Origin: Psococerastis gibbosa
Taxonomy: Eukaryota; Arthropoda; Insecta; Psocodea; Psocidae
Direction of reading: 5' to 3'
Assembly: GCA_963971405.1 (NCBI GenBank)
Contig: OZ020484.1
Span: 7,564,001 to 7,628,000, forward strand
Length of the DNA: 64,000 nt
The notes under the pieces are model-generated. The model saw nothing but the letters and a program-made list of their open reading frames with translations, searched no databases and was not told the DNA's origin. Of the stretch, positions 1 to 64,000 are shown piece after piece. The translations under genes and the position numbers were made by a program. Numbering within the stretch: position 1 is the stretch's first letter; each line of letters begins with the position of its first letter.

Positions 1-162
1 GATTTTTTCCCGGGGGGGGGGGGGGGTTCAGAAATTTAATTGGATATTACATAGTGGTTTTTGTTTTTCTCTCAAAATCCGATTCTATCTAGTATCAAGC
101 CATTTCATTTAGGGGGGGGGGGGGGTTGAACCCCCATGAACCCCACCTTGGCTACGGGCTTG
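1..162 (+). repeat. G-rich hAT-like MITE, cut by the window edge
   Basis: Same family as the complete copy at 58338-58505: a G run near the left end, a body ending in a second G run, then a short C run and the terminal CTTGGCTACGG motif. The left terminus lies outside the window, so no TSD can be checked here. Confidence 0.7.
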
Positions 163-424
163 GATGCACGGGTTTCCTCTTGTGTCGCCCAGGACACGAC
201 GCAACCTTGGCAAACTTTTGTTTTGTTTTGTTTTTTGAAATAATGTATTTAATAATTTATATATTTTATTTTATTATTTTGTTTCGCCAAAAAATATTTA
301 TTAGGCCTATAGGCCTATTGTATTCTTGTTAATGTTTATTTTAAATTATTTGAACTACATTTTTTTTCCTTGGGAAAAAATACTACCGTAGCTATTTCAA
401 ATGTTGTGGAGTCAGCAGTAAAAA

Positions 425-600
425 GCTACCAATGAATGAATGAATGAATGAATATATTTTAGTACGATACAATGAGACAATATACAATATAACAACAATT
501 TATAAAAATCACGCCTCTGGGCAAATGCCCGAGTGTGGCCTACATCCGTTAACACAACGAAATAATCAGTAAAAGTTTGCTAGTTAGGCTACAATAAAAT
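425..600 (-). repeat. probable LINE 3' end with (GAAT)n tail
   Basis: A (GAAT)n run at about 430-455 adjoins AT-rich sequence that loosely resembles the tail of the LINE fragment at 54085-54510, which has a (CAAT)n tail. No coding part can be recognised, so this is a tentative call. The rest of 163-1250 holds no gene I can support. Confidence 0.35.
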
Positions 601-1252
601 AGGTATACTCATGGTTAATTTTGTTTTTCGCACGTATAGTAGCATTGTATACAACTGTATATTGTTATAAATCGACTTTACAAAGTATCAAATGTCAAAA
701 ACATCACGCTCTTTAACGACTTTAACATAATTAGATATTTCCTTTTTTATGATATATGGACTTCCAGAACTTCGGCATATCAATGGAAGGGCATTAAAAT
801 GTTTTACACCAATGAATAACGCTTATCTCATGAACAGTTTAGAATTGGGATGTGGGACCTTCAGGACGATTTCCCAGCGTTGTTCGCCCGTGAATCGTCA
901 CTTAACCGCCAGCGACATAACCTTATCTCGAACGGACCCTTATTCTGGCAGCAATACAGCAATAATTCAAAATTGCGAAATTTTTAATATCAAGTAACTA
1001 GCTATGAAATATTGAAATCATGACTCATCCTTAACTTTCTCTTCCAATTTAAGATTTATTGTTACTAGTAGAAAACTACAGTACCAGGTACATACCTGCC
1101 GTATAATAATACCTGGTACTTATAGTCAACATCCAACGCACTTATCCTGACAAATCCTCAACCAAATAATAGTCAAATATTATTTACATAGAGGTACCAA
1201 CTTGAAAAAAAAGTCGAGTCATTCCCGCGTCCATTCAGCTCGAAACCATTTC

Positions 1253-1443
1253 GGCGGCTATTCCATCTGTCAATAAATAATCCGTCATTTGTGCATCAAT
1301 AATAAGTCTCTACCATGTCCATATTATAACTTAATTTATAATAGATAAGTAAAGTATCTACATAATAGTCTCCTTAAAACAAACATCTCATTAATTTTTA
1401 ATGCACAAAATATGACGGATTATTGGCAGATGGAATAGCCGCC
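1253..1443. repeat. fold-back MITE, GGCGGC subfamily
   Basis: Near-palindromic element with ends GGCGGCTATTCCATCTG and its complement; the two arms meet around 1330-1380. Related copies lie at 40993-41400 and 46759-46936. The flanks TTC and TAT do not form a clean TSD. Confidence 0.75.
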
Positions 1444-1498
1444 TATAATATAAGAGTGGACTATGTTCGTTGGCCGAGAAAAAGGATTCCGGATATGG

Positions 1499-1807
1499 AC
1501 AGGGGCATAGCTAGGATTGGGTCCAGCAAAAATTCGATTAAATCGATTGGTTTTCGCAGGTTTATTTGATTTTTAAATTTAAACATTAAAATTGGAATTA
1601 TTATATCTAGGTTTTTCACAATGAGTGACAGCAAGTTTTACAAAGTTAATATAAGGAGACTATTATGTATATTACTATATCTAGTTTAAATTCCCTGTAC
1701 TTTTTAATATGGCGTAAATTGGTCAAATAAAACACAATTCTATCTAGTGTTAACTCGTCACATTTTTAGGGGGACGTCCCCCCTCACCCTTGCTCCTTTA
1801 CGCTCAT
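1499..1807. repeat. GGGCGTAGCTAGG-family short DNA element
   Basis: Aligns along its length with copies at 17540-17798 and 24728-24996: ends read GCATAGCTAGGATTGG on the left and a degenerate TACGCTCATG on the right. A tract resembling a piece of the GGCGGC MITEs interrupts the middle. Non-coding. Confidence 0.6.
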
Positions 1808-1918
1808 GGGGATGTTAAGATTGAGCCCAGCCATGCTGTTTCGAGGTTGGGATATTCCTCTATTTCGAAATCATAACAATTTCGAGATATAAAGGTAAAC
1901 CTACTTATATCCCCATAA

Positions 1919-2179
1919 GGCGGCAATTCCACCGGCAAATTTACTTCATTTGTGTTTTGAGATTTTTTTGGTTGTTTTGTTTTAAGGAGACTATTATGTA
2001 GTTACTAACTTATCTATTATAAATTAAGTTATAATATGTTAGCAGACATCATTAATAAGTCTCTACCATATTATAACTTAATTTATAATAGATAAGTTAA
2101 GTATCTACATAATAGTCTCCTTAAAACAAAACAAACAAAAAATCACAAATGAAGTAAATGCGCCGGTGGAATTTGTGCC
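1919..2179. repeat. fold-back MITE, GGCGGC-like subfamily
   Basis: Inverted arms run from GGCGGCAATTCCACCGG to the complementary right end. The left flank is TAA and the right flank TGA, consistent with a decayed 3 bp TWA duplication. The centre contains the same inverted AAGGAGACTATTATGTAG motif as the other members. Confidence 0.7.
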
Positions 2180-2183
2180 TGAA

Positions 2184-2567
2184 GGTGCCCATTCCATTGA
2201 CCGGCTAGGGCTATTTCCAAAAACGGTGACGTGGTAGCAGACATTCAAGACTTAGGTTGCGTTTCCAGCGACCTCGCATTGCAGAATTGACGGAAATGTT
2301 TATTTTCGTCTATGCCATAGTTAAAATTGATCAATGATCATACAGTAAAATCACAAACAAACAAACTAAAATTAAAAAATGGCGTCATGGGATATGTTAA
2401 GTACAAACATTTTAATAGATTTCTATAAAAAGAAAAATTCAAATTTCCGTCAATGTCATTTGCATTCTGCAATGCGAGATCGGTGGAAACGCAACCTAAG
2501 TCTTGAATGTCTGCTACCACGTCACTGTTTTTGGAAATAGCCCTAGCCGGCCAATGGAATGGGCGCC
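2184..2567. repeat. fold-back MITE, long subfamily with ORF start
   Basis: About 384 bp, ends GGTGCCCATTCCATTGACC and its complement. The outer arms carry TGACGTGGTAGCAGACAT. The interior carries ATGGCGTCATGGGATATG near 2380, reading MASWDMLSTNILIDFYKKK, the conserved ORF start of this subfamily. It abuts the preceding MITE. Confidence 0.8.
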
Positions 2568-2990
2568 TTAGTTTGTAGTTAAATAAATAGGCAACTTTGT
2601 ACAGTTAGCACAACAAAATATAAAATTTGGAAGAAAATGTAGCTTATATAGGCTGAAAATAATAACACAACATGTTTTTTGCATGATAAATAAATAAATA
2701 ACTTGGTGTTTTTTGGTAGTTTTGGTTGTTTTTAACTGTGGATTATAAGAGCCCAAACGCTGGACCTTAATGTAGAAAGTTCTGTGATGGGCCCCTGGCC
2801 CCCAATAGCTGTCGTTACTTTGCCATTTAATAACTTTGAAATAATGAGAATTATTTAATTATTATGGACATTACTCGACACAAAGAAGGTACTAGTAGTA
2901 GTAGTAGTAGTGTTCGTCGGGTTAATAACGACTTAGGCCTCATATTTGGGCCCATAGAGCGACTCCGACTTGACTGTCCTATGCCTGCCC
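2568..2990. other. intergenic, no gene seen
   Basis: AT-rich sequence with a short (TAG)n run near 2893-2911. No coding potential or repeat family that I can place. Confidence 0.5.
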
Positions 2991-2994
2991 ATAG

Positions 2995-3190
2995 GACAGT
3001 GGACCTCCTGATTATAGTGGATTCCGAACCACTTGGGAAACACAGTGAAGTCACACGATTAGTTCGGAGGTGACCAGGACAAGTCCTACCATGTTTCCCT
3101 ACCGGCACTGTGCACACGACCAAGTTATCTGCAGCTTTGAACCTGCTCTGGTCCGCTGGATTCAACTTGGTATGGCGGCTGGCTAAGAAG
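2995..3190 (+). repeat. dispersed repeat, unclassified
   Basis: Shares a long stretch with 32035-32260 (for example CCTCCTGATTATAGTGG and GATTCCGAACCACTTGGG) and a shorter one with 56668-56700. Not obviously coding and no termini defined, so the class is unknown. Confidence 0.55.
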
Positions 3191-3200
3191 GTACTAGGTC

Positions 3201-3395
3201 AGGACATGTAGAGTTGTGGTACAGACTCCGACTTTCACCCGAAAGGTGGTTGGTTCGAGTCTCACACATTTTCTGGCCATGCTTCGGAGGGCATATAAAT
3301 CAGACCGTCCCGGGTCTTCCTATAGTTGTGTGTTAAAAGAGGGCTTTATAGGCCTAACTCCGCCAGGTTGGCTTAGTAATAGAACAAAAAAAGTC
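3201..3395 (+). repeat. tRNA-derived SINE
   Basis: The 5' part is a tRNA-like head with a B box (GGTTCGAGTCT) and the CTTTCACCCGAAAGG arm. The body runs through GGCCATGCTTCGGAGGGCAT to GGCTTAGTAATAGAAC. It is one of seven copies in the window; the cleanest is at 18351-18545. Confidence 0.8.
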
Positions 3396-3654
3396 AATAT
3401 TTACTAGGTCCGGATATTTCAAAATATTATTTTTGAAGGTTTTAAAAAACGTCAAAATCTTTGAGGACGATGGAAGACTATCGAATAATGTAATAGATCG
3501 GTATACGTAGGTAAATGAGATTATAAGCTTATAAATAATGTTCTGTGTTTGGTCGTCAAACGATGAGGGACATTTCTATTACTTTTTCAGCGGTTCATTA
3601 ATAGAACTATGGTCGATAAATTAATGAGCGCTTGACCCCCGCCCCCCCTTGCGA

Positions 3655-3990
3655 AATTAATTTTAGTAATGAATGGCAGAATTCTGGTGTCAACCCAGGC
3701 ATGAGATGAGAACCCGTGACGTACTGGAGAAACTGAGAGAAAAGAGGCTGAACTGGTGGTGACACGTACTACCTAGAGACGAAAACCGCCTAGTCAAAAG
3801 AGTAATGAACCGGGAGATACAGGGAAGAAAACCACCAGGGAGGCCACTGGGAAGAAAAAACGCCGGGGATATGACAAGTTTGGGGCACTGAACCGAGGAC
3901 GCAAAGAACGGGACTGTGCGGAAACGCTGCTGTCGTGCTGCCATCAGGAAAAGGAGTAGTAAAAGCAAAAGTAGAGTAACCAACATTCAA
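3655..3990 (+). pseudogene. LINE reverse transcriptase C-terminal fragment
   Basis: Conceptual translation gives the tail of a non-LTR retrotransposon polyprotein: a LREKRLNWW..HVLPRDENR motif followed by a basic GRKPPGRPLGRKN segment, the usual region after the RT. It is broken by stops and frameshifts and 5'-truncated. Confidence 0.6.
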
Positions 3991-4004
3991 AATATCATTC
4001 AAAT

Positions 4005-4360
4005 ATTTTGCGCGGCTTCGTTGCTATATCTGAGGTGAGCAAGCATTCGATACGAGAACTTCGTAAGCTGCGTCATAGAAGGAACAATAGAAGGCATCAA
4101 CCGACCTGGGCGCCCGAGAAAAGAGTATCTGCAGCAAGTTATGGAGGATGTAGGGGCCAATACATACGTGGAGCTGAAGAGGGCGTGCCAGGATCGAGGG
4201 GAGTGGAGGCATCGATGCCACATGTTGCTGCCAGCCAACCAACCGGCTGTAACTTGAAGAAGAAGAAGCAGTCTCATCTACGCTTACACATGTTGCTGCC
4301 AGCCAACCAGCCGGATGTAACTTGAAGAAGAAGAAGCAGCAGCCTCATCTACGCTTATAG
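4005..4360 (+). pseudogene. LINE 3' end with duplicated (GAA)n tail
   Basis: Reads GRPRKEYLQQVMEDVGAN and then ELKRACQDRGEWRHRCHML, a typical LINE C-terminus, ending at TAACTTGAAGAAGAAGAAG. The last roughly 70 bp (4220-4288) are repeated directly at 4289-4357 with small changes. Confidence 0.6.
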
Positions 4361-5258
4361 CGGAAGAGTGCGCCTTCGCCCTCCTCCCCCCTCCCAGGAA
4401 TATAACGCTTCGTTTGTAAATTCTAAACCAGCTTGGTAAAACTCTCCAGTCATTCCAACGGCGATTCAACAGCACGAAAACGAAACCATAATCTCTAACG
4501 ACGCATGACAATGGCTATTCTCTCTTAATTTTCGCAAGATGTCTTTCGCAGTCGAAAATGGCAAGGGGGAGAAAGTGGATGGACACGCCTCGACGACTTC
4601 CCGCGCTGCACTAAGTTCAAGGCCAGGAAGTGAGAGCGAAAGTAAGAGAATTGGCCAGGGCCAATTTAATATCCAGCCGAATTAACATTCAAGGACCAAG
4701 GTGAAGTTCTTTGCAAACTACCAATATTCCTTTAATGGGTGAGCATATATTGGTAGGTTTCTAATTGGTTGAGACAGGGCCTCGCCCCCCCCTCCCCCCA
4801 TTCAAATTCAAACTGGGATTTTATTATTTTAGGGGAGGCAAGTAATTTTTTCCAGCAATAAGCACTGTAAACTGTACCCAGGAGGGGGTAGGGCTCAGCT
4901 GGTTTTAGCCCGCTCCTATCGAAAAAAATATTTTTCTGCCAAAATTAGTAAATTCTTTAACAATATTTTGTAAAAAAAATTTCTTCCCGGACCCCCTGTA
5001 TGGAGTCTTTCTTTTCATTTTATCAAATCTCAACGATTGTTTGGTAGCACCTCCCTATATATCATCCTCTAGCTCTTCGGTTATGCCTCTTCCTCATCAG
5101 CTCTTGGTACGTTCGAGCTCCTGCATCCTCCTTCACATGATCCTTGATCCATAAATTCTTTCTTCGGCCAGGACACAGTGAGGTGTGTACCAGATTTTCG
5201 TGTCTTAATAAATGCCCTCCGATAAAGTATAGGAGTGTAAAAATGTATAAGTCCTACT
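4361..5258. other. intergenic, no gene seen
   Basis: No reading frame with recognisable homology. Contains poly-C runs around 4787-4798. Nothing further can be supported. Confidence 0.5.
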
Positions 5259-5426
5259 CAGGGGCGGGCACAGCGATATTTTTTAGGGGGGGTCATCACC
5301 AGGGCTGCCAGAACCAGAACGTAATAAAATCCTGAATAAGATGTTATGTGTATTGTTTTTTCAATTACCAATAAAATTTGGGGGGGCATGACCCCTATGA
5401 CCCCCCCCCCCTTGTGCCCGCCCCTG
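5259..5426. repeat. hAT MITE with perfect 8 bp TSD
   Basis: A 168 bp element starting CAGGGGCGGGCACAG and ending CTTGTGCCCGCCCCTG, with a G run inside the left end and a C run inside the right end. It is flanked by identical GTCCTACT copies at 5251-5258 and 5427-5434. The CAGGG terminus and 8 bp TSD are hallmarks of the hAT superfamily. Non-autonomous, apparently young. Confidence 0.92.
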
Positions 5427-5434
5427 GTCCTACT

Positions 5435-6324
5435 GTTTGGAGTAGTATGAATCATCGTCAGAATGCGTAAGACCCCAATATTTCAGGACAATTTTTTCAA
5501 AAATTTCCCGCGGGGGTGACCTGCGGTCCCACATGTTTGCAATTGTACAAATCTTCTGTTAAACCTAATCTTGCTCTTGTCAAAATTCTTAAAACCCAAC
5601 TGGTTCACGACTATTTTATCTAAAATTGTTCATGGCGGAGACATATGCGAGTATTGTACTATTGGCTGAACCCCCCCCCCTCAATATTCCTGGGTACGGC
5701 CTTGCTGATTATGTTTCTTTAAGCTGAGCCATTGGCATGTGGCCGAAGTTTGACCAACAAATAATAAGCCTCCAAAATTCTGCCATAAATGACTATAGGT
5801 TACTGCACTCGTTTATATGTGAACGGGATGACTAACGTTGACGCGCAAAAGTAACATCACACATGCTGCAGCCGGCTCACACTCGAGCTGCTGCCAAAAC
5901 CATTTACTCTAGGAGCAGCAAAGACACAAGAAAAGAGAAAACGCTGATGCTGCAAGATGATGAGCCATCCAATACAGGTGGCCAACAGCGCGAAAAATAA
6001 ACATTTATCCGTTCAATCATCTGCAGCTGGATTTGTTCCAAGTGTGAAAAAAGAAATGAATACAAACGCTGTTGGATGCTAATTGTGAATCGCGAAAATT
6101 CCTGCCGGACCCTGACCTCTACCTAGCTCAATCTCGCCCCCCAGTGATATAAGGAACGCCGCACTTAGCTCTGCTGTTGCCTTCAGCATCACGACAGAGT
6201 TATATTGGCGGGGGGCCAATGTGCAGTTAGCATTATAATAAATTTATCTTGGCAAGTAGAGGGTGGATTTTCACTTTTTTGGCACTTTCCTTTGTGGGAG
6301 GGAAAGGGGAGGTTTTCGCTAAAC
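5435..6324. other. intergenic, no gene seen
   Basis: No supported coding region or recognisable repeat apart from a short C run near 5671. Confidence 0.5.
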
Positions 6325-6996
6325 CAGTGGTTCCCAACCGGTGCGGTGGTCCGCGAGAATGCCTGCAGTGACTTAATAGTTGCTATTAACAAGAACGTTA
6401 AGCCGAGAATAAAACAATTTGTAAAATGCATGCGTCCCAAGTTTCACATTAACTTTGTCGTAGGTACATTAAAATCATGCTGTAAGCTAAATATAGAGAT
6501 ATCCTTGAAAGTCTAATTATTAAAAAATAATAATAATAAATGTAAGGGGCGACAGCGACAAATTGTCGGCCTAAGGCGCCCATTCCACCGACCGGCTAGG
6601 GCTACTTACAAAAACAGTGACTTGGTAGCAGACATTCAAGACTTAGGCGGGGTTTCCACCGACCTTGCATTGCGGAATTGACGGAAATGTTTATTTTCCT
6701 CTATGCCATAGTTAAAATTGATCAATGATCATACAGTAAAATCACAAACAAACAAACTAAAATTAAAAAATGGCGTCATGGGATATGTTAAGTACAAACA
6801 TTTTAATAGATTTCTATAAAAAGAAAAATTCTAATTTACATCAATGTCATTTGCATTCTGCATTGCGAAGTCGGTGGAAACGCCACCTAAGTCTTGAATG
6901 TCTGCTACCACGTCACCGTTTTTGTAAACAGCCCTAGTCGGTCGGTGGAATGGGCGCCTAAGTGGTCCGCAAATCGTCAATGGTTGGAAACCACAG
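6325..6996. repeat. hAT element CAGTGGTTCCCAACC, with nested MITE
   Basis: Ends CAGTGGTTCCCAACCGGTG and TGGTTGGAAACCACAG are near-complementary. It is flanked by CGCTAAAC (6317-6324) and CGCTAAAA (6997-7004), a 7/8 TSD. More than half its length is a later fold-back MITE at 6575-6958, so the original element was about 285 bp. No transposase coding. Confidence 0.85.
6575..6958. repeat. fold-back MITE nested in a hAT element, TSD TAA
   Basis: Ends GGCGCCCATTCCACCG and the exact complement, flanked by TAA at 6572-6574 and 6959-6961. Because it sits cleanly inside a hAT element with its own TSD, it fixes both the termini and the 3 bp TWA-type target of this family, as in PIF/Harbinger. It carries the MASWDMLSTNILIDFYKKK ORF start near 6771. 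Confidence 0.9.
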
Positions 6997-7004
6997 CGCT
7001 AAAA

Positions 7005-7648
7005 ATATTAAAACCTACGGTAACCCCAAGTCCCAACATTTTATAGAAAATGTTGATCGTCGTCGAGCTAACATTGACGACTCCTTGGATAGAAGCAACG
7101 TTCCCCCTCATTTTGATACATTTTTATATAATCCTGAAGGACTTTATATGAACTCATAGTGGCCCGATCTCTCGTCCAATGCCAAAATTTAATACTTCTT
7201 TTTTAATTAAATTAACTAAACTAGCTGTTAAAGATTCGGCTCATTTAAGCTGTAGAAGACTACTTCATGCATAATATAATAGGGAATTGTAATTTTTGTA
7301 CCTTAGATTTTTCATAAAAATTTCACATAAAAGAGATAGGCATGAAAAAATTAACAAACACAAAATTAATAATACCCTATTATAATGCATTAAGTACTTA
7401 AATGACCCAAATCTTTAATAACTTGCTTAGTTAATTAAAATGAAAATACGAAGTATTAAATTTCGGGCTGCTAATTTCTTGCGGGACGTACACTCTTAGT
7501 AGTAATTTAGGTACCATATCCAACAAAAATGCAGGAACATTTCTTTCCTCTATGCAATAAATACTCATCGATAGCTCTAGAAGCTATTAAAATAAATAAT
7601 AAATAAATATATATAATATATAGATTAATATATATAATATATAATAAC
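7005..7648. other. intergenic, no gene seen
   Basis: AT-rich, with a (TATA)-rich tract about 7600-7645. No supported gene. Confidence 0.5.
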
Positions 7649-7826
7649 TATTACTAAGCCAACCTAGTGGAGTTAGGGCTATAAATCCCTCTCTTACACT
7701 CAACTAGGAAGGCCCGGGACCGCCTGCTTTACATGCCCTCCGAAGCATGACCAGAAAATGTAGGAAGTGTAGGACTCGAACTTTCGGGGGAAAGTCAGAG
7801 TCCGTACCACTACTCGACATGTCCTG
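7649..7826 (-). repeat. tRNA-derived SINE
   Basis: Minus-strand copy: the body starts TTACTAAGCCAACCTAG on the plus strand and the tRNA-like head ends at GACATGTCCTG. Same family as 18351-18545. Confidence 0.8.
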
Positions 7827-8539
7827 CTATAAGTTCACTGTGAAATTTGGTTTTGTTAAAAATTTGATTTCTTACACCTATAAGGTTTTTCTCATACCAT
7901 TATCTCCTATTAAATTTTCAGAGCCTTCAATTGACTCATGATTTTACATCAAACGCCCCCCCCCCCCCCCCCGAAAAAATCCCCTACCATATGGCTATAT
8001 TATTATAAATATACTATATATATGGAACAACTCGAACTGTCTAATACACGAATTCCAACTCTTAAAGTAGTTGACAGACAGAATTAGCACATTGTCTATT
8101 AATCGCTCACTGATCAAACACATGAGAAATCGAAGCCACAGACATCCAAAGTGGTAGACTGGTTGTAGTAGGCAGTGAAAAGTGAAGGTCATGGTATAGA
8201 CAACGAGGGGCAGGAAGTCAGGGCAAAGATAGTGAAAGTCTCAGGTACGGTACCTATCACGACGAGCAACTCACAGCTACAGTTTCAGGTCAAATTGCCG
8301 CCCATACAGTGACCAGAATAAGAGCTCAGTGCCAATTGGAGCAGAAATGGGAATTTCTTTATTTCTCGAGCACATTTTAAGAGGAGCGGGAAAAGCCATA
8401 TAACTGTGTACTTCAAATATCTGATGAAATATAACATAAATCGTAGAGCTTTTATGTCAAATATATCGGGACCAACAGAACACATTTTAAAATAAATAAA
8501 TAAATAAAATAAAGAACCGGTCCGAGTTTACTCGAACAT

Positions 8540-9288
8540 GCTTTCCAATTTATCAAAATTAGCAGACAGAGAAAATGAATAATTTCATGGTAAATAATTT
8601 TCCTGTGGCTAAATTTCCGATATTTCGGGGTGGGGGGGGGGGGGGGTTTAGAGCGCGAATTTTCTATCATTTTTTCAAAAAACAAAATTTTTGCACAAAA
8701 CCAAATGGTTTTTTGGGAAAGCAACCCGTCCGGTTTCGTTACTCAATTTAACACCTAAAACATGCCTGAAGGTAGAAATAATCGATAGAAAGATTTCGCA
8801 GAAAAATTATTTTTTAATCATTTTTCATTAAAATTTAGTTATTTTTATTTTTTTTACCCCCAGAAGCAACCTATCAAGGGGCAAGTGACCCCCCACATTT
8901 CGTTAACATTAATAACGACTACAAGATGTGTGAACTTAAAAGAAATCGTTGGAGCCGTTTTTGAGAAATAATTTTTTTTGGCCTTTTTTTGGAGTTTTTT
9001 GAGAATAAAACCCCCCCAAATTAAGTTAGCCCAAAATAAAAATAAACGATCTCGAGGTATGATTTTTGTGAACCTACATGCAAAATTTCTTCAAAATCGG
9101 CCGAGTAGCTTGCCCGGAAATCGATGAACAGACATACAGACAGACAGACAGAGCGACAGACAGACATTTCGTAAAAACCACTTTTTTGGGTTCTTGGGAC
9201 CTCAAAACGTGTAAATCCGTTGAAATCACGGAATCGAAAATTTCGACCATCCCAAAGCTTTCCTTATACTACGTATAAATTGGAAAGC
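8540..9288. repeat. about 0.75 kb element with 14 bp terminal repeats, copy A
   Basis: Begins GCTTTCCAATTTAT and ends with its exact complement ATAAATTGGAAAGC. Inside is a (CAGA)n run near 9130-9165, a block ATTTCGTAAAAACC and the block AAAACGTGTAAATCCGTTG. Other long copies lie at 14280-15107, 19167-20006 (opposite strand) and 50502-51140. No coding region; class unknown. Confidence 0.8.
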
Positions 9289-9306
9289 AATAAATAAGGA
9301 CTTTTT

Positions 9307-9489
9307 GTTCTATTACTAAGCCAATAAGGGCTATAAAGCCCTCTCTACGCTCAACTATGAAGGCCTGGGACTGCCCGCGTTACATGCCCTCCGATGCATG
9401 GCCAGAAAATGTAGCCAGTGAGGGACTCGAACGAACAACCTTCCGGGTGAAAGTCAGAGTCCGTACCACTGTACCTAGTACATGTCCTG
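9307..9489 (-). repeat. tRNA-derived SINE
   Basis: Minus-strand SINE copy; the B box complement GGACTCGAAC and the body end CTATTACTAAGCC are present. It lies directly after the 0.75 kb repeat. Confidence 0.8.
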
Positions 9490-9615
9490 ATGTTCTGTGT
9501 ATTTTGGTACATGAGATGTACTGTATATACCACTTTCTAACGGAGACAAATTGAATATTTTGTTTGTACAAAAAACTATTAGTTTGGTAGTCCCGTGAAG
9601 AACAGTTCTAGAACT

Positions 9616-9691
9616 GTGGCCAGTTGGTGTTCAGTGGTTAAGACGACGCCCCGATTAGGCGTAGATAGTGGGTTCGAATCCCGCCAAGTCC
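9616..9691 (+). pseudogene. tRNA-like sequence, probably a pseudogene
   Basis: An A-box-like TGTTCAGTGGTTAAGACG, a perfect 5 bp anticodon stem (ACGCC/GGCGT) around loop CCGATTA, and a T arm GTGGGTTCGAATCCCGC are visible. The acceptor stem does not pair well (GGCCAGT against CAAGTCC), so a functional tRNA is unlikely. It could be the head of a SINE. Confidence 0.5.
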
Positions 9692-9796
9692 AGTTTTTCT
9701 ATATCCTCTAATTTCGGTTAGTGATTGTCGCGTATCGAAATATATGAGGTGCATTATTGATAATTTAGCGGTTATTTATATATATATATATTTCAT

Positions 9797-10006
9797 GTGA
9801 GAATCGAGATTGTACAAAAACGCGTTGTGGTGGTACTCCGATTTCCTCGTAGGAGTAAATTTTACAAAAGCGCGGCGTCTAAGATGGCTGGGACACGTCG
9901 TAAGAATGTCAGAAGACAGCATTCAGCGTGCAATGCAAGCTTGGGGGGAAAGAAGGCTGTACGGACGTCCACGAAACCGCTGGAAGGATGAATTAGAAAC
10001 CGACTG
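9797..10006 (+). pseudogene. LINE C-terminal fragment (family 1)
   Basis: Translates as RLRWLGHVVRMSEDSIQRAM followed by GRPRNRWKDELETD, the standard post-RT tail of many non-LTR elements. The same family lies in a GAPVD1 intron at 63205-63628. It is 5'-truncated and stops where a second LINE tail begins. Confidence 0.7.
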
Positions 10007-10275
10007 AGTTGCTGCCGATGGTTAAGAATCGGGAACTAACATGCTTCGGCCATGTGATGAGGAACGAAAGGTATCGTGTTCTGCATGTAATAATCCAAGG
10101 GAAGGTAGGGAAAGAAGGCTCCCGGCAGAAGAAGAACATCCTTTTGAAAAACCTGAGGCAGTGGTTTGGCTAGATCACGACTTCCTTTTTCAGAGCAGCA
10201 GTCTCCAAGGCCCATATGGCCATGATGGTCGTCAATCTTCGATAGAAGTGGCATTTAAAGAAGAAGAAGATTGTC
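10007..10275 (+). pseudogene. LINE 3' end (family 2) with GAA tail
   Basis: Matches 57842-58203: GAGTTGCTGC, then a CTTYGGCCATGTGATGAGGAA block, then AGAAGAAGAACATCC and an ending CAATCTTCGATAGAAG followed by AAAGAAGAAGAAG. Frame is broken. Joined without a gap to the family 1 fragment. Confidence 0.7.
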
Positions 10276-10702
10276 CCTTATTAATATAATTCACAGGTTA
10301 AATACACAGAACGCTTGTCGTAAGGTTTCCCTCGCTTGAAAAGTCACCCATTTATAGCACAACTGTAGCACAAATATGGGCCAAAGTTGCCTTTGTTTAC
10401 TGCTGTCTTCCGGAATTTTTTTCCTTCCGTGTCGAGCCCCGAACCTAGACGTTCCATTCCATAATCCAGTTCTCTCCCATCTGGACTATACCGTTGCCGT
10501 TGGCTAGATGGCCAGGAATCCAGGATTCTTGGAACTCTGTGCCCAATTGGAGCACAATTGGGATTTTCTTCTTCTCCCATTCTTCAGAGCAATTTCTAAA
10601 GAAAGATTCACATCGATTCATACCACCCACGACTTCAAAAGTAATGTTATTCAGTTCCTGGAATTCTACGATTTCCAGACTACTTCGAGGCTATCCCTAT
10701 AG

Positions 10703-10868
10703 CAAGGGCGGATCCAGCGCAAAATTAAGGGGGGGGGGGTCACAAGTTGATTGAAAGTTTAAAAGGTAATTTTTTGTTGTTGAAAATTTGAGTTTCATTT
10801 ATTTTTTTACTAGGTATCTTATGAATTTACTAATTTATGGGTCATGACCCCCCCCCCCCCCCCCCCCG
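10703..10868. repeat. G/C-run element of the GGGCGGATCCAG type
   Basis: Begins CAAGGGCGGATCCAG, then a G run at 10730-10739 and a long C run at 10850-10867. The right terminus is eroded and no TSD can be defined. Terminal motif as in 28012-28169. Confidence 0.6.
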
Positions 10869-11747
10869 TATAGTAGGCCAATGAACACAGGTAGGTTTTT
10901 TTTAATGTAGCTAAGGGCGCAAACAGTTTAATAAGTGCCCCGTGGACAAATTTGCCAGAGCTCACTATTATACAAGCGTGATGAAGCAGTAGAATCGGGG
11001 ATGATAGGCCGTGGCCATTCTGAAAGCGTACTTCTAAACGTTTCGTCAGTACCTGCAGTCGACATCCTCAGTGAAACTATAGAATTCTAAGATTGTATCT
11101 CGGAGCAACTATACTGAAGATGTAGACAGCAGATGTCGACTTCGATGGCCTGGCCAGGTTGTAACGTGATTGCACTTGTGCGAGTCTTTACGCGCCATGC
11201 GATCGGAGACGTGTCGTAACTCAACACGGGTACTAACCTACAGAGGCGGCTAACGAGGTCAATCGGATACATTCATTAAATTGTTTGTATGCGATTAATC
11301 TTTAAAAAAAAAAAAAAAAATGTTGAGGACCACGGCCTGTTATCCCGGATTGTACTTCTCACGTAAGTCTTTGTAAAATTATATTCTACAAGCTATAACT
11401 ATTGTATAAGCTAATAATTTAGTGGATATTTTTGACGTCTATGATCTATATTTCCGGTGAAAATCGACTTTAACGAAAAAAACCACATAGTGGGGGTACT
11501 CCTATTTGCTGTTAAGGAATTCCAAGTCCAAGGCTACGATCCCGGGGTATCGTGGTGATCTCCCAGTCCCAGGTGAGGTGTGGGCGGTGAAAGCGACTCA
11601 TGGGGACCCCACGGAGTCCCCCCAGATTGCTGCTACTACTTTAGTCTAGTGGTAGCGACTCTCACTCTCGTTTAAAACGCCTCAAGTTCCAATAACGCTT
11701 GAACTAGGAGATTTTTTAATGAGTAAGAGACTTGCTATACTTGCACC
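10869..11747. other. intergenic, no gene seen
   Basis: A poly-A run at about 11305-11321 follows a segment (11060-11280) resembling the reverse complement of 16850-16990 (shared CAATTGACCTC/GAGGTCAATCG context), probably an old dispersed repeat. No coding region. Confidence 0.4.
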
Positions 11748-12185
11748 CAGTGGCGTAGGCAATGGAGGGGAGGTCCGCTGGGTCTGGAGTTTGGACCCCC
11801 AAATCTATAGCAAAATAGCAAATTTATCAGGACACTTTCATTGTTGGCACGTTATATTTAAGAAACATGATGAAAAATGAGCGACTGACTGGTTTTGCTG
11901 CAATGTTAGATCATTTCCCTATTACTGTCACTAACGACGAAATATTTGATGAAATGGCCACAAGTCGTAGAAAGCTTATTTTGCAACATTTTTATTAGTG
12001 ATAAAAGTTTATTTTAATATTCCTTGCCTTTCACTCCTGGGACAAGGTGACATTCAATTAGATTTAAATGGACAATTCGTGTCGTCCGTTGTGTAGCCGT
12101 AACTGTGCAAATGGTTGATGTATAATATATTGACGTTGCATGAAAGCCGGACCCCCCCCCCCAAAGAAGGCTGGCTACGCCACTG
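11748..12185. repeat. hAT-like element CAGTGGCGTAG
   Basis: A 438 bp element with ends CAGTGGCGTAGGC and GGCTACGCCACTG, an imperfect inverted pair. Flanks CTTGCACC and CCTGCACT agree at six of eight positions, so this is an older insertion. Non-coding. Confidence 0.7.
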
Positions 12186-12396
12186 CCTGCACTCTCACGA
12201 CAAACATCAATGGATCCTTCCGAAATATGTAGACAAGTGTGCGTTCCCGTTACGCCGAATATATTGTTATCATAAGAGAAAATTCCACAGCCCCCATAAC
12301 TAGTTAAAAAAAAACAATGGAAATACCTAGAATTCTATATGTAGGACAGATTGAAAATTCTAAAAAAAAATCTTTTTTAACCCCGGGCCACCTGGA

Positions 12397-12602
12397 TGGT
12401 ACGATTTTCAATCGTAGGATCAAACGTATAAACAATCAAATGTAAACCTAGGTGCCACGTATCACCCAAATTCACTGAGTAGTTTGCCCACAAATCAAGG
12501 AACAGACAGACAAGACAGTCTGGTTCCTGGGACTTCAAAACGTGTGAATCCACTGAAATCCCGAAATTGAAAATTTCGACCATCATAAAGCTCTCCTTCT
12601 AC
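12397..12602. repeat. fragment of the 0.75 kb repeat
   Basis: Right-hand part of the family: AAATTCACTGAGTAGTTTGCC, GGTTCCTGGGACTTC and GAAAATTTCGACCATCA in the family order. Left half missing. Confidence 0.7.
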
Positions 12603-12606
12603 AATA

Positions 12607-13228
12607 GGGGTATTCACTGCGTTTGGTTTTCCCTAAGGGAAAGTAGGAAACTGTGGGAATAGAACTCCTACAGTTTTTCTACGTAGAGAAATAATGCCAT
12701 AGAAACGTGTTTCCGACATTACCCGACCTTACCTAACTTACCTCCAAAGTTTCTTTGCCTTCGGCTATTAACTTATGAACATTTGCTGTAGTCCACCACT
12801 TGCCATATGTTTCCTTTTGTTGTTGTTTTTTTATAAATTTCTGCCGCAGAGCTCATTTTTTAAAATTAAATAAAAATAAAAACCATAATTCAAATGCAAA
12901 ACAACAACAAATATGACCGTTTGGCGTTTTTGATTCCCCAAGCTCAGTTTACCCAACAAAGTAATTGGGTAAAGTGTGGGAATGTTTTGAAACACGGTTT
13001 CTTATGGCATTATTTTCTAAGTAGAAAAACTGGAGTTCTATTCCTACTTTCCGTTAGGCGCATATTCCACCTACGTCAATAGTCAATAGTAAATGTGGTA
13101 TTGACGTGGTAGCAGACATTAAAGACAGTCTAAAAACGTCTGCTACGACGTCAATACCACATTTACTATTGACTATTGACGTATGTGGAATAGCGCCTTA
13201 GGGTAAACCAAACACAGTGAATATCCCC
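12607..13228. repeat. DNA element with about 100 bp inverted ends, TA TSD
   Basis: Left end GGGGTATTCACTGCGTTTGG and right end CCAAACACAGTGAATATCCC plus C are complementary. The match continues through AGTAGGAA and ATAGAACTCC to about 12710 on the left and 12988 on the right. TA lies on both sides. A fold-back MITE (13057-13197) sits inside its right arm. No transposase. Confidence 0.75.
13057..13197. repeat. fold-back MITE nested in an inverted-repeat element, TSD TTA
   Basis: A 141 bp near-perfect palindrome, flanked by TTA at 13054-13056 and 13198-13200. It contains CAATAGTAAATGTGGTATTG and the shared core TGACGTGGTAGCAGACATT. Same subfamily as 43706-43843 and 55643-55781. Confidence 0.88.
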
Positions 13229-13569
13229 TACGTATATAAACAGGAAATATAAATAGGAAAGCAAAAACTAAGAAAAATAAAATTTTCTCAATAGTAATGT
13301 GGTGTGTAATGTGACGGTATAAAATACACGTTTTATTGCTTCAGATGTCATGTGCGTAGTATGGATTGCCAGAGATTTGGCCCAGCTGACCTTTGTCATT
13401 GGCCGTGCTGTCGTCCACTGACACCGCTGCAGTTCGCTGTTGGCCAAATCACTCCGCCCAATTTACCTCCGTTCCCCTTTGCCCTTCTGTTCATAGGAAT
13501 TGTAAAGTAGTTACAAAAATAAATAAATAATGTTTGAATTTACTGCAACTTTGGTAGTTTACCTATACT

Positions 13570-13743
13570 CAAGGGTGGATTTTAGGGGGGGGGGGGGTCA
13601 GGAGTCAAAAATTAAATGTACTTACACTAGATAATATGGGTTTACTGTGGGAATTAAAAATAATGATGTTTTTTAATGTTATAATCCACTGAATCTGCCC
13701 GCTGACCCCCCCCCCCCTAAATTGGAGGCAAAATCCGCCCTTG
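13570..13743. repeat. hAT-like MITE CAAGGGTGGATTTTAG
   Basis: A 174 bp element with ends CAAGGGTGGATTTTAG and AAAATCCGCCCTTG, G run then C run inside. TATACT occurs on both sides, offset by one base, probably a decayed TSD. Confidence 0.75.
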
Positions 13744-13849
13744 ATATACTATGGTTATAACCAAATAATGCTAATATTCCAATAACAGTTATTAATTTTA
13801 AAGTCTACTTCATTATATTGTAATTCAATTGATGATGGACAAAGCCAAT

Positions 13850-14010
13850 CAAGGCCGCAGCTAGGATTTTCTTTCGGGGGGGGGGGGGGGAGGGCTCAGA
13901 AATGTCATTGGATATTGCATAGTAGTTTTTATTTTTCTTCCCAAAATCCGCTTATATCTAGTGTCAAACAATTTCATGTCAGGGGAGGGGGGGGGGGGAG
14001 GGCAATTTCA
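13850..14010. repeat. G-rich hAT-like MITE, right end eroded
   Basis: Begins CAAGGCCGCAGCTAGGATTT, followed by a G run, the family body around 13920-13970 and a second G run. The CTTGGCTACGG terminus is missing. Same family as 58338-58505. Confidence 0.65.
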
Positions 14011-14279
14011 ACGTGAAATGAATTAAAATAAAATAGAAAAGTAATACGATACACATCTGACTGCCTATAAGTTAATCATGAGACTCGTATCTGTACTTGG
14101 TTAAGCATGCTTTCACCTGTTTCATTGCGTCAATGGTAAGCATGTCTCAGCTTCTCCATATTCGCTTGCAGCCGGTGTAGGTTGATATCGAGAACGTATA
14201 CCCTTTTGCCAAAACCCTCATTGGCCAAAAGTTCATACAGAAACAATACAAAAGACCGGTCCGAGTTTACTCGAACATG

Positions 14280-15107
14280 CTTACCAATTTATCAATTAGT
14301 AGAGAGAGAAAATGATTAATTTCATGGTAAATAATTTTCCTATGGTTAAATTTCGGATATCACGGGGGGGGGGGGGGGGGGTCGCCCACCTGACGTCACT
14401 GGAGGTGACGTAAATTCAAGATAGGACAGACCAACACATTACCACACAGCAATAATGGCAGGGCACGCAATGCATTTGAGCGTGAATTTGCTTTCATTTT
14501 TTCAAAAAATTTTTTTTTTGCACAAAACCAAAAAATAGTTTTTTGGGAATGAAAACTGTCTGGTTTCGTTACTCAATTTAACACCTAAAACATGCCTGAA
14601 GGTAGAAATCATCGACAGAAAGGTTTCGCAGAAAAATTATTTTTTAGTCATTTTTCATTAATGCTATTTTTTTTTTTACCTCGAGAAGCAAACTATCAAG
14701 GGGTAAGCGACCCCCCGCATTTTATCAACATTAATAACGAATAGAATATATGTGAATTTAAAAGAAATCGTTCGAGCCGTTTTTGAGAAATAATTTTTTT
14801 AGACGTTTTTTGGGGTTTTTTGAGAATAAAACCCCCCCAAATTGGGGTAGCTGAAAATAAAAAAAACGATTTCGAGGTATGATTTTTGTGAACCTACATG
14901 CCAAATTTCACCCAAATTCACCGATTAGTTTGCCAGGCAGTTTGACAGACATACAGACAGACAGACAGAGCGACAGACAGACATTTCGTAAAAAACACTT
15001 TTTTGATGGGTTCCTGGGACCTCAAAACGTGTAAATCCGTTGAAATCTCGGAATCGAAAATTTCGACCATCACAAAGCTTTCCTTATACTACGTATAAAT
15101 TGGAAAC
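14280..15107. repeat. 0.75 kb element, copy B
   Basis: Same orientation as copy A, from GCTTACCAATTTAT to ATAAATTGGAAAC. It differs by an insertion near 14360-14460 holding a long G run and by a (CAGA)n run at 14950-14985. Confidence 0.8.
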
Positions 15108-15952
15108 AATATTGTCCGAAATCCATGGGGTCGTTGGCATTACCTTTGAGGTTTTTACAGCTACAACACTGCCTGCGAGAGAACCCGTAAACAGAGGTGT
15201 TATATTGCTTAGAGATATCCGATCAACAACACTTTGGCAAGTGGAAATTTATGTACAAATTTTGCTTTTGGCATTTGAATTATGTTATTTAGGTACAGTA
15301 CAAAAATGCACAAAACTTACAGTTTATGGGTAGCTTACGGTTTATCGCTCAAAAAGGACCTGGGTCCATAAAAAGTCCTTCAAAAACAAACTACTCATAA
15401 ACGCTATTTTTGAGAATTGACCACCCAATCAGAGAAGGGCATTTTGCAACATTATCTCTTTTTAAATGTCCAGTTGTCCATTAGCAAGCAACGCCTTTCT
15501 CCGCCCCTGCCACATGCCAGATATCAAATCAGCAAAAACGTGTGAGACTGAGGAGTAACCCAGAAGAAAAAAAAGGTCAATGGAAACTGCGAAGTGACGG
15601 GCACAAAACGATTGTCTGGTGAATTCACTTTCACTCTACCTTGACTCACGAGTATCCCACTCCCCATGGGCCCTTCCTAGTCTCTGGAGCGCTGGAGAAA
15701 GTTCTAGCCTGATGACTTCCTACTCGGCCGCCATCTTGCTGGAAGAAATGCAATGAAATGCGATGTAATCAGCATGTACCTACGCGCGAGGTTCAAGTTC
15801 AGTACCTGCCTAAATAGTAGAGAAAGAGTCACTGGCCCTTCCCTTCCGAACCTCATGTTGGGGCGTAGCCCTACAGTAGGGCCTATATGGAAAGTCTTCA
15901 TGGAGGGTGATTACGGTACTTCAAAACCATCACTTCAAAAGTTGCTGTAGAG
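15108..15952. other. intergenic, no gene seen
   Basis: No supported coding region. The block GAGAATTGACCACCCAATC..GGGCATTTTGCAAC at about 15413-15455 is a fragment of the inverted-repeat element discussed at 59140-59545. Confidence 0.4.
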
Positions 15953-16727
15953 CCGTGGTTCTCAAACTGTGGGCCATGGCCCACCGGTAGGCCACAGCAC
16001 CCCTTCAGGGAGGCCATGGGACCTCGGGAGGAAATATTTATAAATTTTGGGAAATGTATGTCATTCGTATGACATTCCAACATTGGGAGATAAGGTTCGG
16101 AAAATATTGATTCCAATCAGGGGCGTAAAGTTGGGGGGGGGGGCACGGTCCAACTTGCCCCCACAACTCCCTCTGGGGGGGGGGGGCTTTGCCCCCCTCC
16201 AGCCTCAAGCATTGTAAGACGTAGTTAATACTTCATGGTACCCATTTACAGTAATATGAATATAAGCATACCTCTTTTAGCTTTGTAAAGTCTATACAGC
16301 TATACTTCACAACTATTTAAATGCGTAAAAACCTACTATTTTGCTGTTATATTTTCAATTTTTCCTTAAATCCTGCCTGATGACGTCATAAGGTCTACTT
16401 AGTTTTGCCCCCGCCATAATTCTAAAACTTTACGCCTCTGATTCCAATACCGACATCATACCTGTATGAACGGTCCATGACATTTCTTTGGTTGAAATCG
16501 AAGAGCCGAAACAAACTACTTGTAAAAGGGGAGCTGAGAGTGTTTATTCATTTGCAAAATATTCCTTCCAACCTCAAAAAAGTAAAATGCAGCCACATTT
16601 GTCGTATTAAAAAAAGCAGCAATTAATTTTGATATTGATTTATTTTTCCATGTAATCTGGGTAGGGAGCCATGGACAACTGTCTTCTTTAAAAGTGGGCC
16701 ACGGCTTTAGAAGTTTGAGTACCACTG
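15953..16727. repeat. hAT element CCGTGGTTCTCAAACT, with nested hAT MITE
   Basis: Ends CCGTGGTTCTCAAACTG and AGTTTGAGTACCACTG. Flanks CTGTAGAG (15945-15952) and CTGTAAAG (16728-16735) form a 7/8 TSD. The inserted element at 16118-16440 accounts for 323 bp plus its TSD, leaving about 444 bp of original sequence. Confidence 0.82.
16118..16440. repeat. hAT MITE with perfect 8 bp TSD, nested
   Basis: A 323 bp element, ends CAGGGGCGTAAAGTT and AACTTTACGCCTCTG, flanked by ATTCCAAT at 16110-16117 and 16441-16448. It was inserted into an older hAT element, so it is the younger of the two. G and C runs lie near the left end only. Confidence 0.9.
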
Positions 16728-16994
16728 CTGTAAAGTACTGCACGGTGTATTGTAGCATTATAAATAAATAAATAAATAGGCTGAAATATATTGTATTTTT
16801 TGGTTTTATTTTATATTTTCTATAAGATTAATCGAATACAAACAAGTAATTTAATGAATGTATCCAATTGACCTCTTCAGTCGCCTCTGTAGGTTAGCAC
16901 CCGTGTTGAGTTACGACACATCTGCGATCGCATGGCGTGTAGAGACTCACACAAGTACAAGCACGCTAGCCATCGAAGTCGATATGCACTTTTT

Positions 16995-17143
16995 GTTATA
17001 TTACTAAGCCAACCTAGTGGAGGTAGGGCTATACATCCCTCTCTTACACTCAACTAGGAAGACCCGGGTCCCACGGGACCGCCTGCTAAACATGCCCTCC
17101 GAAACATGGCCAGAAAATGTAGTAAGTGTGGGACTCGAACTAT
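16995..17143 (-). repeat. tRNA-derived SINE, head truncated
   Basis: The body from TTACTAAGCCAACCTAGTGG to GGACTCGAAC is present; the tRNA-like head is lost after ACTATAC. A 12 bp duplication around CCCGGGTCCCACGGGACC is specific to this copy. Confidence 0.75.
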
Positions 17144-17199
17144 ACGGTCATCATGACTACAAGTACATTAGATATACTCTACATACTTGACTTCCATTT

Positions 17200-17300
17200 G
17201 GGGAGTCCGAAGTACGGTATCTACGTGTTTTAGATTGCGATGATTAATACCAATCTTCGATAGAAGAGGCATTCGAAGAAGAAGATGATAAGAAGAACTG
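17200..17300 (+). pseudogene. short LINE 3' tail
   Basis: CAATCTTCGATAGAAGAGGC followed by GAAGAAGAAGATGATAAG matches the 3' terminus of the family 2 LINE tails at 10007-10275 and 57842-58203. Only about 100 bp remain. Confidence 0.5.
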
Positions 17301-17539
17301 GCTTTAAGCTAACATAGCCTGCAGAGGCAACTTCCTCCTCGTTATAAGACAATGCACCGGCGAGTCAGGCTATACAATACATTGTAGTTAAGCATTTCAC
17401 TCTCATGACCCCATTTGGATGTGGGGGGGGGGGCACTAGGCCCTATAGCCTATATATATACGACGATATCAATATCTCAAATAAGCCTCGTATCAGTCCC
17501 AGAAAAGATTCATAGTTGCAAATGCATACTGCAAAAACC

Positions 17540-17798
17540 ATGCGCGTAGCTAGAATTGGAAGGGGGGGGGGGCAGGTGCCAAAGTTCGATTAAATCAATT
17601 GGTTTTCACCGGTTTATTTGAAACTTTGTTTGAATATAAACATGAAAATCCTATTTATGATGCCTAGTTTAAATTCCCCATACTTTTTTATATTGGGTAA
17701 ATTCATCAAAGAAACCACAATTCTGTTAACTAGTCAAATCTTTAGCGACGTGTCCTGCCTCCTCCCCTCCGCTTTGCACCTCTCTGGCTACGCCCATG
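17540..17798. repeat. GGGCGTAGCTAGG-family short DNA element
   Basis: Ends ATGCGCGTAGCTAG and TGGCTACGCCCAT are inverted. AAAAACC lies on both sides (17533-17539 and 17800-17806), suggesting a 7-8 bp TSD. Copies at 1499-1807 and 24728-24996 align through the body. Confidence 0.75.
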
Positions 17799-17806
17799 GA
17801 AAAACC

Positions 17807-18350
17807 TTCTAGTTGGTACGATCTACAGTGTAGTGTCATTGTACATATAGCTAAAACTGCCAGCAACAGCGAAAAGAAATAACACCATAAATGAGAAAAT
17901 TATGGGACTAAAAGAAGTTAACTGTAAACATTGCGCAAATTGCTGAAACACCAATCATTCCTGGGGCCCCAGTATATTCACACAACCAGGTTATTGACCT
18001 CTAACATATGCGCTTATGTTTCCCAACACAACAGCCCAAAAAATTGAATACCAAATGCCCTTAACTGAAAATAAATGAACCAACTGCATTTGGGAAGTTA
18101 TATTTAAAAAAAATTATCATGGAAGATATGACATTATCAAAGGGAACAAGGTGAATGTGAGGTCATTGACCTTGCCTGCAGCGCGCAGCCAACCGAATAT
18201 TTTCTCCCATTCACATTGTATCTGTTAGTTTGAAATTCGCCATCTCTTTTTAGCTTAATTCACAAGGTCATAAGGAAGCTGACTGCTGACATTGGAGACC
18301 CCTGAATCACCTCAAAATACATAAAACAATGCATAATACAATAAATTGGG
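17807..18350. other. intergenic, no gene seen
   Basis: No coding region or recognised repeat. Confidence 0.5.
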
Positions 18351-18545
18351 GCATGTAGCGTAGTGGTACGGACTCTGACTTTCACCCGAAAGGTTGTTGG
18401 TTCGAGTCCTACACTTCCTACATTGTCCGGCCATGCTTCGGAGGGCATGTAAAGCAGGTGGTTCCGGGCCTTCCTAGTTGAGTGTAAGAGAGGGCTTTAC
18501 AGCCCCAACTCCGCTAGGTTGGCTTAGTAATAGAACAAACAAAAG
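18351..18545 (+). repeat. tRNA-derived SINE, best copy
   Basis: The head shows an A box (TAGCGTAGTGG), the arm CTTTCACCCGAAAGG with an anticodon-loop-like CTTTCAC, and a B box (GGTTCGAGTCC). CTTTCACCCG is what a tRNA-Glu(UUC) anticodon arm looks like, so that is the likely ancestor (inference). The body ends GGCTTAGTAATAGAAC followed by an A-rich and (TTA)n tail. Confidence 0.85.
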
Positions 18546-18570
18546 TCCTTATTATTATTATTATTTTTAT

Positions 18571-19166
18571 TTAATTCAAAGGGGGAATAATTCTGTGATT
18601 GGCCCCTAGCTGTTGTTACACATGAATACTATCAACAATTGGCCACAGCTTTGGATCTCCTTCAACTTCCTCAGTGGTCGTTACTTTTTTAAAAATCAAG
18701 TTCAATTATGCACCACGGTCAAATAATGTTCATCGATGTGTAGAGGAACATTTCTTCTTCTTCGTGCCATTTCATTTAATCTATTTTTAGTTGGTATACA
18801 TGTTGAAAAATGTGTCGCAGGTGGGTTACAAGTCTACAACATATTTTGGATCTGCTCATTCACTGTTGTAATAGCCCACTAGTGCGGTCTCTTATAGGGG
18901 GAACAGAGGTTCTATCCGTACTGCTGCGGGCTGTAGGTCTAAAATCTCCACTAGATTATTCAGCTAAGGCTGGTGGGCGGTTTTAAAAGAAAATAAAGTC
19001 CTGCGTGCACCAAACTACAATTATGGGGTATTGGGGTACCTATACTTTCCTTGGAATCCCAGGAATTAGCCAAACAAAATATACTTCTTATGTCTTATTT
19101 AAATGCTTCAGCGCTATAAAATCCTGTAAAGTTCGCTGGGGCACACAATAACAGGGTTTACTTATT
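18571..19166. other. intergenic, no gene seen
   Basis: No supported gene or repeat family. Confidence 0.5.
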
Positions 19167-20006
19167 GCTATCCAATTTATACGTAGTATAGACCTAAGGA
19201 AAGCTTTGTGATAGTCGAAATTTTCGATCCCGAGATTTCAACGGATTTACACGTTTTGAGGTCCCAGGAACCCAAAAAAGTGGTTTTTACGAAATGTCTG
19301 TCTGTCGCTCTGACTGTCGCTCTGTCTGTCGCTCTGTCTGCCGCTCTGTCTGTGTGTCTGTTTGTCTGTGAGTCGATTTCCGGGCAAACTACTCGGTCGA
19401 TTTCGATGAAATTTGGCAGAAAGGTTCACAAAAATCATACCTCGGGACCATGTTTTTTATTTTCGGCTAACTCAATTTTGGGTGATTTTATTCCCAAAAA
19501 ACTAAAAAAAAACGTCTAAAAAAATTAGTTCTCAAAAACGGCCCCAACGATTTCTTTTAAATTCACGTATATTGTAGTCGTTATTAATGTTAACAAAACG
19601 CGGTGGGTCGCTTACCCCTTGATAGTTTGCTTCTGGGGGTAAAAAAATATATGAAAAATGACTAAAAAATCATTTTTCTGCGGAACCTTTCTATCGATGA
19701 TTTCCATACCTTCAGGTATGTTTTAGGTGTTAAAAAACGAACAGGTTGCATTCCAAAAAAAATATTTGCTTCTGTGCAAAAAATTATTTTTTGAGAAATT
19801 ATGGAAAATTCACGCTCCAATACATTACGTGCCATGTGCCATTGTTACTACTGTTACAATATGCAATTGAGTTTTAAGGAGTTTTTAATATATTGAGGTG
19901 GACCCCGCCCCCCCCCCCCCTCGAGGGACCTGATATTTAACTATAGGGAAATTATTTCCTATGAAATTACGCATGTCTATATCTACTAATTTATAAATTG
20001 GAAAGC
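19167..20006. repeat. 0.75 kb element, copy C (opposite orientation)
   Basis: From GCTATCCAATTTAT to ATAAATTGGAAAGC, opposite to copies A and B, with the (CTGT)n region at 19287-19370 and a C run at 19908-19920. The block GTTCGAGTAAACTCGGACCG just outside the right end is shared by the copies, so the repeat may extend beyond the 14 bp inverted ends. Confidence 0.8.
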
Positions 20007-20099
20007 ATGTTCGAGTAAACTCGGACCGGTTCTTTTACATTTTGAAAAATAGGCTAAGCCTTAGCCTCTAAGGAACCAAACTCTAGTTATCATCCAACA

Positions 20100-21320
20100 T
20101 CTCAGTTCACAGGTGACGCAAAATAGAAGTTTTTTCTGCAGCCTGCACTAACTACCTACTGTAAGTTTAAAATAATAACTTACATATCGAGAAATGTGTT
20201 ACATACGATTTGTATACATACACTAATATCTAACATAGGTCAGTGGCGTCTCTTGTCAAACAAAACAACAGCAGTATCTACTGTAGCCTACAATGTCACT
20301 ACAATGCATCTAACATACTCGTAGGTATTTATATTTACACTTTCAAAAATGAGGATCTACAATACATTCTGTTAGCCTGTCCATTGAATAACAGTGCTTC
20401 GCCGCAGCAACATCTAATTAGGCGGGGTTACCACCGACCTCTCATTGCAGAATGCAAAGACATTGACGTGGTAGCAGACATTCAAGACTTAGGCGGGTAT
20501 TCCACCGACCTCTCATTGCAGAATCCAAATGACATTGACGGAGATTTTTTTTAAACCTATGCCATAGTTAAAATTGATCAATGATCATACAGTAAAATCA
20601 CAAACAAACAAACTAAAATTAAAAAATGGCGTCATGGAATATGTTAAGTACAAACATTTTAATAGATTTCAATAAATAAATAAAATTCAAATTTTCGTCA
20701 ATGTCATTTGCATTCTGCAATGAGAGGTCGGTGGGAACCCCGCCTTAACACAACAACATTTATTTCTGTAGCCTACCCTGTACAAAATCACAGTACTGAG
20801 GGTCTAAAGTCTAAACGGTGCACAAAGACAGATCTAATGCAACAGTACTGCTGGAGGATCTGCGTCAATGTAGCAATTAAGGGGTTGGTGCAAAAACATT
20901 GATCCTGTATATACTGTACATCAGCAGATTTTTCGCTGTGAAGCTCCAAAGTATTCTAGATCTGCCTTACATCCATATTGAAATATGGACTAATGGGGCT
21001 ACATCGTATGGGTCTGCCATTCACTGACACCTAACAGGGTTACTGACCTATGTTAGGTCTTGAATAGCACAACAGCGGTTCATCCTGTAGCCTATCCCAT
21101 ACTGTATTTACTTTACGCCTAGAAAATTTACTTACTGCAAAATATGTTGGGCTACTCATGCGTTTGTATATTTACTAAGATAGGTTCGCAGTAACCTCTA
21201 AACACCACAAGAGTGTGTACTTCCTGTTGGCCTAGTACCACTACTTCATGCCTAAAATATTTACTTACATTTTGAAAAGTGTGTTGGGGCTACATCCTAT
21301 GGGTCCGCACATTCACTAGA
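20100..21320. repeat. diverged tandem-like repeats
   Basis: Blocks such as GGGGCTACATCNTATGGGTC recur at about 20995 and 21286, and ATTTACTTAC-type blocks recur near 20175, 21128 and 21260, interrupted by a MITE at 20421-20744. This looks like an old array with an irregular period; no coding. Confidence 0.4.
20421..20744. repeat. fold-back MITE, GGCGGGGTT subfamily, TSD TTA
   Basis: A 324 bp element from GGCGGGGTTACCACCGACC to its complement, with TTA at 20418-20420 and 20745-20747. It has the interior GATCAATGATCATA block and the MASWNMLSTNILIDF ORF start near 20626. The CATTGACGTGGTAGCAGACA core occurs at about 20463. Confidence 0.85.
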
Positions 21321-21510
21321 AGTGGTTCGCGGGGCCTCGCGCGGCCACAGCACAACAGGACGACAGGGCAATGCTCGAGTACCGCGCGGTCTCGCATCCC
21401 GGCAGCGTGTGATGTGCCAACGACCTTTTCGCGCACGCTGCTCGCCTTACGTAACGCGCCTCATCCCCCCAATAAACCACCCCCGGATCCGACTATGCCA
21501 TTGTAAAATT
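21321..21510. other. GC-rich island of unknown origin
   Basis: A sharply bounded stretch much richer in G and C than its surroundings (GCGGGGCCTCGCGCGGCCAC, GCGCACGCTGCTCGCC). Both forward frames are open for about 60-75 codons, but the peptides match nothing I know. It may be part of a GC-rich retroelement end. Confidence 0.35.
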
Positions 21511-21768
21511 TGACAATTTAGGTGTTTTGGAGATTCTTATTATTTTTGGCGGGCACGTGTCCTACGAATTTTTCATTGTCAAGTGGAAGAAAGCTCTTAT
21601 CTTTGATGTTACTGTATCTTGCAGTAATCAAGGTGGAGAGGTGGAATAAATTTGGATTGAATCTATTTTCGACATATGTTGATTAATGTTTTTTATTTGC
21701 AATATTTACAATTATTGTGTATTGTTTTATTTCAATACACGTTTCATTCATTCATTCATTCTTTATTT

Positions 21769-22005
21769 ATTGCTTTCCTATTTACATGTCGGTAGGCTAG
21801 TACAAATAAAGAAAGCTTTGTGATATGGTCGAAATTTTCGATTTCGGGATTTCATTGGATTAACCCCTTTTGAGGTTCCAGGAACCCAAAAAAGTCTTTT
21901 TTTTTACGAAATGTCAGTCTGTCGGTCAGTCTGTCTGTTCGTCAATTTGTGGGCAAATTGGGTTTGATTGAATTTTGGCATGTGTAGTATGTACCTGTAG
22001 ATTCA
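21769..22005. repeat. left part of the 0.75 kb repeat
   Basis: GCTTTCCTATTTACA, then AAAGCTTTGTGATATGGTCG, GAAATGTCAGTCTGTCGG and GTGGGCAAATT in family order. The right part is lost. A (TTCA)n run at 21742-21760 lies just outside. Confidence 0.7.
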
Positions 22006-22515
22006 CAAAAATCATTACACATAAAAAATTTATTTTTATTTTGGGCATTTTGTACATTGATTTTCTGTGCAATTTGCAAGTTTTTCTCGCTATTAAAACT
22101 GAAAAGTTTTCTTCAGCCCACAGTACATAGTGTATAGGTGTCGGCCGTGTCGGTTGTAAATTTGGTCCTGACTTGGCCTATACTGTATGACTGTATAATT
22201 TGACGAAACATATGATGTTATTAAATAATCGACCTTTATGTGTAGAGTAATAAAGCATTGAAATTAGTTTGCAAGTGTATAGATGTTGCAACCTGACAGG
22301 ATGCAAATATAAAGTATGGCAACCAGATCATTAGCACTTCCGGCAGGCAACCCTTCCAGAAACCATCTGGCCCGAGTTCAATGACCTACTGCATGCACAT
22401 GCCTTGTACTATATTTTGGCTATATTATACACACCTGTCGTCTTGAGTAACCGACGAAATATTCTTCAGAAAGTACTCTACACTAAGCACGTACCCAGGA
22501 GAGGGTGTCATGGCC
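22006..22515. other. intergenic, no gene seen
   Basis: No supported gene or repeat. Confidence 0.5.
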
Positions 22516-22703
22516 CAGTGGCGGATCCACGGAGGGGTGTCATGTGGTCATGATGACCTCCCTCAAGCGCCCAGAAGTGCGCCAAAATGAGACAATTTTA
22601 GTAAAAATAAATATTATTTAATTTAAAAAAAATGTTATAAAATAGGCATTGTTAGCTAAGGACGCCAATGGTCCCTTCAAATAAAAAGCTGGATCCGCCA
22701 CTG
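22516..22703. repeat. hAT-like MITE CAGTGGCGGATCCA
   Basis: A 188 bp element with ends CAGTGGCGGATCCA and TGGATCCGCCACTG, exact inverted 14-mers. The flanks (TCATGGCC, TCTTATGG) are only loosely alike, so the TSD has decayed. Confidence 0.78.
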
Positions 22704-23830
22704 TCTTATGGTCCCCCTCCCCCTCTAAATGAAAGAATTAATGCATTATAACACTGAAGTTTGAAACATTGTACAAAATACAAAATGTAGGTACACATAG
22801 GCACTAAGCACAGGCAAGTGATTATCGAAAAAATATACATAGGAACGGTCAGAGAGAAATTTCCAGCTGGCCCCCCTCCTAAAAATATCCTTCGACAACT
22901 TTTGCTAAAATAAAGTCGTGGCAAGGCAAACCAACGATTCAAGGCTTGAGGACTGGGAGGGAGTCCCATCACTTGACTTCAATAGGCGGAAAATCTTGAA
23001 ATACTTGGGACGGGGGAGGGGGATATTCTGGCCGACTCCTACTATTTGGGTTGCATAAAACTGTATTAGTCAGCAGCTCCAATTTTCAATTGCTTATTTT
23101 GAAATTGAGATTACTGGCGTACCATAGTGGGAGGGGTTTGGGATTTGAACCACACCTCACAAGGCCCAATGCTTAGTACTGAAATCTCAAATCTTTGAAA
23201 TTTGACCAGTACGGTATGTTAAAGTAGAGGTTCTTTAGAAAACACAGACGAATTTTAAATGTACCTATCGCGCCAAAGTACGTGGATCTCACTCTCAGTC
23301 CGTAGACTACAATTTAGGCGATTGAAATTGAAATTTAAATTTAAATGAACGAGCTAGAACCTTCCTATAGTAAAATCAGTCTGCATCGCTTTGATTGAGG
23401 GGCGCATCCCTTTTTCCTATTTTATGAAGAAATGCGTCGTATAATATGATCCATCGCTCAGATTAGTGGAGCGTAGTTGCTAATTACCATACGTTCAGTA
23501 TGGGGGCGCGGCCCGCTAATCAGAGGAAGGCATTTGTCACATGGTTTTGAGGACCGCCCTGTTAGATTTTTATAAGAAAGTTCTCCATTTCTATCGGTAG
23601 GTTCTCCATTCTACATTAACTTGGCTATGTAACATTTTTGGAAACGGGATATTTTCTTATAAAACAGCTTCCTTACAATCACTTTTAACTGTTTTGGTAG
23701 AGACTATAGTTTGGATTGTTGGTCATTCGTCAATGGGCCCTTCAAAAAATTACAACACAACATAGACACATGTAAATGATCTGCCAAGTTGTCAAAAATC
23801 CCTTTCGGCTCTGGCTGGCCGATAAGGTGT
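22704..23830. other. intergenic, no gene seen
   Basis: No coding region I can support on either strand. Confidence 0.5.
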
Positions 23831-24370
23831 AGGGAGATTCCACAGACCCTGCTTTTCCTCTACGCTATGTATGTAATAAAAAATAAAAAATACTACATTA
23901 TTTTCCCGACCACAACATAACACACAAAACACTTTTGTGTGCCAAATTTCAAACCACAATGCCGACTATGAACTTTACTTATCAAATTATTTTCACTTTG
24001 ACTGGACGCCATCTTAAAATGGTTGATTTGTCGTAAAAAGTGTTCATAATCATTATCGTAGATAATAATACGGGCTTTAAGTCAGATTTTAATTCATTTC
24101 TCTGCGACTAATATTAACTGAGATATTAATTATATAAGGTTTCAATCGGTCGCCATCTTGTAACTAAACAGTGGATGTAGCTGGTTGACGAACTTGATCA
24201 AGACATTTGTATGATCAATTTTTGTGCGAAGTTGAATCAAAAATTTTAATATAACATTTTGAACGGAGGTTTTAGGCTCAGGGGGTCATGAAATGAAAAG
24301 TTGTGAATTTTTTTTTCAGAAAGTCGAACATTGGTCACCATCTCAATAGGTACGGTAGATGAATCTCCCT
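23831..24370. repeat. possible inverted-end DNA element
   Basis: AGGGAGATTC at 23831-23840 and GAATCTCCCT at 24361-24370 are exact inverted 10-mers around 540 bp. The interior has two CGCCATCTT motifs. No second copy in the window, so the call rests on the ends alone. Confidence 0.35.
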
Positions 24371-24478
24371 AAAATATAGTTAAATACAACAGGGATATTT
24401 TGGAAAATATCGATAGAGCAGCGATGGGGCACTCGCTCCCGCTAAGATAAATGTGTTGAATTTAAATAAATAAAGAAA

Positions 24479-24556
24479 ATGTAGCCAGTGTGGGACTCGA
24501 ACCAACAACCTTTCGGGTGAAAGTCAGAGTTCGTACCACTACGCTACATGTCCTGA
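24479..24556 (-). repeat. tRNA-like head of the SINE
   Basis: Only the head is present: GGGACTCGAACCAACAACC to CTACGCTACATGTCCTG, the complement of the B box and A box. The flanking AAATAAATAAAG suggests a separate, truncated insertion. Confidence 0.7.
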
Positions 24557-24727
24557 ATTTCATGGTCCTCTTCGGCCAATCAATGCTTCAGTCCATTGAC
24601 AAAGCTTCTTTTCACCAATCTTGCAACAACAACGGGATTTGTTGTTTGGAAGAATCTAACCTGAGCTCTGATTGCTGGAAAAAGGCAGGCTACGTCCTAG
24701 GTGGGAGCTTGGAAGTAATTAGGAATG

Positions 24728-24996
24728 CTAGGATTGGGTGCAGATGAGGGAGAGGTGCAAAAGTGAGTTTAATTATTTCGTTTAATCCATTGATTTTCGC
24801 GGGTATATTTGAAATTTTTGGGAATATAAACATAAAAATATTTTTTATTATTATACCGACCTAGTATAGTTTCAATACCACACAATTTTTTTTATATTGT
24901 GTAAATTCATCAAAGAAAAGCCAATTGTATCTAGAATTAACTCGTAAAAAATTAGGGGGACGTGTCCTTAACTTGCATCTCTTTGGCTACACCCAT
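24728..24996. repeat. GGGCGTAGCTAGG-family short DNA element
   Basis: From GCTAGGATTGGGTGCAG to CTTTGGCTACACCCATG, aligning with 17540-17798 throughout the body. Left tip missing. Confidence 0.65.
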
Positions 24997-25502
24997 GGGC
25001 GGGAGCAAGTGTCTCATTTCGCTTACATAAAAAATGACGACTGGTGGAGGAACCCCTATCTTGACCACTGCTTCATTTGATATGTTGTGGCTAGCAACAT
25101 GCCCGGCAGCCGCATTTTCCCCTACCGGTGAAGGCAAGGTACCCAGGGTTGGGCTCAGGGCTGGCGGATTTATGTCGTCTCCAACTTCGACCTTCCGTTT
25201 CATAATCTAGTTCTCTCTCAACTGAGCTTTTCCGACCACATCTCACCTAGAGTTTTATATACTTTAGAAGAGATGGGGAAATTTAAAACCAACCTCGCCA
25301 CTCTCCACGTCTTCTATGATCAGATATTGAAAGAACGTACGATTCAAAAAATATGTCCCATCTTTCCAATGTAGCCTAGAACTTTATTCTCCCCTATACA
25401 GAATTCTAGGATAGACGTGATTGCTTCTAACCAATCACTTCCTACTGATTATCGAAGGCTGAAAATTTAAGTTCGGATAAGTGAAAATAAGGCTCACTAC
25501 AG
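24997..25502. other. intergenic, no gene seen
   Basis: No supported gene. The minus frame at 24952-25203 is open for 83 codons but has no recognisable features. Confidence 0.45.
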
Positions 25503-25780
25503 CAGGGGGTTTCAAAGTGTGGGTCGCGGCGTGGTCTCGTCTGCCAGTTAGTTATACACTAGATAGAATTGCATTGAATGACAAGTTTTTTTTTCAATTT
25601 AAGTCATAAATTCTTTTTAAGATTGGCGGGAACCAAAGATATATACGTACGCCCATGGACTGTAAGGCTATATTTTAGAAAGGAAATCGAAGTAAAAATA
25701 ATAATGTAGGATTTAGTGGGTCGCGATACAATTTTATAACATTTTAGGGGTCCGCGACGAAAAAAGTTTGAGAAACTCTG
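25503..25780. repeat. hAT element CAGGGGGTTTCAAAGTG
   Basis: A 278 bp element with ends CAGGGGGTTTCAAAGTG and AGTTTGAGAAACTCTG, near-inverted. Flanks CACTACAG (25495-25502) and CACTGCAG (25781-25788) form a 7/8 TSD. The wording (GGGTCGCGG .. GGTCCGCGACG) is typical of hAT termini in many animals. Confidence 0.8.
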
Positions 25781-25860
25781 CACTGCAGAATAGTACGCCT
25801 GCAAAAATATAGTTATGCAATTTACATACAAAACTGCAGTCCTATTCAGCTCGACTCGTT

Positions 25861-25925
25861 ATTACAATGGAATGGACAACTCACTTTCTTATAGAAATGC
25901 CTGATGTAATTGGTTGTCAATTCCC
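25861..25925 (-). repeat. arm of the TTGACAACYCAAT inverted-repeat family
   Basis: AATGGACAACTCACTTTCTT and TTGGTTGTCAATTCCCA are the reverse complement of the right arm at about 59465-59545. A solitary arm. Confidence 0.45.
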
Positions 25926-26399
25926 ACTGGGAATTTCCCAGTTATAGCGTCCCTCATTAAGAGGGAGCTGGTCTTAGAGATTTTGTCAGTTTAAGGCAGT
26001 GTTGCCGGACGTGTCCCACGTGTCATATGAAATATCACGCCACTGACGTTCAAAATTCACGACATATCACGCAAGCAACTAATCGTCTAATATATATGCA
26101 TATTAATATAATATATACATATAATATATAATTTATATTAAATTTTTTAATATGGTAACTAAAAAATATGTCATTTGTTTTGCTAATTTTATCTAACAAC
26201 TTCTATGCTTAGCTTGTAGTGGGGCTGAAAAATCTGTGTGAATTATTTTTCTTACTTCCAGTGGCGTAACGATAGTTTTTCGAGGGTGGCGGTGTTTAAT
26301 TTGCCCCCCCCCCATTTTCATGATAGTGTAGAATAAGGGGAAAACCGTTCTCAAGGACTTTCGCAGCATTTAAATTAATGACATTACTGTCCGTCGCAC

Positions 26400-27290
26400 A
26401 GGGGCCCGGGGGTTCGGGAGACGTGAACGGGGGCCCCCAAGGGTCGTAATGAATACAAATACAAGCAAGGGGGACCCGGGTCAAAATTTTTGAAAAATAA
26501 GCCTGAAATGATGGGGTTTTACGCAATTTGATAGGAGTAATGTTTCGATTTTTACAGGCGATGTAGATAGGCTAAATACGAACGAGTGAGTCTGGGGGTC
26601 TCCCCCGGGTGAAGATTTTTGTAAAATACCTGAAATACGGGGTTTTACGCATTTTGCCAAAAATGTTTAGATTTTGTAGATAACGACTTTATTAAGTTGT
26701 TACGTTTTGATGATTTTACAGACAATGAATATAATTACGAGCAAGGGGGGCCGGGGGTCTCCCCCGGGTGAAATTTTTTTAAAAATAGGGCTGAAATGGT
26801 AAGGGTTTTACGCATTTTGATAGGGCTAATGTTTCAATTGTACGGACGATGAATATAACTACATACAAGGGGGATCGGGGGTCTCCCCCGGGTGATTTTT
26901 TGTTTGTTTGAAAAATAGGTCTGAAACAGTGGGGTTTTAGGCATTTTGATAGGTTAACGCTTAGATTTTACAGGCAATGAATCCAATTACGAGCAAATTC
27001 TTGAAAGATGAGCATGAAATGGTGGGGTTTCATGCATTTTGATAGGAGTAACGTTTCGATGTTTACAGGCGATGAACATAGGCTAATTCCAAACGAGGGG
27101 GTCCAGGGGTCTCCCCCGGGAGAAGATGTTTGTTCAATAGACCTGAAATACGGAGTTTTACGCATCTTGCCAAAAATGTTTAGATTTTTCAGATGAGCAC
27201 TTTATTATGTTATTACTTTTTAAATAATTCGGCCCAAAATATTGACTTTCTATAAAATCGTGGGGTTTTAAGGCTGTAAGTGGTCGCCTT
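26400..27290. repeat. degenerate minisatellite, about 125 bp period
   Basis: GGGGTTTTACGC-like blocks start at about 26513, 26640, 26800, 26931, 27023, 27151 and 27262. Each is usually followed by a fresh GGGGGTCTCCCCCGGG block and a GAAAAATAGGCCTGAAAT-like block. Units are diverged and vary from about 90 to 160 bp. No coding. Confidence 0.7.
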
Positions 27291-28011
27291 ATTCGCTTGA
27301 ACAAAAGAGTTCAACCTCTTTTGAGACATTGTGGTTCGTAAATAAGTAGTTTTTTTTTATTAATTTTCAATCAGAAAAAGACCTCTCACACGTGGCATTT
27401 CTTTGTTCTATAATATGCATGTTTGTTATCTTGTTCGATTTTGCGCCCATGTGGCGCAGAGGCAGACAAATATGAAATAATGAGCAAATCACAATGGCCG
27501 CCCGCCGGCCGAGTAGATTTGGAATATGATTTTTGGAGTTGTGTTGGGGTCTTGGCACTTGTGGTCTGTGGTCCTAGATCAGGTAAGGTAAACAGCATTT
27601 TTCGGCATTTTTTTTTTTTTTTTAAGTTTTCATTTTTCCAGGGTTTTAATTTTTTTATTATTTTATTGGTTTAAATTTCAATATTTTTATTTAATTATAA
27701 AATCAATTTTGTCTAAAATACACGCACTTTACACGCACATCACGCAAGCTCTGAAAATACACGCATTTCGTGATTTTTCACGCAAAACGGCAACCCTGGT
27801 TTAAGGGCACAGAGTATAAAATTGAAAATTGGATGAAATGTTTTCATTTTGTAAACGTTGGCGGAGCTGTCAATTCACTCAATGGCACGGCTGCACCTTA
27901 TCTCATGAAACTGAAATAATAATATTTTTGGTTTTGGACCTGCGGAGATAGCAGAAATGAAATTGCTAAGATTGCTTTGAAACGGTATGTTAGCAACTTC
28001 GTATGCATCGG
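27291..28011. other. intergenic, no gene seen
   Basis: No supported gene. A sequence similar to TTTTACACGCA near 27728-27790 may be more of the neighbouring repeat. Confidence 0.4.
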
Positions 28012-28169
28012 CAGGGACGGATCCAGCCCATTTGGGAGGGGGGGGGGGGTAGCTGAGGGTCAAAATAGAAAAAACATATATAGGATCGATTACATTAGGG
28101 CGTAATAACTTAATTTTCAATAGATTTACCAAATTTGGGGGGGGGGGGGGTCCCCTGTATCCGTCCTTG
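28012..28169. repeat. hAT MITE with perfect 8 bp TSD
   Basis: A 158 bp element, ends CAGGGACGGATCCAG and CTGTATCCGTCCTTG, G runs near both ends. Identical TGCATCGG copies lie at 28004-28011 and 28170-28177. Confidence 0.92.
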
Positions 28170-28177
28170 TGCATCGG

Positions 28178-28958
28178 ACATACGTATTCGGTAGGTATAC
28201 ATTTAATACATACCTAAATATTGTTGGAAATGGTTTCTCATTTCGAACTCAGTTGGGAAATGTAAAATCAAGACACTAAAATAGCAAACTGTTGATCTCT
28301 CCAACCAAACAGAATATTGTAGGCCTACATTAGAGAAAGGAAAAATGGACGAGACGGACGGGGGGTTATTGTGGGTCAAAATAGAAAAACGTATGATGTA
28401 GTATCGAGAGCGTATTAAATTAACTTACAATGCAGTACTTGCGTAGTGACGTCACATGATCACCAATAATTTTTTTGTCCGAAAGTTACATAAGCAAAAC
28501 ATAAGCAGCACCCAATAGTTGTCCGATGACGTCTACATTGACTCTGCACCTATATAAGTGTTGTTATACTATAACACAATATTGATGGTTGAAATTTGCT
28601 GCTCAGAGCACAACTTACTGATGGGTACATGGATACATTCATGATTGTGACCAACACCCCCCCCCCCCCCTCGCCCCCTGACTTTCATCCTTCCGACGGT
28701 GATGGCAGTAGGTCTATTTTGCTATAAAGCGAATTCGAATACTGACGACTGGAAGGAAAAATAGAAATATAACAATTGAAATCAACAGTTAAGTTTAATA
28801 CTACCCAAAATCAAATACAATCACAAGTCACAACCATAATAGAATTCAACAGGTAAAGTACATAGACAGAGAACAAAAAATAAAACACAATTTAAGACAG
28901 TACAAAAGTTACAGTTAAACATTAATCTATTTGTAAAGATTAATGTAATACTATTTTT
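28178..28958. other. intergenic, no gene seen
   Basis: No gene. CTTGCGTAGTGACGTCAC at about 28439, containing the palindrome TGACGTCA, recurs at about 41883; a C run lies at 28659-28670. Confidence 0.45.
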
Positions 28959-29095
28959 ACAAAGGGTTAGTTGGACTTACATTGCCTGTTGTGTTAATAG
29001 TCATTAGAGGCATGGGCCTCATGGTTAACGAAAAATAAGGCGGGGACCACTGTCAAGTGTCAGGGGAAGGCGGCGACGTTTCGGGAGTGGGTGCT
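28959..29095. repeat. copy of the ACAAAGGGTTAGT repeat
   Basis: ACAAAGGGTTAGTTGGACTT through GGGGAAGGCGGCGACGTTTC is the reverse complement of 56853-56989, including the block GTTAATAGTCATTAGAGGCA. It is immediately followed by the large inverted repeat. Confidence 0.65.
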
Positions 29096-29124
29096 ACTCC
29101 CATCATCTGGCTTAGACCTGATAA

Positions 29125-29595
29125 GGACTGATGGTTTTTGTTCGGTTGACTCATCCCTATTGTATTCTACACTGTATTGAGGATTGGAACTACCGTTCAC
29201 CCGATTGAAATGCAAGCTGTGGAACCACTCGACCAGGGCTCTCGCCAGAGGATACTAGTTTGAAACGTCTACTAGAACTTCACTTTTTCCTTAACTAATG
29301 GCACCATATCCTGTCAAAAACCTCTCCTCAAGAGCTCTCACAGCTGACGAAGAGTCAGCTGACATTAGACACGATATATGGTAGCCATTAGTTAGGAGAA
29401 AAGTGAAGTTCAAGTAGAAGTTTCAAACTAGTATCCACTGGTGAGGGCCGTGGTCGAGTGGTTAGAGAGCTTGCATTTCAATTGGGATAACGGTAGTTCA
29501 AATCCTCAAAACGATCGGATTTACTTAATAATTCGGAGTAGAATACAAGAGCGGTGAGTCAATCGACCAAAAACCACCAGTCAGTTATCCGGACT
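29125..29595. repeat. large inverted repeat with tRNA-like arms
   Basis: The left arm (about 29125-29310) and right arm (about 29370-29595) are complementary over roughly 200 bp with a 50-60 bp spacer. Each arm contains a tRNA-like segment (GGTCGAGTGGTTAGAGAGC and GGTAGTTCAAATCC in the right arm). This may be a head-to-head SINE dimer or a fold-back element. Confidence 0.6.
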
Positions 29596-29662
29596 AAGCC
29601 TGATGAGGGGAGTAGTGTAGTATTTTACGGCTTACGGCATTTCTAAGCGGAACTCCCTTATG

Positions 29663-31237
29663 TCATCCCTTATGTCCATCGAGCCGGAATCTTGACGATA
29701 CTATTTCTGGAAGTAAAGCCGCTTTGTAAAACCTGCAACAAAAGTTTTGTTTCAATGCGAATAGATAACAAAATTAATATTTACTTGTCCAGTTTATTCG
29801 GCAGCATTGTTGACTCCCAGAAACCTTCGTCGCGAATGACCTCTATGACATGCTGCCAATTGGGAGTGTATAAGAAAAGATAGCACTTGCATTTTTTTCA
29901 GAATGTTAAGTTGACCTTGAATTTGGTAATGCCATGCTCTTTTTTTTAATACCGTCATATTGGTATCAGTGGTGAAGTGTATAGTCTGCAATGAAACCAA
30001 AAGTTGTCAGTGATATGTGATCAGGGCAAACAGCCAATTAGGCTAAGTTAAAAACTTGTTTGGCAGAAATATGTATTGTGGATTTGTGGGAGATATTTCG
30101 TTGATATTCACAACAAATTATTTGAAAATTATAGACCATAAATGACAAAAATCCCAAAAGATCTCCTTAAATCCCCCCATGGAACTGTAGCCTGTAGGAA
30201 CAATGTATTCCGGTGAGGTAAAAACCTTCAGTCAGATAGAGGGCTTATCGTGAAAGACTGTAGAAATGAAATGTAAATGAACCAATTAGGAGTAAAAGGT
30301 TTGTTAATCGAAATTGTTCCGAAGTATGTAAAATACCAACCTTCCTCTGGACTACTGCGTCGATTAATGATGTTGTATTGGCTTTTGTAGCCGCATCCAA
30401 GCATTTGATATCCAAAATGGCATCCTCACCAGATATCAGACCATCTGAAAGCAATAATTGTAGTAATAATCTACAGCAATTCCATTTTGCTTTCCTATTT
30501 ATACGTTGTATAAAGGAAAGCTTTGTGATGGTCAAAATGTTCGAATCCGCAATTTCAACGGATTTACACGTTTAAACATTTACCTGGAGATGCGGCTAAA
30601 AACGGATTCCTCTGAACTACGAAGAAGCCACAAGTTGCGACATTTTTGCTGTATGTTCGGCAAAATGTCTCTCTCGCAATGGCCTCATTTCGCTGTCCGA
30701 ATTTCACCGCTGCAGAGTTGACAACGTTAAAAAGAATGGAGAAGACGGTGTTCTTTGTGGAAGTTGTCTGACGCAAACTCATGACTTTCCCAAAATTGGT
30801 TGCAGTGAGTCTTTTTCTCCTTTCTGTAATCCAATCATCAGAAAGACTTTGGTCCACCGTTTTTGCTTGCACGTCGTCAGGGTCGGATTTTCTGCAATGC
30901 AAGGAAATTAGTCATAATTGTAGCAATTACACTTCTTGCATTTAAGGGTTAGGAGTTGGTTCAAAGAACATTCACTACTACCTATCATGCAAGGCACATC
31001 AGCCCGGATTCTACTGTTCCTTCATTACAAGTACGCACCTTAATTCGTTAACGTGCAATTCCTTTAAAATATTCAACTCATCAACCGGTATAACAGGGGT
31101 TTCCTCGACATTGCCGTAGTCCTCGTCAGGGCCAGTTTCTTCCTTCCGGACTTATTTGCGACCGAATAAAAGTCGACGAGCTCTGGTAACATGTACGCGC
31201 TTGCGCATACGTGCACCATACACTTTCGTTCTACTTC
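29663..31237 (-). pseudogene. exons 9-13: linker and YqaJ nuclease part
   Basis: Exon 9 (31039-31237) gives GSRTKVYGARMRKRV and later GPDEDYGNVEE, with a TAA inside. Exon 10 (30584-30891) reads QSLSDDWITERRKRLTATN and ends at LAASP. Exon 11 (30341-30444) supplies the rest of the catalytic core, DGLISGEDAILDIKC, where D and the DIK acid-lysine pair match the PD-(D/E)XK motif. Exon 12 (29785-29985) has the conserved WHYQIQGQLNIL and then shifts frame in a run of seven A. Exon 13 reads FYKAALLPEIVSSRF and runs into TGA at a small ACATAAGGG duplication. Confidence 0.75.
30491..30577. repeat. fragment of the 0.75 kb repeat in intron 10
   Basis: ATACGTTGTATAAAGGAAAG, GTGATGGTCAAAATGTTCG and CAACGGATTTACACGTTT are the left end of the family. 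It lies just beyond the exon 10 donor at 30583-30582. Confidence 0.75.
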
Positions 31238-31936
31238 CTGCAACAATAAATTGTAAATACAATCCGCCAGGAATATTATTGTTAGTGCAGTCGTGAAACG
31301 AACATAACAAAATTAAAGGGGTTGCAATAAAAATAGCTACAATGGCTTAAGGACATACCCGGTGTTTTTCCTGCAGAAACACTACTTGCCATGGCCTCTA
31401 AGAAATTAGCATCGTTAAATTGGACAACTGCAGCTTGGACTCTAGCATTATAACATCCACGTGAGCCGTTGAATATTCCCATTCCTAAAATAGAAGATAC
31501 ATAGTTTAAATTCGGCAGCATCAAACCATCACCCTATGTGTTAGGAACCGATTCAAAAACATAACAAATGGAAACAGTGTGAAAAATAAATTACCGCTTA
31601 TCATCTTGTTGGCAACGCTATTAAGCTGCTCGCAAATATTGCTTTCTACGTCCAGAAGCAGTGACTCCGCATGATGCGCAATTCTAGCCATCAACATGAT
31701 CACTTCTACAGCAAAACCTGACTTTTTCATATTATTACCGATGGAACTTCCTTCATCGTCCTTTCTCTTGCAATAGTAAGGCCTTTAAATTAATTGACCG
31801 ATTAATTATTCATATTGACCTTTTATATAATTATATACTGCGAGTTCTGGTTTTTATTATCCTACTGCCTGCTCTAAATACTCAATAAATGATAAGTTGT
31901 TGTTGTTTCTAACGCCTGCTTTCAGCATTTCTGCTT

Positions 31937-32260
31937 TAAGCAACCCTGTCAGCCTGGCGGGGGGAGTGAGTCTGTTTGATAACTTGAGGCACCCAAAGGG
32001 CAGACTCTATCACCTCGGGGAAAGGCGAGTTGACTAACAGGGTGGACCTCCTGATTATAGTGGATTCCGAACCACTTGGGGAACATGGTAAAGTCACACG
32101 ATTAGACCGGAGGTGACCAGGACTCGACTTATACTGCCTAAGTGCGTTATCAATTCCCACCAGGTTCCCCTGCCAACGCTGTGCACACTACCGTTTGCCG
32201 CAGTTTGAAACATGCTCTGTTCTCCTGCATTCATCATGGTAAGGCCGTTCGCACCCCTTA
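31937..32260 (-). repeat. dispersed repeat in intron 6
   Basis: Second copy of the 2995-3190 repeat: CCTCCTGATTATAGTGGATT, GAACCACTTGGGGAAC and GGAGGTGACCAGGAC. The segment GCCGCAGTTTGAAACATGCT appears twice here, at about 32197 and 32281. Confidence 0.55.
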
Positions 32261-32433
32261 GCTTGTTCATTATCGCTTGTGGCCGCAGTTTGAAACATGC
32301 TCTGCTCTAATGGAATCAACATGGTAAGGCCGTTGGCAATAACAAATATAATAATAATAAATGGTAAGTGAACAATAATAAAACAGTAAATTCTACCTTG
32401 CTCTCACAATTGCTGTTGTAACCGATTTCTTAA

Positions 32434-32828
32434 GGCGCGGTTTCCACCGACCTCAAAGTGCAAAATACACATACGGTGACGTGGCAGCAGATATCATTAA
32501 TAAAGGCGGGGTTTCCACCGACCTCTCAATGCAGAATGTAAATGACATTGACGGAAAATTTTGTTTTACTCTATGCCATAGTTAAAATTGATCAATGATC
32601 ATAGAGTAAAATCACAAACAAACAAACTAAAATTAAAAAATGGGGTCATGGGATATGTTAAGTACAAACATTTTAATAGATTTCTATAAAAAGAAAAATT
32701 CAAATTTCCGTCAATGTCATGTGCATTCTGCAATGAGAAGTCGTCGGAAACCCCGCCTAAGTCTTGAATGTCTGCTACCACGTCACCGTATGTGTATTTT
32801 GTACTTAGAGGTCGGTGGAAACCGTGCC
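32434..32828. repeat. fold-back MITE, long subfamily, in intron 6
   Basis: A 395 bp element, ends GGCGCGGTTTCCACCGACC and the near-complement, TAA on the left and TAG on the right. It carries GGTGACGTGGCAGCAGA and the inverted TGTCTGCTACCACGTCACCG, and the ORF start MGSWDMLSTNILIDFYKKK at 32640. Confidence 0.8.
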
Positions 32829-33379
32829 TAGAATAAATTCTCCTGCTAGGAACATTTCAAATTAGTACTTTCATACTCACAGACATTTGCTGTGACACCC
32901 GAAAATATGTTCCGGAGCGTTCATAACATCTCTCCGGAGCCCGTCAATGCGCTGAGCGGTTGTGCCAACAGTTTCTTCAGCCTTCCGTTGCCCCGATTGC
33001 CCTTTATTGCCTTCCGGAAACGAACCATATTAGATTTTAGAGCATTTCTTTCCTCGATTGGCACAGTATTAAGTGTTCAAGAAGGCGCGAAGGTGGCCAT
33101 CTAGGTTACGGAGAAGGTGGTTGCGACATTCCACTTTTTTTATCACATTATGAGGTCCATAAGGCTGGAAGACCTGGAGCTTCTTCATCACACTTGAATC
33201 ATTGTCCCCTAAAAAAAAAAACATTTTCCATGAATTATATTTGTAATCAAATCTAGAGATTTCTTACAATCTTACGACTCTAATTTTAATAAAAATAAAA
33301 ATCATTATTCTTCGGTTGTGCTACTGTGTATTGTATTTTCAACTGAACGTATATAGTCCACGCATAGATTTTAATAATA

Positions 33380-35030
33380 CAACCCAAAGGCAGAATAGTT
33401 CGCACACCTGAAAAATTTACAACTCCTATTTTTAAAAATAATAATAATAATGTTATTATATAATATTATAAAGAGTACAAGCTATCACTCGATAGAGGAC
33501 ATGATTAAGTATATCTAGCTACATTTACTTCAAATATAAGAAGTATGGTCAGTTCAGAAAAAAAATTTCTTTATCCGTTCGTGAGGCATATTAGTTCGCA
33601 CACTTTTACTGAACCCCCTTTCAGCTAAATAAAGGCCAAATTTTACTGCAGATTGGAAAATCTACACTTCTGTTTTTATGTTTAATACCTGAAAAGTGTT
33701 GAAAAATATTGTAAAAATAACATCTACAAAAATGCCTAGTGAAAAACCAATTTCTGAAGAGACAAGGAAGAAGATCATATATCTTCACCAAACCGGCGTA
33801 TCTGCGAGGGACATTGTTCAGCAGCTGTTTCTACCACATTCAACAGTGCAGTCAATTATCAGCCTGTTCCGTGGAAAAGGCAGTAGCCATCCTAAACGAA
33901 AAACAGGCCGAAAAACTCCAATTTCTCTGAGAGAACGCAGGCACCTGAAGACCTTAATTCTTCTAAATAGGCGCGGAACGTTGAAGGAAATCACTGAAAA
34001 GTGGAGGGAGGCTATTAGTGAAGCTGTCTCTATAAGAATTTGCCGAAGGGTCATGAAGGAAATAGGTTACAAATTGTTTTCAGCGAAGAAAATGACATAA
34101 ACAAAAAATAACAAAAACTTAGAGTTTTAGAAAATGACCGCGCTTTCAAGGCGTCAAACACGAAGAAGGTTACAATGGGCTAGAAACTTTTCAAAATGGC
34201 CCAAAAACCGCTGGGAAACAATTATTTGGTCCGATGAGTCACGGTTTGTTCTACATATGGGCAATCAAGGACCCGAAGTCATCAGGATGAAGCCTGAAGC
34301 TTATCAGCCATAATGCATAAAACAGACAGTCAAGTTCCCGACCAGCGTAATGATATGGGGATGCTTGAGTTCGAAAGGAGTTGGTCACCTGTACTTCGTA
34401 GAAGGCACTGTCAATGACCCTAAGTATTTAGAAATTCTAAACAGCCATCTTTTACCGTCGAGAAGTGCCCTACATCCCGCTGGCAATTTTGTATTTCAGC
34501 AAGACTTGTCACACTACAAATTCTGCTAAACAGTGGTTTGGTGAAAAAACGATTCAGTTTTTACATGGGTAGCTAATAGCCCAGATTTGTCACCAATTGA
34601 AAACCTTTGGCTCATCATGAAAGAGGTAGTAGCCAAAAAGAGCCCGAAGACAAAGGATGAACTGAAGAAGGCCTTCCTAGATGTGTGGAGTGGTATTACA
34701 CCAGCGATGTGCAGTAATGTTGTTTCTTCAATGCCCAAAAGAATTGCCGCTGTTATAAAAAACAAAGGAGGGGTATCGCAGAACTGATGGACAGTTCACT
34801 TTGACTGTGCGAACTATTACGCCTCCCAAGTTGTTGAAACAAATATTAATCCTGAATTGTTCATGTGTATTATGTTTGAAGTTTATGTTGCTAGATGTAC
34901 TCTATCATGTCCTCTATCGACAGACAGCAAGTATTCTTTATAATATTATCTATTAAGTTGATTATTATTTTTTTTTAAAACAAAGAGTTATAAATTTTTG
35001 AGGTGTACGAACTATTCTGCCTTTGGGTTG
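33380..35030 (+). mobile_element. Tc1-like transposon, full length, TA TSD
   Basis: A 1651 bp element flanked by TA at 33378-33379 and 35031-35032. The inverted ends start CAACCCAAAGGCAGAATAGT and extend for about 180 bp. Inside each arm a second motif (GAGGCATATTAGTTCGCACA at about 33583; complement near 34800-34830) resembles the outer one (AGAATAGTTCGCACACC). This is the IR/DR layout of Tc1 elements such as Sleeping Beauty, with two transposase-binding sites per end. Inserted in intron 5 of the minus-strand transposase/YqaJ gene. Confidence 0.92.
33732..34786 (+). pseudogene. Tc1 transposase, broken by stops
   Basis: Starts MPSEKPISEETRKKIIYLHQ, a paired-type helix-turn-helix with ARDIVQQLFLPHSTVQSI, followed by a GRKTP linker and a second DNA-binding region to about 34090. 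The catalytic D, D and E motifs are seen in separate segments: WSDESRF (about 34230), FQQDLSHY (about 34495) and SPDLSPIENLW (about 34580). The ending KGGVSQN runs to TGA at 34784. In-frame stops lie after FSAKKMT (34099), after EAYQP and after KFC, so this copy cannot make a full transposase. At about 350 codons the length is normal for the family. Confidence 0.9.
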
Positions 35031-35067
35031 TAATACAAGATAGCGAACTCCCATGCTCTCTGTAGGG

Positions 35068-35266
35068 AGTCCACGCAAAATGAGAAAAGTATGGACATGG
35101 AATGTTTTGATCCTGTGCAACACTGTAAAAATATTCTTTGCACAATTTTTGTTATGCCTTGCATCCAATGCAACAAGGTAACGCAAAATGGTGCAAAGAA
35201 TATTTTTATAGTGTTGCACATGATCAAAACATTCCACGTCCATACTTTTCTCATTTTGCGTGGACT
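35068..35266. repeat. fold-back element in intron 5
   Basis: About 199 bp, arms starting AGTCCACGCAAAATGAGAAA and complementary over roughly 85-90 bp around a short loop near 35155-35180. No TSD is clear. It lies about 15 bp beyond the exon 5 donor (35280-35279) and about 40 bp from the Tc1 end. Confidence 0.8.
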
Positions 35267-35280
35267 ATAACATTGCTCAC

Positions 35281-35777
35281 CAATGAGACGGCTGTATACC
35301 AAGCCATGCATTTCAATGCTAAGGCGGAATCCTTCCCGGACTATGTCCGCCTCCATTGCAGTTCTTGCTTTGCTTCGGCTCCAGTTATTGTAGCAGACGT
35401 GTTGGCGGATATTTTGGCCCTTGTCCCGATCGCACACATAGCAGTATTTGTTGCAGATAACAAATAACAACAAATAATACTTTTTTGGTGCAATAACCAA
35501 TTATCGACGCCATTCCACTCAGCGAATTATATTTCGTCTTGGAAGAGCGCTTCGCCCAAGCCCCATCTGCTACCACTGTTATGAAAGGAGTGCCATCTAA
35601 AAAGACATCACCATTTACCAGTGCCAGCCTTTTTTCTTCTTCTCCAGCCTCCTTCATTGACTGCAGTAAATTGCATCTAATGGAGGTAGATACATTACAT
35701 GCCACTTTAATAAAAAAAATTTCACACATAAGTGTTCATCGATGCAAAAATTGGCGCAGCGGCAGCGTAGCCAACTC
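35281..35777 (-). pseudogene. exon 5: transposase catalytic segment
   Basis: Begins at an acceptor (TTTTAG before 35777) as GVGYAAAAPIFASMN, then loses frame. It recovers as MKEAGEEEKRLALVNGDV and GTPFITVVADGAWAKRSSKT, the block with the first catalytic Asp. After IIGYCTKK it shifts again, with NKYCYVCDRDKG and ARTAMEADIVREGF in another frame. It ends YSRLIG at a GTGAGC donor. The CxxC-type cysteine cluster of the paralogue is partly kept. Confidence 0.75.
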
Positions 35778-36080
35778 CTAAAATTAAATGGATTGATTAG
35801 AAATGCCAAACCAAATGAACAATGCTTGATCTCAGCAGGGAGGGATCGCAACTGCAGCAACTGGTAAGAGCCCACAATTTGAAAGACGGGAGAGGAAAGA
35901 GTGAAGTACATTCATAAGCAACAATATCTGCGCTGTGAGTGGTGAAGATTAATTGTGGAGTAATAAATAAGAGCACAGCTTTTTATCCTACTGCTTGCGT
36001 TTACCGGCGACAGAAGGATTTCATATAGCCTAGTTTTATGGAGATACAATTGTTAATGTTGACAATTCAAACAAACATAC

Positions 36081-37072
36081 CGGCTGAAATTACACCATTG
36101 ACCAATTTTACATCGACATCTTCATCCCTTGGTTGCAGTTCGTAGTGTTTCACAATATTGCAGTTTCGGCATTGAAACTGCAATTGGGTTGACACAATAC
36201 TGCGCGTCCTTATTTGTACCTCTTTAATAAATTCCATATTGGCAAAGCTGCAGTCAAATGGAACATGGAAGTCTCCTTGAATTTGACTGAATAGATGGGC
36301 CAAGTGAACTATTCTATTGCCGGGTAGTTTGCCAACTTAAAAGGAGAAACAACCAGTTTTATTAACATGAAATATACAATAGAAATGTTGACAATGTAGA
36401 GAAATAATTAAGTGGCAGGGATCATATATGAAATAAGTACAACAAGAAGGGGGGGGGGGGGGGGGAATTGGGATTGGTTCAGGTTTTGTCGTTGACAGTA
36501 ACACTTACCTTCAAATCGAGTAACAGCTTCAGTTGCACAAGTATCCATTGCCGAGTATTTCCCAGGGATGCACTTAGGCGTTTCTTGGTCCGACCCAAAT
36601 GCTCCCATTGGCGGAGTCTGAGGGCCGACTGAAAGAAATGAAATATGTAAGCCTGATTTAAAAAATACGACAAATAGCATTAGTTTACTTCATCCACACC
36701 CTGAAATACCAACAAGTGGCGAACTCTTTTACCACCTAACACAAACTCCTACCGAACGGCTCAAATGTCCGCAAGGACGCAGCAGCTTTCGTTATGTTTT
36801 CTCATCACCATCATTCTGTACGTGCAATGAGACACTTACCGGAAATGGGCGTAAAAATTGCTGTTGCACACGTACAAGCGTCTACATGCAGACATTCTAG
36901 GCATTTACGCTCAGGTGTTTGTTGCCCTGTTGATGGTGAAGGTTGCGGCTGCTCGACAATGACATCACCTTCCAGACCGCGACTTTCGACATCAACATGA
37001 AGATCTCTGCTAGTCGTTGCAGCAGAGTTTGATTTTAAAATCACACCTTCCCTCTCGAGGAATCGATCCACT
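36081..37072 (-). pseudogene. exons 2-4: N-terminal region of transposase/YqaJ gene
   Basis: Exon 2 (36840-37072) reads VDRFLEREGVILKSNS, matching VDNYLKREGVILTSTP in the paralogue, and ends PISG at a GTAAGT donor. Exon 3 (36509-36628) reads VGPQTPPMGAFGSDQETP and ends RFEG. Exon 4 (36081-36335) reads KLPGNRIVHLAHLFSQIQ, a CRNC motif and LVNGVIS. All three are open and joined in phase 1. A long G run lies in intron 3 at 36448-36465. Confidence 0.78.
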
Positions 37073-37479
37073 CTAAAACAAAAACATTACAAAATTAATA
37101 ATTGCATATACGATAACATCATGTAAATTGTACACATACTGTACATAAACATAAGTCCGCGACGTCATATTTGCTACTAACCGCGGGGAGTCATCAATCA
37201 ATCAATCAATCAAACAATCGTGTATCCATGCAATCCATGGACGCACCTCGACCTCGTCATAAAACAAAAAAAAAACTACTCGACGAAATAAATAAGTCAC
37301 GAAATATTTAACAAAATTCGTGAACGACATAAAACCACGTCACATTTTTCATTGTCTGGTTCCCCTGAAGCAAAAGCCGGTTACTTATATTTACAAAGTT
37401 TTACAATACAATCAATCCCAACAAAAACACTCCGTGTAAAAACAGGCCAAGTTCCTAACACCGATCTTAAAAAAGGTTT

Positions 37480-39005
37480 AGCCAGTCAATTCTTCATTCT
37501 TCATCACCAAAACATCAAGGAAGGCCAACTGGTTATTGTTTTCTTTTTCCACGGTGAACTGGATTCGTGGGTGAATTGAGTTGATGTGATCCAGGAATTT
37601 CGTCAGATTCTCCAGACCATGATTCCAAACAACAAAGGTGTCATCTACGTATTGGAACCAGTTTTTGGGCTGCTGTGTCTAACGCCGTTTTTTCAAAAGA
37701 TTCCATGTAGAAGTTGGCAACCACCGGGCTAATGGGATTCCCCATTGCAACGCCACCCAGTTGTTCGCAGAAGGTTGGATTCCATTGAAAGTATGTAGTT
37801 GTCAGAACGTAGTGGAACAAAGACGTGACGTCATCTGTGAACTTCTCCTTTATAAGCTCCATAGTTTCTTTGATTGGTACCAGAGTGAAGAGGGAGACGA
37901 CATCAAAACTCACGAGCAGGTCATCGGGTTCCAGGTGTAGGTCCTTCAGTTTTTCAATGAAATGCGTCGAGTCTCTTATGAAAGAATCTCCGGTTCCTAC
38001 ATGTATCTGTAGCAGCTTCGTCAGGTATTTTGCCACGTCGTATGTAGGAGATCCTATCGCGCTCACAATCGGACGTAGTGGCACATTCTGCTTATGGATT
38101 TTCGGGAGACCATACAGCCTGGGTGGTAATGCTTCTGATTTTACCAGGTTCCGCTTATCCTCGGTTGGTAAAGTGGAATCTTTGACCAGTTTCTTTGTTT
38201 TCGCCAGGATTCTTGATGTGGGGTCACGGCTGAGCACTCTATAAGTCGTTGGGTCCAGCAGGTCCAAGATATTCTTCTGGTAATCAATGGTGTTCAAGAT
38301 AGCTGTAGCATTCCCTTTCAGAACAACGATGTCCTTGTTGTTGTTTAAATCCTTCATGGCCATCCGTTCCTTGCTCGAGATGTTGGATTTGGGTGGTTTG
38401 GCGTGCTGTAGTATTCTGGCTGACTCACGGCGTATTTTCTCGGCAGCAGCTGGAGCCAAGAGCCTTACTGAGGATTCAATGTTGGCAATAATGTCCTCCG
38501 TGGGGATGCTCATAGGAACTACTGCGAAGTTGCCTCCTTTTCCCAGAATTGCTCGTTCGTCGTCAGTAAGCTGGTGATTGGAGAGATTGATGACCATCCG
38601 GTTTTTAACCAGGGTGGGCGGCGTCGGCTTGGTAAGCAGAAGGCGTTCCAGCTTCATTTGGTGGCGTTCCGTGGTCATCGCCATCTGCGTTGACATGGAT
38701 GTGTGTGTCAGCCTGTCCACCTTGCCCCAGTCATGCTGGCTCAGCTTCCCACTTAATTCCAGGTGAAGAGTGAGTAGACCTTTATCCAGTAGGGCCAATT
38801 ATTTCCTGGTGAAATCGATCCGTTCTCGTACAAGGGCACGTTCTGTCCGGTTATAGATACGTTTACAGCTAGCTGAACGCAGGTTTCGTTTCAAACGTAG
38901 AAAGGTAGGTACAACGTCATTATCCCTACATCTTAGCAGAAAAATCAGTGAACACAGGAGATGGGATTTCTTCTTCCGGAGAGTTTCCAGGCGTCAAATT
39001 TGGTA
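37480..39005 (-). pseudogene. Penelope-like element reverse transcriptase, broken
   Basis: The minus-strand frames show an N-terminal region (LRKKKSHLLCSLIFLLRCRD) and then the RT: ALPPRLYGLPKIHK, VPLRPIVSAIGSPTYDVAK, VSFDVVSLFTLVPI, GGVAMGNPISPVVANFYME and YVDDTFVVW (motif C). These are the signature blocks of Penelope-like RTs rather than LTR or LINE RTs. The copy is broken at about two places and incomplete. It lies in intron 1 of the minus-strand transposase/YqaJ gene, in the same orientation. Confidence 0.85.
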
Positions 39006-39009
39006 AAGG

Positions 39010-39420
39010 CGTAGAGCCGTACAATGTAACTGCAAATGCTTTCACGGCCGGAGTCAAATGAAGAACCAGTGTTCAAGCCTACGAAACAGCTCCAAAGCAT
39101 GATAAGATCAGCCAAGGATCTGAGAGACCCATTATCATCAGCAGGTGTGAACCGAATTTCTTACTCTTGTGGTGAAGTATACATAGGTACGACTAAACGC
39201 AGCGTAAATACGAGGATAGAAGAACATAAACGAAGCTGCCGCCGTCTACAACCGGAGAAGTCCGCGATTGCCGAGCACGTACTTACACAATCTGGACACA
39301 CGGTGCACTACAAACAGGCGACTGTCTTGTCATGGGCTACTCCATATTTCCCCAGACTACACAGAGAAGCTATTGAAATATACATGCACCAACACAATTT
39401 CAACAGAAAGGCTTAAAGGT
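39010..39420 (+). pseudogene. Penelope-like element GIY-YIG endonuclease end
   Basis: Plus-strand frame: NRISYSCGEVYIGTTKRSVN, TRIEEHKRSCR, EKSAIAEHVLTQSGH and REAIEIYMHQHNFNRKA. This is the C-terminal GIY-YIG domain typical of Penelope-like elements. It is oriented opposite to, and head-to-head with, the RT fragment at 37480-39005, so the two cannot form one reading unit. Confidence 0.85.
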
Positions 39421-39579
39421 GAACAAACTCTGGTATCCGGCGCTGAACAAAACAACAACAAAAAGGATGACCTCGGCCAATTGGGAAAAACAAGGTAATG
39501 GTAATTCCCCAGAGGAACAACATTTAGAATAACTTTTGGTAAAAAACTTGAAAAGAAGAAAGATTACATGGAGAAGGAA

Positions 39580-39780
39580 AAAATTTGAATTCTGCGTTGC
39601 CCTCCATCATGTCCTGATCTCAACCCCATTGAAAACCTATGGGAAATTATTCCTCGTGAAGTGCACCAGAGAAAACTGAGGTGTATTTAAGAACTTTGAA
39701 AACTATTGAAGACGTCTGGAAGGACATCCCCGGTGCAATTATTTCACTTCCCTGATACAGTCAATGCTCAATTGATGTGT
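39580..39780 (+). pseudogene. Tc1/mariner transposase C-terminal fragment
   Basis: Reads CPDLNPIENLWEIIPREVHQ, the E motif region of DD34E transposases, followed by frameshifted remains (KTIEDVWKDIPG). No ends recognised; unrelated in detail to the Tc1 copy at 33380-35030. Confidence 0.7.
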
Positions 39781-40159
39781 TGAGGTGATGAGAGACATGG
39801 GGGTCACACATAATATTAATACATTGAATCAAATAAGAGTCAGTTTCATTTATTTGGTTTTGTTCCAACCATTATGGCCAACGACATTTTCGTCTTCACC
39901 TCATCCTCTTGAAACCACTGATCCAATTTCAAAGTATTTTTGATGAAAGTGTGTGGTACCTACCCACGATACTACAATATCATGTGCAGTTTGATATGTG
40001 AACTGCTTTTGTATGAAAAGCCATAAACGTGTTTGTTCCAGGATTTATGACCAATACTGTAGGTGCACAGGTTTACTTGAGACAGCAACTGAAGATTGAA
40101 CAACTGAACAATTGAAGATGCATGCGGCGGGAAACAGTGGGAACCACTCGTAACCACCA

Positions 40160-40432
40160 GCCCATACCGCGTGGCTGATGCGGTAGCAAAATTTAGACTC
40201 TGTACTGGGTACGACTACCTGCAAGCGCACCTTCACCGGATCGGGGTTGTAGACTCGGACAGCTGTCCCCTTTGCAACTCTGGGAGGATGACGGGGGTCT
40301 ACACCTCCAGGACTGCGCAGCCCTCTCCAACAGCCAAGACAGAAACACCTTGCGTCTTTACTGGGAGGCTCGTCGGCGTATGGCAGAGATGCCAAGAGCT
40401 GGCTTTGGATTAAGTAAAGTAAGTACTTGAGT
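40160..40432 (+). pseudogene. LINE C-terminal fragment (zinc-knuckle end)
   Basis: Reads VADAVAKFRLCTGYDYLQAH and LHRIGVVDSDSCPLCNSGRM, then after a frame change LQDCAALSNS and YWEARRRMAE. The AKFRLxTGxDxLxxHLHRIG and CPLC motifs are standard for the C-terminus of Jockey/I-type LINEs. Confidence 0.75.
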
Positions 40433-40519
40433 TAGCAACTAAAAGCCTAACGAAGCTCTTCATTTCCTCATAATTTATTAATATTAATAGACAATAAATG
40501 CAAAATTTCAAAAACTCAC

Positions 40520-40629
40520 CTGCGCAAATCGAGCTCACGTCTCACTTCGTCTGGTCTCTTTCCACGAAAACCACGTTTGTATTTACCGAATTTTTTCTGG
40601 TACACCTTCGCGGACTTTCTTCGTCCCAT
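40520..40629 (-). pseudogene. exon 1 of the 13-exon transposase/YqaJ gene
   Basis: Starts MGRRKSAKVYQKKFGKYKRG and ends in phase 2 at a GTGAGT donor. The paralogue starts MGKFKGQKEYEKNRRTRAYR and its first intron lies at the same place and phase, after the Glu/Leu-rich end of a basic segment and before VD. The basic stretch could act as a DNA-binding or nuclear-entry segment (inference). Intron 1 is about 3.4 kb and holds the Penelope-like, Tc1 and LINE fragments. Confidence 0.75.
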
Positions 40630-40992
40630 TATCAAATGTTATAATTGAAAAACTATTTAAAAAAATTCAACACTATGGGTTGAAATAAGACATTCCCTAA
40701 TCTCAGGCCAGGCCAGGCCGGCCTTATTTTAGACCACAGACAAAAGAAAAATACAAATTTATTTATTTTAGTTTTAAATGTTTATTCATTGAATAAACAT
40801 TACATTTTTAATATAATATCACTTAATTATATTATAATGATACGATAAAACTAGCGTAACATTTTTGTTCACCACCTCAATAAATAATAAATTTTGTGTA
40901 GGTTTCATTGGCGCATAACGTGGGGAGAGACTAGTTTTGTGTCAGCCTTCCAGTAATGCTTTTATATTTAATTGAATAATTAATTAGTATAA

Positions 40993-41400
40993 GGCGGCTA
41001 TTCCATCTGTTAATAATCCGTCATTTGTACATTAAAAATTGATGAGATGTTTGTTTTAGGCGCCCATTCCACATACGTACAACGTCAATGAAAATTATGA
41101 AATTGAAGGTGGTAGCAGAATTTTTAGTATGTCTTTAATGTCTGCTACCACCTTCAATTTCATAATTTTCATTGACGTTGTACGTATGTGGAATGGGCAC
41201 CTTAAGGAGACTATTATGTAGATACTTAACTTATCAATTATATATTAAGTTAAAATATGGTGGAGACTTTTTATTGATATCTCTACATATTATAACTTAA
41301 TTTATAATAGAAAAGTTAATTGTCTACATAATAATCTCCTTAAAACAAATATCTTATCAATTTTTTAACGCACAAATGACGGATTATTGACCGTTGGAAT
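40993..41400. repeat. fold-back MITE, GGCGGC subfamily, with nested MITE
   Basis: Left end GGCGGCTATTCCATCTG after TAA; right end runs to GACGGATTATTGACCGTTGG, where the last bases are lost. The arms surround AAGGAGACTATTATGTAG. A second fold-back MITE at 41059-41201 lies in its left arm. Confidence 0.8.
41059..41201. repeat. fold-back MITE, 143 bp subfamily, nested, TSD TTA
   Basis: Near-perfect palindrome from GGCGCCCATTCCACATACG; core GAAGGTGGTAGCAGA and its inverted partner. TTA at 41056-41058 and 41202-41204. Same subfamily as 52486-52628 and 55915-56057. Confidence 0.9.
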
Positions 41401-42045
41401 GTAATGTAAATGATTTAGATCTTTAACTATTAATTTTCAGTCTGCGTAGAGATGGTTTAGGCTTCAACAGCTTGTACCCTAAGGGCTAAGTAATGTAGAT
41501 TTGGTATAGTCTCCAGGATATATTGCCTAGTAGGCTTATGTTGTTAATTAATAAAAACTAAGATGAAAAAAAAACTATATTGACAGTCAGAATCAACAGG
41601 CACGAAGTGTTCTGCAGTATATAAAAAGATAATAAGTTAAAATGTTATTGAAAATAGATCGCGCCTCACCGTTGAGTCACCGGCACAAGCTATAAGTTGT
41701 GATTCCACGACTTATCTCCCCGCAGTCGACGCCAATGATAATGACGTCATAATGCCCCGGCCTGGCCTGGCCTGAACGGGCCTGAGATTAGTGCTACTCT
41801 TGAAATAAGAGACAAGCGCAGACATCTCTAAATGTAAACATTTAACATACACAAAATCAGGGCTGCCAAATGAATAGAGTTCTTGCGTAGTGACGTCACA
41901 GTAAGAGGGCGGAGCTAACAGCGCATGCGTGATTGCGAAAATAATGTAAACAAAATCAGCTGTTCGGCCATTGGAGGATATGAAATGCATTGAGCGCTAT
42001 TGATTTTTACAGTTTTAAGTTGTTATTATTCATATTTCTAGCGTT
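41401..42045. other. intergenic; possible regulatory stretch before the THAP fragment
   Basis: No gene. AGTGACGTCACAG at about 41889 contains the CRE-like palindrome TGACGTCA. GAGTTCTTGCG at 41877-41887 has an inverted partner, CGCAAGAACTC, near 43613-43623. Confidence 0.35.
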
Positions 42046-42466
42046 ATGGTCAAGCATTGCTGCTATAGCTTGTGTAATAGTGATAGCCTACACCAAGACA
42101 GAACACATATGAGAGAGGTCCGAATTATATCGTTCCCCAAGCCACTGGAAAAAATTAAGAAATGCAAGTGGAGGTTGCATCTTTGGGGCAGAACGAAGTC
42201 CACAATATTTAAAGTTACAAAATACACATATATATGCATGGCCGTGCCCAGGAGGTGGTCCATGGAGTCCGCCCCCCCCCCCGAAATAAATTTCTGCAGA
42301 TAAACCTGTATGGTTTGAAGAATTTATCCATTAATTCATTAATAAATTACGAAAAAAAATGTTTGGACCCCCCCCCCCCCCCGAAATCATAACCTGGGAA
42401 CAGCCTTGTATATATGTTCATCCTAGTGGGCCAACAAAAGATTTTCCAGATCCAATAGGACAGTCG
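42046..42466 (+). pseudogene. THAP-domain coding fragment split by a hAT MITE
   Basis: MVKHCCYSLCNSDS opens a C-x4-C cluster after an initiator Met. RIISFPKPLEKIKKCKWRLH gives the conserved FPK and a Trp, and KVTKYTYIC reaches the third Cys region. The element at 42237-42408 then intervenes. After it HPSGPTKDFPDPIGQSIE matches the PT..(N/F)PDPI tail of THAP zinc fingers, in another frame with a few bases missing. THAP domains bind DNA and occur in host factors and in P and Kolobok transposases. No transposase core was found downstream, so the parent gene is unknown. Confidence 0.75.
42237..42408. repeat. hAT MITE inserted in the THAP fragment, perfect 8 bp TSD
   Basis: A 172 bp element with ends CATGGCCGTGCCCAGG and CCTGGGAACAGCCTTG. 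Identical TATATATG copies lie at 42229-42236 and 42409-42416. C runs lie near both ends. Confidence 0.88.
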
Positions 42467-42474
42467 ATTGAGAT

Positions 42475-42630
42475 CATGGCCGTAGCCAAGGGCGAGTTCA
42501 ACCTCCTCCCCCCCCCCCCGTGATGATACTAAATAGAATCGGATTTTGAGAGGAAAAATATAAACTACTATGTAGTATCCAATTAAATTTCTGAACCCCC
42601 CCCCCCCGAAAAATCCCGGCTACGGCCTTG
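42475..42630. repeat. hAT MITE after the THAP fragment, 7/8 TSD
   Basis: A 156 bp element of the 58338-58505 family in the opposite orientation: CATGGCCGTAGCCAAGG to CCCGGCTACGGCCTTG. Flanks ATTGAGAT (42467-42474) and ATTGGGAT (42631-42638). Confidence 0.85.
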
Positions 42631-43050
42631 ATTGGGATCAATAATGTATATTAATATATATCGTCGTTACTTTCCAGTGGCCATGGCCGTGCCCAGGTGG
42701 GTGGTCCATGGGGTCCCCCCCCCCGTAATAATTTTTCTTATGTAAACCATGTAAACCTGTATTGCTTGATGACCATTAATTCAATAATAAATTACGTTAA
42801 AAAAAACTTGGACCCCCCCCCCCGAAAAATCCTGGCTACGGCCTTGATTTGGATCAATAATGGATATTAATATATATCGTCGTTACTTTCCAGTAGCCAC
42901 GGCCGTGCCCAGGTGGGTGGTCCATGGGGTCCCCCCCCCCCCGTAATAATTTTTTTATGTAAACCTGTATTGCTCGATGACCATTAATTCAATAATAAAT
43001 TGCGTTAAAAAATGTTTGGACACCCCCCCCCCCCCCGAAAACAAAAGCAA
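42631..43050. repeat. tandem duplication of a C-rich MITE unit
   Basis: Two direct units of about 210 bp (42631-42846 and 42847-43050). Each starts ATTTGGATCAATAATG-like, carries TATATCGTCGTTACTTTCCA, then the CATGGCCGTGCCCAGG element and a C run. Units differ at scattered bases and in C-run length. Confidence 0.75.
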
Positions 43051-43705
43051 ACGGCCTGTGACCCTATGAAAATTAACTGCTTTGGTGCTCAGATACTAAA
43101 TTGAATTCTAGTGATAGTATTATGGAGAGACAATAACCCTTTTTACTCTACTAATATTTACAAACAACATGATAGGCTAGCGTGTCGACAGCCCAGCCGA
43201 CTAGGCTATATTTCATGGTAGTTATGCAGTAAAGTTGTATGGTTATGGTAATAAATCATTACTAATACATTAATTGTAATATGTATAAGCAAGCTTAGGC
43301 TCATATACCCATTTAAAAATCTGTTCTGCCCTCGCGGAAGTATCACAAACAATGAAATAAAATTAGATACACAAGTAAATAATATTTTTTGACAATTATT
43401 TGCTGCTACTTTGCTGTAATTTTTTGTCAGTACCCGCGCAAGTATTGAAGGAACATATAAATAGCACTAATTTGCCATTTAAAAGCGAAAATTTCTTAAA
43501 ATAAAATAAATTTCATTGGAAAGCCTATACACTCCATGTTAAAATGAGGGGGTGATGTCCGAGAATCAGGGGTACCCCCTCCCTTTTCGACAGCCCGCCA
43601 TCTTTGTTTTACCTGCGCAAGAACTCCATTCTGCCGTATTCCTCGGAAATTGTTAAATAGTTCCTCAGAATACCCCGGAATTTTTTTTAATGTTGGTCCC
43701 CTTTA
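43051..43705. other. intergenic, no gene seen
   Basis: No supported gene. Confidence 0.45.
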
Positions 43706-43843
43706 GATGCTATTCCACCAACGCCAATAGTGATAGTAAATGTAGTATTGACGTGGTAGCAGACATTTTTAGACTGTCTTAATGTCTGCTACCACGTCAA
43801 TACCACATTTACTATCACTATTGACGTTGGTCGAAAACGCGCC
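43706..43843. repeat. fold-back MITE, AATAGTGATAGTAAATG subfamily, TSD TTA
   Basis: A 138 bp palindrome with GTATTGACGTGGTAGCAGAC and its complement at the centre; TTA at 43703-43705 and 43844-43846. Sister copies at 13057-13197 and 55643-55781; a half copy at about 62145-62230. Confidence 0.85.
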
Positions 43844-44284
43844 TTATAGGCCTATATGATTTTTTTTCATTTTTGAACACCAAGGATTTTACAAATTAAA
43901 CTGGATATAAAGTTTGTTTTCATGTAGTATGCTAAGCATAGGCGGATTTTTATTATTTTTGAGAGTATCGACTGGTGTACGTCACCATGCCTACTTCACC
44001 AGTTTTCATCTTTTAATCTTGCTAATTTTCAGAAGCTAGAGCAGTATAGTCTAAGGCTCCTAAGCTACACCCACGTATACCATAAGTAGGTACCTTTAAT
44101 TGTGGCAAATTCAAAATTGGCAGTTGACAATTAAAAATACTTGGAGCGCTGAGAAAAGCATTATAGGGGGCTGCGTAACCTTCTGGAGACTGGAGGGGGG
44201 GGGGGCTAGGTTGTTTGGGTTGTCATTATCAGATCTAAGCTGTTCTCCGTGAATCCAAGCCATTAATGTTATGGTAAACCTGAA

Positions 44285-44690
44285 TTAGTGAGGTTTTACA
44301 CATTTTATCCCCTGGAGAAGGGGGCGCAGTCTCCCTGCAGAAAAACAATGATAAATGGGCCCAAATTAATGAGGTTTTTCGCATTTTATACCCTGGTGAT
44401 AGGTGGGCCCGGGGGTCTCCCCCGTAGAAAAAAATTGATAAATTAGTGAGGTTTTACGCATATTAAACCCTGGAGAATGGGGGGCAGGGGGTTTCCCCCG
44501 GAGAAGGAAAATTGATGTATATAGGTCCAAATTAGTGAGGTTTTACGAATTTTGCAAGCAGTACAGTTGAGATTGTACCGACAAATAAACCTACCACTGA
44601 GGGGGCCCGGGGGTCTCCCCCGAAGAAAAAGCTTGAAAAAATAGGTCTGAAATAGGCCTATTGGGATCTTAAGCATTTTGAGTAATACAT
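44285..44690. repeat. degenerate minisatellite, about 80-90 bp period
   Basis: GAGGTTTTACRCATTTTA blocks start at about 44290, 44370, 44450 and 44536, separated by CCCTGGAGAAGGGG and GGGGGTCTCCCCCG-type blocks. It shares the GGTTTTACGCATTTT and GGGTCTCCCCC wording with the array at 26400-27290. Confidence 0.65.
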
Positions 44691-45313
44691 TTTTGTGAAA
44701 ATAAGTCAATGTGATGATTTTTTCATGATATCTTTCATGTAAAATAAGCATACCAGTATCAAGAATTAATTCCCCTTTCGTTATTGTGGATACTATGCCT
44801 TTCGCCTCCATAACGTCTTTGTCACCAGAAATCCTGGGGGGGGGGGGCCTGCGGGCTTAGCCTCCCCCCCCAGGACCCCCCTATTTACGCCAATGCATGT
44901 ATGTATAAACTTACAAACCTTTCTTGAAATAGGTTTGTGATGGAAATAATGCAATAGGCTCCCATGATTTAATCATTTGATTTGACTTTTTTCTCACCCT
45001 CACACTTTTATAGGCTGATATGAAATTCAAGGCATCTTATTTCAGGTTCATCTAAGTTTTATTCATTATACAAAGCTGAAGCTACTCAAGCTAGTAACTT
45101 TTTAAAAACATGCCGAAATCTAGATTAATTTTTAGTGCGCTAGCGGCGGGAAATCCACGACAGCTAAGTCGTAATAAATAGCTGACAATTAACTGTCATA
45201 ACTGCCATAAGATAACTATTGAGTTTCATTTGGCGCGAAAATTTTAGGCCGAAATATGGTGGACTTTCGATTGGTCCCCTGCTTCAGCATGCAAATATAT
45301 ATAATTATATATA
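44691..45313. other. intergenic, no gene seen
   Basis: G and C runs at 44836-44872. No supported gene. Confidence 0.45.
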
Positions 45314-45741
45314 GGTGCCCATTCCACATACGTACAACGTCAATGAAAATTATGAAATTGAAGGGCATTTCAATTTTACTCTATGCCATTGTTAAAATTG
45401 ATCAATGATCAATTGATAATAGAGTAAAATCACAAACAATGAAACAAACAATCTAAAATTAAAAAATGGCGTCATGTGATATGACAAGTACAACTATTTT
45501 GATTGATTTCTCTAAAAAGAAAGCATTTCTGTATAAAAATTATAATAAGGATTAAATAATAAGGCGACGAAGAAAACAAATACAATTTCAAGAAACAAAT
45601 TTCAAAAATTTGGCGCATACGCTTCAATTGACAATTGTCAATTTTTGAAAAACATATGGAATGGCCCCCATCCATGAGAAATTGAAATGTCCTTCAATTT
45701 CATAATTTTCATTGACGTTGTACGTTTATGGAATGGGCGCC
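45314..45741. repeat. fold-back MITE, 428 bp form, TSD ATA
   Basis: Ends GGTGCCCATTCCACATACG and its complement, ATA at 45311-45313 and 45742-45744. The outer arms are those of the 143 bp subfamily, but the interior carries the block TGATCAATGATCAATTGATA and an ORF start at 45466. A related copy, inverted, lies at 53043-53394. Confidence 0.85.
45466..45555 (+). pseudogene. MADF-like ORF start carried by a MITE
   Basis: Reads MASCDMTSTTILIDFSKKKA, then FLYKNYNKD and a TAA stop, 29 codons. The ILIDFxKKKxFLYxxYNKD pattern resembles the start of a MADF (Myb/SANT-like) DNA-binding domain, where a leucine-isoleucine helix is followed by a P/F-LW/LY and a Y-K-D step. PIF/Harbinger transposons encode a Myb/SANT-type second protein, so this is probably a relic of the autonomous parent (inference). 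Other members carry MASWDMLSTNILIDFYKKK. Confidence 0.5.
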
Positions 45742-45836
45742 ATAGATCAATGTGCAAATCATATGGATAATGCGCCATACCGGCAACTTGGCAAATATAA
45801 AAACCGATAGAAGCGCCACTTGTTATTTATAAGGCG

Positions 45837-45900
45837 CCCATTCCATTGACCGGCTAGGGCTATTTCCAAAACGGTGACGTGGTAGCAGACACTTAAGAGT
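45837..45900. repeat. one end of a long-subfamily fold-back MITE
   Basis: GGCGCCCATTCCATTGACCG through GGTGACGTGGTAGCAGACAC; the rest is missing. Confidence 0.65.
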
Positions 45901-46484
45901 GTACAGGCCGTAGAATGGTGTTTGGACCTAAAGCAATAGGGCCTTTTAAGCATGTTTAATTAATGCCTTTATTACATATCTACCATGATAACAAAGGTAA
46001 AGATGTGGGGTATAATATTAACGATTTACAATTTTGATATATTTAGTCACTACGGAGAAAAAAATTGTTAAAAAAGGCCAAAAAATAAAACAGAACAGGG
46101 AATTTGAGATCTTACCGTTGGTAATGTGGCACTACAACATATATTTAAGGCAACTAAATTACAATATCTAAGAAATTAATGAATCACATTTTACTAATTT
46201 CCATTAATAGCATAATAAATAAATTATTTATATTATCTGTTTACATTTCAAATAAGATGGCTGAGAACAGAAAGCTCATCTGTTGTGAAACCAAGCACAA
46301 TCGACGTGAACAATGTTGTAGGTAATTTCCAGAAGATGTCGCACTGATTTATATGTCGCAGTTTTGGTTTTGTTCTGTTACGTTGTTAGTATTGCGTTCA
46401 GAGCTTGTAAACAAAGTAATTTGTTAACTCTCGCATTATTTCATATTTTATGATTTTGTCCATTGTTTTCTTGGCGTACTGAGA
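45901..46484. other. upstream region of the plus-strand transposase/YqaJ gene
   Basis: No repeat family recognised and no terminal inverted repeat seen that pairs with sequence after 50392. Any promoter must lie here, but no TATA-type element at a convincing distance can be singled out. Confidence 0.4.
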
Positions 46485-49400
46485 ATGGGTAAATTTAAAG
46501 GCCAGAAGGAATATGAAAAAAATAGACGGACGCGAGCATATCGGAAAGGGTTTAAAGGCGTAGCACCCCATAAAAAAAAGGAAATGGAACGGTTAGTACA
46601 TGTTGTTATAAGAAATGTAGTACGTATCTGTAATTGCTATTTATGTCTAGATAGATCGACAGCCAATTTAAAGAGGATAGTGATCTTTCGTTCTAAGTGA
46701 GATTTGTATGTGGGGACCTCATTTTTATTGTAACCAGTCAGGAGCAACCATGGGCATAGGCGGCTATTGCATTTGTCAATATTCCCACATTTGTGCATCA
46801 ATAATTGATGCGATTTTTCTTTGAATGAGACTATTATGTAGATACTTAACTTATCTATTATAAATTAAGTTATAATATGGTAGAGACTTATTATTGATGC
46901 ATAAATGAGGGAATATCGGCAAGTGGAATAGCCGCCATATCATTTATAAACATACATGTATCAATCTTGGGAGACTTTGTGCCTTGGTTACCTGGTCACA
47001 AGCTTTGTTTGGGGGAAAAACCTACTTCCAGACTGATTCTGATGAATTTAGTGTTTTAAAAATTCATTCAATTTTTTTATCCAGAGAGAAAGAAGTGATT
47101 GTTACAGAGTTACAAATTTCGAATTGTTTTCTCTTTAATAGGGCTCTATATTAGACAGGTATTGTCATCCGCCACATTATATCCATTATAAGTCTGGTGT
47201 ATAAGCCAAGCATTGGGTGTTTACCTATTTATTTTTAGAAATTTATCGTTGTTTATTTATTATTATTTAAAAAAACGTGCTACCAATTAGGGAAGTGTTT
47301 AATAAAAAAATACTAAAACGTGTATTAGTTTTTTCAATATTTCTCAACCTCTTACTTTTCTTACAATACTTACCATATAGGAATTAGGATACAACATGGC
47401 GGATGACAATACCCGGGTATATAGTGCCTTACTCTGAAATTAGCATTTGCATTTGAGCAGTAAATATAGTGAAATTGAAACAAGTAGACTAAGTGTTGTT
47501 CGTCACTACATTTACGAGTCCTATTATTATATTACGATCGGGCGTACCCCAGGCAATGCAAAGTGGAAATATCTAGCGGCTAATCCTTCCACCACCGAAA
47601 AGAGACCAACGACTTAAACAGTTCAACGACCTTTGGGTCAGCACCGACCATTGCGTCTGATTGGCAGAACACTGGGCCCAGAAACTGAGTCTCTACCTCG
47701 GAGACGAAAAAATAACTACAATATATACAATGTGTATCCCCAATTGTGATTGCATGAACAGTAGAGTATAATCAAACCATGGTGTAAGCTTATACAATAT
47801 TCACTGCTGTTATATTTATGTCTAATACTTTTTTGTAGGGTTGATAATTATCTTAAAAGAGAAGGTGTTATTTTAACATCCACGCCAGACGACGTATCTG
47901 ACAGCCTTAATCTTGCTGGCCCAATTGCTATGGAGGAAGAGGGCCCAGCTGATGAGACAGTCATTAGCAATCAATCCATTGGGGCCGATGAGCCCAGCCC
48001 ATTTCTTATGGAGGAAGAGGACCCAGTTAATGAGACTGTTGGCAATCAGTCCATCGGGGCCGATGAGCCCAACTCAATTTTGCCAACTGGTACTTTACCA
48101 GGCAACAGGATTGTTAACTTGGCTCACCTCTTCACCCAATTAAAAAATGACGTGCACAAACCATTCATGTGCACTATTGCTGACATGGACTTCATAAGGG
48201 AGGTGCCCATAAAAAAGCACAGCATAATGACGGTGCAGTTGCTATTTCAATGCCGCATGTGCAACTCCACTAGAAAATACGCCCTTCAGCCTAACGATGA
48301 AAACATCGAAGGTAATTTGGTGAACGGCGTGATATCTGGTGGTGTGGGCTTTGCAGCCGCTGAACCAATTTTTGCTGCGTTGAACATCCCTTTCATGAGT
48401 GAGAGAAAATTTATGAAAGAGGGACTGAAAGTGTCCGAGCGAATTGGAGCTAGCCTTTCTCAGTCCATGGCTGCAGCTGCGGCTGAAGAAAAACAGTTAG
48501 CTTTAGAAGCTGGAGACGTCTTGCCAGATGGCACTCCTTTTATTACAGTTGTGGCTGATGGAATGTGGGCTAAGAGGTCATATAAGACGAAATATAATTC
48601 GTTGTCGGGGATGGCGTCAATTATTGGGTACAGGACAAGGAAAGTTGTTTTTGTGGGCACGCGTAATAAGTTCTGCTCCTTGTGTTGTAGAGAAAAAAAA
48701 ACGGGGAAGAAGGCGCCCCACAAATGCTTTAGGAACTGGAAACGTTCCTCAACTGCCATGGAAGCTGATATAATTGTTGAGGGATTTCGGCGGAGCATAC
48801 AGACGCAAGGCATTGCTTACACGAGGCTCATTGGTGATGGGGATTCAAGTGTTATGAAGCGTCTATTAGGGGCACAGCCGTACGGATTTACCGTTGCAAT
48901 AAAAAAAGTGGAATGCCGCAACCATTTACTCAGAAATATGGACGGCCACTTGCGTGGGTTTTTGAAGGCGACTAAGTTCCCCATAGCAGAGCGAAAAGCC
49001 TTAGCATCCAACGTTTTCCGCTTTCGCCAGGCTGTGAGAGGCGCGATTAAGCATTGGAAAAATGCAGCTGGCCTTTCATCAATTCGTTGTGAGGGATTGC
49101 ACAAGGACATTTTAAATGCCCCTAAACACATACTTGGTCTTCATCATGATTGCCTGGAGTACTATTGCAAAGAGAAAGGCGTAAATGAGTCCAGCTTGTA
49201 CAATGTGATGACAAAATCTGGCCTAGCTGATGATTTGATAAGATTGATGACCAGGGTCGCACACCATGCTGATTCACTCTTGCTTGATGTTGACAGCAAT
49301 CTATGCGAACAACTCAATAGCCTAGCAAATAAATTAATTGGTGGCAAGAGAATTTTTTATGGTGCTCGCGGAAGTTACAACATGAGAATGGAAGCCGCAT

Positions 49401-50392
49401 GTCTTCAATTTAACGAGGGTGCCTTTTTAGCAGATGTCGCACGGCGTATTTGTAACATTTGAACCCCAGGGAGTAGAACGAAGGGATACGTTTCACGGGC
49501 AAAATTAAGAACGGAACATAACAGGCGACGGCGAGAACTGTTTAAAAGAAGCAAACCGACTCAGTGGAAAGAAGAAGCAGGTCCAGATGAAGATTACGGG
49601 GACGTTGAGGACATTCCAGATATCCCAGAATCGCAGTTGCGTCAGAGTAAAGAGCGTTTCCTAGAAGAGTTGAGTTCTGTTGATCCGGAAGAATTACAGT
49701 TGAGGACAATGGGTCAAGACCTTTCGGAAGATTGGATGGTGGAAAGGGTGAAACGCCTCACTGCTTCAAATTTTGGTAAAGTGATGTGCTTAAGGCCAAC
49801 GACCTCAACCCGAAACACTGTGAAGTCGATCCTGTACAGTGATATTTCACGGACTCAAGCCGTAAAGTTTGGGAAAACGAACGAGGATTTGGCCCGGGAA
49901 ATATTTTGCTGCAAAAACGGCAAGAAAGTGAAAAAATGTGGTCTCTTTGTTGATCCCACGTATCCCTTTCTCGCTGCTTCGCCCGACGGATTAGTTTGTG
50001 GAGAGGATGCTCTACTGGAGATAAAATGTTTGTGGGCAGCCACAAAAGCTGAGACGACGTCGCTGGCAGATGCTGTCAGGCAGAAGAAGACTGCAATGTT
50101 GAAACTTGGCGAAAAAGGTGTCGTCCAGCTTAAACCAAAAAGTTACTGGCACTACCAGATACAGGGGCAGCTGAACATTTTGAAGGTGAATAAGTGCTAC
50201 CTTTTCATATACACGCCTCATTGGCAAGAGGTCATTGAAGTTACCAGGGACCAGAGTCTTTGGCGTTCAGTCATGGTGCCAAAACTCGAGAGGTTTTACA
50301 AGGAAGCCTTATTATGCGAAATTGTTTCACCACGGTACACCCTTGCAGAGCGGACTAACGACATCAGACAGGCCTTTCTAAGTGTTTTTTAG
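46485..50392 (+). CDS. Mutator-like transposase / YqaJ nuclease gene, one intron, one in-frame TGA
   Basis: Exon 1 (46485-46591) encodes a very basic start, MGKFKGQKEYEKNRRTRAYR. Intron 46592-47838 has a GTTAGT donor and TTTTTTGTAG acceptor. Exon 2 (47839-50392) then runs open for 540 codons to a TGA at 49460-49462 and on, in the same frame, for 309 codons to TAG. Before the TGA is a Mutator-like transposase region: VVADGMWAKR (Asp about residue 276), cysteines in NKFCSLCC and HKC, and IGDGDSS (Asp about 369). After it is a YqaJ-type PD-(D/E)XK nuclease: RLTASNFGKVM, AASPDG, LLEIKC and WHYQIQGQLNIL. The paralogue has Lys where the TGA lies, so the stop is derived. It may be a single nonsense change in one 885-codon protein, or give two proteins. 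No terminal repeats or TSD found; domestication is possible. Confidence 0.82.
46759..46936. repeat. fold-back MITE in the intron of the plus-strand gene, TSD ATA
   Basis: A 178 bp GGCGGC-subfamily member, GGCGGCTATTGCATTTG to CAAGTGGAATAGCCGCC; ATA at 46756-46758 and 46937-46939. Confidence 0.85.
47142..47434. repeat. inverted-end element in the same intron
   Basis: The left end GGTATTGTCATCCGCCACAT (from about 47157) and the right end, whose complement reads GGGTATTGTCATCCGCCATG, are inverted over about 45 bp. The right tip reads ATATAGTGCCTTA. A related copy lies at about 60340-60608. Confidence 0.65.
47930..49462 (+). CDS. transposase portion as an uninterrupted frame
   Basis: The part of exon 2 from the first internal Met to the TGA, 510 codons. 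It begins with a 27-residue near-repeat, GPADETVISNQSIGADEPSP against DPVNETVGNQSIGADEPN. It continues through LPGNRIVNLAHLFTQLK, a CRMC motif, NLVNGVISGGVGFAAAEPIF and the catalytic blocks, and ends CLQFNEGAFLADVARRICNI. If translation started only here, the 36-residue basic start of exon 1 and 30 residues of exon 2 would be lost. The match of those residues to the paralogue argues that the true start is in exon 1. Confidence 0.8.
   Translation: MEEEGPADETVISNQSIGADEPSPFLMEEEDPVNETVGNQSIGADEPNSILPTGTLPGNRIVNLAHLFTQLKNDVHKPFMCTIADMDFIREVPIKKHSIMTVQLLFQCRMCNSTRKYALQPNDENIEGNLVNGVISGGVGFAAAEPIFAALNIPFMSERKFMKEGLKVSERIGASLSQSMAAAAAEEKQLALEAGDVLPDGTPFITVVADGMWAKRSYKTKYNSLSGMASIIGYRTRKVVFVGTRNKFCSLCCREKKTGKKAPHKCFRNWKRSSTAMEADIIVEGFRRSIQTQGIAYTRLIGDGDSSVMKRLLGAQPYGFTVAIKKVECRNHLLRNMDGHLRGFLKATKFPIAERKALASNVFRFRQAVRGAIKHWKNAAGLSSIRCEGLHKDILNAPKHILGLHHDCLEYYCKEKGVNESSLYNVMTKSGLADDLIRLMTRVAHHADSLLLDVDSNLCEQLNSLANKLIGGKRIFYGARGSYNMRMEAACLQFNEGAFLADVARRICNI
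49463..50392 (+). CDS. YqaJ-type nuclease portion, in frame after the TGA
   Basis: It opens TPGSRTKGYVSRAKLRTEHN, a basic linker, then an acidic stretch (GPDEDYGDVEDIPDIPES), then the nuclease fold of the lambda-exonuclease/YqaJ type. There is no ATG near the linker; a separate protein would have to start at an internal ATG such as the one in LRTMGQDLSEDW (about 49709). The continuity of frame and of similarity to exons 8-13 of the paralogue shows that it was once joined to the transposase part. Confidence 0.8.
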   Translation, partial: TPGSRTKGYVSRAKLRTEHNRRRRELFKRSKPTQWKEEAGPDEDYGDVEDIPDIPESQLRQSKERFLEELSSVDPEELQLRTMGQDLSEDWMVERVKRLTASNFGKVMCLRPTTSTRNTVKSILYSDISRTQAVKFGKTNEDLAREIFCCKNGKKVKKCGLFVDPTYPFLAASPDGLVCGEDALLEIKCLWAATKAETTSLADAVRQKKTAMLKLGEKGVVQLKPKSYWHYQIQGQLNILKVNKCYLFIYTPHWQEVIEVTRDQSLWRSVMVPKLERFYKEALLCEIVSPRYTLAERTNDIRQAFLSVF

Positions 50393-50501
50393 AATTAGTG
50401 CTCGCCCAGTCTCAGTCCTTCCCTCTCTTTGCCATAACGGCGGTCTTTTAGAATTAACAGCCCGTAGGAAATTGGCAGCCCGATATTTAGTACCTTTTAT
50501 T

Positions 50502-51140
50502 GCTTTCCAATTTATACGTAGCCTAGTATAAGGAAAGCTTTGTGATGGTCGAAATTTTCGATTTCGAGATTTCAACGGATTTACACGTTTTGAGGTCTCA
50601 GGAACCAAAAAAAATCTTTTTACGAAATGACTGTCTGTAGCTCTGTCTGTCTGTCTGTTCATCGATTTCCGGGCAAACTACTCGGCCGATTTTGATGATA
50701 TTTGGTATGTAGGTTTACAAAAATCATACCTCGAGACAATTTTTTTTAAATGGGGCTTACCCAATTTGGGGGGGGGGGGGGTATTTTCAAAAATCTCCAA
50801 AAAAACGTCTAACAATTTATTTCTCAAATACGGCTCCAACGATTTCTTCTAAATTCACATACAGTATATTGCAGTCGCCATTAATGTTTACAATATGGGG
50901 GGGGGGGGGGGGTCGCTTGCCCCTTGATAGTTTCTGTCTGGGGGTAAAAAAATAAAAATAACTAAATTTGAATGAAAAATGACTAAAAAATAATTTCTCT
51001 GCGAAACCTTTCTATCGATGATTTCTACCTTCAGGCATGAATTATGTGTTTAATTGAGTAACGAAACCGAGCAGGTTGCTTTCGCAAAAATCTATTCGGT
51101 TTTGTGGAAAAAAGTTTTTTTTTTTTTTAAATGATAGAAA
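50502..51140. repeat. 0.75 kb element, copy D, right end lost
   Basis: Starts GCTTTCCAATTTAT in the orientation of copy C, about 110 bp after the stop of the plus-strand gene. It has the (CTGT)n run at 50626-50660, G runs at 50769-50780 and 50896-50912, and the block CCTTTCTATCGATGATTTC. It fades out after GAAAATTCACG. Confidence 0.78.
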
Positions 51141-51436
51141 ATTCACGGTGAAACGCATTGCGTATTATAAATTACCGAGTATAAATTATTATCGTGTTTA
51201 TGAAAAAACTAGAACTTCAAAAATTAAAAATACTTTATTATACGATGCATGGTAGTCTTCTAGAACTTAAGTGGGCCAAATCTTTATGAACTTGCTTAGT
51301 TAATTAAATAATAAATAAAATGTTAAATTTAATTTCCAATTTCCCTAAGGGCTGTACACTGTTAATGCCTGCTTTGAGCTCTGCTATTTCCCGGGATTGA
51401 TGTAAATTCCCAAATTTTTGAGGGGGGGGGGCTATA

Positions 51437-51655
51437 ATCCTTAAAAGAGTCCTCAAGGTTCTGGATGAAAAGGATATCCTACGTCCAGAACCTTTTGGTA
51501 TCCGGAAAGGCTGTAGCACACAACAGCAGATTATTAGACTCACTGAGTAGATTAAAAAACAATGGGGCCACAATGCGCCAATTCTTTGAGGCTATACTCC
51601 TTAAAAGAGTCCTAAGGGTTCTGGATGAAAAGGATATCCCTCACAGGGCTTTCAT
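51437..51655 (+). pseudogene. LINE reverse transcriptase scrap with internal direct repeat
   Basis: Reads KRVLKVLDEKDILRPEPFGI then RKGCSTQQQIIRLTE, the (Q/P)FGFRxGxST block of LINE RTs. The first 45 bp (CCTTAAAAGAGTCCTCAAGG..) recur at about 51600-51645 with few changes. Confidence 0.55.
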
Positions 51656-51660
51656 TTGAT

Positions 51661-52399
51661 ATGCAATACGTTATACCTTTGCATTTGAAAATTCCGAGAT
51701 ACCACCTATGACCCCCTGAAACTCCCCTTTCGGACTCCCCGAAAAAAACATTTGATTGCACCATAAGGTAGTTCAATCTTGACTTTGTTATCGTAGATTT
51801 TTACCGCATTTCAAAATTCCTCGTAATAACCGAGATATAGGGGTGTCCGGGTGGTCTGGAACACCCTGTATATATTACGAACAAACAGGAAAGCAAAAAC
51901 CTTTTCTCATACGTGACTACATATCAAAATTGTAAGTCAATACATTTATTTACATCCCATATCATTGCCTTTTTAATTATGGTAGACATTTAATGCAATC
52001 ATAAATCATAATTTTATTGGAACATGCTTCACATGTGTTTATACATATGTCAAAACACCATTCTACGGCTTGTATTCTCATAAATAATACAAAATGTAAG
52101 GAGACGCCACTGCTATAACTGCGGCCTGGAAGATACGGCACGCCACTGCTTTTTGGCTGGATGAAGGAATATAGGAACTCGGCTGTTATTGAGGCATAGA
52201 GGGTCGTAAATATATCAGATGATGAGTCATCACTCACACCCTTCGCTCGTATACCTGCTGCCGACCCTCAAGGATCTCCCAATGTGTGTTGACAACTTGA
52301 CAAAAATTGAACTATTCTAAAAAATTATTCTCTTTTTGCTCTGTGGTACCAAATATGGAATTGCCAAAATTTCCTACGGGCTGTTCACTCTTAAGACTT
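51661..52399. other. intergenic, no gene seen
   Basis: No supported gene. GGTCTGGAACACCCTGTATA near 51855-51874 looks like a transposon terminus but has no partner in the window. Confidence 0.4.
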
Positions 52400-53039
52400 A
52401 GGTAGCGTCTCCACCGACCTCGCATTGCAGATTGCAAGTGAAATTGACGGAAATGTTTGTTTTTCTTTTTATAGAAATCTATTAAGGTGCCCATTCCACA
52501 AACGTACAACGTCAATGAAAATTATGAAATTGAAGGTGGTAGCAGAATTTTTAGTATGTCTTTAATGTCTGCTACCACCTTCAATTTCATAATTTTCATT
52601 GACGTTGTACGTATGTGGAATGGGCACCTAAAATGTTTAATTAACATATCCCATGAAGCCATTTTTTAATTTTAGTTTGTTTGTTTGTGATTTTATTGTA
52701 TGATCATTGATCAATTTTAACTATAGCATAGAGGAAAATAAACATTTCCGTCAATTCTGCAATGCAAATGACATTGACGGAAATTAGAATTTTTCTTTTT
52801 ATAGAAATCTATTAAAATGTGTGTACTTAAGATATCCCATGACGCCATTTTTTAATTTTAGTTTGTTTGTGATTTTACTGTATGATCATTGATCAATTTT
52901 AACTATGGCATAGAGGAAAATAAACATTTCCGTCAATTCTGCAATGCGAGGTCGGTGGAAACGCCACCTAAGTCTTGAATGTCTGCTACCACGTCACCGT
53001 TGTTGGAAATAGCCCTAGCCGGTCAATGGAATGGGCACC
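52400..53039. repeat. long-subfamily fold-back MITE(s), rearranged, with nested MITE
   Basis: Two stacked partial copies: the block from GGTAGCGTCTCCACCGACC reaches 52485, is interrupted by the nested MITE, and resumes at 52632. A second interior block starts near 52755 and ends at GGAATGGGCACC (53039). ATGACGCCATTTTTTAATTT (complement of the ORF start) occurs twice. Confidence 0.7.
52486..52628. repeat. fold-back MITE, 143 bp subfamily, nested, TSD TAA
   Basis: GGTGCCCATTCCACAAACG to GTATGTGGAATGGGCACC; TAA at 52483-52485 and 52629-52631. The host sequence AGAAATCTAT[TAA]AATGTTT reads through as in intact copies elsewhere, confirming the boundaries. Confidence 0.9.
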
Positions 53040-53042
53040 TAA

Positions 53043-53394
53043 GGCGCCCATTCCACATACGTACAACGTCAATGAAAATTATGAAATTGAAGGACATTTC
53101 AATTTCTCATTGATGGGGGCCATTCCATGTTTTTCAAAAATTATTATAATTAAAATTAAAATTAATTATTTTTATACAGAAATGCTTTCTTTTTAGAGAA
53201 ATCAATTAAAATAGTTGTACTTGTCATATCACATGACGCCATTTTTTAATTTTAGATTGTTTGTTTCATTGTTTGTGATTTTATTCTATTATCAATTGAT
53301 CATTGATCAATTTTAACAATGGCATAGAGTAAAATTGAAATGCCCTTCAATTTCATAATTTTCATTGACGTTGTACGTATGTGGAATGGGCGCC
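53043..53394. repeat. fold-back MITE, 352 bp form
   Basis: The outer arms of the 143 bp subfamily with the long interior of 45314-45741 in inverse orientation, including the complement of MASCDMTSTTILIDFSKKKA. TAA before it is shared with the preceding element, and it abuts the next. Confidence 0.82.
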
Positions 53395-53397
53395 TAC

Positions 53398-53730
53398 GCG
53401 CCCATTCCATTGACCGGCTAGGGCTATTTCCAAAACGGTGACGTGGTAGCAGACAATCAAGACTTAGGTGAGGTTTCCATCAACCTCACATTGCAGAATG
53501 CAAATGACATTGACGGAAATTATAATTTTTCTTTTTATAGAAATCTATTAAAATGTTTGTACTTATACTACATTTTAATAGATTTCTATAAAGAAAAAAA
53601 TTATAATTTCCGTCAATGTCATTTGCATTCTGCAATGCGAGGTCGATGGAAACGCCACCTAAGTCTTGAATGTCTGCTACCAAGTCACCGTTTTTGTAAA
53701 TAGCCCTAGCCGGTCTGTGGAATGGGCGCC
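53398..53730. repeat. fold-back MITE, long subfamily
   Basis: GCGCCCATTCCATTGACCGG to GGTCTGTGGAATGGGCGCC, TAA after it. Here the interior is a near-perfect inverted repeat: CAAATGACATTGACGGAAAT faces its complement around 53565, so both ORF starts are lost. Confidence 0.82.
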
Positions 53731-53934
53731 TAAGCAAAATACAAATACGGTGAAGTGTTAGCAGATGTCATTAATAAAGGCGGGGTTTCCACCGACCTGT
53801 CATTGCAGAAAGCAAATGACATTGACAGAAATTTTTGTTTTACTCTATGCCATAGTTAAAATTGATCAATGATCATAGAGTTAATCACAAACAAACAAAC
53901 TAAAATTAGAAAATGGCGTCATGGGATATGTTAA
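53731..53934. repeat. partial GGCGGGGTT-subfamily MITE
   Basis: GCAGATGTCATTAATAAAGG then GCGGGGTTTCCACCGACC and the interior through ATGGCGTCATGGGATATG; it stops where the next MITE begins at TTAAGGCGCC. That next element probably landed in it. Confidence 0.65.
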
Positions 53935-54738
53935 GGCGCCATTCCATTGACCGGCTAGGGCTATTTCCAAAACGGTGACGTGGTAGCAGACACTCAAGAC
54001 TTAGGTAGCGTCTCCACCGACCTCGCATTGCAGATTGCAAGTGACATTGACGGAAATGTTTGTTTTTCTTTTTATAGAAATCTCAATCAATCAATCAATC
54101 AATATATTCAAAATTAAGAATACAATACAAAATATACATATTAGAAAATGAACCCTATAGGCCATGTGGCCCGTGATGGGTTCTGTCTTAGTTGCTAGGT
54201 TAGTATTATAAGATGTTAATATTAATTATAGAATAATAATTAAATAATAAAACTAGGTATGCGGTACATTATACATTATTTGGCAAATTGGCATTCTCTT
54301 CGTTAAGCTATTCTCCCGGATATATTATGTTTATAAACTGTGGATTACTATGCAGAAATTGTTTTACGGCACTTCTTATCTGGCATTAATGTTTTAAGAT
54401 CAGTTGGTAGTGCGTTAAAAGCTAAAATCCCTAAATATAAGTGGGAATGTTTGTACGAGGCTGTTTTAAAAGTAGGTATTTGGAGATTGCGACTCTCACG
54501 CAGGCAATCTATTAAAATGTTTGTAATTAACATATCCCATGAAGCCATTTTTTAATTTTTGTTTGTTTGTGATTTTATTGCATGATCATTGATCAATTTT
54601 AACTATGGCATAGAGGAAAATAAACATTTCCGTCAATTCTGCAATGCGAGGTTGGTGGAAACCTCACCTAAGTCTTGAGTGTCTGCTACCACGTCACCGT
54701 TTTGGAAATAGCCCTAGCCGGTCAATGGAATGGGCACC
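53935..54738. repeat. fold-back MITE, long subfamily, split by a LINE, TSD TAA
   Basis: GGCGCCATTCCATTGACCGG to GGTCAATGGAATGGGCACC; TAA at 53932-53934 and 54739-54741. A truncated LINE occupies about 54083-54510. Confidence 0.82.
54083..54510 (-). mobile_element. 5'-truncated LINE with (CAAT)n tail inside a MITE
   Basis: The minus frame reads RNLQIPTFKTASYKHSHLYL and GILAFNALPTDLKTL, the C-terminal motif of CR1/L2-like RTs (IPxxxT..S...N.LP), followed by a 3' UTR and a (CAAT)n run at 54084-54103. AATCT flanks both sides, a likely short TSD. It is inserted between AGAAATCT and ATTAAAATG of the MITE. Confidence 0.75.
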
Positions 54739-54741
54739 TAA

Positions 54742-54916
54742 GTACAAACATTTTAATAGATTACTATAAAAAGAAATATTCTAATTTCCGTCAATGTCAT
54801 TTGCATTCTCATTCTGCAATGAGAGGTCGGTGGAAACACCGCCTTTATTAATGATATCTGCTACCACGTCACCGTATGTGTATTTTGCACTTTGCAGGTC
54901 GGTGGAAACCGCGCCT
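54742..54916. repeat. right half of a GGCGCGG-type MITE
   Basis: AGTACAAACATTTTAATAG through GATATCTGCTACCACGTCAC to GGTCGGTGGAAACCGCGCC. The left half is replaced by the preceding element. Confidence 0.65.
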
Positions 54917-54944
54917 ATGTATGTGGTTAGGCGCTTACTGCTTA

Positions 54945-55325
54945 GGCGCCAATTCCACCGACCGGCTAGGGCTATTTACAAAAACGGTGACGTGGTAGCA
55001 GACATTCAAGACTTAGGTAGCGTTTCCACCGACCTCGCATTGCAGAATGCAAATGACATTGACGGAAATTAGCATTTTTCTTTTTATAGAAATCTATTAA
55101 AATGTTTGTACTTAACATATCCCATGACGCCATTTTTTAATTTTAGTTTGTTTGTGATTTTACTGTATGATCATTGATCAATTTTAACTATGGCATAGAG
55201 GAAAATAAACATTTCCGTCAATTCTGCAATGCGAGGTCGGTGGAAAACCCCGCCTAAGTCTTGAATGTCTGCTACCACGTCACCGTTTTTGTAAATAGCC
55301 CTAGCCGGTCGGTGGAATGGGCGCC
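54945..55325. repeat. fold-back MITE, long subfamily
   Basis: GGCGCCAATTCCACCGACCG to CGGTCGGTGGAATGGGCGCC; TTA before. 381 bp with the usual interior; the ORF start is on the minus strand near 55130. Confidence 0.82.
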
Positions 55326-55575
55326 ATTCGCCAATCGCCAATAAGAAATAAGCTTATGGTTTTGACGTAGTAGCCGAATTTTTAGTATGTCTTTAATGTC
55401 TGCTAAACCTTCAATTTCACATTTCTCATTGACGATTGACGGATGTGGAAACACCGCCATAGATTAATTTATTAATTATATTATATTAGAAGTTCTTTGA
55501 TTAAAACAAAAATTTACGTCAATTTCATTTGCATTCGGCAATGAGAGGTCGGTGGATACCCCGCCTTTAATAATG
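55326..55575. repeat. two MITE remnants
   Basis: The first (55330-55465) keeps TTTTGACGTAGTAGC and a mutated GTATGTCTTTAATGTCTGCT core; the second (about 55495-55565) keeps CAATGAGAGGTCGGTGGATA. Neither has two ends. Confidence 0.5.
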
Positions 55576-55642
55576 CCATGGCACGTTCAGATTTCCCGCC
55601 AAATATTTCGACAAGCTTATTTATTTGCTTTTGTTTTTTTGA

Positions 55643-55781
55643 GGCGGTGATTCCACCAACGTCAATAGTGATATTAAATGTTTTTTGACGTGGTAGCAGG
55701 CATTTTTAGGCAGTCTAAAACTGTCTGCTACCACGTCAAAAATCATTTAATATCACTATTGACGTTAGTGGAATCCCCACC
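55643..55781. repeat. fold-back MITE, AATAGTGATATTAAATG subfamily
   Basis: A 139 bp palindrome, GGCGGTGATTCCACCAACG to its complement; TTTTTTGACGTGGTAGCAGG at the core. Flanks TGA and AAA. Confidence 0.82.
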
Positions 55782-55914
55782 AAATAGATTGCGATTTTGT
55801 ATTTTGCAGCTTTTTGTGGTCCCATAGCCAAACTCGGCACTGTATAATTCAAATGATCACCTAAGCCAACAGCTATTTCGTCATAAAACTAATGTGGCGT
55901 GCCTCTCTTCATAA

Positions 55915-56057
55915 GGCGCCAATTCCACATACGTACAGCTTCAATGAAAATTATGAAATTGAAGGTGGTAGCAGACATTAAAGAGATACTAAAAATTCTG
56001 CTACCACCTTCAATTTCATAATTTTCATTGAGGTTGTACGTATGTGGAATGGGCACC
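55915..56057. repeat. fold-back MITE, 143 bp subfamily, TSD TAA
   Basis: GGCGCCAATTCCACATACG to GTATGTGGAATGGGCACC; TAA at 55912-55914 and 56058-56060. It lies inside an older repeat similar to 59360-59545. Confidence 0.88.
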
Positions 56058-56852
56058 TAAGATAATCATAGGCTCTTCTGGGAATTGACAACTCAATTTG
56101 AGGAAGGCATTTTGAAACATTTTTTTTAAAAGTTCTATACGAAAGTGGTCCATTATTGAGACTTAAGAGGCAAGAAAAAAATAGTGTAATTTATTTAATA
56201 AACGGCCCTTGTAACAAACAACAATAATACTAGTAAGAAAGAACTTCAATTTCAGTACTGTAAATCGCAATATATTACATTTCTAAAATAAGCAAATTAA
56301 AATTATGTTACAGTAATAAAACACGGATTACATGCTAATAACGTAAAACGCGTATTAGCTAGATAATACATATTGTATTGCTACTACCAAAATATTATAT
56401 TTAGCAAAATCACACTAGCTCCAGTCTTATATGCCCTCAATTTTGTAGCTCTAACCAAAATAATACAGAGACGAAGACTACTTGTTCTTCTTTATCTACC
56501 TTGTTAGTGTTTATAAATATAGATTATTCTATATATAGTGTATTTAAAATTATACAAAACACAATCCCTGTCATTTGCAAGATTTTTGCTAGGGCGTGAA
56601 TTCAATTATACACCTACATACATAGCACCAAGCCTTCGTGTTTGAACTTGCTATGATAAGAATGAGGGGACCTCCTGATTACAGGGGATTCCAAACCACA
56701 CGGCATCAGCATCTCATACGAATAATTTATTTCTAATTAAACAGGTTAATAGGTTGCGGAATGGAACCCGTCTAGATGGTTAACCACTACACTACGGCTT
56801 TCACAAATAACTCATAACAATAAAAATCAATAAACCAAAAGTATTCCATTTC
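56058..56852. other. intergenic, no gene seen
   Basis: GGGAATTGACAACTCAATTT at 56079 belongs to the 59140-59545 repeat family. ACCTCCTGATTACAGGGG at about 56670 belongs to the 2995-3190 family. No gene. Confidence 0.45.
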
Positions 56853-56989
56853 ACAAAGGGTTAGTACACCCGAAACGTCGCCCCCTTCCCCTGACAATCG
56901 GCTCGGCCTTAATTGTTCGATGACTATGAGGCTCATGCCTCTAATGACTATTAACACAGCAGGCAATGCAAGTCCAACTAACCCTTTGT
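56853..56989. repeat. 137 bp ACAAAGGGTTAGT repeat
   Basis: ACAAAGGGTTAGT at the left and ACTAACCCTTTGT at the right are exact inverted 13-mers. The interior matches 28959-29095 in inverse orientation. Confidence 0.7.
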
Positions 56990-57530
56990 TCAATAGTATT
57001 ACACCATTGCCACTAACCAATAGATCAAAAGTATTCTGTTGGGTTCTAGCCTTCTCACGAACTCTTCTAAATTACATTGTACTGTTCCTGTTTATGTCGG
57101 CATAGGCTTATTTAGCTTATGACACTTATTTAAAGTCTATGATCATTTTTATAGTTAAGTCTCCATCTCTGTACACTCTACTCATACCACGACATCGACC
57201 ATCATAGTATATATTTCACGACATGTTTGGAATTAAGACTACGCGTACTATTGCGAATTCAAGTGATCCATTGATCAATTCAGTGCTTTAGGATAGAGAA
57301 AATCGACGTAGCGATTTTAACCGTAGGACAATAATTTACCATGGAACTATGCACATAATTATGTATTACGGTGCTTAAAGACAATAATTATTGTATATAA
57401 TAATATAATACAATAAATTTATATTTCCATAAAAAGTTGATAAGTAGGAAACCACATACGGGTTCACTCGTACCGGTTCTTATAAATATTTACAATTTTT
57501 TTTATAAATAAATAAATATTGGCTTTTCTT
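56990..57530. other. intergenic, no gene seen
   Basis: No supported gene. GGTTCACTCGTACCGGTTCTT at about 57460 is a scrap of the outer flank of the 0.75 kb repeat. Confidence 0.4.
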
Positions 57531-57720
57531 GTTCTATTACGAAGCCAACCTAGCGGTGCTAGGGCTATAAAGCCCTCTCTTACACTCAACTAGGAAGGCA
57601 CGGGACCGCCTGCTTTACATGCCCTCCGAAGCATGGCCAGAAAATGTAGCAAGTGTCGGACTCGAACCAACAACCTTTCGGGGGAAAGTCGGAGTCTGTA
57701 CCACTACTCTACATGTCCTG
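57531..57720 (-). repeat. tRNA-derived SINE
   Basis: Full-length minus copy from TTCTATTACGAAGCCAACC to CTCTACATGTCCTG. CGGACTCGAACC and CAACCTTTCGG (complement of the head arm) are clear. Confidence 0.82.
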
Positions 57721-57841
57721 ACTTTATGGACAAAATTTTATTTATTTATGCTAACGACTCCATGGAACTTTTCACACGTTATTGATATTATTTCTGCATG
57801 CATGCTTGCTTTGACACAAGCTATGGATAAATAAATCAGTG

Positions 57842-58203
57842 CATTTGAAATGTGGGTATACAGACGAATGCTGGGCATATCCTGGAGAGATTGTGCCCCT
57901 AATACTGAGGTCCTGAGGCGAATAGATACAGAAGCCGAGTTGCTGCTGACGGTTACAAAACGGAAACTAACATACTTTGGCCATGTGATGAGGAATGAAA
58001 AGTATCGCTTTCTGCATACGTAATAATCAAAGGGAAGATAGAAGGACAGAGGACTCCCGGCAGAAGAAGAACATCCTGGCTGAAAAAATTGAGGCAGTGG
58101 TTTGGCAAGAACACGACTTCCCTTTTCAGAGGAGTTGTCTCCAAGTCCACAAATTGCTATGATGATCACCAATCGTCAATAGAAGAGGCATTAAATGAAG
58201 AAG
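57842..58203 (+). pseudogene. LINE 3' end (family 2)
   Basis: Reads FEMWVYRRMLGISWRDCAPN, then EVLRRIDTEAELLLTVTKRK, YFGHVMRNEKYRF, and after stops RTSWLKKLRQWFGKNTTS. This is a tail found in many arthropod LINE-encoded endonuclease-RT proteins. It ends GAAGAAGAAAG. Confidence 0.75.
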
Positions 58204-58337
58204 AAAGTATTTTGGCCGTTGGCAAACAGGTGTATGTCCTCAATGCCAACCTACATCGACTACAAGCGACATTGGACAAGCTGAACATTGATACTTTGCA
58301 ACAGGCGCGAGCCCGACTGAATCAAATCACCTACACA
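58204..58337 (+). other. unassigned open segment
   Basis: In frame with the preceding LINE tail the DNA stays open and reads VGKQVYVLNANLHRLQATLD then KLNIDTLQQARARLNQITYT, a helical, coiled-coil-like peptide. It is cut by the hAT MITE at 58338. I do not recognise the family; it could be a host exon scrap or another element. Confidence 0.3.
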
Positions 58338-58505
58338 CAAGGCCGTAGCCAGGATTTTTTTTTTGGGGGGGGGTTTAGAAATTTCATTGGGTATTACATA
58401 GTGGTTTTTATTTTTCCTCCTGAAATCCGATTCTATCTAGTATCAAGCCATTTCGTTTCGGAGGGGGGGGGGGGGGGGTTGAACCCCCCCTTGGCTACGG
58501 CCTTG
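58338..58505. repeat. G-rich hAT-like MITE with perfect 8 bp TSD
   Basis: A 168 bp element, CAAGGCCGTAGCCAGG to CCTTGGCTACGGCCTTG, G runs after the left end and before the right end. CCTACACA at 58330-58337 and 58506-58513. This is the reference copy for the family. Confidence 0.9.
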
Positions 58506-58513
58506 CCTACACA

Positions 58514-59139
58514 CTACTTAACTACAAATAATTCACCAATAATATCGTGAAGTATATGCTAGTACAGTTAGCTATATTTTCCTTTTCAAGGCAATCAAAA
58601 GAGCCTTGCAAATAAAGCTAATTCGTTTTAAATAGTTTTAACTCTTCATTACACTTTTCATACAATAAAAACTATAAACTATAAGAAAATATAGTGCAAA
58701 TTATTGTTTAACAGTGAAAATGAGCAAACTACCATGAAACAATGAAAGTCTCACACTCATCACTGACATTCAAATACCCAACCACCGTTTCAGTTCAGTG
58801 GGGAAAACAGCTGGTTATTTAAACTGATCGACTTTGGTTCAAATCCACTGAAAAAAATGTAACACATATTTTTCCTCCACTTTCGAACTTAAAGTTAATT
58901 TTATTGCACGTGATATGTGTAAATGATTGTAACACCACAATAAAATTAAGCTGCAGTGTTCATTTAGTTGGTCAGAATAATTAGCTATGAGACTGAGGCT
59001 TCTATTGTTTTGTAAAATCAAATATTTTAAGGGCTAAGGGCAAAAAGGGCACATTTCTAGATTACATCTTGTGGATTCAGATCAATCACCCCACCTCATT
59101 TAAAACATTTTGATTGTGTTCTCAGCAAACCAGCTGCCA
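58514..59139. other. intergenic, no gene seen
   Basis: A tRNA-like scrap (AGCTGGTTATTTAAACTG .. GGTTCAAATCC) at about 58808-58845. No gene. Confidence 0.4.
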
Positions 59140-59545
59140 ATAGACACCTTTCTTATAGAATTACCTGCTGTGATTGGAGGGCCAATTACAGCGCTCATGA
59201 TTAACTTATGGAGAATTCTCGCTCTGATTGTTGATAGCTTGGCTTGGGTAGAGCATTCTTTCCCACCATAAATAAGTTTTGCTTTTAAAGCAACAGTAGC
59301 TGATAATGTACACCCTAATGCTAGGTTAATACTCCCATTACAGCTATTAACTTTTAAGTTTAATTCACTACAATTCAAATGATGAACAAACCCACTGTTA
59401 TTTCATCGTAAAATGAAAAAAGTAGTGTGAAATTTCTCCCTCCATAAGTTAATATGGGTACTATGTTTGGGAATTGACAACTCAATCAGAAGAGGGCATT
59501 TTGCCACATGTTTTTTTATTATATTTCTACAGGAAAGTTGTCCAT
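59140..59545. repeat. inverted-arm element, TTGACAACTCAATC family
   Basis: The left arm ACCTTTCTTATAGAATTACC and right arm GGGAATTGACAACTCAATC .. GGAAAGTTGTCCATT are imperfectly inverted. Fragments occur near 13780-13850, 15410-15470, 25861-25925, 55850-55910 and 56079-56150. Non-coding; class unknown. Confidence 0.45.
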
Positions 59546-60339
59546 TCAAAAATGAACAAAATATTATATAAAGATTTAAATAGCGGCCAGCGTAAACATT
59601 TAAATGTGTAAGGGGACGTACATTAACAAACAAAATAGTAAAATTTATTAAAAATACACGAATTAATAATAATTAATAAATAATGTGTTCTCGACTTTAT
59701 GAAAAAATGACTTGCCTCGTTTTTCCCTGAACCCTCTATTCATTATACTATATACAAACATTTACCAAAGCACCTATGAAGGCTACGACTCAGCACTATC
59801 TATTGCTAACAGAGATTACATCAGATTGTTTTAATATTGCTAGAGTTATTAGAAAAAATATCAATCGCCATCTTTAAATTCACCTGACTACTACTATTTT
59901 ATAAAATCTGTCTTTTGCAACCAATCGGTTTTGTTGAAGTAATAATGTTTCACGTGCAAAATTAATATTATTGTAGAATTTTTCATCTGATCATGGTCAT
60001 GCCTTTTGCATATGTCGAACGAGATTTTAATTACTTTCGACGAAATAAATGGCTCATGATTTCTTTACATAATACTTTGAAATCTCTGCATTAAAACCAA
60101 AACATTTTATTATGATAAGCTTTCGGGCTAGATACTTTAAACATTTCTTTAATTGAATAACTCGTCAATAAGCCCATGAATGCGGAAAAATCGGCGGTTT
60201 CCTCTTTAAAAAATAATTTTATCGCACTGAAAATATGAGTCTATTGTCTATAGGATGAAAAAGTAAAAAACTACGGTTGTTTGCAAACAAACCTTGAGAA
60301 TTGACCTGGTTCGTATAGAATTAGACAGTCATCACCATT
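59546..60339. other. intergenic, no gene seen
   Basis: AT-rich; no supported gene or repeat. Confidence 0.5.
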
Positions 60340-60608
60340 CACGGTACTCCGACATCCGCCATTTTGAATCCAATTTGAAGTCAGAACTCAGATGTCTGCT
60401 GGTGTACAAGCAAATCATTCAGTGTTTACTTTTTTATTTTGGAAAATTAAAAAATTTTAACGCGTTTTTTATAATAAAAAAGCACTTAATTAAAAACACT
60501 AAAACGTATCTTCGTTATTTTTTTTATCTTTTACTAGGGGTAGGTAAAATGCTTACCAAATTGGAATCAAAATGGGGGATGACAATGCCCGGGGATATAG
60601 TGCCTTAG
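60340..60608. repeat. inverted-end element related to 47142-47434
   Basis: CCGACATCCGCCATTTTGAA (about 60347) faces TCAAAATGGGGGATGACAAT (about 60567), and the right tip CCCGGGGATATAGTGCCTTA matches 47414-47434. Confidence 0.55.
60433..60438 (-). promoter_or_regulatory. candidate polyadenylation signal for GAPVD1
   Basis: The first exact minus-strand AATAAA I see after the GAPVD1 stop, about 490 bp downstream. It lies in a repeat and is AT-rich, so chance occurrence is quite possible. Confidence 0.25.
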
Positions 60609-60923
60609 TATAGAAATCCATAGAGAAACGACGCCAACTAGCAATGTTATGATTGGTTACGCCCAGGATCTATCTGGGCGCAGGGGCGTCAGTTCATACG
60701 TACTGTATCTACAGTATATAATTATTATGTATTACATAATTGAATTTCGTATTATTTTCCAATCGCCCCCTCCCCCTGACCCCGAATAACGTTCCTGATG
60801 GGGCGCAATCATTTTCATATACGAAAGAGGTCCATTGTAAAATTACGCATGCGTTGTTCCGTACTAACAAGAAAAAAAAAGTAAAATAATATTATACGTA
60901 GCAACTGAGTATGTAGAGGAGAT

Positions 60924-61061
60924 TCAGACGTTATAGTCCATGGTTTTGATAACTTCTATTGCTGAGCAGAATTGAGTCCACCAGTACTGATCCTCACCCT
61001 CGATTCGCGGCAAAAAGCTATCTACGTACTGTACCGTTGATAATAACGCGGGAGGGTTGGC
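60924..61061 (-). CDS. GAPVD1: GAPVD1 last exon
   Basis: 45 codons and TGA. It opens after a TTTCTCAG acceptor with ANPPALLSTVQYVDSFLPRI and ends VIKTMDYNV. The YWW motif in EDQYWWTQF is conserved in GAPVD1 from vertebrates to insects (family knowledge). The last four residues (DYNV) vary between species. Confidence 0.93.
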   Translation of the reverse strand, partial: ANPPALLSTVQYVDSFLPRIEGEDQYWWTQFCSAIEVIKTMDYNV

Positions 61062-63907
61062 CTGAGAAATAAATAAATGTGTTATTATCTTGAAGAAGGT
61101 TTGGTGAAGGAGGCGAAAATAAATAGTATAAGTAAGTATTATAATCGCTTTAGCCACAGATAATGGAAACTGTGCTCTTTGTTGAAATTCATCAGCAAAA
61201 CCATTTATTGTAAAACTACGCTAGGCTGACCCTTACGTCACAGTGGAAAAATCCCGGTCAGTTGGCTGAGGCAAACTGTGCAAGTGTTACGCGAACAAGC
61301 GTCATCTTACAAATGATATATGCGATGACCGGGAATTTTCTACTGTGGCGTATGAAGCAACTCAGCGTATAGTTACTATAGTTTATATACATATGTTTAT
61401 ATATTACGGTCAAGTTGACAACCACGGTTTGCCCCAACAAATGGGGGCCTATTAACTGGCAAGTACCTAACAGACTGACTATTGTCCTTTATTCAAGCCG
61501 TGCTCAAGACATACCGTAATAATGATGAAAACAAGAACTGGGAGAAACTCATCAGCGGCAGGCACGGAACCCTCACTGGCCAGAGCCAGCAGGTAATTGA
61601 TGGTGGTGGCACAACGTGTTACACAGGCCACCTTATCACGCGGTGTCTTGTACGCAGATAGGCTTGACAGCTCAGCCTGTGCTGACGGCCAAGGACACTC
61701 TCCGTGGAACCTCTGGAAGCAAAGAACCAATAGAATAGTAGGGGCAGTAGTGTTGTGGAGCAACGTGTTACACGAGGTGTCTTGCACCCAGATTGGCCTG
61801 ACCAATTGAATAGTAGGGGTCAAAGAGTGTTGTGGAGCACTGTGTAACAAACCATACCTTAGGAATTTGCAGATCTTTATGATTCGGGGTGATGATTGCT
61901 GCCAGCTTTTTCACATGCTCATGAAACACTCTGAAACAATTAAAATACATTTTACTCTTTGTTTAAATTTTCCCCTTTAGATATATATGAATATATTAAA
62001 CAATGTATTGAGAACTTCGCTAGATTGCAATTAAAGGCAATTCCCACCATGTTTCCGACACATGGTGGCTCTGGGAGGCGACCTTCATAAATTAGAATTT
62101 ATCTGCCACACTAACATGACAATGGCACCCGAGTAAGCAAGTAAAGCCAGTAAAGTCTAAAAATGTCTGCAATCACGTTAATATCACCAGCACCATCACT
62201 ATTGACGTCGGTGTATTGGCGCCTTATTGTTAGGTAGGTTAAACACAGCAAGAAAAGACATTATATACTCACTGATCTCTTGAAATATCTCCATCTCCAT
62301 TTGGATAAAATGCATAAGGATATACGCGGCTTAACACAGAAGTTTCTACAGCACTCAAAGCTTCAGTCCGTTGGGCTTCGCTGACACCTGAAATGCAATA
62401 AAGTAAAATAAGAATTTGCCATGAGGATGCTCAATAAAACAGGGTACAAGTACAATGTTAGTACGAGGATAATTTTTAAGGAGTTAGGTGATCCCAACGC
62501 CCCTTTTTGGCACCGGTTTGTAATGTATAATTTGTAATGTTTTTTGATAAATACACGCATTATTATTTATTTATGTGTCATAGTAAGGGTAAATCGGAGT
62601 ACCCCCCTTCGTTTTTGTACAAAGTCGATTTTCACAGGACAGGTCATTAAAAATTTCGAGACATGTCATGTGGCCTTCATCTCCACCAATTGGCCTCAGT
62701 CCTTGAACTCAATCCACGGAAGTAGCTAGGAAGTAGCACATCAATAGGTTTTTGTACAAATCAAATTCAATAATTGTGGCCAATCTGTGTTATTTTACTT
62801 TTGCATCGAGAACGCACCCTAAAAAAGCACCACCTTTCCGGTGATACGGGCCTCAGACATTTTAAGTAAGTAAATATCTAAAATCTTACCCAACCAAGTA
62901 GGATCTTTATCCAAATCAGCAGCAAGCTCAGCAAGGAAGCTATCTAACAAGTCAGTCTTTTCGTCGGCCATGCAGAGGGCCCGGAATTCTCGTGTGAACC
63001 GCCGGCAGCAGTCTTCACGGCGCTCCAAAAACAATCGGACGCAGAACGCGAGAAGAAACGAGTTGGTGAGCCGAGTGTCGACTCGGATTCGGTCCGTCAG
63101 TCGAGTCAGATGCGCAGCTCGGGATAGAAGACTCTGTATAGAAAATAATATATATTGATGGAGAGAGTAACGCAATAGAGTTTTCTTGCAGAGAAATCAA
63201 ACATGGACGCATGTAAAAGAACAGCGTCTAAGATGGCTGGGACACGTTGTTAGAAGGTCAGACGACCGCATGGCGAACAAAATGTACAAAGCATGCCGGC
63301 AAGAAGACTGCAGGGACGTCCACCTCGAAACCAGACGGACGAATTAGAAACCAATTTGCGCGAGTCCATATATGGTGGAGTGTCGTACAAAACCGAGATG
63401 ATTGGAGGAGTGTCGTTGAACGAATTAGAAACCGATTTGCACGAGTCCATAGATAGTGGAGTGTCGTACAAAACCGAGATGATTGGAGTGTCGTTGGACG
63501 AATTAGAAACCGATTTGCGCGAGTCCATAGATGGTGGAGTGTCGTACAAAACCGAGATGATTGGAGGAGTGTCGTTGAGCAGATTAAAGCCCATCAAGGG
63601 CTGTAGAGCCAGGAGAAAAAGAAGATAAGCTACCTAATCTATTATAGTATATTTTTATTGTTACAACTGTCAAGTAGCCTATTGTACATTGTTTAGTTAC
63701 CTGTCGCGTCTCAGTTAGGTACGCAGTGTATACACTGCGTCCTGCCAAGTCACTGCGTAGGTTGGCAACAAGTCTCATACATCCGTCGGCGTCGAAAAGT
63801 TTGACGCATCGCAGCGTTTCATGAAGTTGGGAGACGAGACCGCGGTTCTGGAGACTCCTCGCCTCGGCTAGCTGCAACTGCAGGAAGGAGACCAGCTCTT
63901 GTTCCCT
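60924..63907 (-). CDS. GAPVD1: GAPVD1 (RME-6/RAPEX), C-terminal six exons
   Basis: Rab5 guanine-nucleotide exchange factor acting on clathrin-coated vesicles and early endosomes. Exons: 63701-63907, 62890-63133, 62273-62387, 61858-61930, 61515-61712 and 60924-61061, all with GT-AG sites and matching phases (0, 1, 2, 0, 0). They encode the last 324 residues. In order: a helical stretch (LVSFLQLQLAEARSLQNRGL), CVRLFLERREDCCRRFTREF, YAFYPNGDGDISRDQ, and the VPS9 domain with ITPNHKDLQIPK, PWPSAQAELSSLSAYKTPRD, AADEFLPVLVFIII and ANPPALLSTVQYVDSF, then YWWTQFCSAIEVIKTMD and a TGA. These blocks are the hallmark C-terminus of animal GAPVD1. The RasGAP-like N-terminus and the 5' exons lie beyond the right edge. 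All exons are open, so the gene looks intact and under constraint. Confidence 0.95.
61515..61712 (-). CDS. GAPVD1: GAPVD1 VPS9 core exon
   Basis: 66 codons in phase 0: RFHGECPWPSAQAELSSLSA, YKTPRDKVACVTRC, ATTINYLLALASEGSVPAAD and EFLPVLVFIIIT. Contains the D-(E/D)-x-x-P-V and Y/K-T-P-R-D-K blocks that form the catalytic face of VPS9 domains. Part of its sequence is duplicated in the upstream intron (61732-61850). Confidence 0.93.
61732..61850 (-). repeat. partial duplication of a GAPVD1 exon inside intron
   Basis: CAACGTGTTACACGAGGTGT and GCACCCAGATTGGCCTGACC (61760-61803) match exon sequence at 61612-61671 with a 14 bp gap. GAATAGTAGGGG with GTGTTGTGGAGCA occurs at 61732-61763 and again at 61809-61840. 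So the intron consists mostly of tandem copies of a segment that straddled the exon boundary. Confidence 0.7.
62145..62232. repeat. half of a fold-back MITE in a GAPVD1 intron
   Basis: GTCTAAAAATGTCTGCAATC, then CACTATTGACGTCGGTG and TTGGCGCCTTA: one arm of the subfamily at 43706-43843. Confidence 0.65.
62890..63133 (-). CDS. GAPVD1: GAPVD1 exon with CVRLFLER motif
   Basis: Phase 0 in, phase 1 out, 81 complete codons: SLLSRAAHLTRLTDRIRVDT, FLLAFCVRLFLERREDCCRR, FTREFRALCMADEKTDLLDS, FLAELAADLDKDPTWL. This is the helical bundle that packs before the VPS9 domain. Confidence 0.93.
63205..63628 (+). pseudogene. LINE C-terminal fragment with tandem repeat, in a GAPVD1 intron
   Basis: RLRWLGHVVRRSDDRMANKM then PARRLQGRPPRNQTDELETN is the family 1 LINE tail of 9797-10006. 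From 63341 the unit ELETDLRESIDGGVSYKTEM plus IGGVSL is repeated three times (63341-63421, 63422-63499, 63500-63580; 81, 78 and about 81 bp), all in one open frame that ends RRKRR and TAA. It lies antisense to the host gene. Confidence 0.75.
63701..63907 (-). CDS. GAPVD1: GAPVD1 exon, first in window
   Basis: 69 codons, phase 0 at both ends: REQELVSFLQLQLAEARSLQ, NRGLVSQLHETLRCVKLFDA, DGCMRLVANLRSDLAGRSVY, TAYLTETRQ. Acceptor TTGTTCACAG, donor GTAACT. The upstream intron continues past 64000 and contains a (TTGAA)n run at about 63949-63966. Confidence 0.92.
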
Positions 63908-64000
63908 CTGTGAACAATAAATTTTCTGTAATATCGCCCGTGCATTCGTTGAATTGAATTGAATTGAAAACGACTTTATTGAAGAAAAAAAAGCAAACAA

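Follow-up and report, generated by a model that had tools for sequence, protein, structure and literature searches.

Two old copies of a KolobokE-type transposase-nuclease gene, with one and with twelve introns, in Psococerastis gibbosa

Two related genes, each coding for a transposase followed by a YqaJ nuclease, lie on opposite strands in a stretch of 64,000 nucleotides of Psococerastis gibbosa (contig OZ020484.1, positions 7,564,001 to 7,628,000; the window), the plus copy having one intron and the minus copy twelve. Judged from domains, motifs and termini, both fit a single class II DNA transposon family of the KolobokE type. The best explanation of the difference appears to be an intron-rich ancestor from which the plus lineage lost introns via cDNA, to which we assign a probability of about 55%. 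One DNA transposon family with copies of one and of twelve introns offers a clean test of how mobile genes lose and gain introns, since a single genome may provide many independent copies for comparison. In addition, the KolobokE lineage, which only one paper of the literature searched names, gains a well-delimited KolobokE-like insertion together with its empty site.

The plus copy and its mobile unit

The plus copy consists of the following parts.

46485 to 46591, plus strand: exon 1, read from the sequence and supported by alignment and splice frame
46592 to 47838, plus strand: intron in phase 2, at the same site and in the same phase as intron 1 of the minus copy
47839 to 50392, plus strand: exon 2, PF20700 transposase followed by YqaJ nuclease, with an in-frame TGA at 49460-49462 (profile matches, splice frame)

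Once 46592-47838 is spliced out, the reading frame is continuous but for one internal stop; this bears out the one intron proposed by an earlier sequence-only reading, whose 885 otherwise continuous codons are interrupted by the TGA. The encoded protein matches PF20700 (named 'Mutator' in Pfam) with an E-value of 1.2e-78, YqaJ with 3.6e-15, a RecE-like exonuclease family with 2.1e-17 and the solved exonuclease chain 3syy with 8.5e-8. The product of the gene would be a DDE transposase cutting and pasting at TTAA, joined in one protein to a lambda-exonuclease-like (YqaJ) nuclease. By eye, no poly-A was seen downstream of the stop of the plus copy.

The gene is contained in a larger unit with ends of its own.

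45897 to 52390, plus strand: KolobokE-like mobile unit with the plus copy (terminal inverted repeats, TTAA on both sides, joined flanks matching an intact repeat)
45893 to 45896, no strand: left copy of the TTAA target site, from comparison of the flank with the intact repeat
52391 to 52394, no strand: right copy of the TTAA target site, from the same comparison
45897 to 45913, plus strand: left terminal inverted repeat, 17 nt, 15/17 identical to the right end
52374 to 52390, minus strand: right terminal inverted repeat, 17 nt, 15/17 identical to the left end
51902 to 52083, minus strand: inner inverted repeat on the right, matching the left end (45893-46061) at 68%

When the flanks of 45897-52390 are joined they match an intact short repeat at 53932-54083 (98% over 153 columns), which reads TCAA at the position of the TTAA; the unit splits one copy of this repeat. 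Its anatomy and the empty site indicate that the plus unit was inserted at a TTAA within a short inverted-repeat element. Both ends begin with GA, fitting 5'-RR. The TTAA-anchored end pair (14/16) was equalled by none of 300 dinucleotide shuffles of the flanks, and it ranked sixth in a TTAA-anchored scan of the flanks, the top five being pairs from the arms of separate short palindromic repeats. A 10-bp duplication around the unit, ACACTTAAGA / ACTCTTAAGA, would be an alternative target site (9/10, one mismatch), the exact TTAA being probably the simpler account. The long inverted repeats 45312-45745 / 53039-53396 were rejected as ends of the element; they have copies elsewhere and are separate short palindromic repeats. 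Rfam and tRNA scans of the 64-kb window gave nothing.

Exons and splice sites of the minus copy

The minus copy runs from 40629 to 29656; its 13 exons are separated by 12 introns, each of them GT-AG. The exons were placed by aligning the plus protein, with frameshifts allowed, to the spliced minus DNA.

40520 to 40629, minus strand: exon 1 (alignment to the plus protein)
36840 to 37072, minus strand: exon 2 (alignment to the plus protein)
36509 to 36628, minus strand: exon 3 (alignment to the plus protein)
36081 to 36335, minus strand: exon 4, start of the transposase domain (alignment; PF20700 match below cut-off)
35281 to 35777, minus strand: exon 5, transposase, frameshifts 35733 and 35462 (alignment, profile search)
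32881 to 33208, minus strand: exon 6, transposase, frameshifts 33074 and 32986 (alignment, profile search)
31595 to 31782, minus strand: exon 7, region of the catalytic E (alignment, motif reading)
31359 to 31484, minus strand: exon 8 (alignment to the plus protein)
31039 to 31237, minus strand: exon 9, TAA stop at 31154 (alignment to the plus protein)
30584 to 30891, minus strand: exon 10, YqaJ nuclease (alignment, profile search)
30341 to 30444, minus strand: exon 11, D-x-K of YqaJ (alignment, motif reading)
29785 to 29985, minus strand: exon 12, frameshift 29892 (alignment to the plus protein)
29656 to 29732, minus strand: exon 13, 3' end uncertain, possible frameshift 29680 (alignment to the plus protein)

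This structure, like that of the sequence-only reading, is borne out by the alignment and by splice-site statistics. Junction placement used GT and AG, and the remaining splice consensus stayed independent of it. Over the 6 positions of GTRAGT the 12 donors average 5.25 matches, compared with 3.26 for the GTs of the region as a whole, and 11 of the donors have at least five matches, as compared with 7.8% of background GTs. Pyrimidine content of the acceptor tracts is 67% versus 50%. For either the donor or the acceptor mean, 0 of 20,000 random draws reached the observed value. Nine exon pieces were searched singly: PF20700 was found in four (three above cut-off, one below) and YqaJ above cut-off in one, with no match in the other four. 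An assembly join of unrelated pieces is unlikely, exons 1 to 13 following each other in order along the plus protein.

The intron phases are, in order, 2, 1, 1, 1, 1, 2, 1, 1, 2, 1, 0 and 2. A reference share of introns in phase 1 is 29%, and against this value the 7 of 12 found here are an excess (P ~0.03), a pattern that is not required of an old set of introns and was counted against intron loss. The excess would suit a massive gain, in which a one-intron ancestor acquired eleven introns in the minus lineage, and so would the codons split at the phase-1 sites, all seven of which begin with G as insertion into proto-splice sites would give. A G at the exon end is, however, ordinary splice consensus. 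The minus introns share only matches of 13-20 nt, unlike copies of one introner, and lacking resemblance to each other they led us to reject gain of the introner type. Loss may have taken a single event and gain needs eleven, and we regard massive gain as distinctly unlikely.

Decay and surroundings of the minus copy

The minus copy is a pseudogene with a TAA at 31154 and at least five frameshifts. That both copies are disrupted, and that their type already has a name, escaped the earlier reading. The frame breaks at 35733, 35462, 33074, 32986, 29892 and possibly 29680; two more, called at 36575 and 36541 where the alignment is poor, offset one another. Hidden extra introns are an unlikely account of the breaks, no splice pair being seen there on reading the sequence. 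The break at 29892 lies within a run of A and that at 35733 near a run of T, so that reading errors are possible at both; the TAA at 31154 is outside any run.

Six repeat- or element-like stretches are contained in the introns (the repeat scan covered introns only), and the exons, as judged from the protein alignment, align through without such an insertion. One of these introns, intron 10, carries a fragment of an interspersed repeat (87/139 nt), which is read as a putative insertion into a pre-existing intron.

Around the minus copy no matches to the ends of the plus unit were found. The check for terminal repeats proposed by the earlier reading gave 17-bp inverted ends with TTAA for the plus unit and one weak pair for the minus copy. 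This TTAA-flanked pair, 28922 / 43270, has 13/16 matches, equal to the best of 200 shuffles; a recount with 300 dinucleotide and 300 single-base shuffles reached that score once in each set, and the pair is therefore rated weak. It has no purine start and no extension (17/40), and as candidate ends of the minus copy it is unconvincing.

The absence of these ends would be explained if the minus copy descended from a KolobokE gene which had been taken into host service, became immobile and intron-rich and was later lost, the plus copy being an ordinary intron-poor element. Exons free of the insertions seen in the introns and restrained amino acid change between the copies point in the same direction, and Kolobok transposases have apparently been domesticated repeatedly in Xenopus (PMC6004289, excerpt). 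On the other hand, the weak pair does exist, an old copy may have lost its termini to decay, a continually transposing lineage would show restraint too, the minus copy has kept the motifs of both transposase and nuclease like an element, and it is now broken. Domestication is unlikely; if true, selection would have maintained transposase as well as nuclease, and a mobile intron-poor cousin nearby would make two fates of one transposon family comparable at one place.

Comparison of the copies and history of the introns

The plus and minus proteins have the same residue at 483 of 860 aligned codons (56%), and divergence is 0.857 at silent sites (pS, saturated) and 0.296 at nonsynonymous sites (pN). 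These values support the view, also taken in the earlier reading, that the copies are old paralogues and neither a recent retrocopy; a recent processed retrocopy is ruled out by the saturated silent sites, the one kept intron and the DNA-transposon ends. Both copies have kept two aspartates, CxxH and a glutamate, the D, D and E presumably being the catalytic residues, together with the CCHC finger and the motifs of the nuclease.

Intron 1 has one site and phase in both copies, as had been noted; it interrupts, in phase 2, the Arg codon that precedes V-D. The intron sequences have nothing in common beyond short chance matches, so that intron 1 is taken as homologous by its position and phase. 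Phase conservation, which the earlier reading had claimed more widely, can be judged at this intron only, the plus copy having no other. Eleven adjacent introns of the minus copy are missing from the plus copy and the 5'-most alone remains. None of the 11 junction codons falls on a gap of the alignment; the sites of introns 2, 3 and 12 are close to gaps or in poorly aligned sequence.

The preferred history, intron loss inside the element lineage, starts from an ancestral gene that probably had many introns. On the way to the plus copy a reverse-transcribed cDNA, incomplete at its 5' end, may have recombined with the gene, erasing the eleven downstream introns and sparing the first. The cDNA model of intron loss expects adjacent losses and a bias to the 3' side (PMC3652778, excerpt), and eleven putative adjacent losses with the 5'-most intron kept are as predicted; studies cited in the same excerpt found neither a 3'-side nor an adjacency bias. 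The minus copy would be the older resident, with a transcript spliced from 13 exons; its frame would have been kept for most of its history while repeats entered the introns, with decay following later. Among the three explanations offered before, an old partly spliced retrocopy comes closest, but the plus copy is enclosed by a DNA-transposon unit and did not arise by simple retroposition; the loss would consequently have occurred within the element lineage.

A mixed history, with many losses and gains among old KolobokE subfamilies and no single event separating the pair, has room in the saturated silent sites, and six Ginger1 families with the suffix _HM range from 0 to 4 introns (PMC2836005, excerpt). 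For eleven adjacent missing introns one event is simpler, and we consider a mixed history the least probable of the readings weighed here.

Comparison with known systems

Relatives were searched for in viral contigs and in bacterial and archaeal genomes and none were found; the viral match L001 was rejected as a chance match in a phage-like contig, a pattern search gave 0 matches, and PF20700 was absent from the 1 record scanned and from all 14 control genomes.

The target site duplication of MuDR/MULE elements is 8-11 bp. An exact TTAA flanks the plus unit and would explain its insertion; a 10-bp duplication also fits, with one mismatch. The likeness to MuDR/Mutator-like elements lies in the Pfam name of the transposase domain and in CxxH, which is common to both superfamilies (PMC9587614, excerpt).

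The KolobokE type is already in print and the pair would add a member to a named lineage. As described in excerpts of PMC9587614, KolobokE has a DDE transposase with CxxH, a CCHC finger after the first catalytic D, a zinc finger between CxxH and E, a lambda-exonuclease-like nuclease downstream, a TTAA target and ends with 5'-RR. Both copies resemble it in a DDE with CxxH between the second D and E, a CCHC zinc finger after the first catalytic D, an H/C-rich stretch between CxxH and E which is predicted to be a zinc finger, and a YqaJ nuclease after the transposase; the plus copy has in addition TTAA at 45893 and 52391 and ends with GA. The weak pair around the minus copy does not start with RR. 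The two copies differ from the described lineage in the twelve introns of one of them and in the double right end of the plus unit, with an inner and an outer repeat. The literature searched gave no intron numbers for known KolobokE families, nor a direct description of YqaJ paired with Mutator, transposase, Kolobok or DNA transposons; three papers touch on YqaJ in passing, one of which (PMC13289751) uses it as a filter word for transposon-related families.

ISL2EU elements (PHIS superfamily) also combine a DDE transposase and a YqaJ nuclease within one element, but with the nuclease as a separate ORF and a Harbinger-like transposase (PMC9179366, excerpt), whereas the plus copy has a PF20700 transposase and the nuclease in one frame, interrupted by the TGA. 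Ginger1 resembles the present family in having multi-intron transposases and differs in the transposase itself: some elements have 1-4 introns and derived host genes 6-8, and introns common to an element and host genes are known (PMC2836005, excerpt). The earlier remark that few DNA transposases are this rich in introns was fair, with precedents that go part of the way in Ginger1, its derived genes and Coe1, for which eight exons are given in excerpt.

Structure and divergence of the two copies

Spliced genes mark the window as eukaryotic, and its two paralogous transposase/YqaJ genes stand in opposite orientation with their starts about 6 kb apart. The intron-poor plus copy consists of the following parts:

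46485-46591 (+), exon 1
46592-47838 (+), intron
47839-50392 (+), exon 2, with PF20700 first and YqaJ second

By Pfam the first part of exon 2 is a Mutator-like transposase (PF20700, E 1.2e-78) and the second a YqaJ nuclease (E 3.6e-15), which also matched the solved exonuclease chain 3syy (E 8.5e-8). The single intron of the sequence-only reading stands; its otherwise continuous codons do not, an in-frame TGA at 49460-49462 inside exon 2 having been overlooked. With the plus protein as tblastn query a single further copy was found in the window, on the minus strand, the remaining matches having E >= 0.25.

This minus copy was resolved by frameshift-aware alignment into 13 exons, running from 40629 to 29656. 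All 12 introns (52 to 3447 nt; phases in order 2,1,1,1,1,2,1,1,2,1,0,2) are GT-AG. Their donors agree with GTRAGT at a mean of 5.25 of 6 positions as compared to 3.26 for background GTs, a score of at least 5 being reached by 11 of 12 introns and 7.8% of background GTs, and the acceptor tracts have a pyrimidine fraction of 0.67 versus 0.50 in the background. Alignment and splice sites thus bear out the 13-exon structure proposed earlier. Among nine exon pieces searched separately, four matched PF20700 (three over the family cut-off), one was over the cut-off for YqaJ, and four gave no domain match. The minus copy is a broken gene, with frame changes at 35733, 35462, 33074, 32986, 29892, and possibly 29680, and a TAA stop at 31154; the additional breaks called at 36575 and 36541 fall where the alignment is poor and offset one another.

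The same residue is encoded at 483 of 860 aligned codons, and silent sites are saturated (pS 0.857), in agreement with the far protein drift already noted. Since pN (0.296) is unsaturated, both lineages were probably restrained through most of their history, the frame breaks coming late.

The mobile unit of the plus copy

The plus copy is carried in a mobile unit (45897-52390), as judged from its ends and insertion site. The target-site copies of this unit and a further element past the plus gene are:

45893-45896 and 52391-52394, TTAA target-site copies
50458-51361, element of 904 nt lying 66 nt past the plus stop codon, flanked left and right by TTAA and with related ends CAGTGTACAGCCC

Within the TTAA copies the ends read GAGTGTACAGGCCGTAG on the left and GAGTGAACAGCCCGTAG on the right (reversed), with 15 of 17 positions identical. 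When the flanks were dinucleotide-shuffled 300 times, no TTAA-anchored pair equalled them, and a search of the window for the end with up to 3 mismatches gave 5 matches (0.24 expected). The right end is double, an inner second copy of the left end lying at 52083-51902 (68%). One short repeat is split in two by the unit, its parts flanking it left and right; joined at TTAA, the flanks match an intact repeat copy (53932-54083) at 98% over 153 columns, continuously across the junction, where the intact copy has TCAA. Fifteen further matches span the junction at 77 to 91% identity; several of them come in pairs from the opposite arms of a single repeat copy, and the match at 53040-52914 is the split repeat's own other arm. 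Because a 10-bp duplication with one mismatch fits the flanks too, TTAA is the simpler, though not the sole, reading of the target site. The 904-nt element has no ORF of 120 aa in the window ORF listing, and its inner parts are met again near 9, 15, 19, and 22 kb, as well as inside intron 10 of the minus copy.

Surroundings of the minus copy and other features

No match to the plus unit ends was found near the minus copy in a search of the window, and an inverted-repeat scan around it returned G runs only. TTAA-anchored scanning gave one facing pair (28922-28925 and 43270-43273) with 13 of 16 inverted-repeat matches, a level reached by 1 of 300 shuffles. As it lacks a purine start and does not extend (17/40), this pair is held to be weak, and could be decayed ends or chance; none of the ends are convincing. 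A long imperfect palindrome (29094-29615, 522 nt, 74.5% self-complementary) lies directly 3' of the gene. Repeats and genes of the window are:

37641-38798 (-), minus intron 1, fragment of a reverse transcriptase whose RVT_1 match is under the family cut-off
33375-35035, minus intron 5, Tc1 element resembling Sleeping Beauty and bearing inverted repeats
2182-2570, 6572-6959, 20420-20745, 32433-32830, 53398-53731, 54944-55325, and others, short inverted-repeat element of ~330-400 nt
41055-41205, 45313-45743, 52482-52632, 53041-53395, 55912-56070, palindromic repeats with ends GGTGCCCATTCCACATACG
61479-63196 (-), likely host gene ORFs, VPS9; DUF5601 barely over cut-off

Intron 5 contains a Sleeping-Beauty-like HTH and a hairpin, intron 6 one short repeat and another repeat, and intron 10 a repeat fragment; the exons align through, free of such insertions. 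This is consistent with the minus copy having long been a spliced gene, of element or host. Its domestication is judged unlikely; the facing TTAA pair, though weak, tells against an element-free locus. Intron 1 also holds an ORF (39030-39416, +) which by eye looks GIY-YIG-like, as in Penelope-like elements, and had no Pfam match. Most copies of the ~330-400 nt element have ends like GGCGCCCATTCCA; the plus unit interrupts one copy, and another lies in minus intron 6. Some GGTGCCCATTCCACATACG-ended repeats have, by eye, 3-bp A/T flanking duplications of the kind seen in Harbinger-type short elements. The host-gene piece best matched solved VPS9 chains, Rab5 exchange factors being weaker, and the ORFs are likely a Rab5 exchange factor relative.

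Origin of the intron difference

Alignment upheld the earlier claim that intron 1 has the same site and phase in both copies. The 11 other introns, absent from the plus copy, form one adjacent block, only the 5'-most being kept, and their junction codons show no gap in the plus/minus alignment, with introns 2, 3, and 12 adjoining gaps or sitting in poorly aligned sequence. The reverse-transcriptase model of intron loss, as outlined in PMC3652778, predicts adjacent losses and a 3'-side bias; the same source also cites studies without either. The simplest account, to which we give a probability of about 55%, is a single cDNA recombination in the plus lineage, which would have removed 11 introns and spared intron 1. 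Intron gain is slightly more doubtful than domestication, and its introner-type form is unsupported by similarity among the introns; a mixed history seems the least probable. No relatives for use as a possible outgroup were found in searches of viral contigs and bacterial and archaeal genomes, and of two pattern scans one gave a chance match only and the other nothing. The contrast in intron content was rightly called and carefully observed.

Comparison with known elements

Kolobok elements are described in PMC9587614 as having TTAA duplications and ends starting 5'-RR; within the literature searched, KolobokE is named there alone. Each copy was found to carry the D, D, CxxH, and E residues together with the two finger regions and the motifs of the nuclease. 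From these motifs, and from the target site and ends of the plus unit, both copies are therefore filed as KolobokE-like. Pending comparison with relatives, the intron contrast is a good yet ordinary case for the study of intron loss, and the two copies represent two states of a transposon whose kind is already known.
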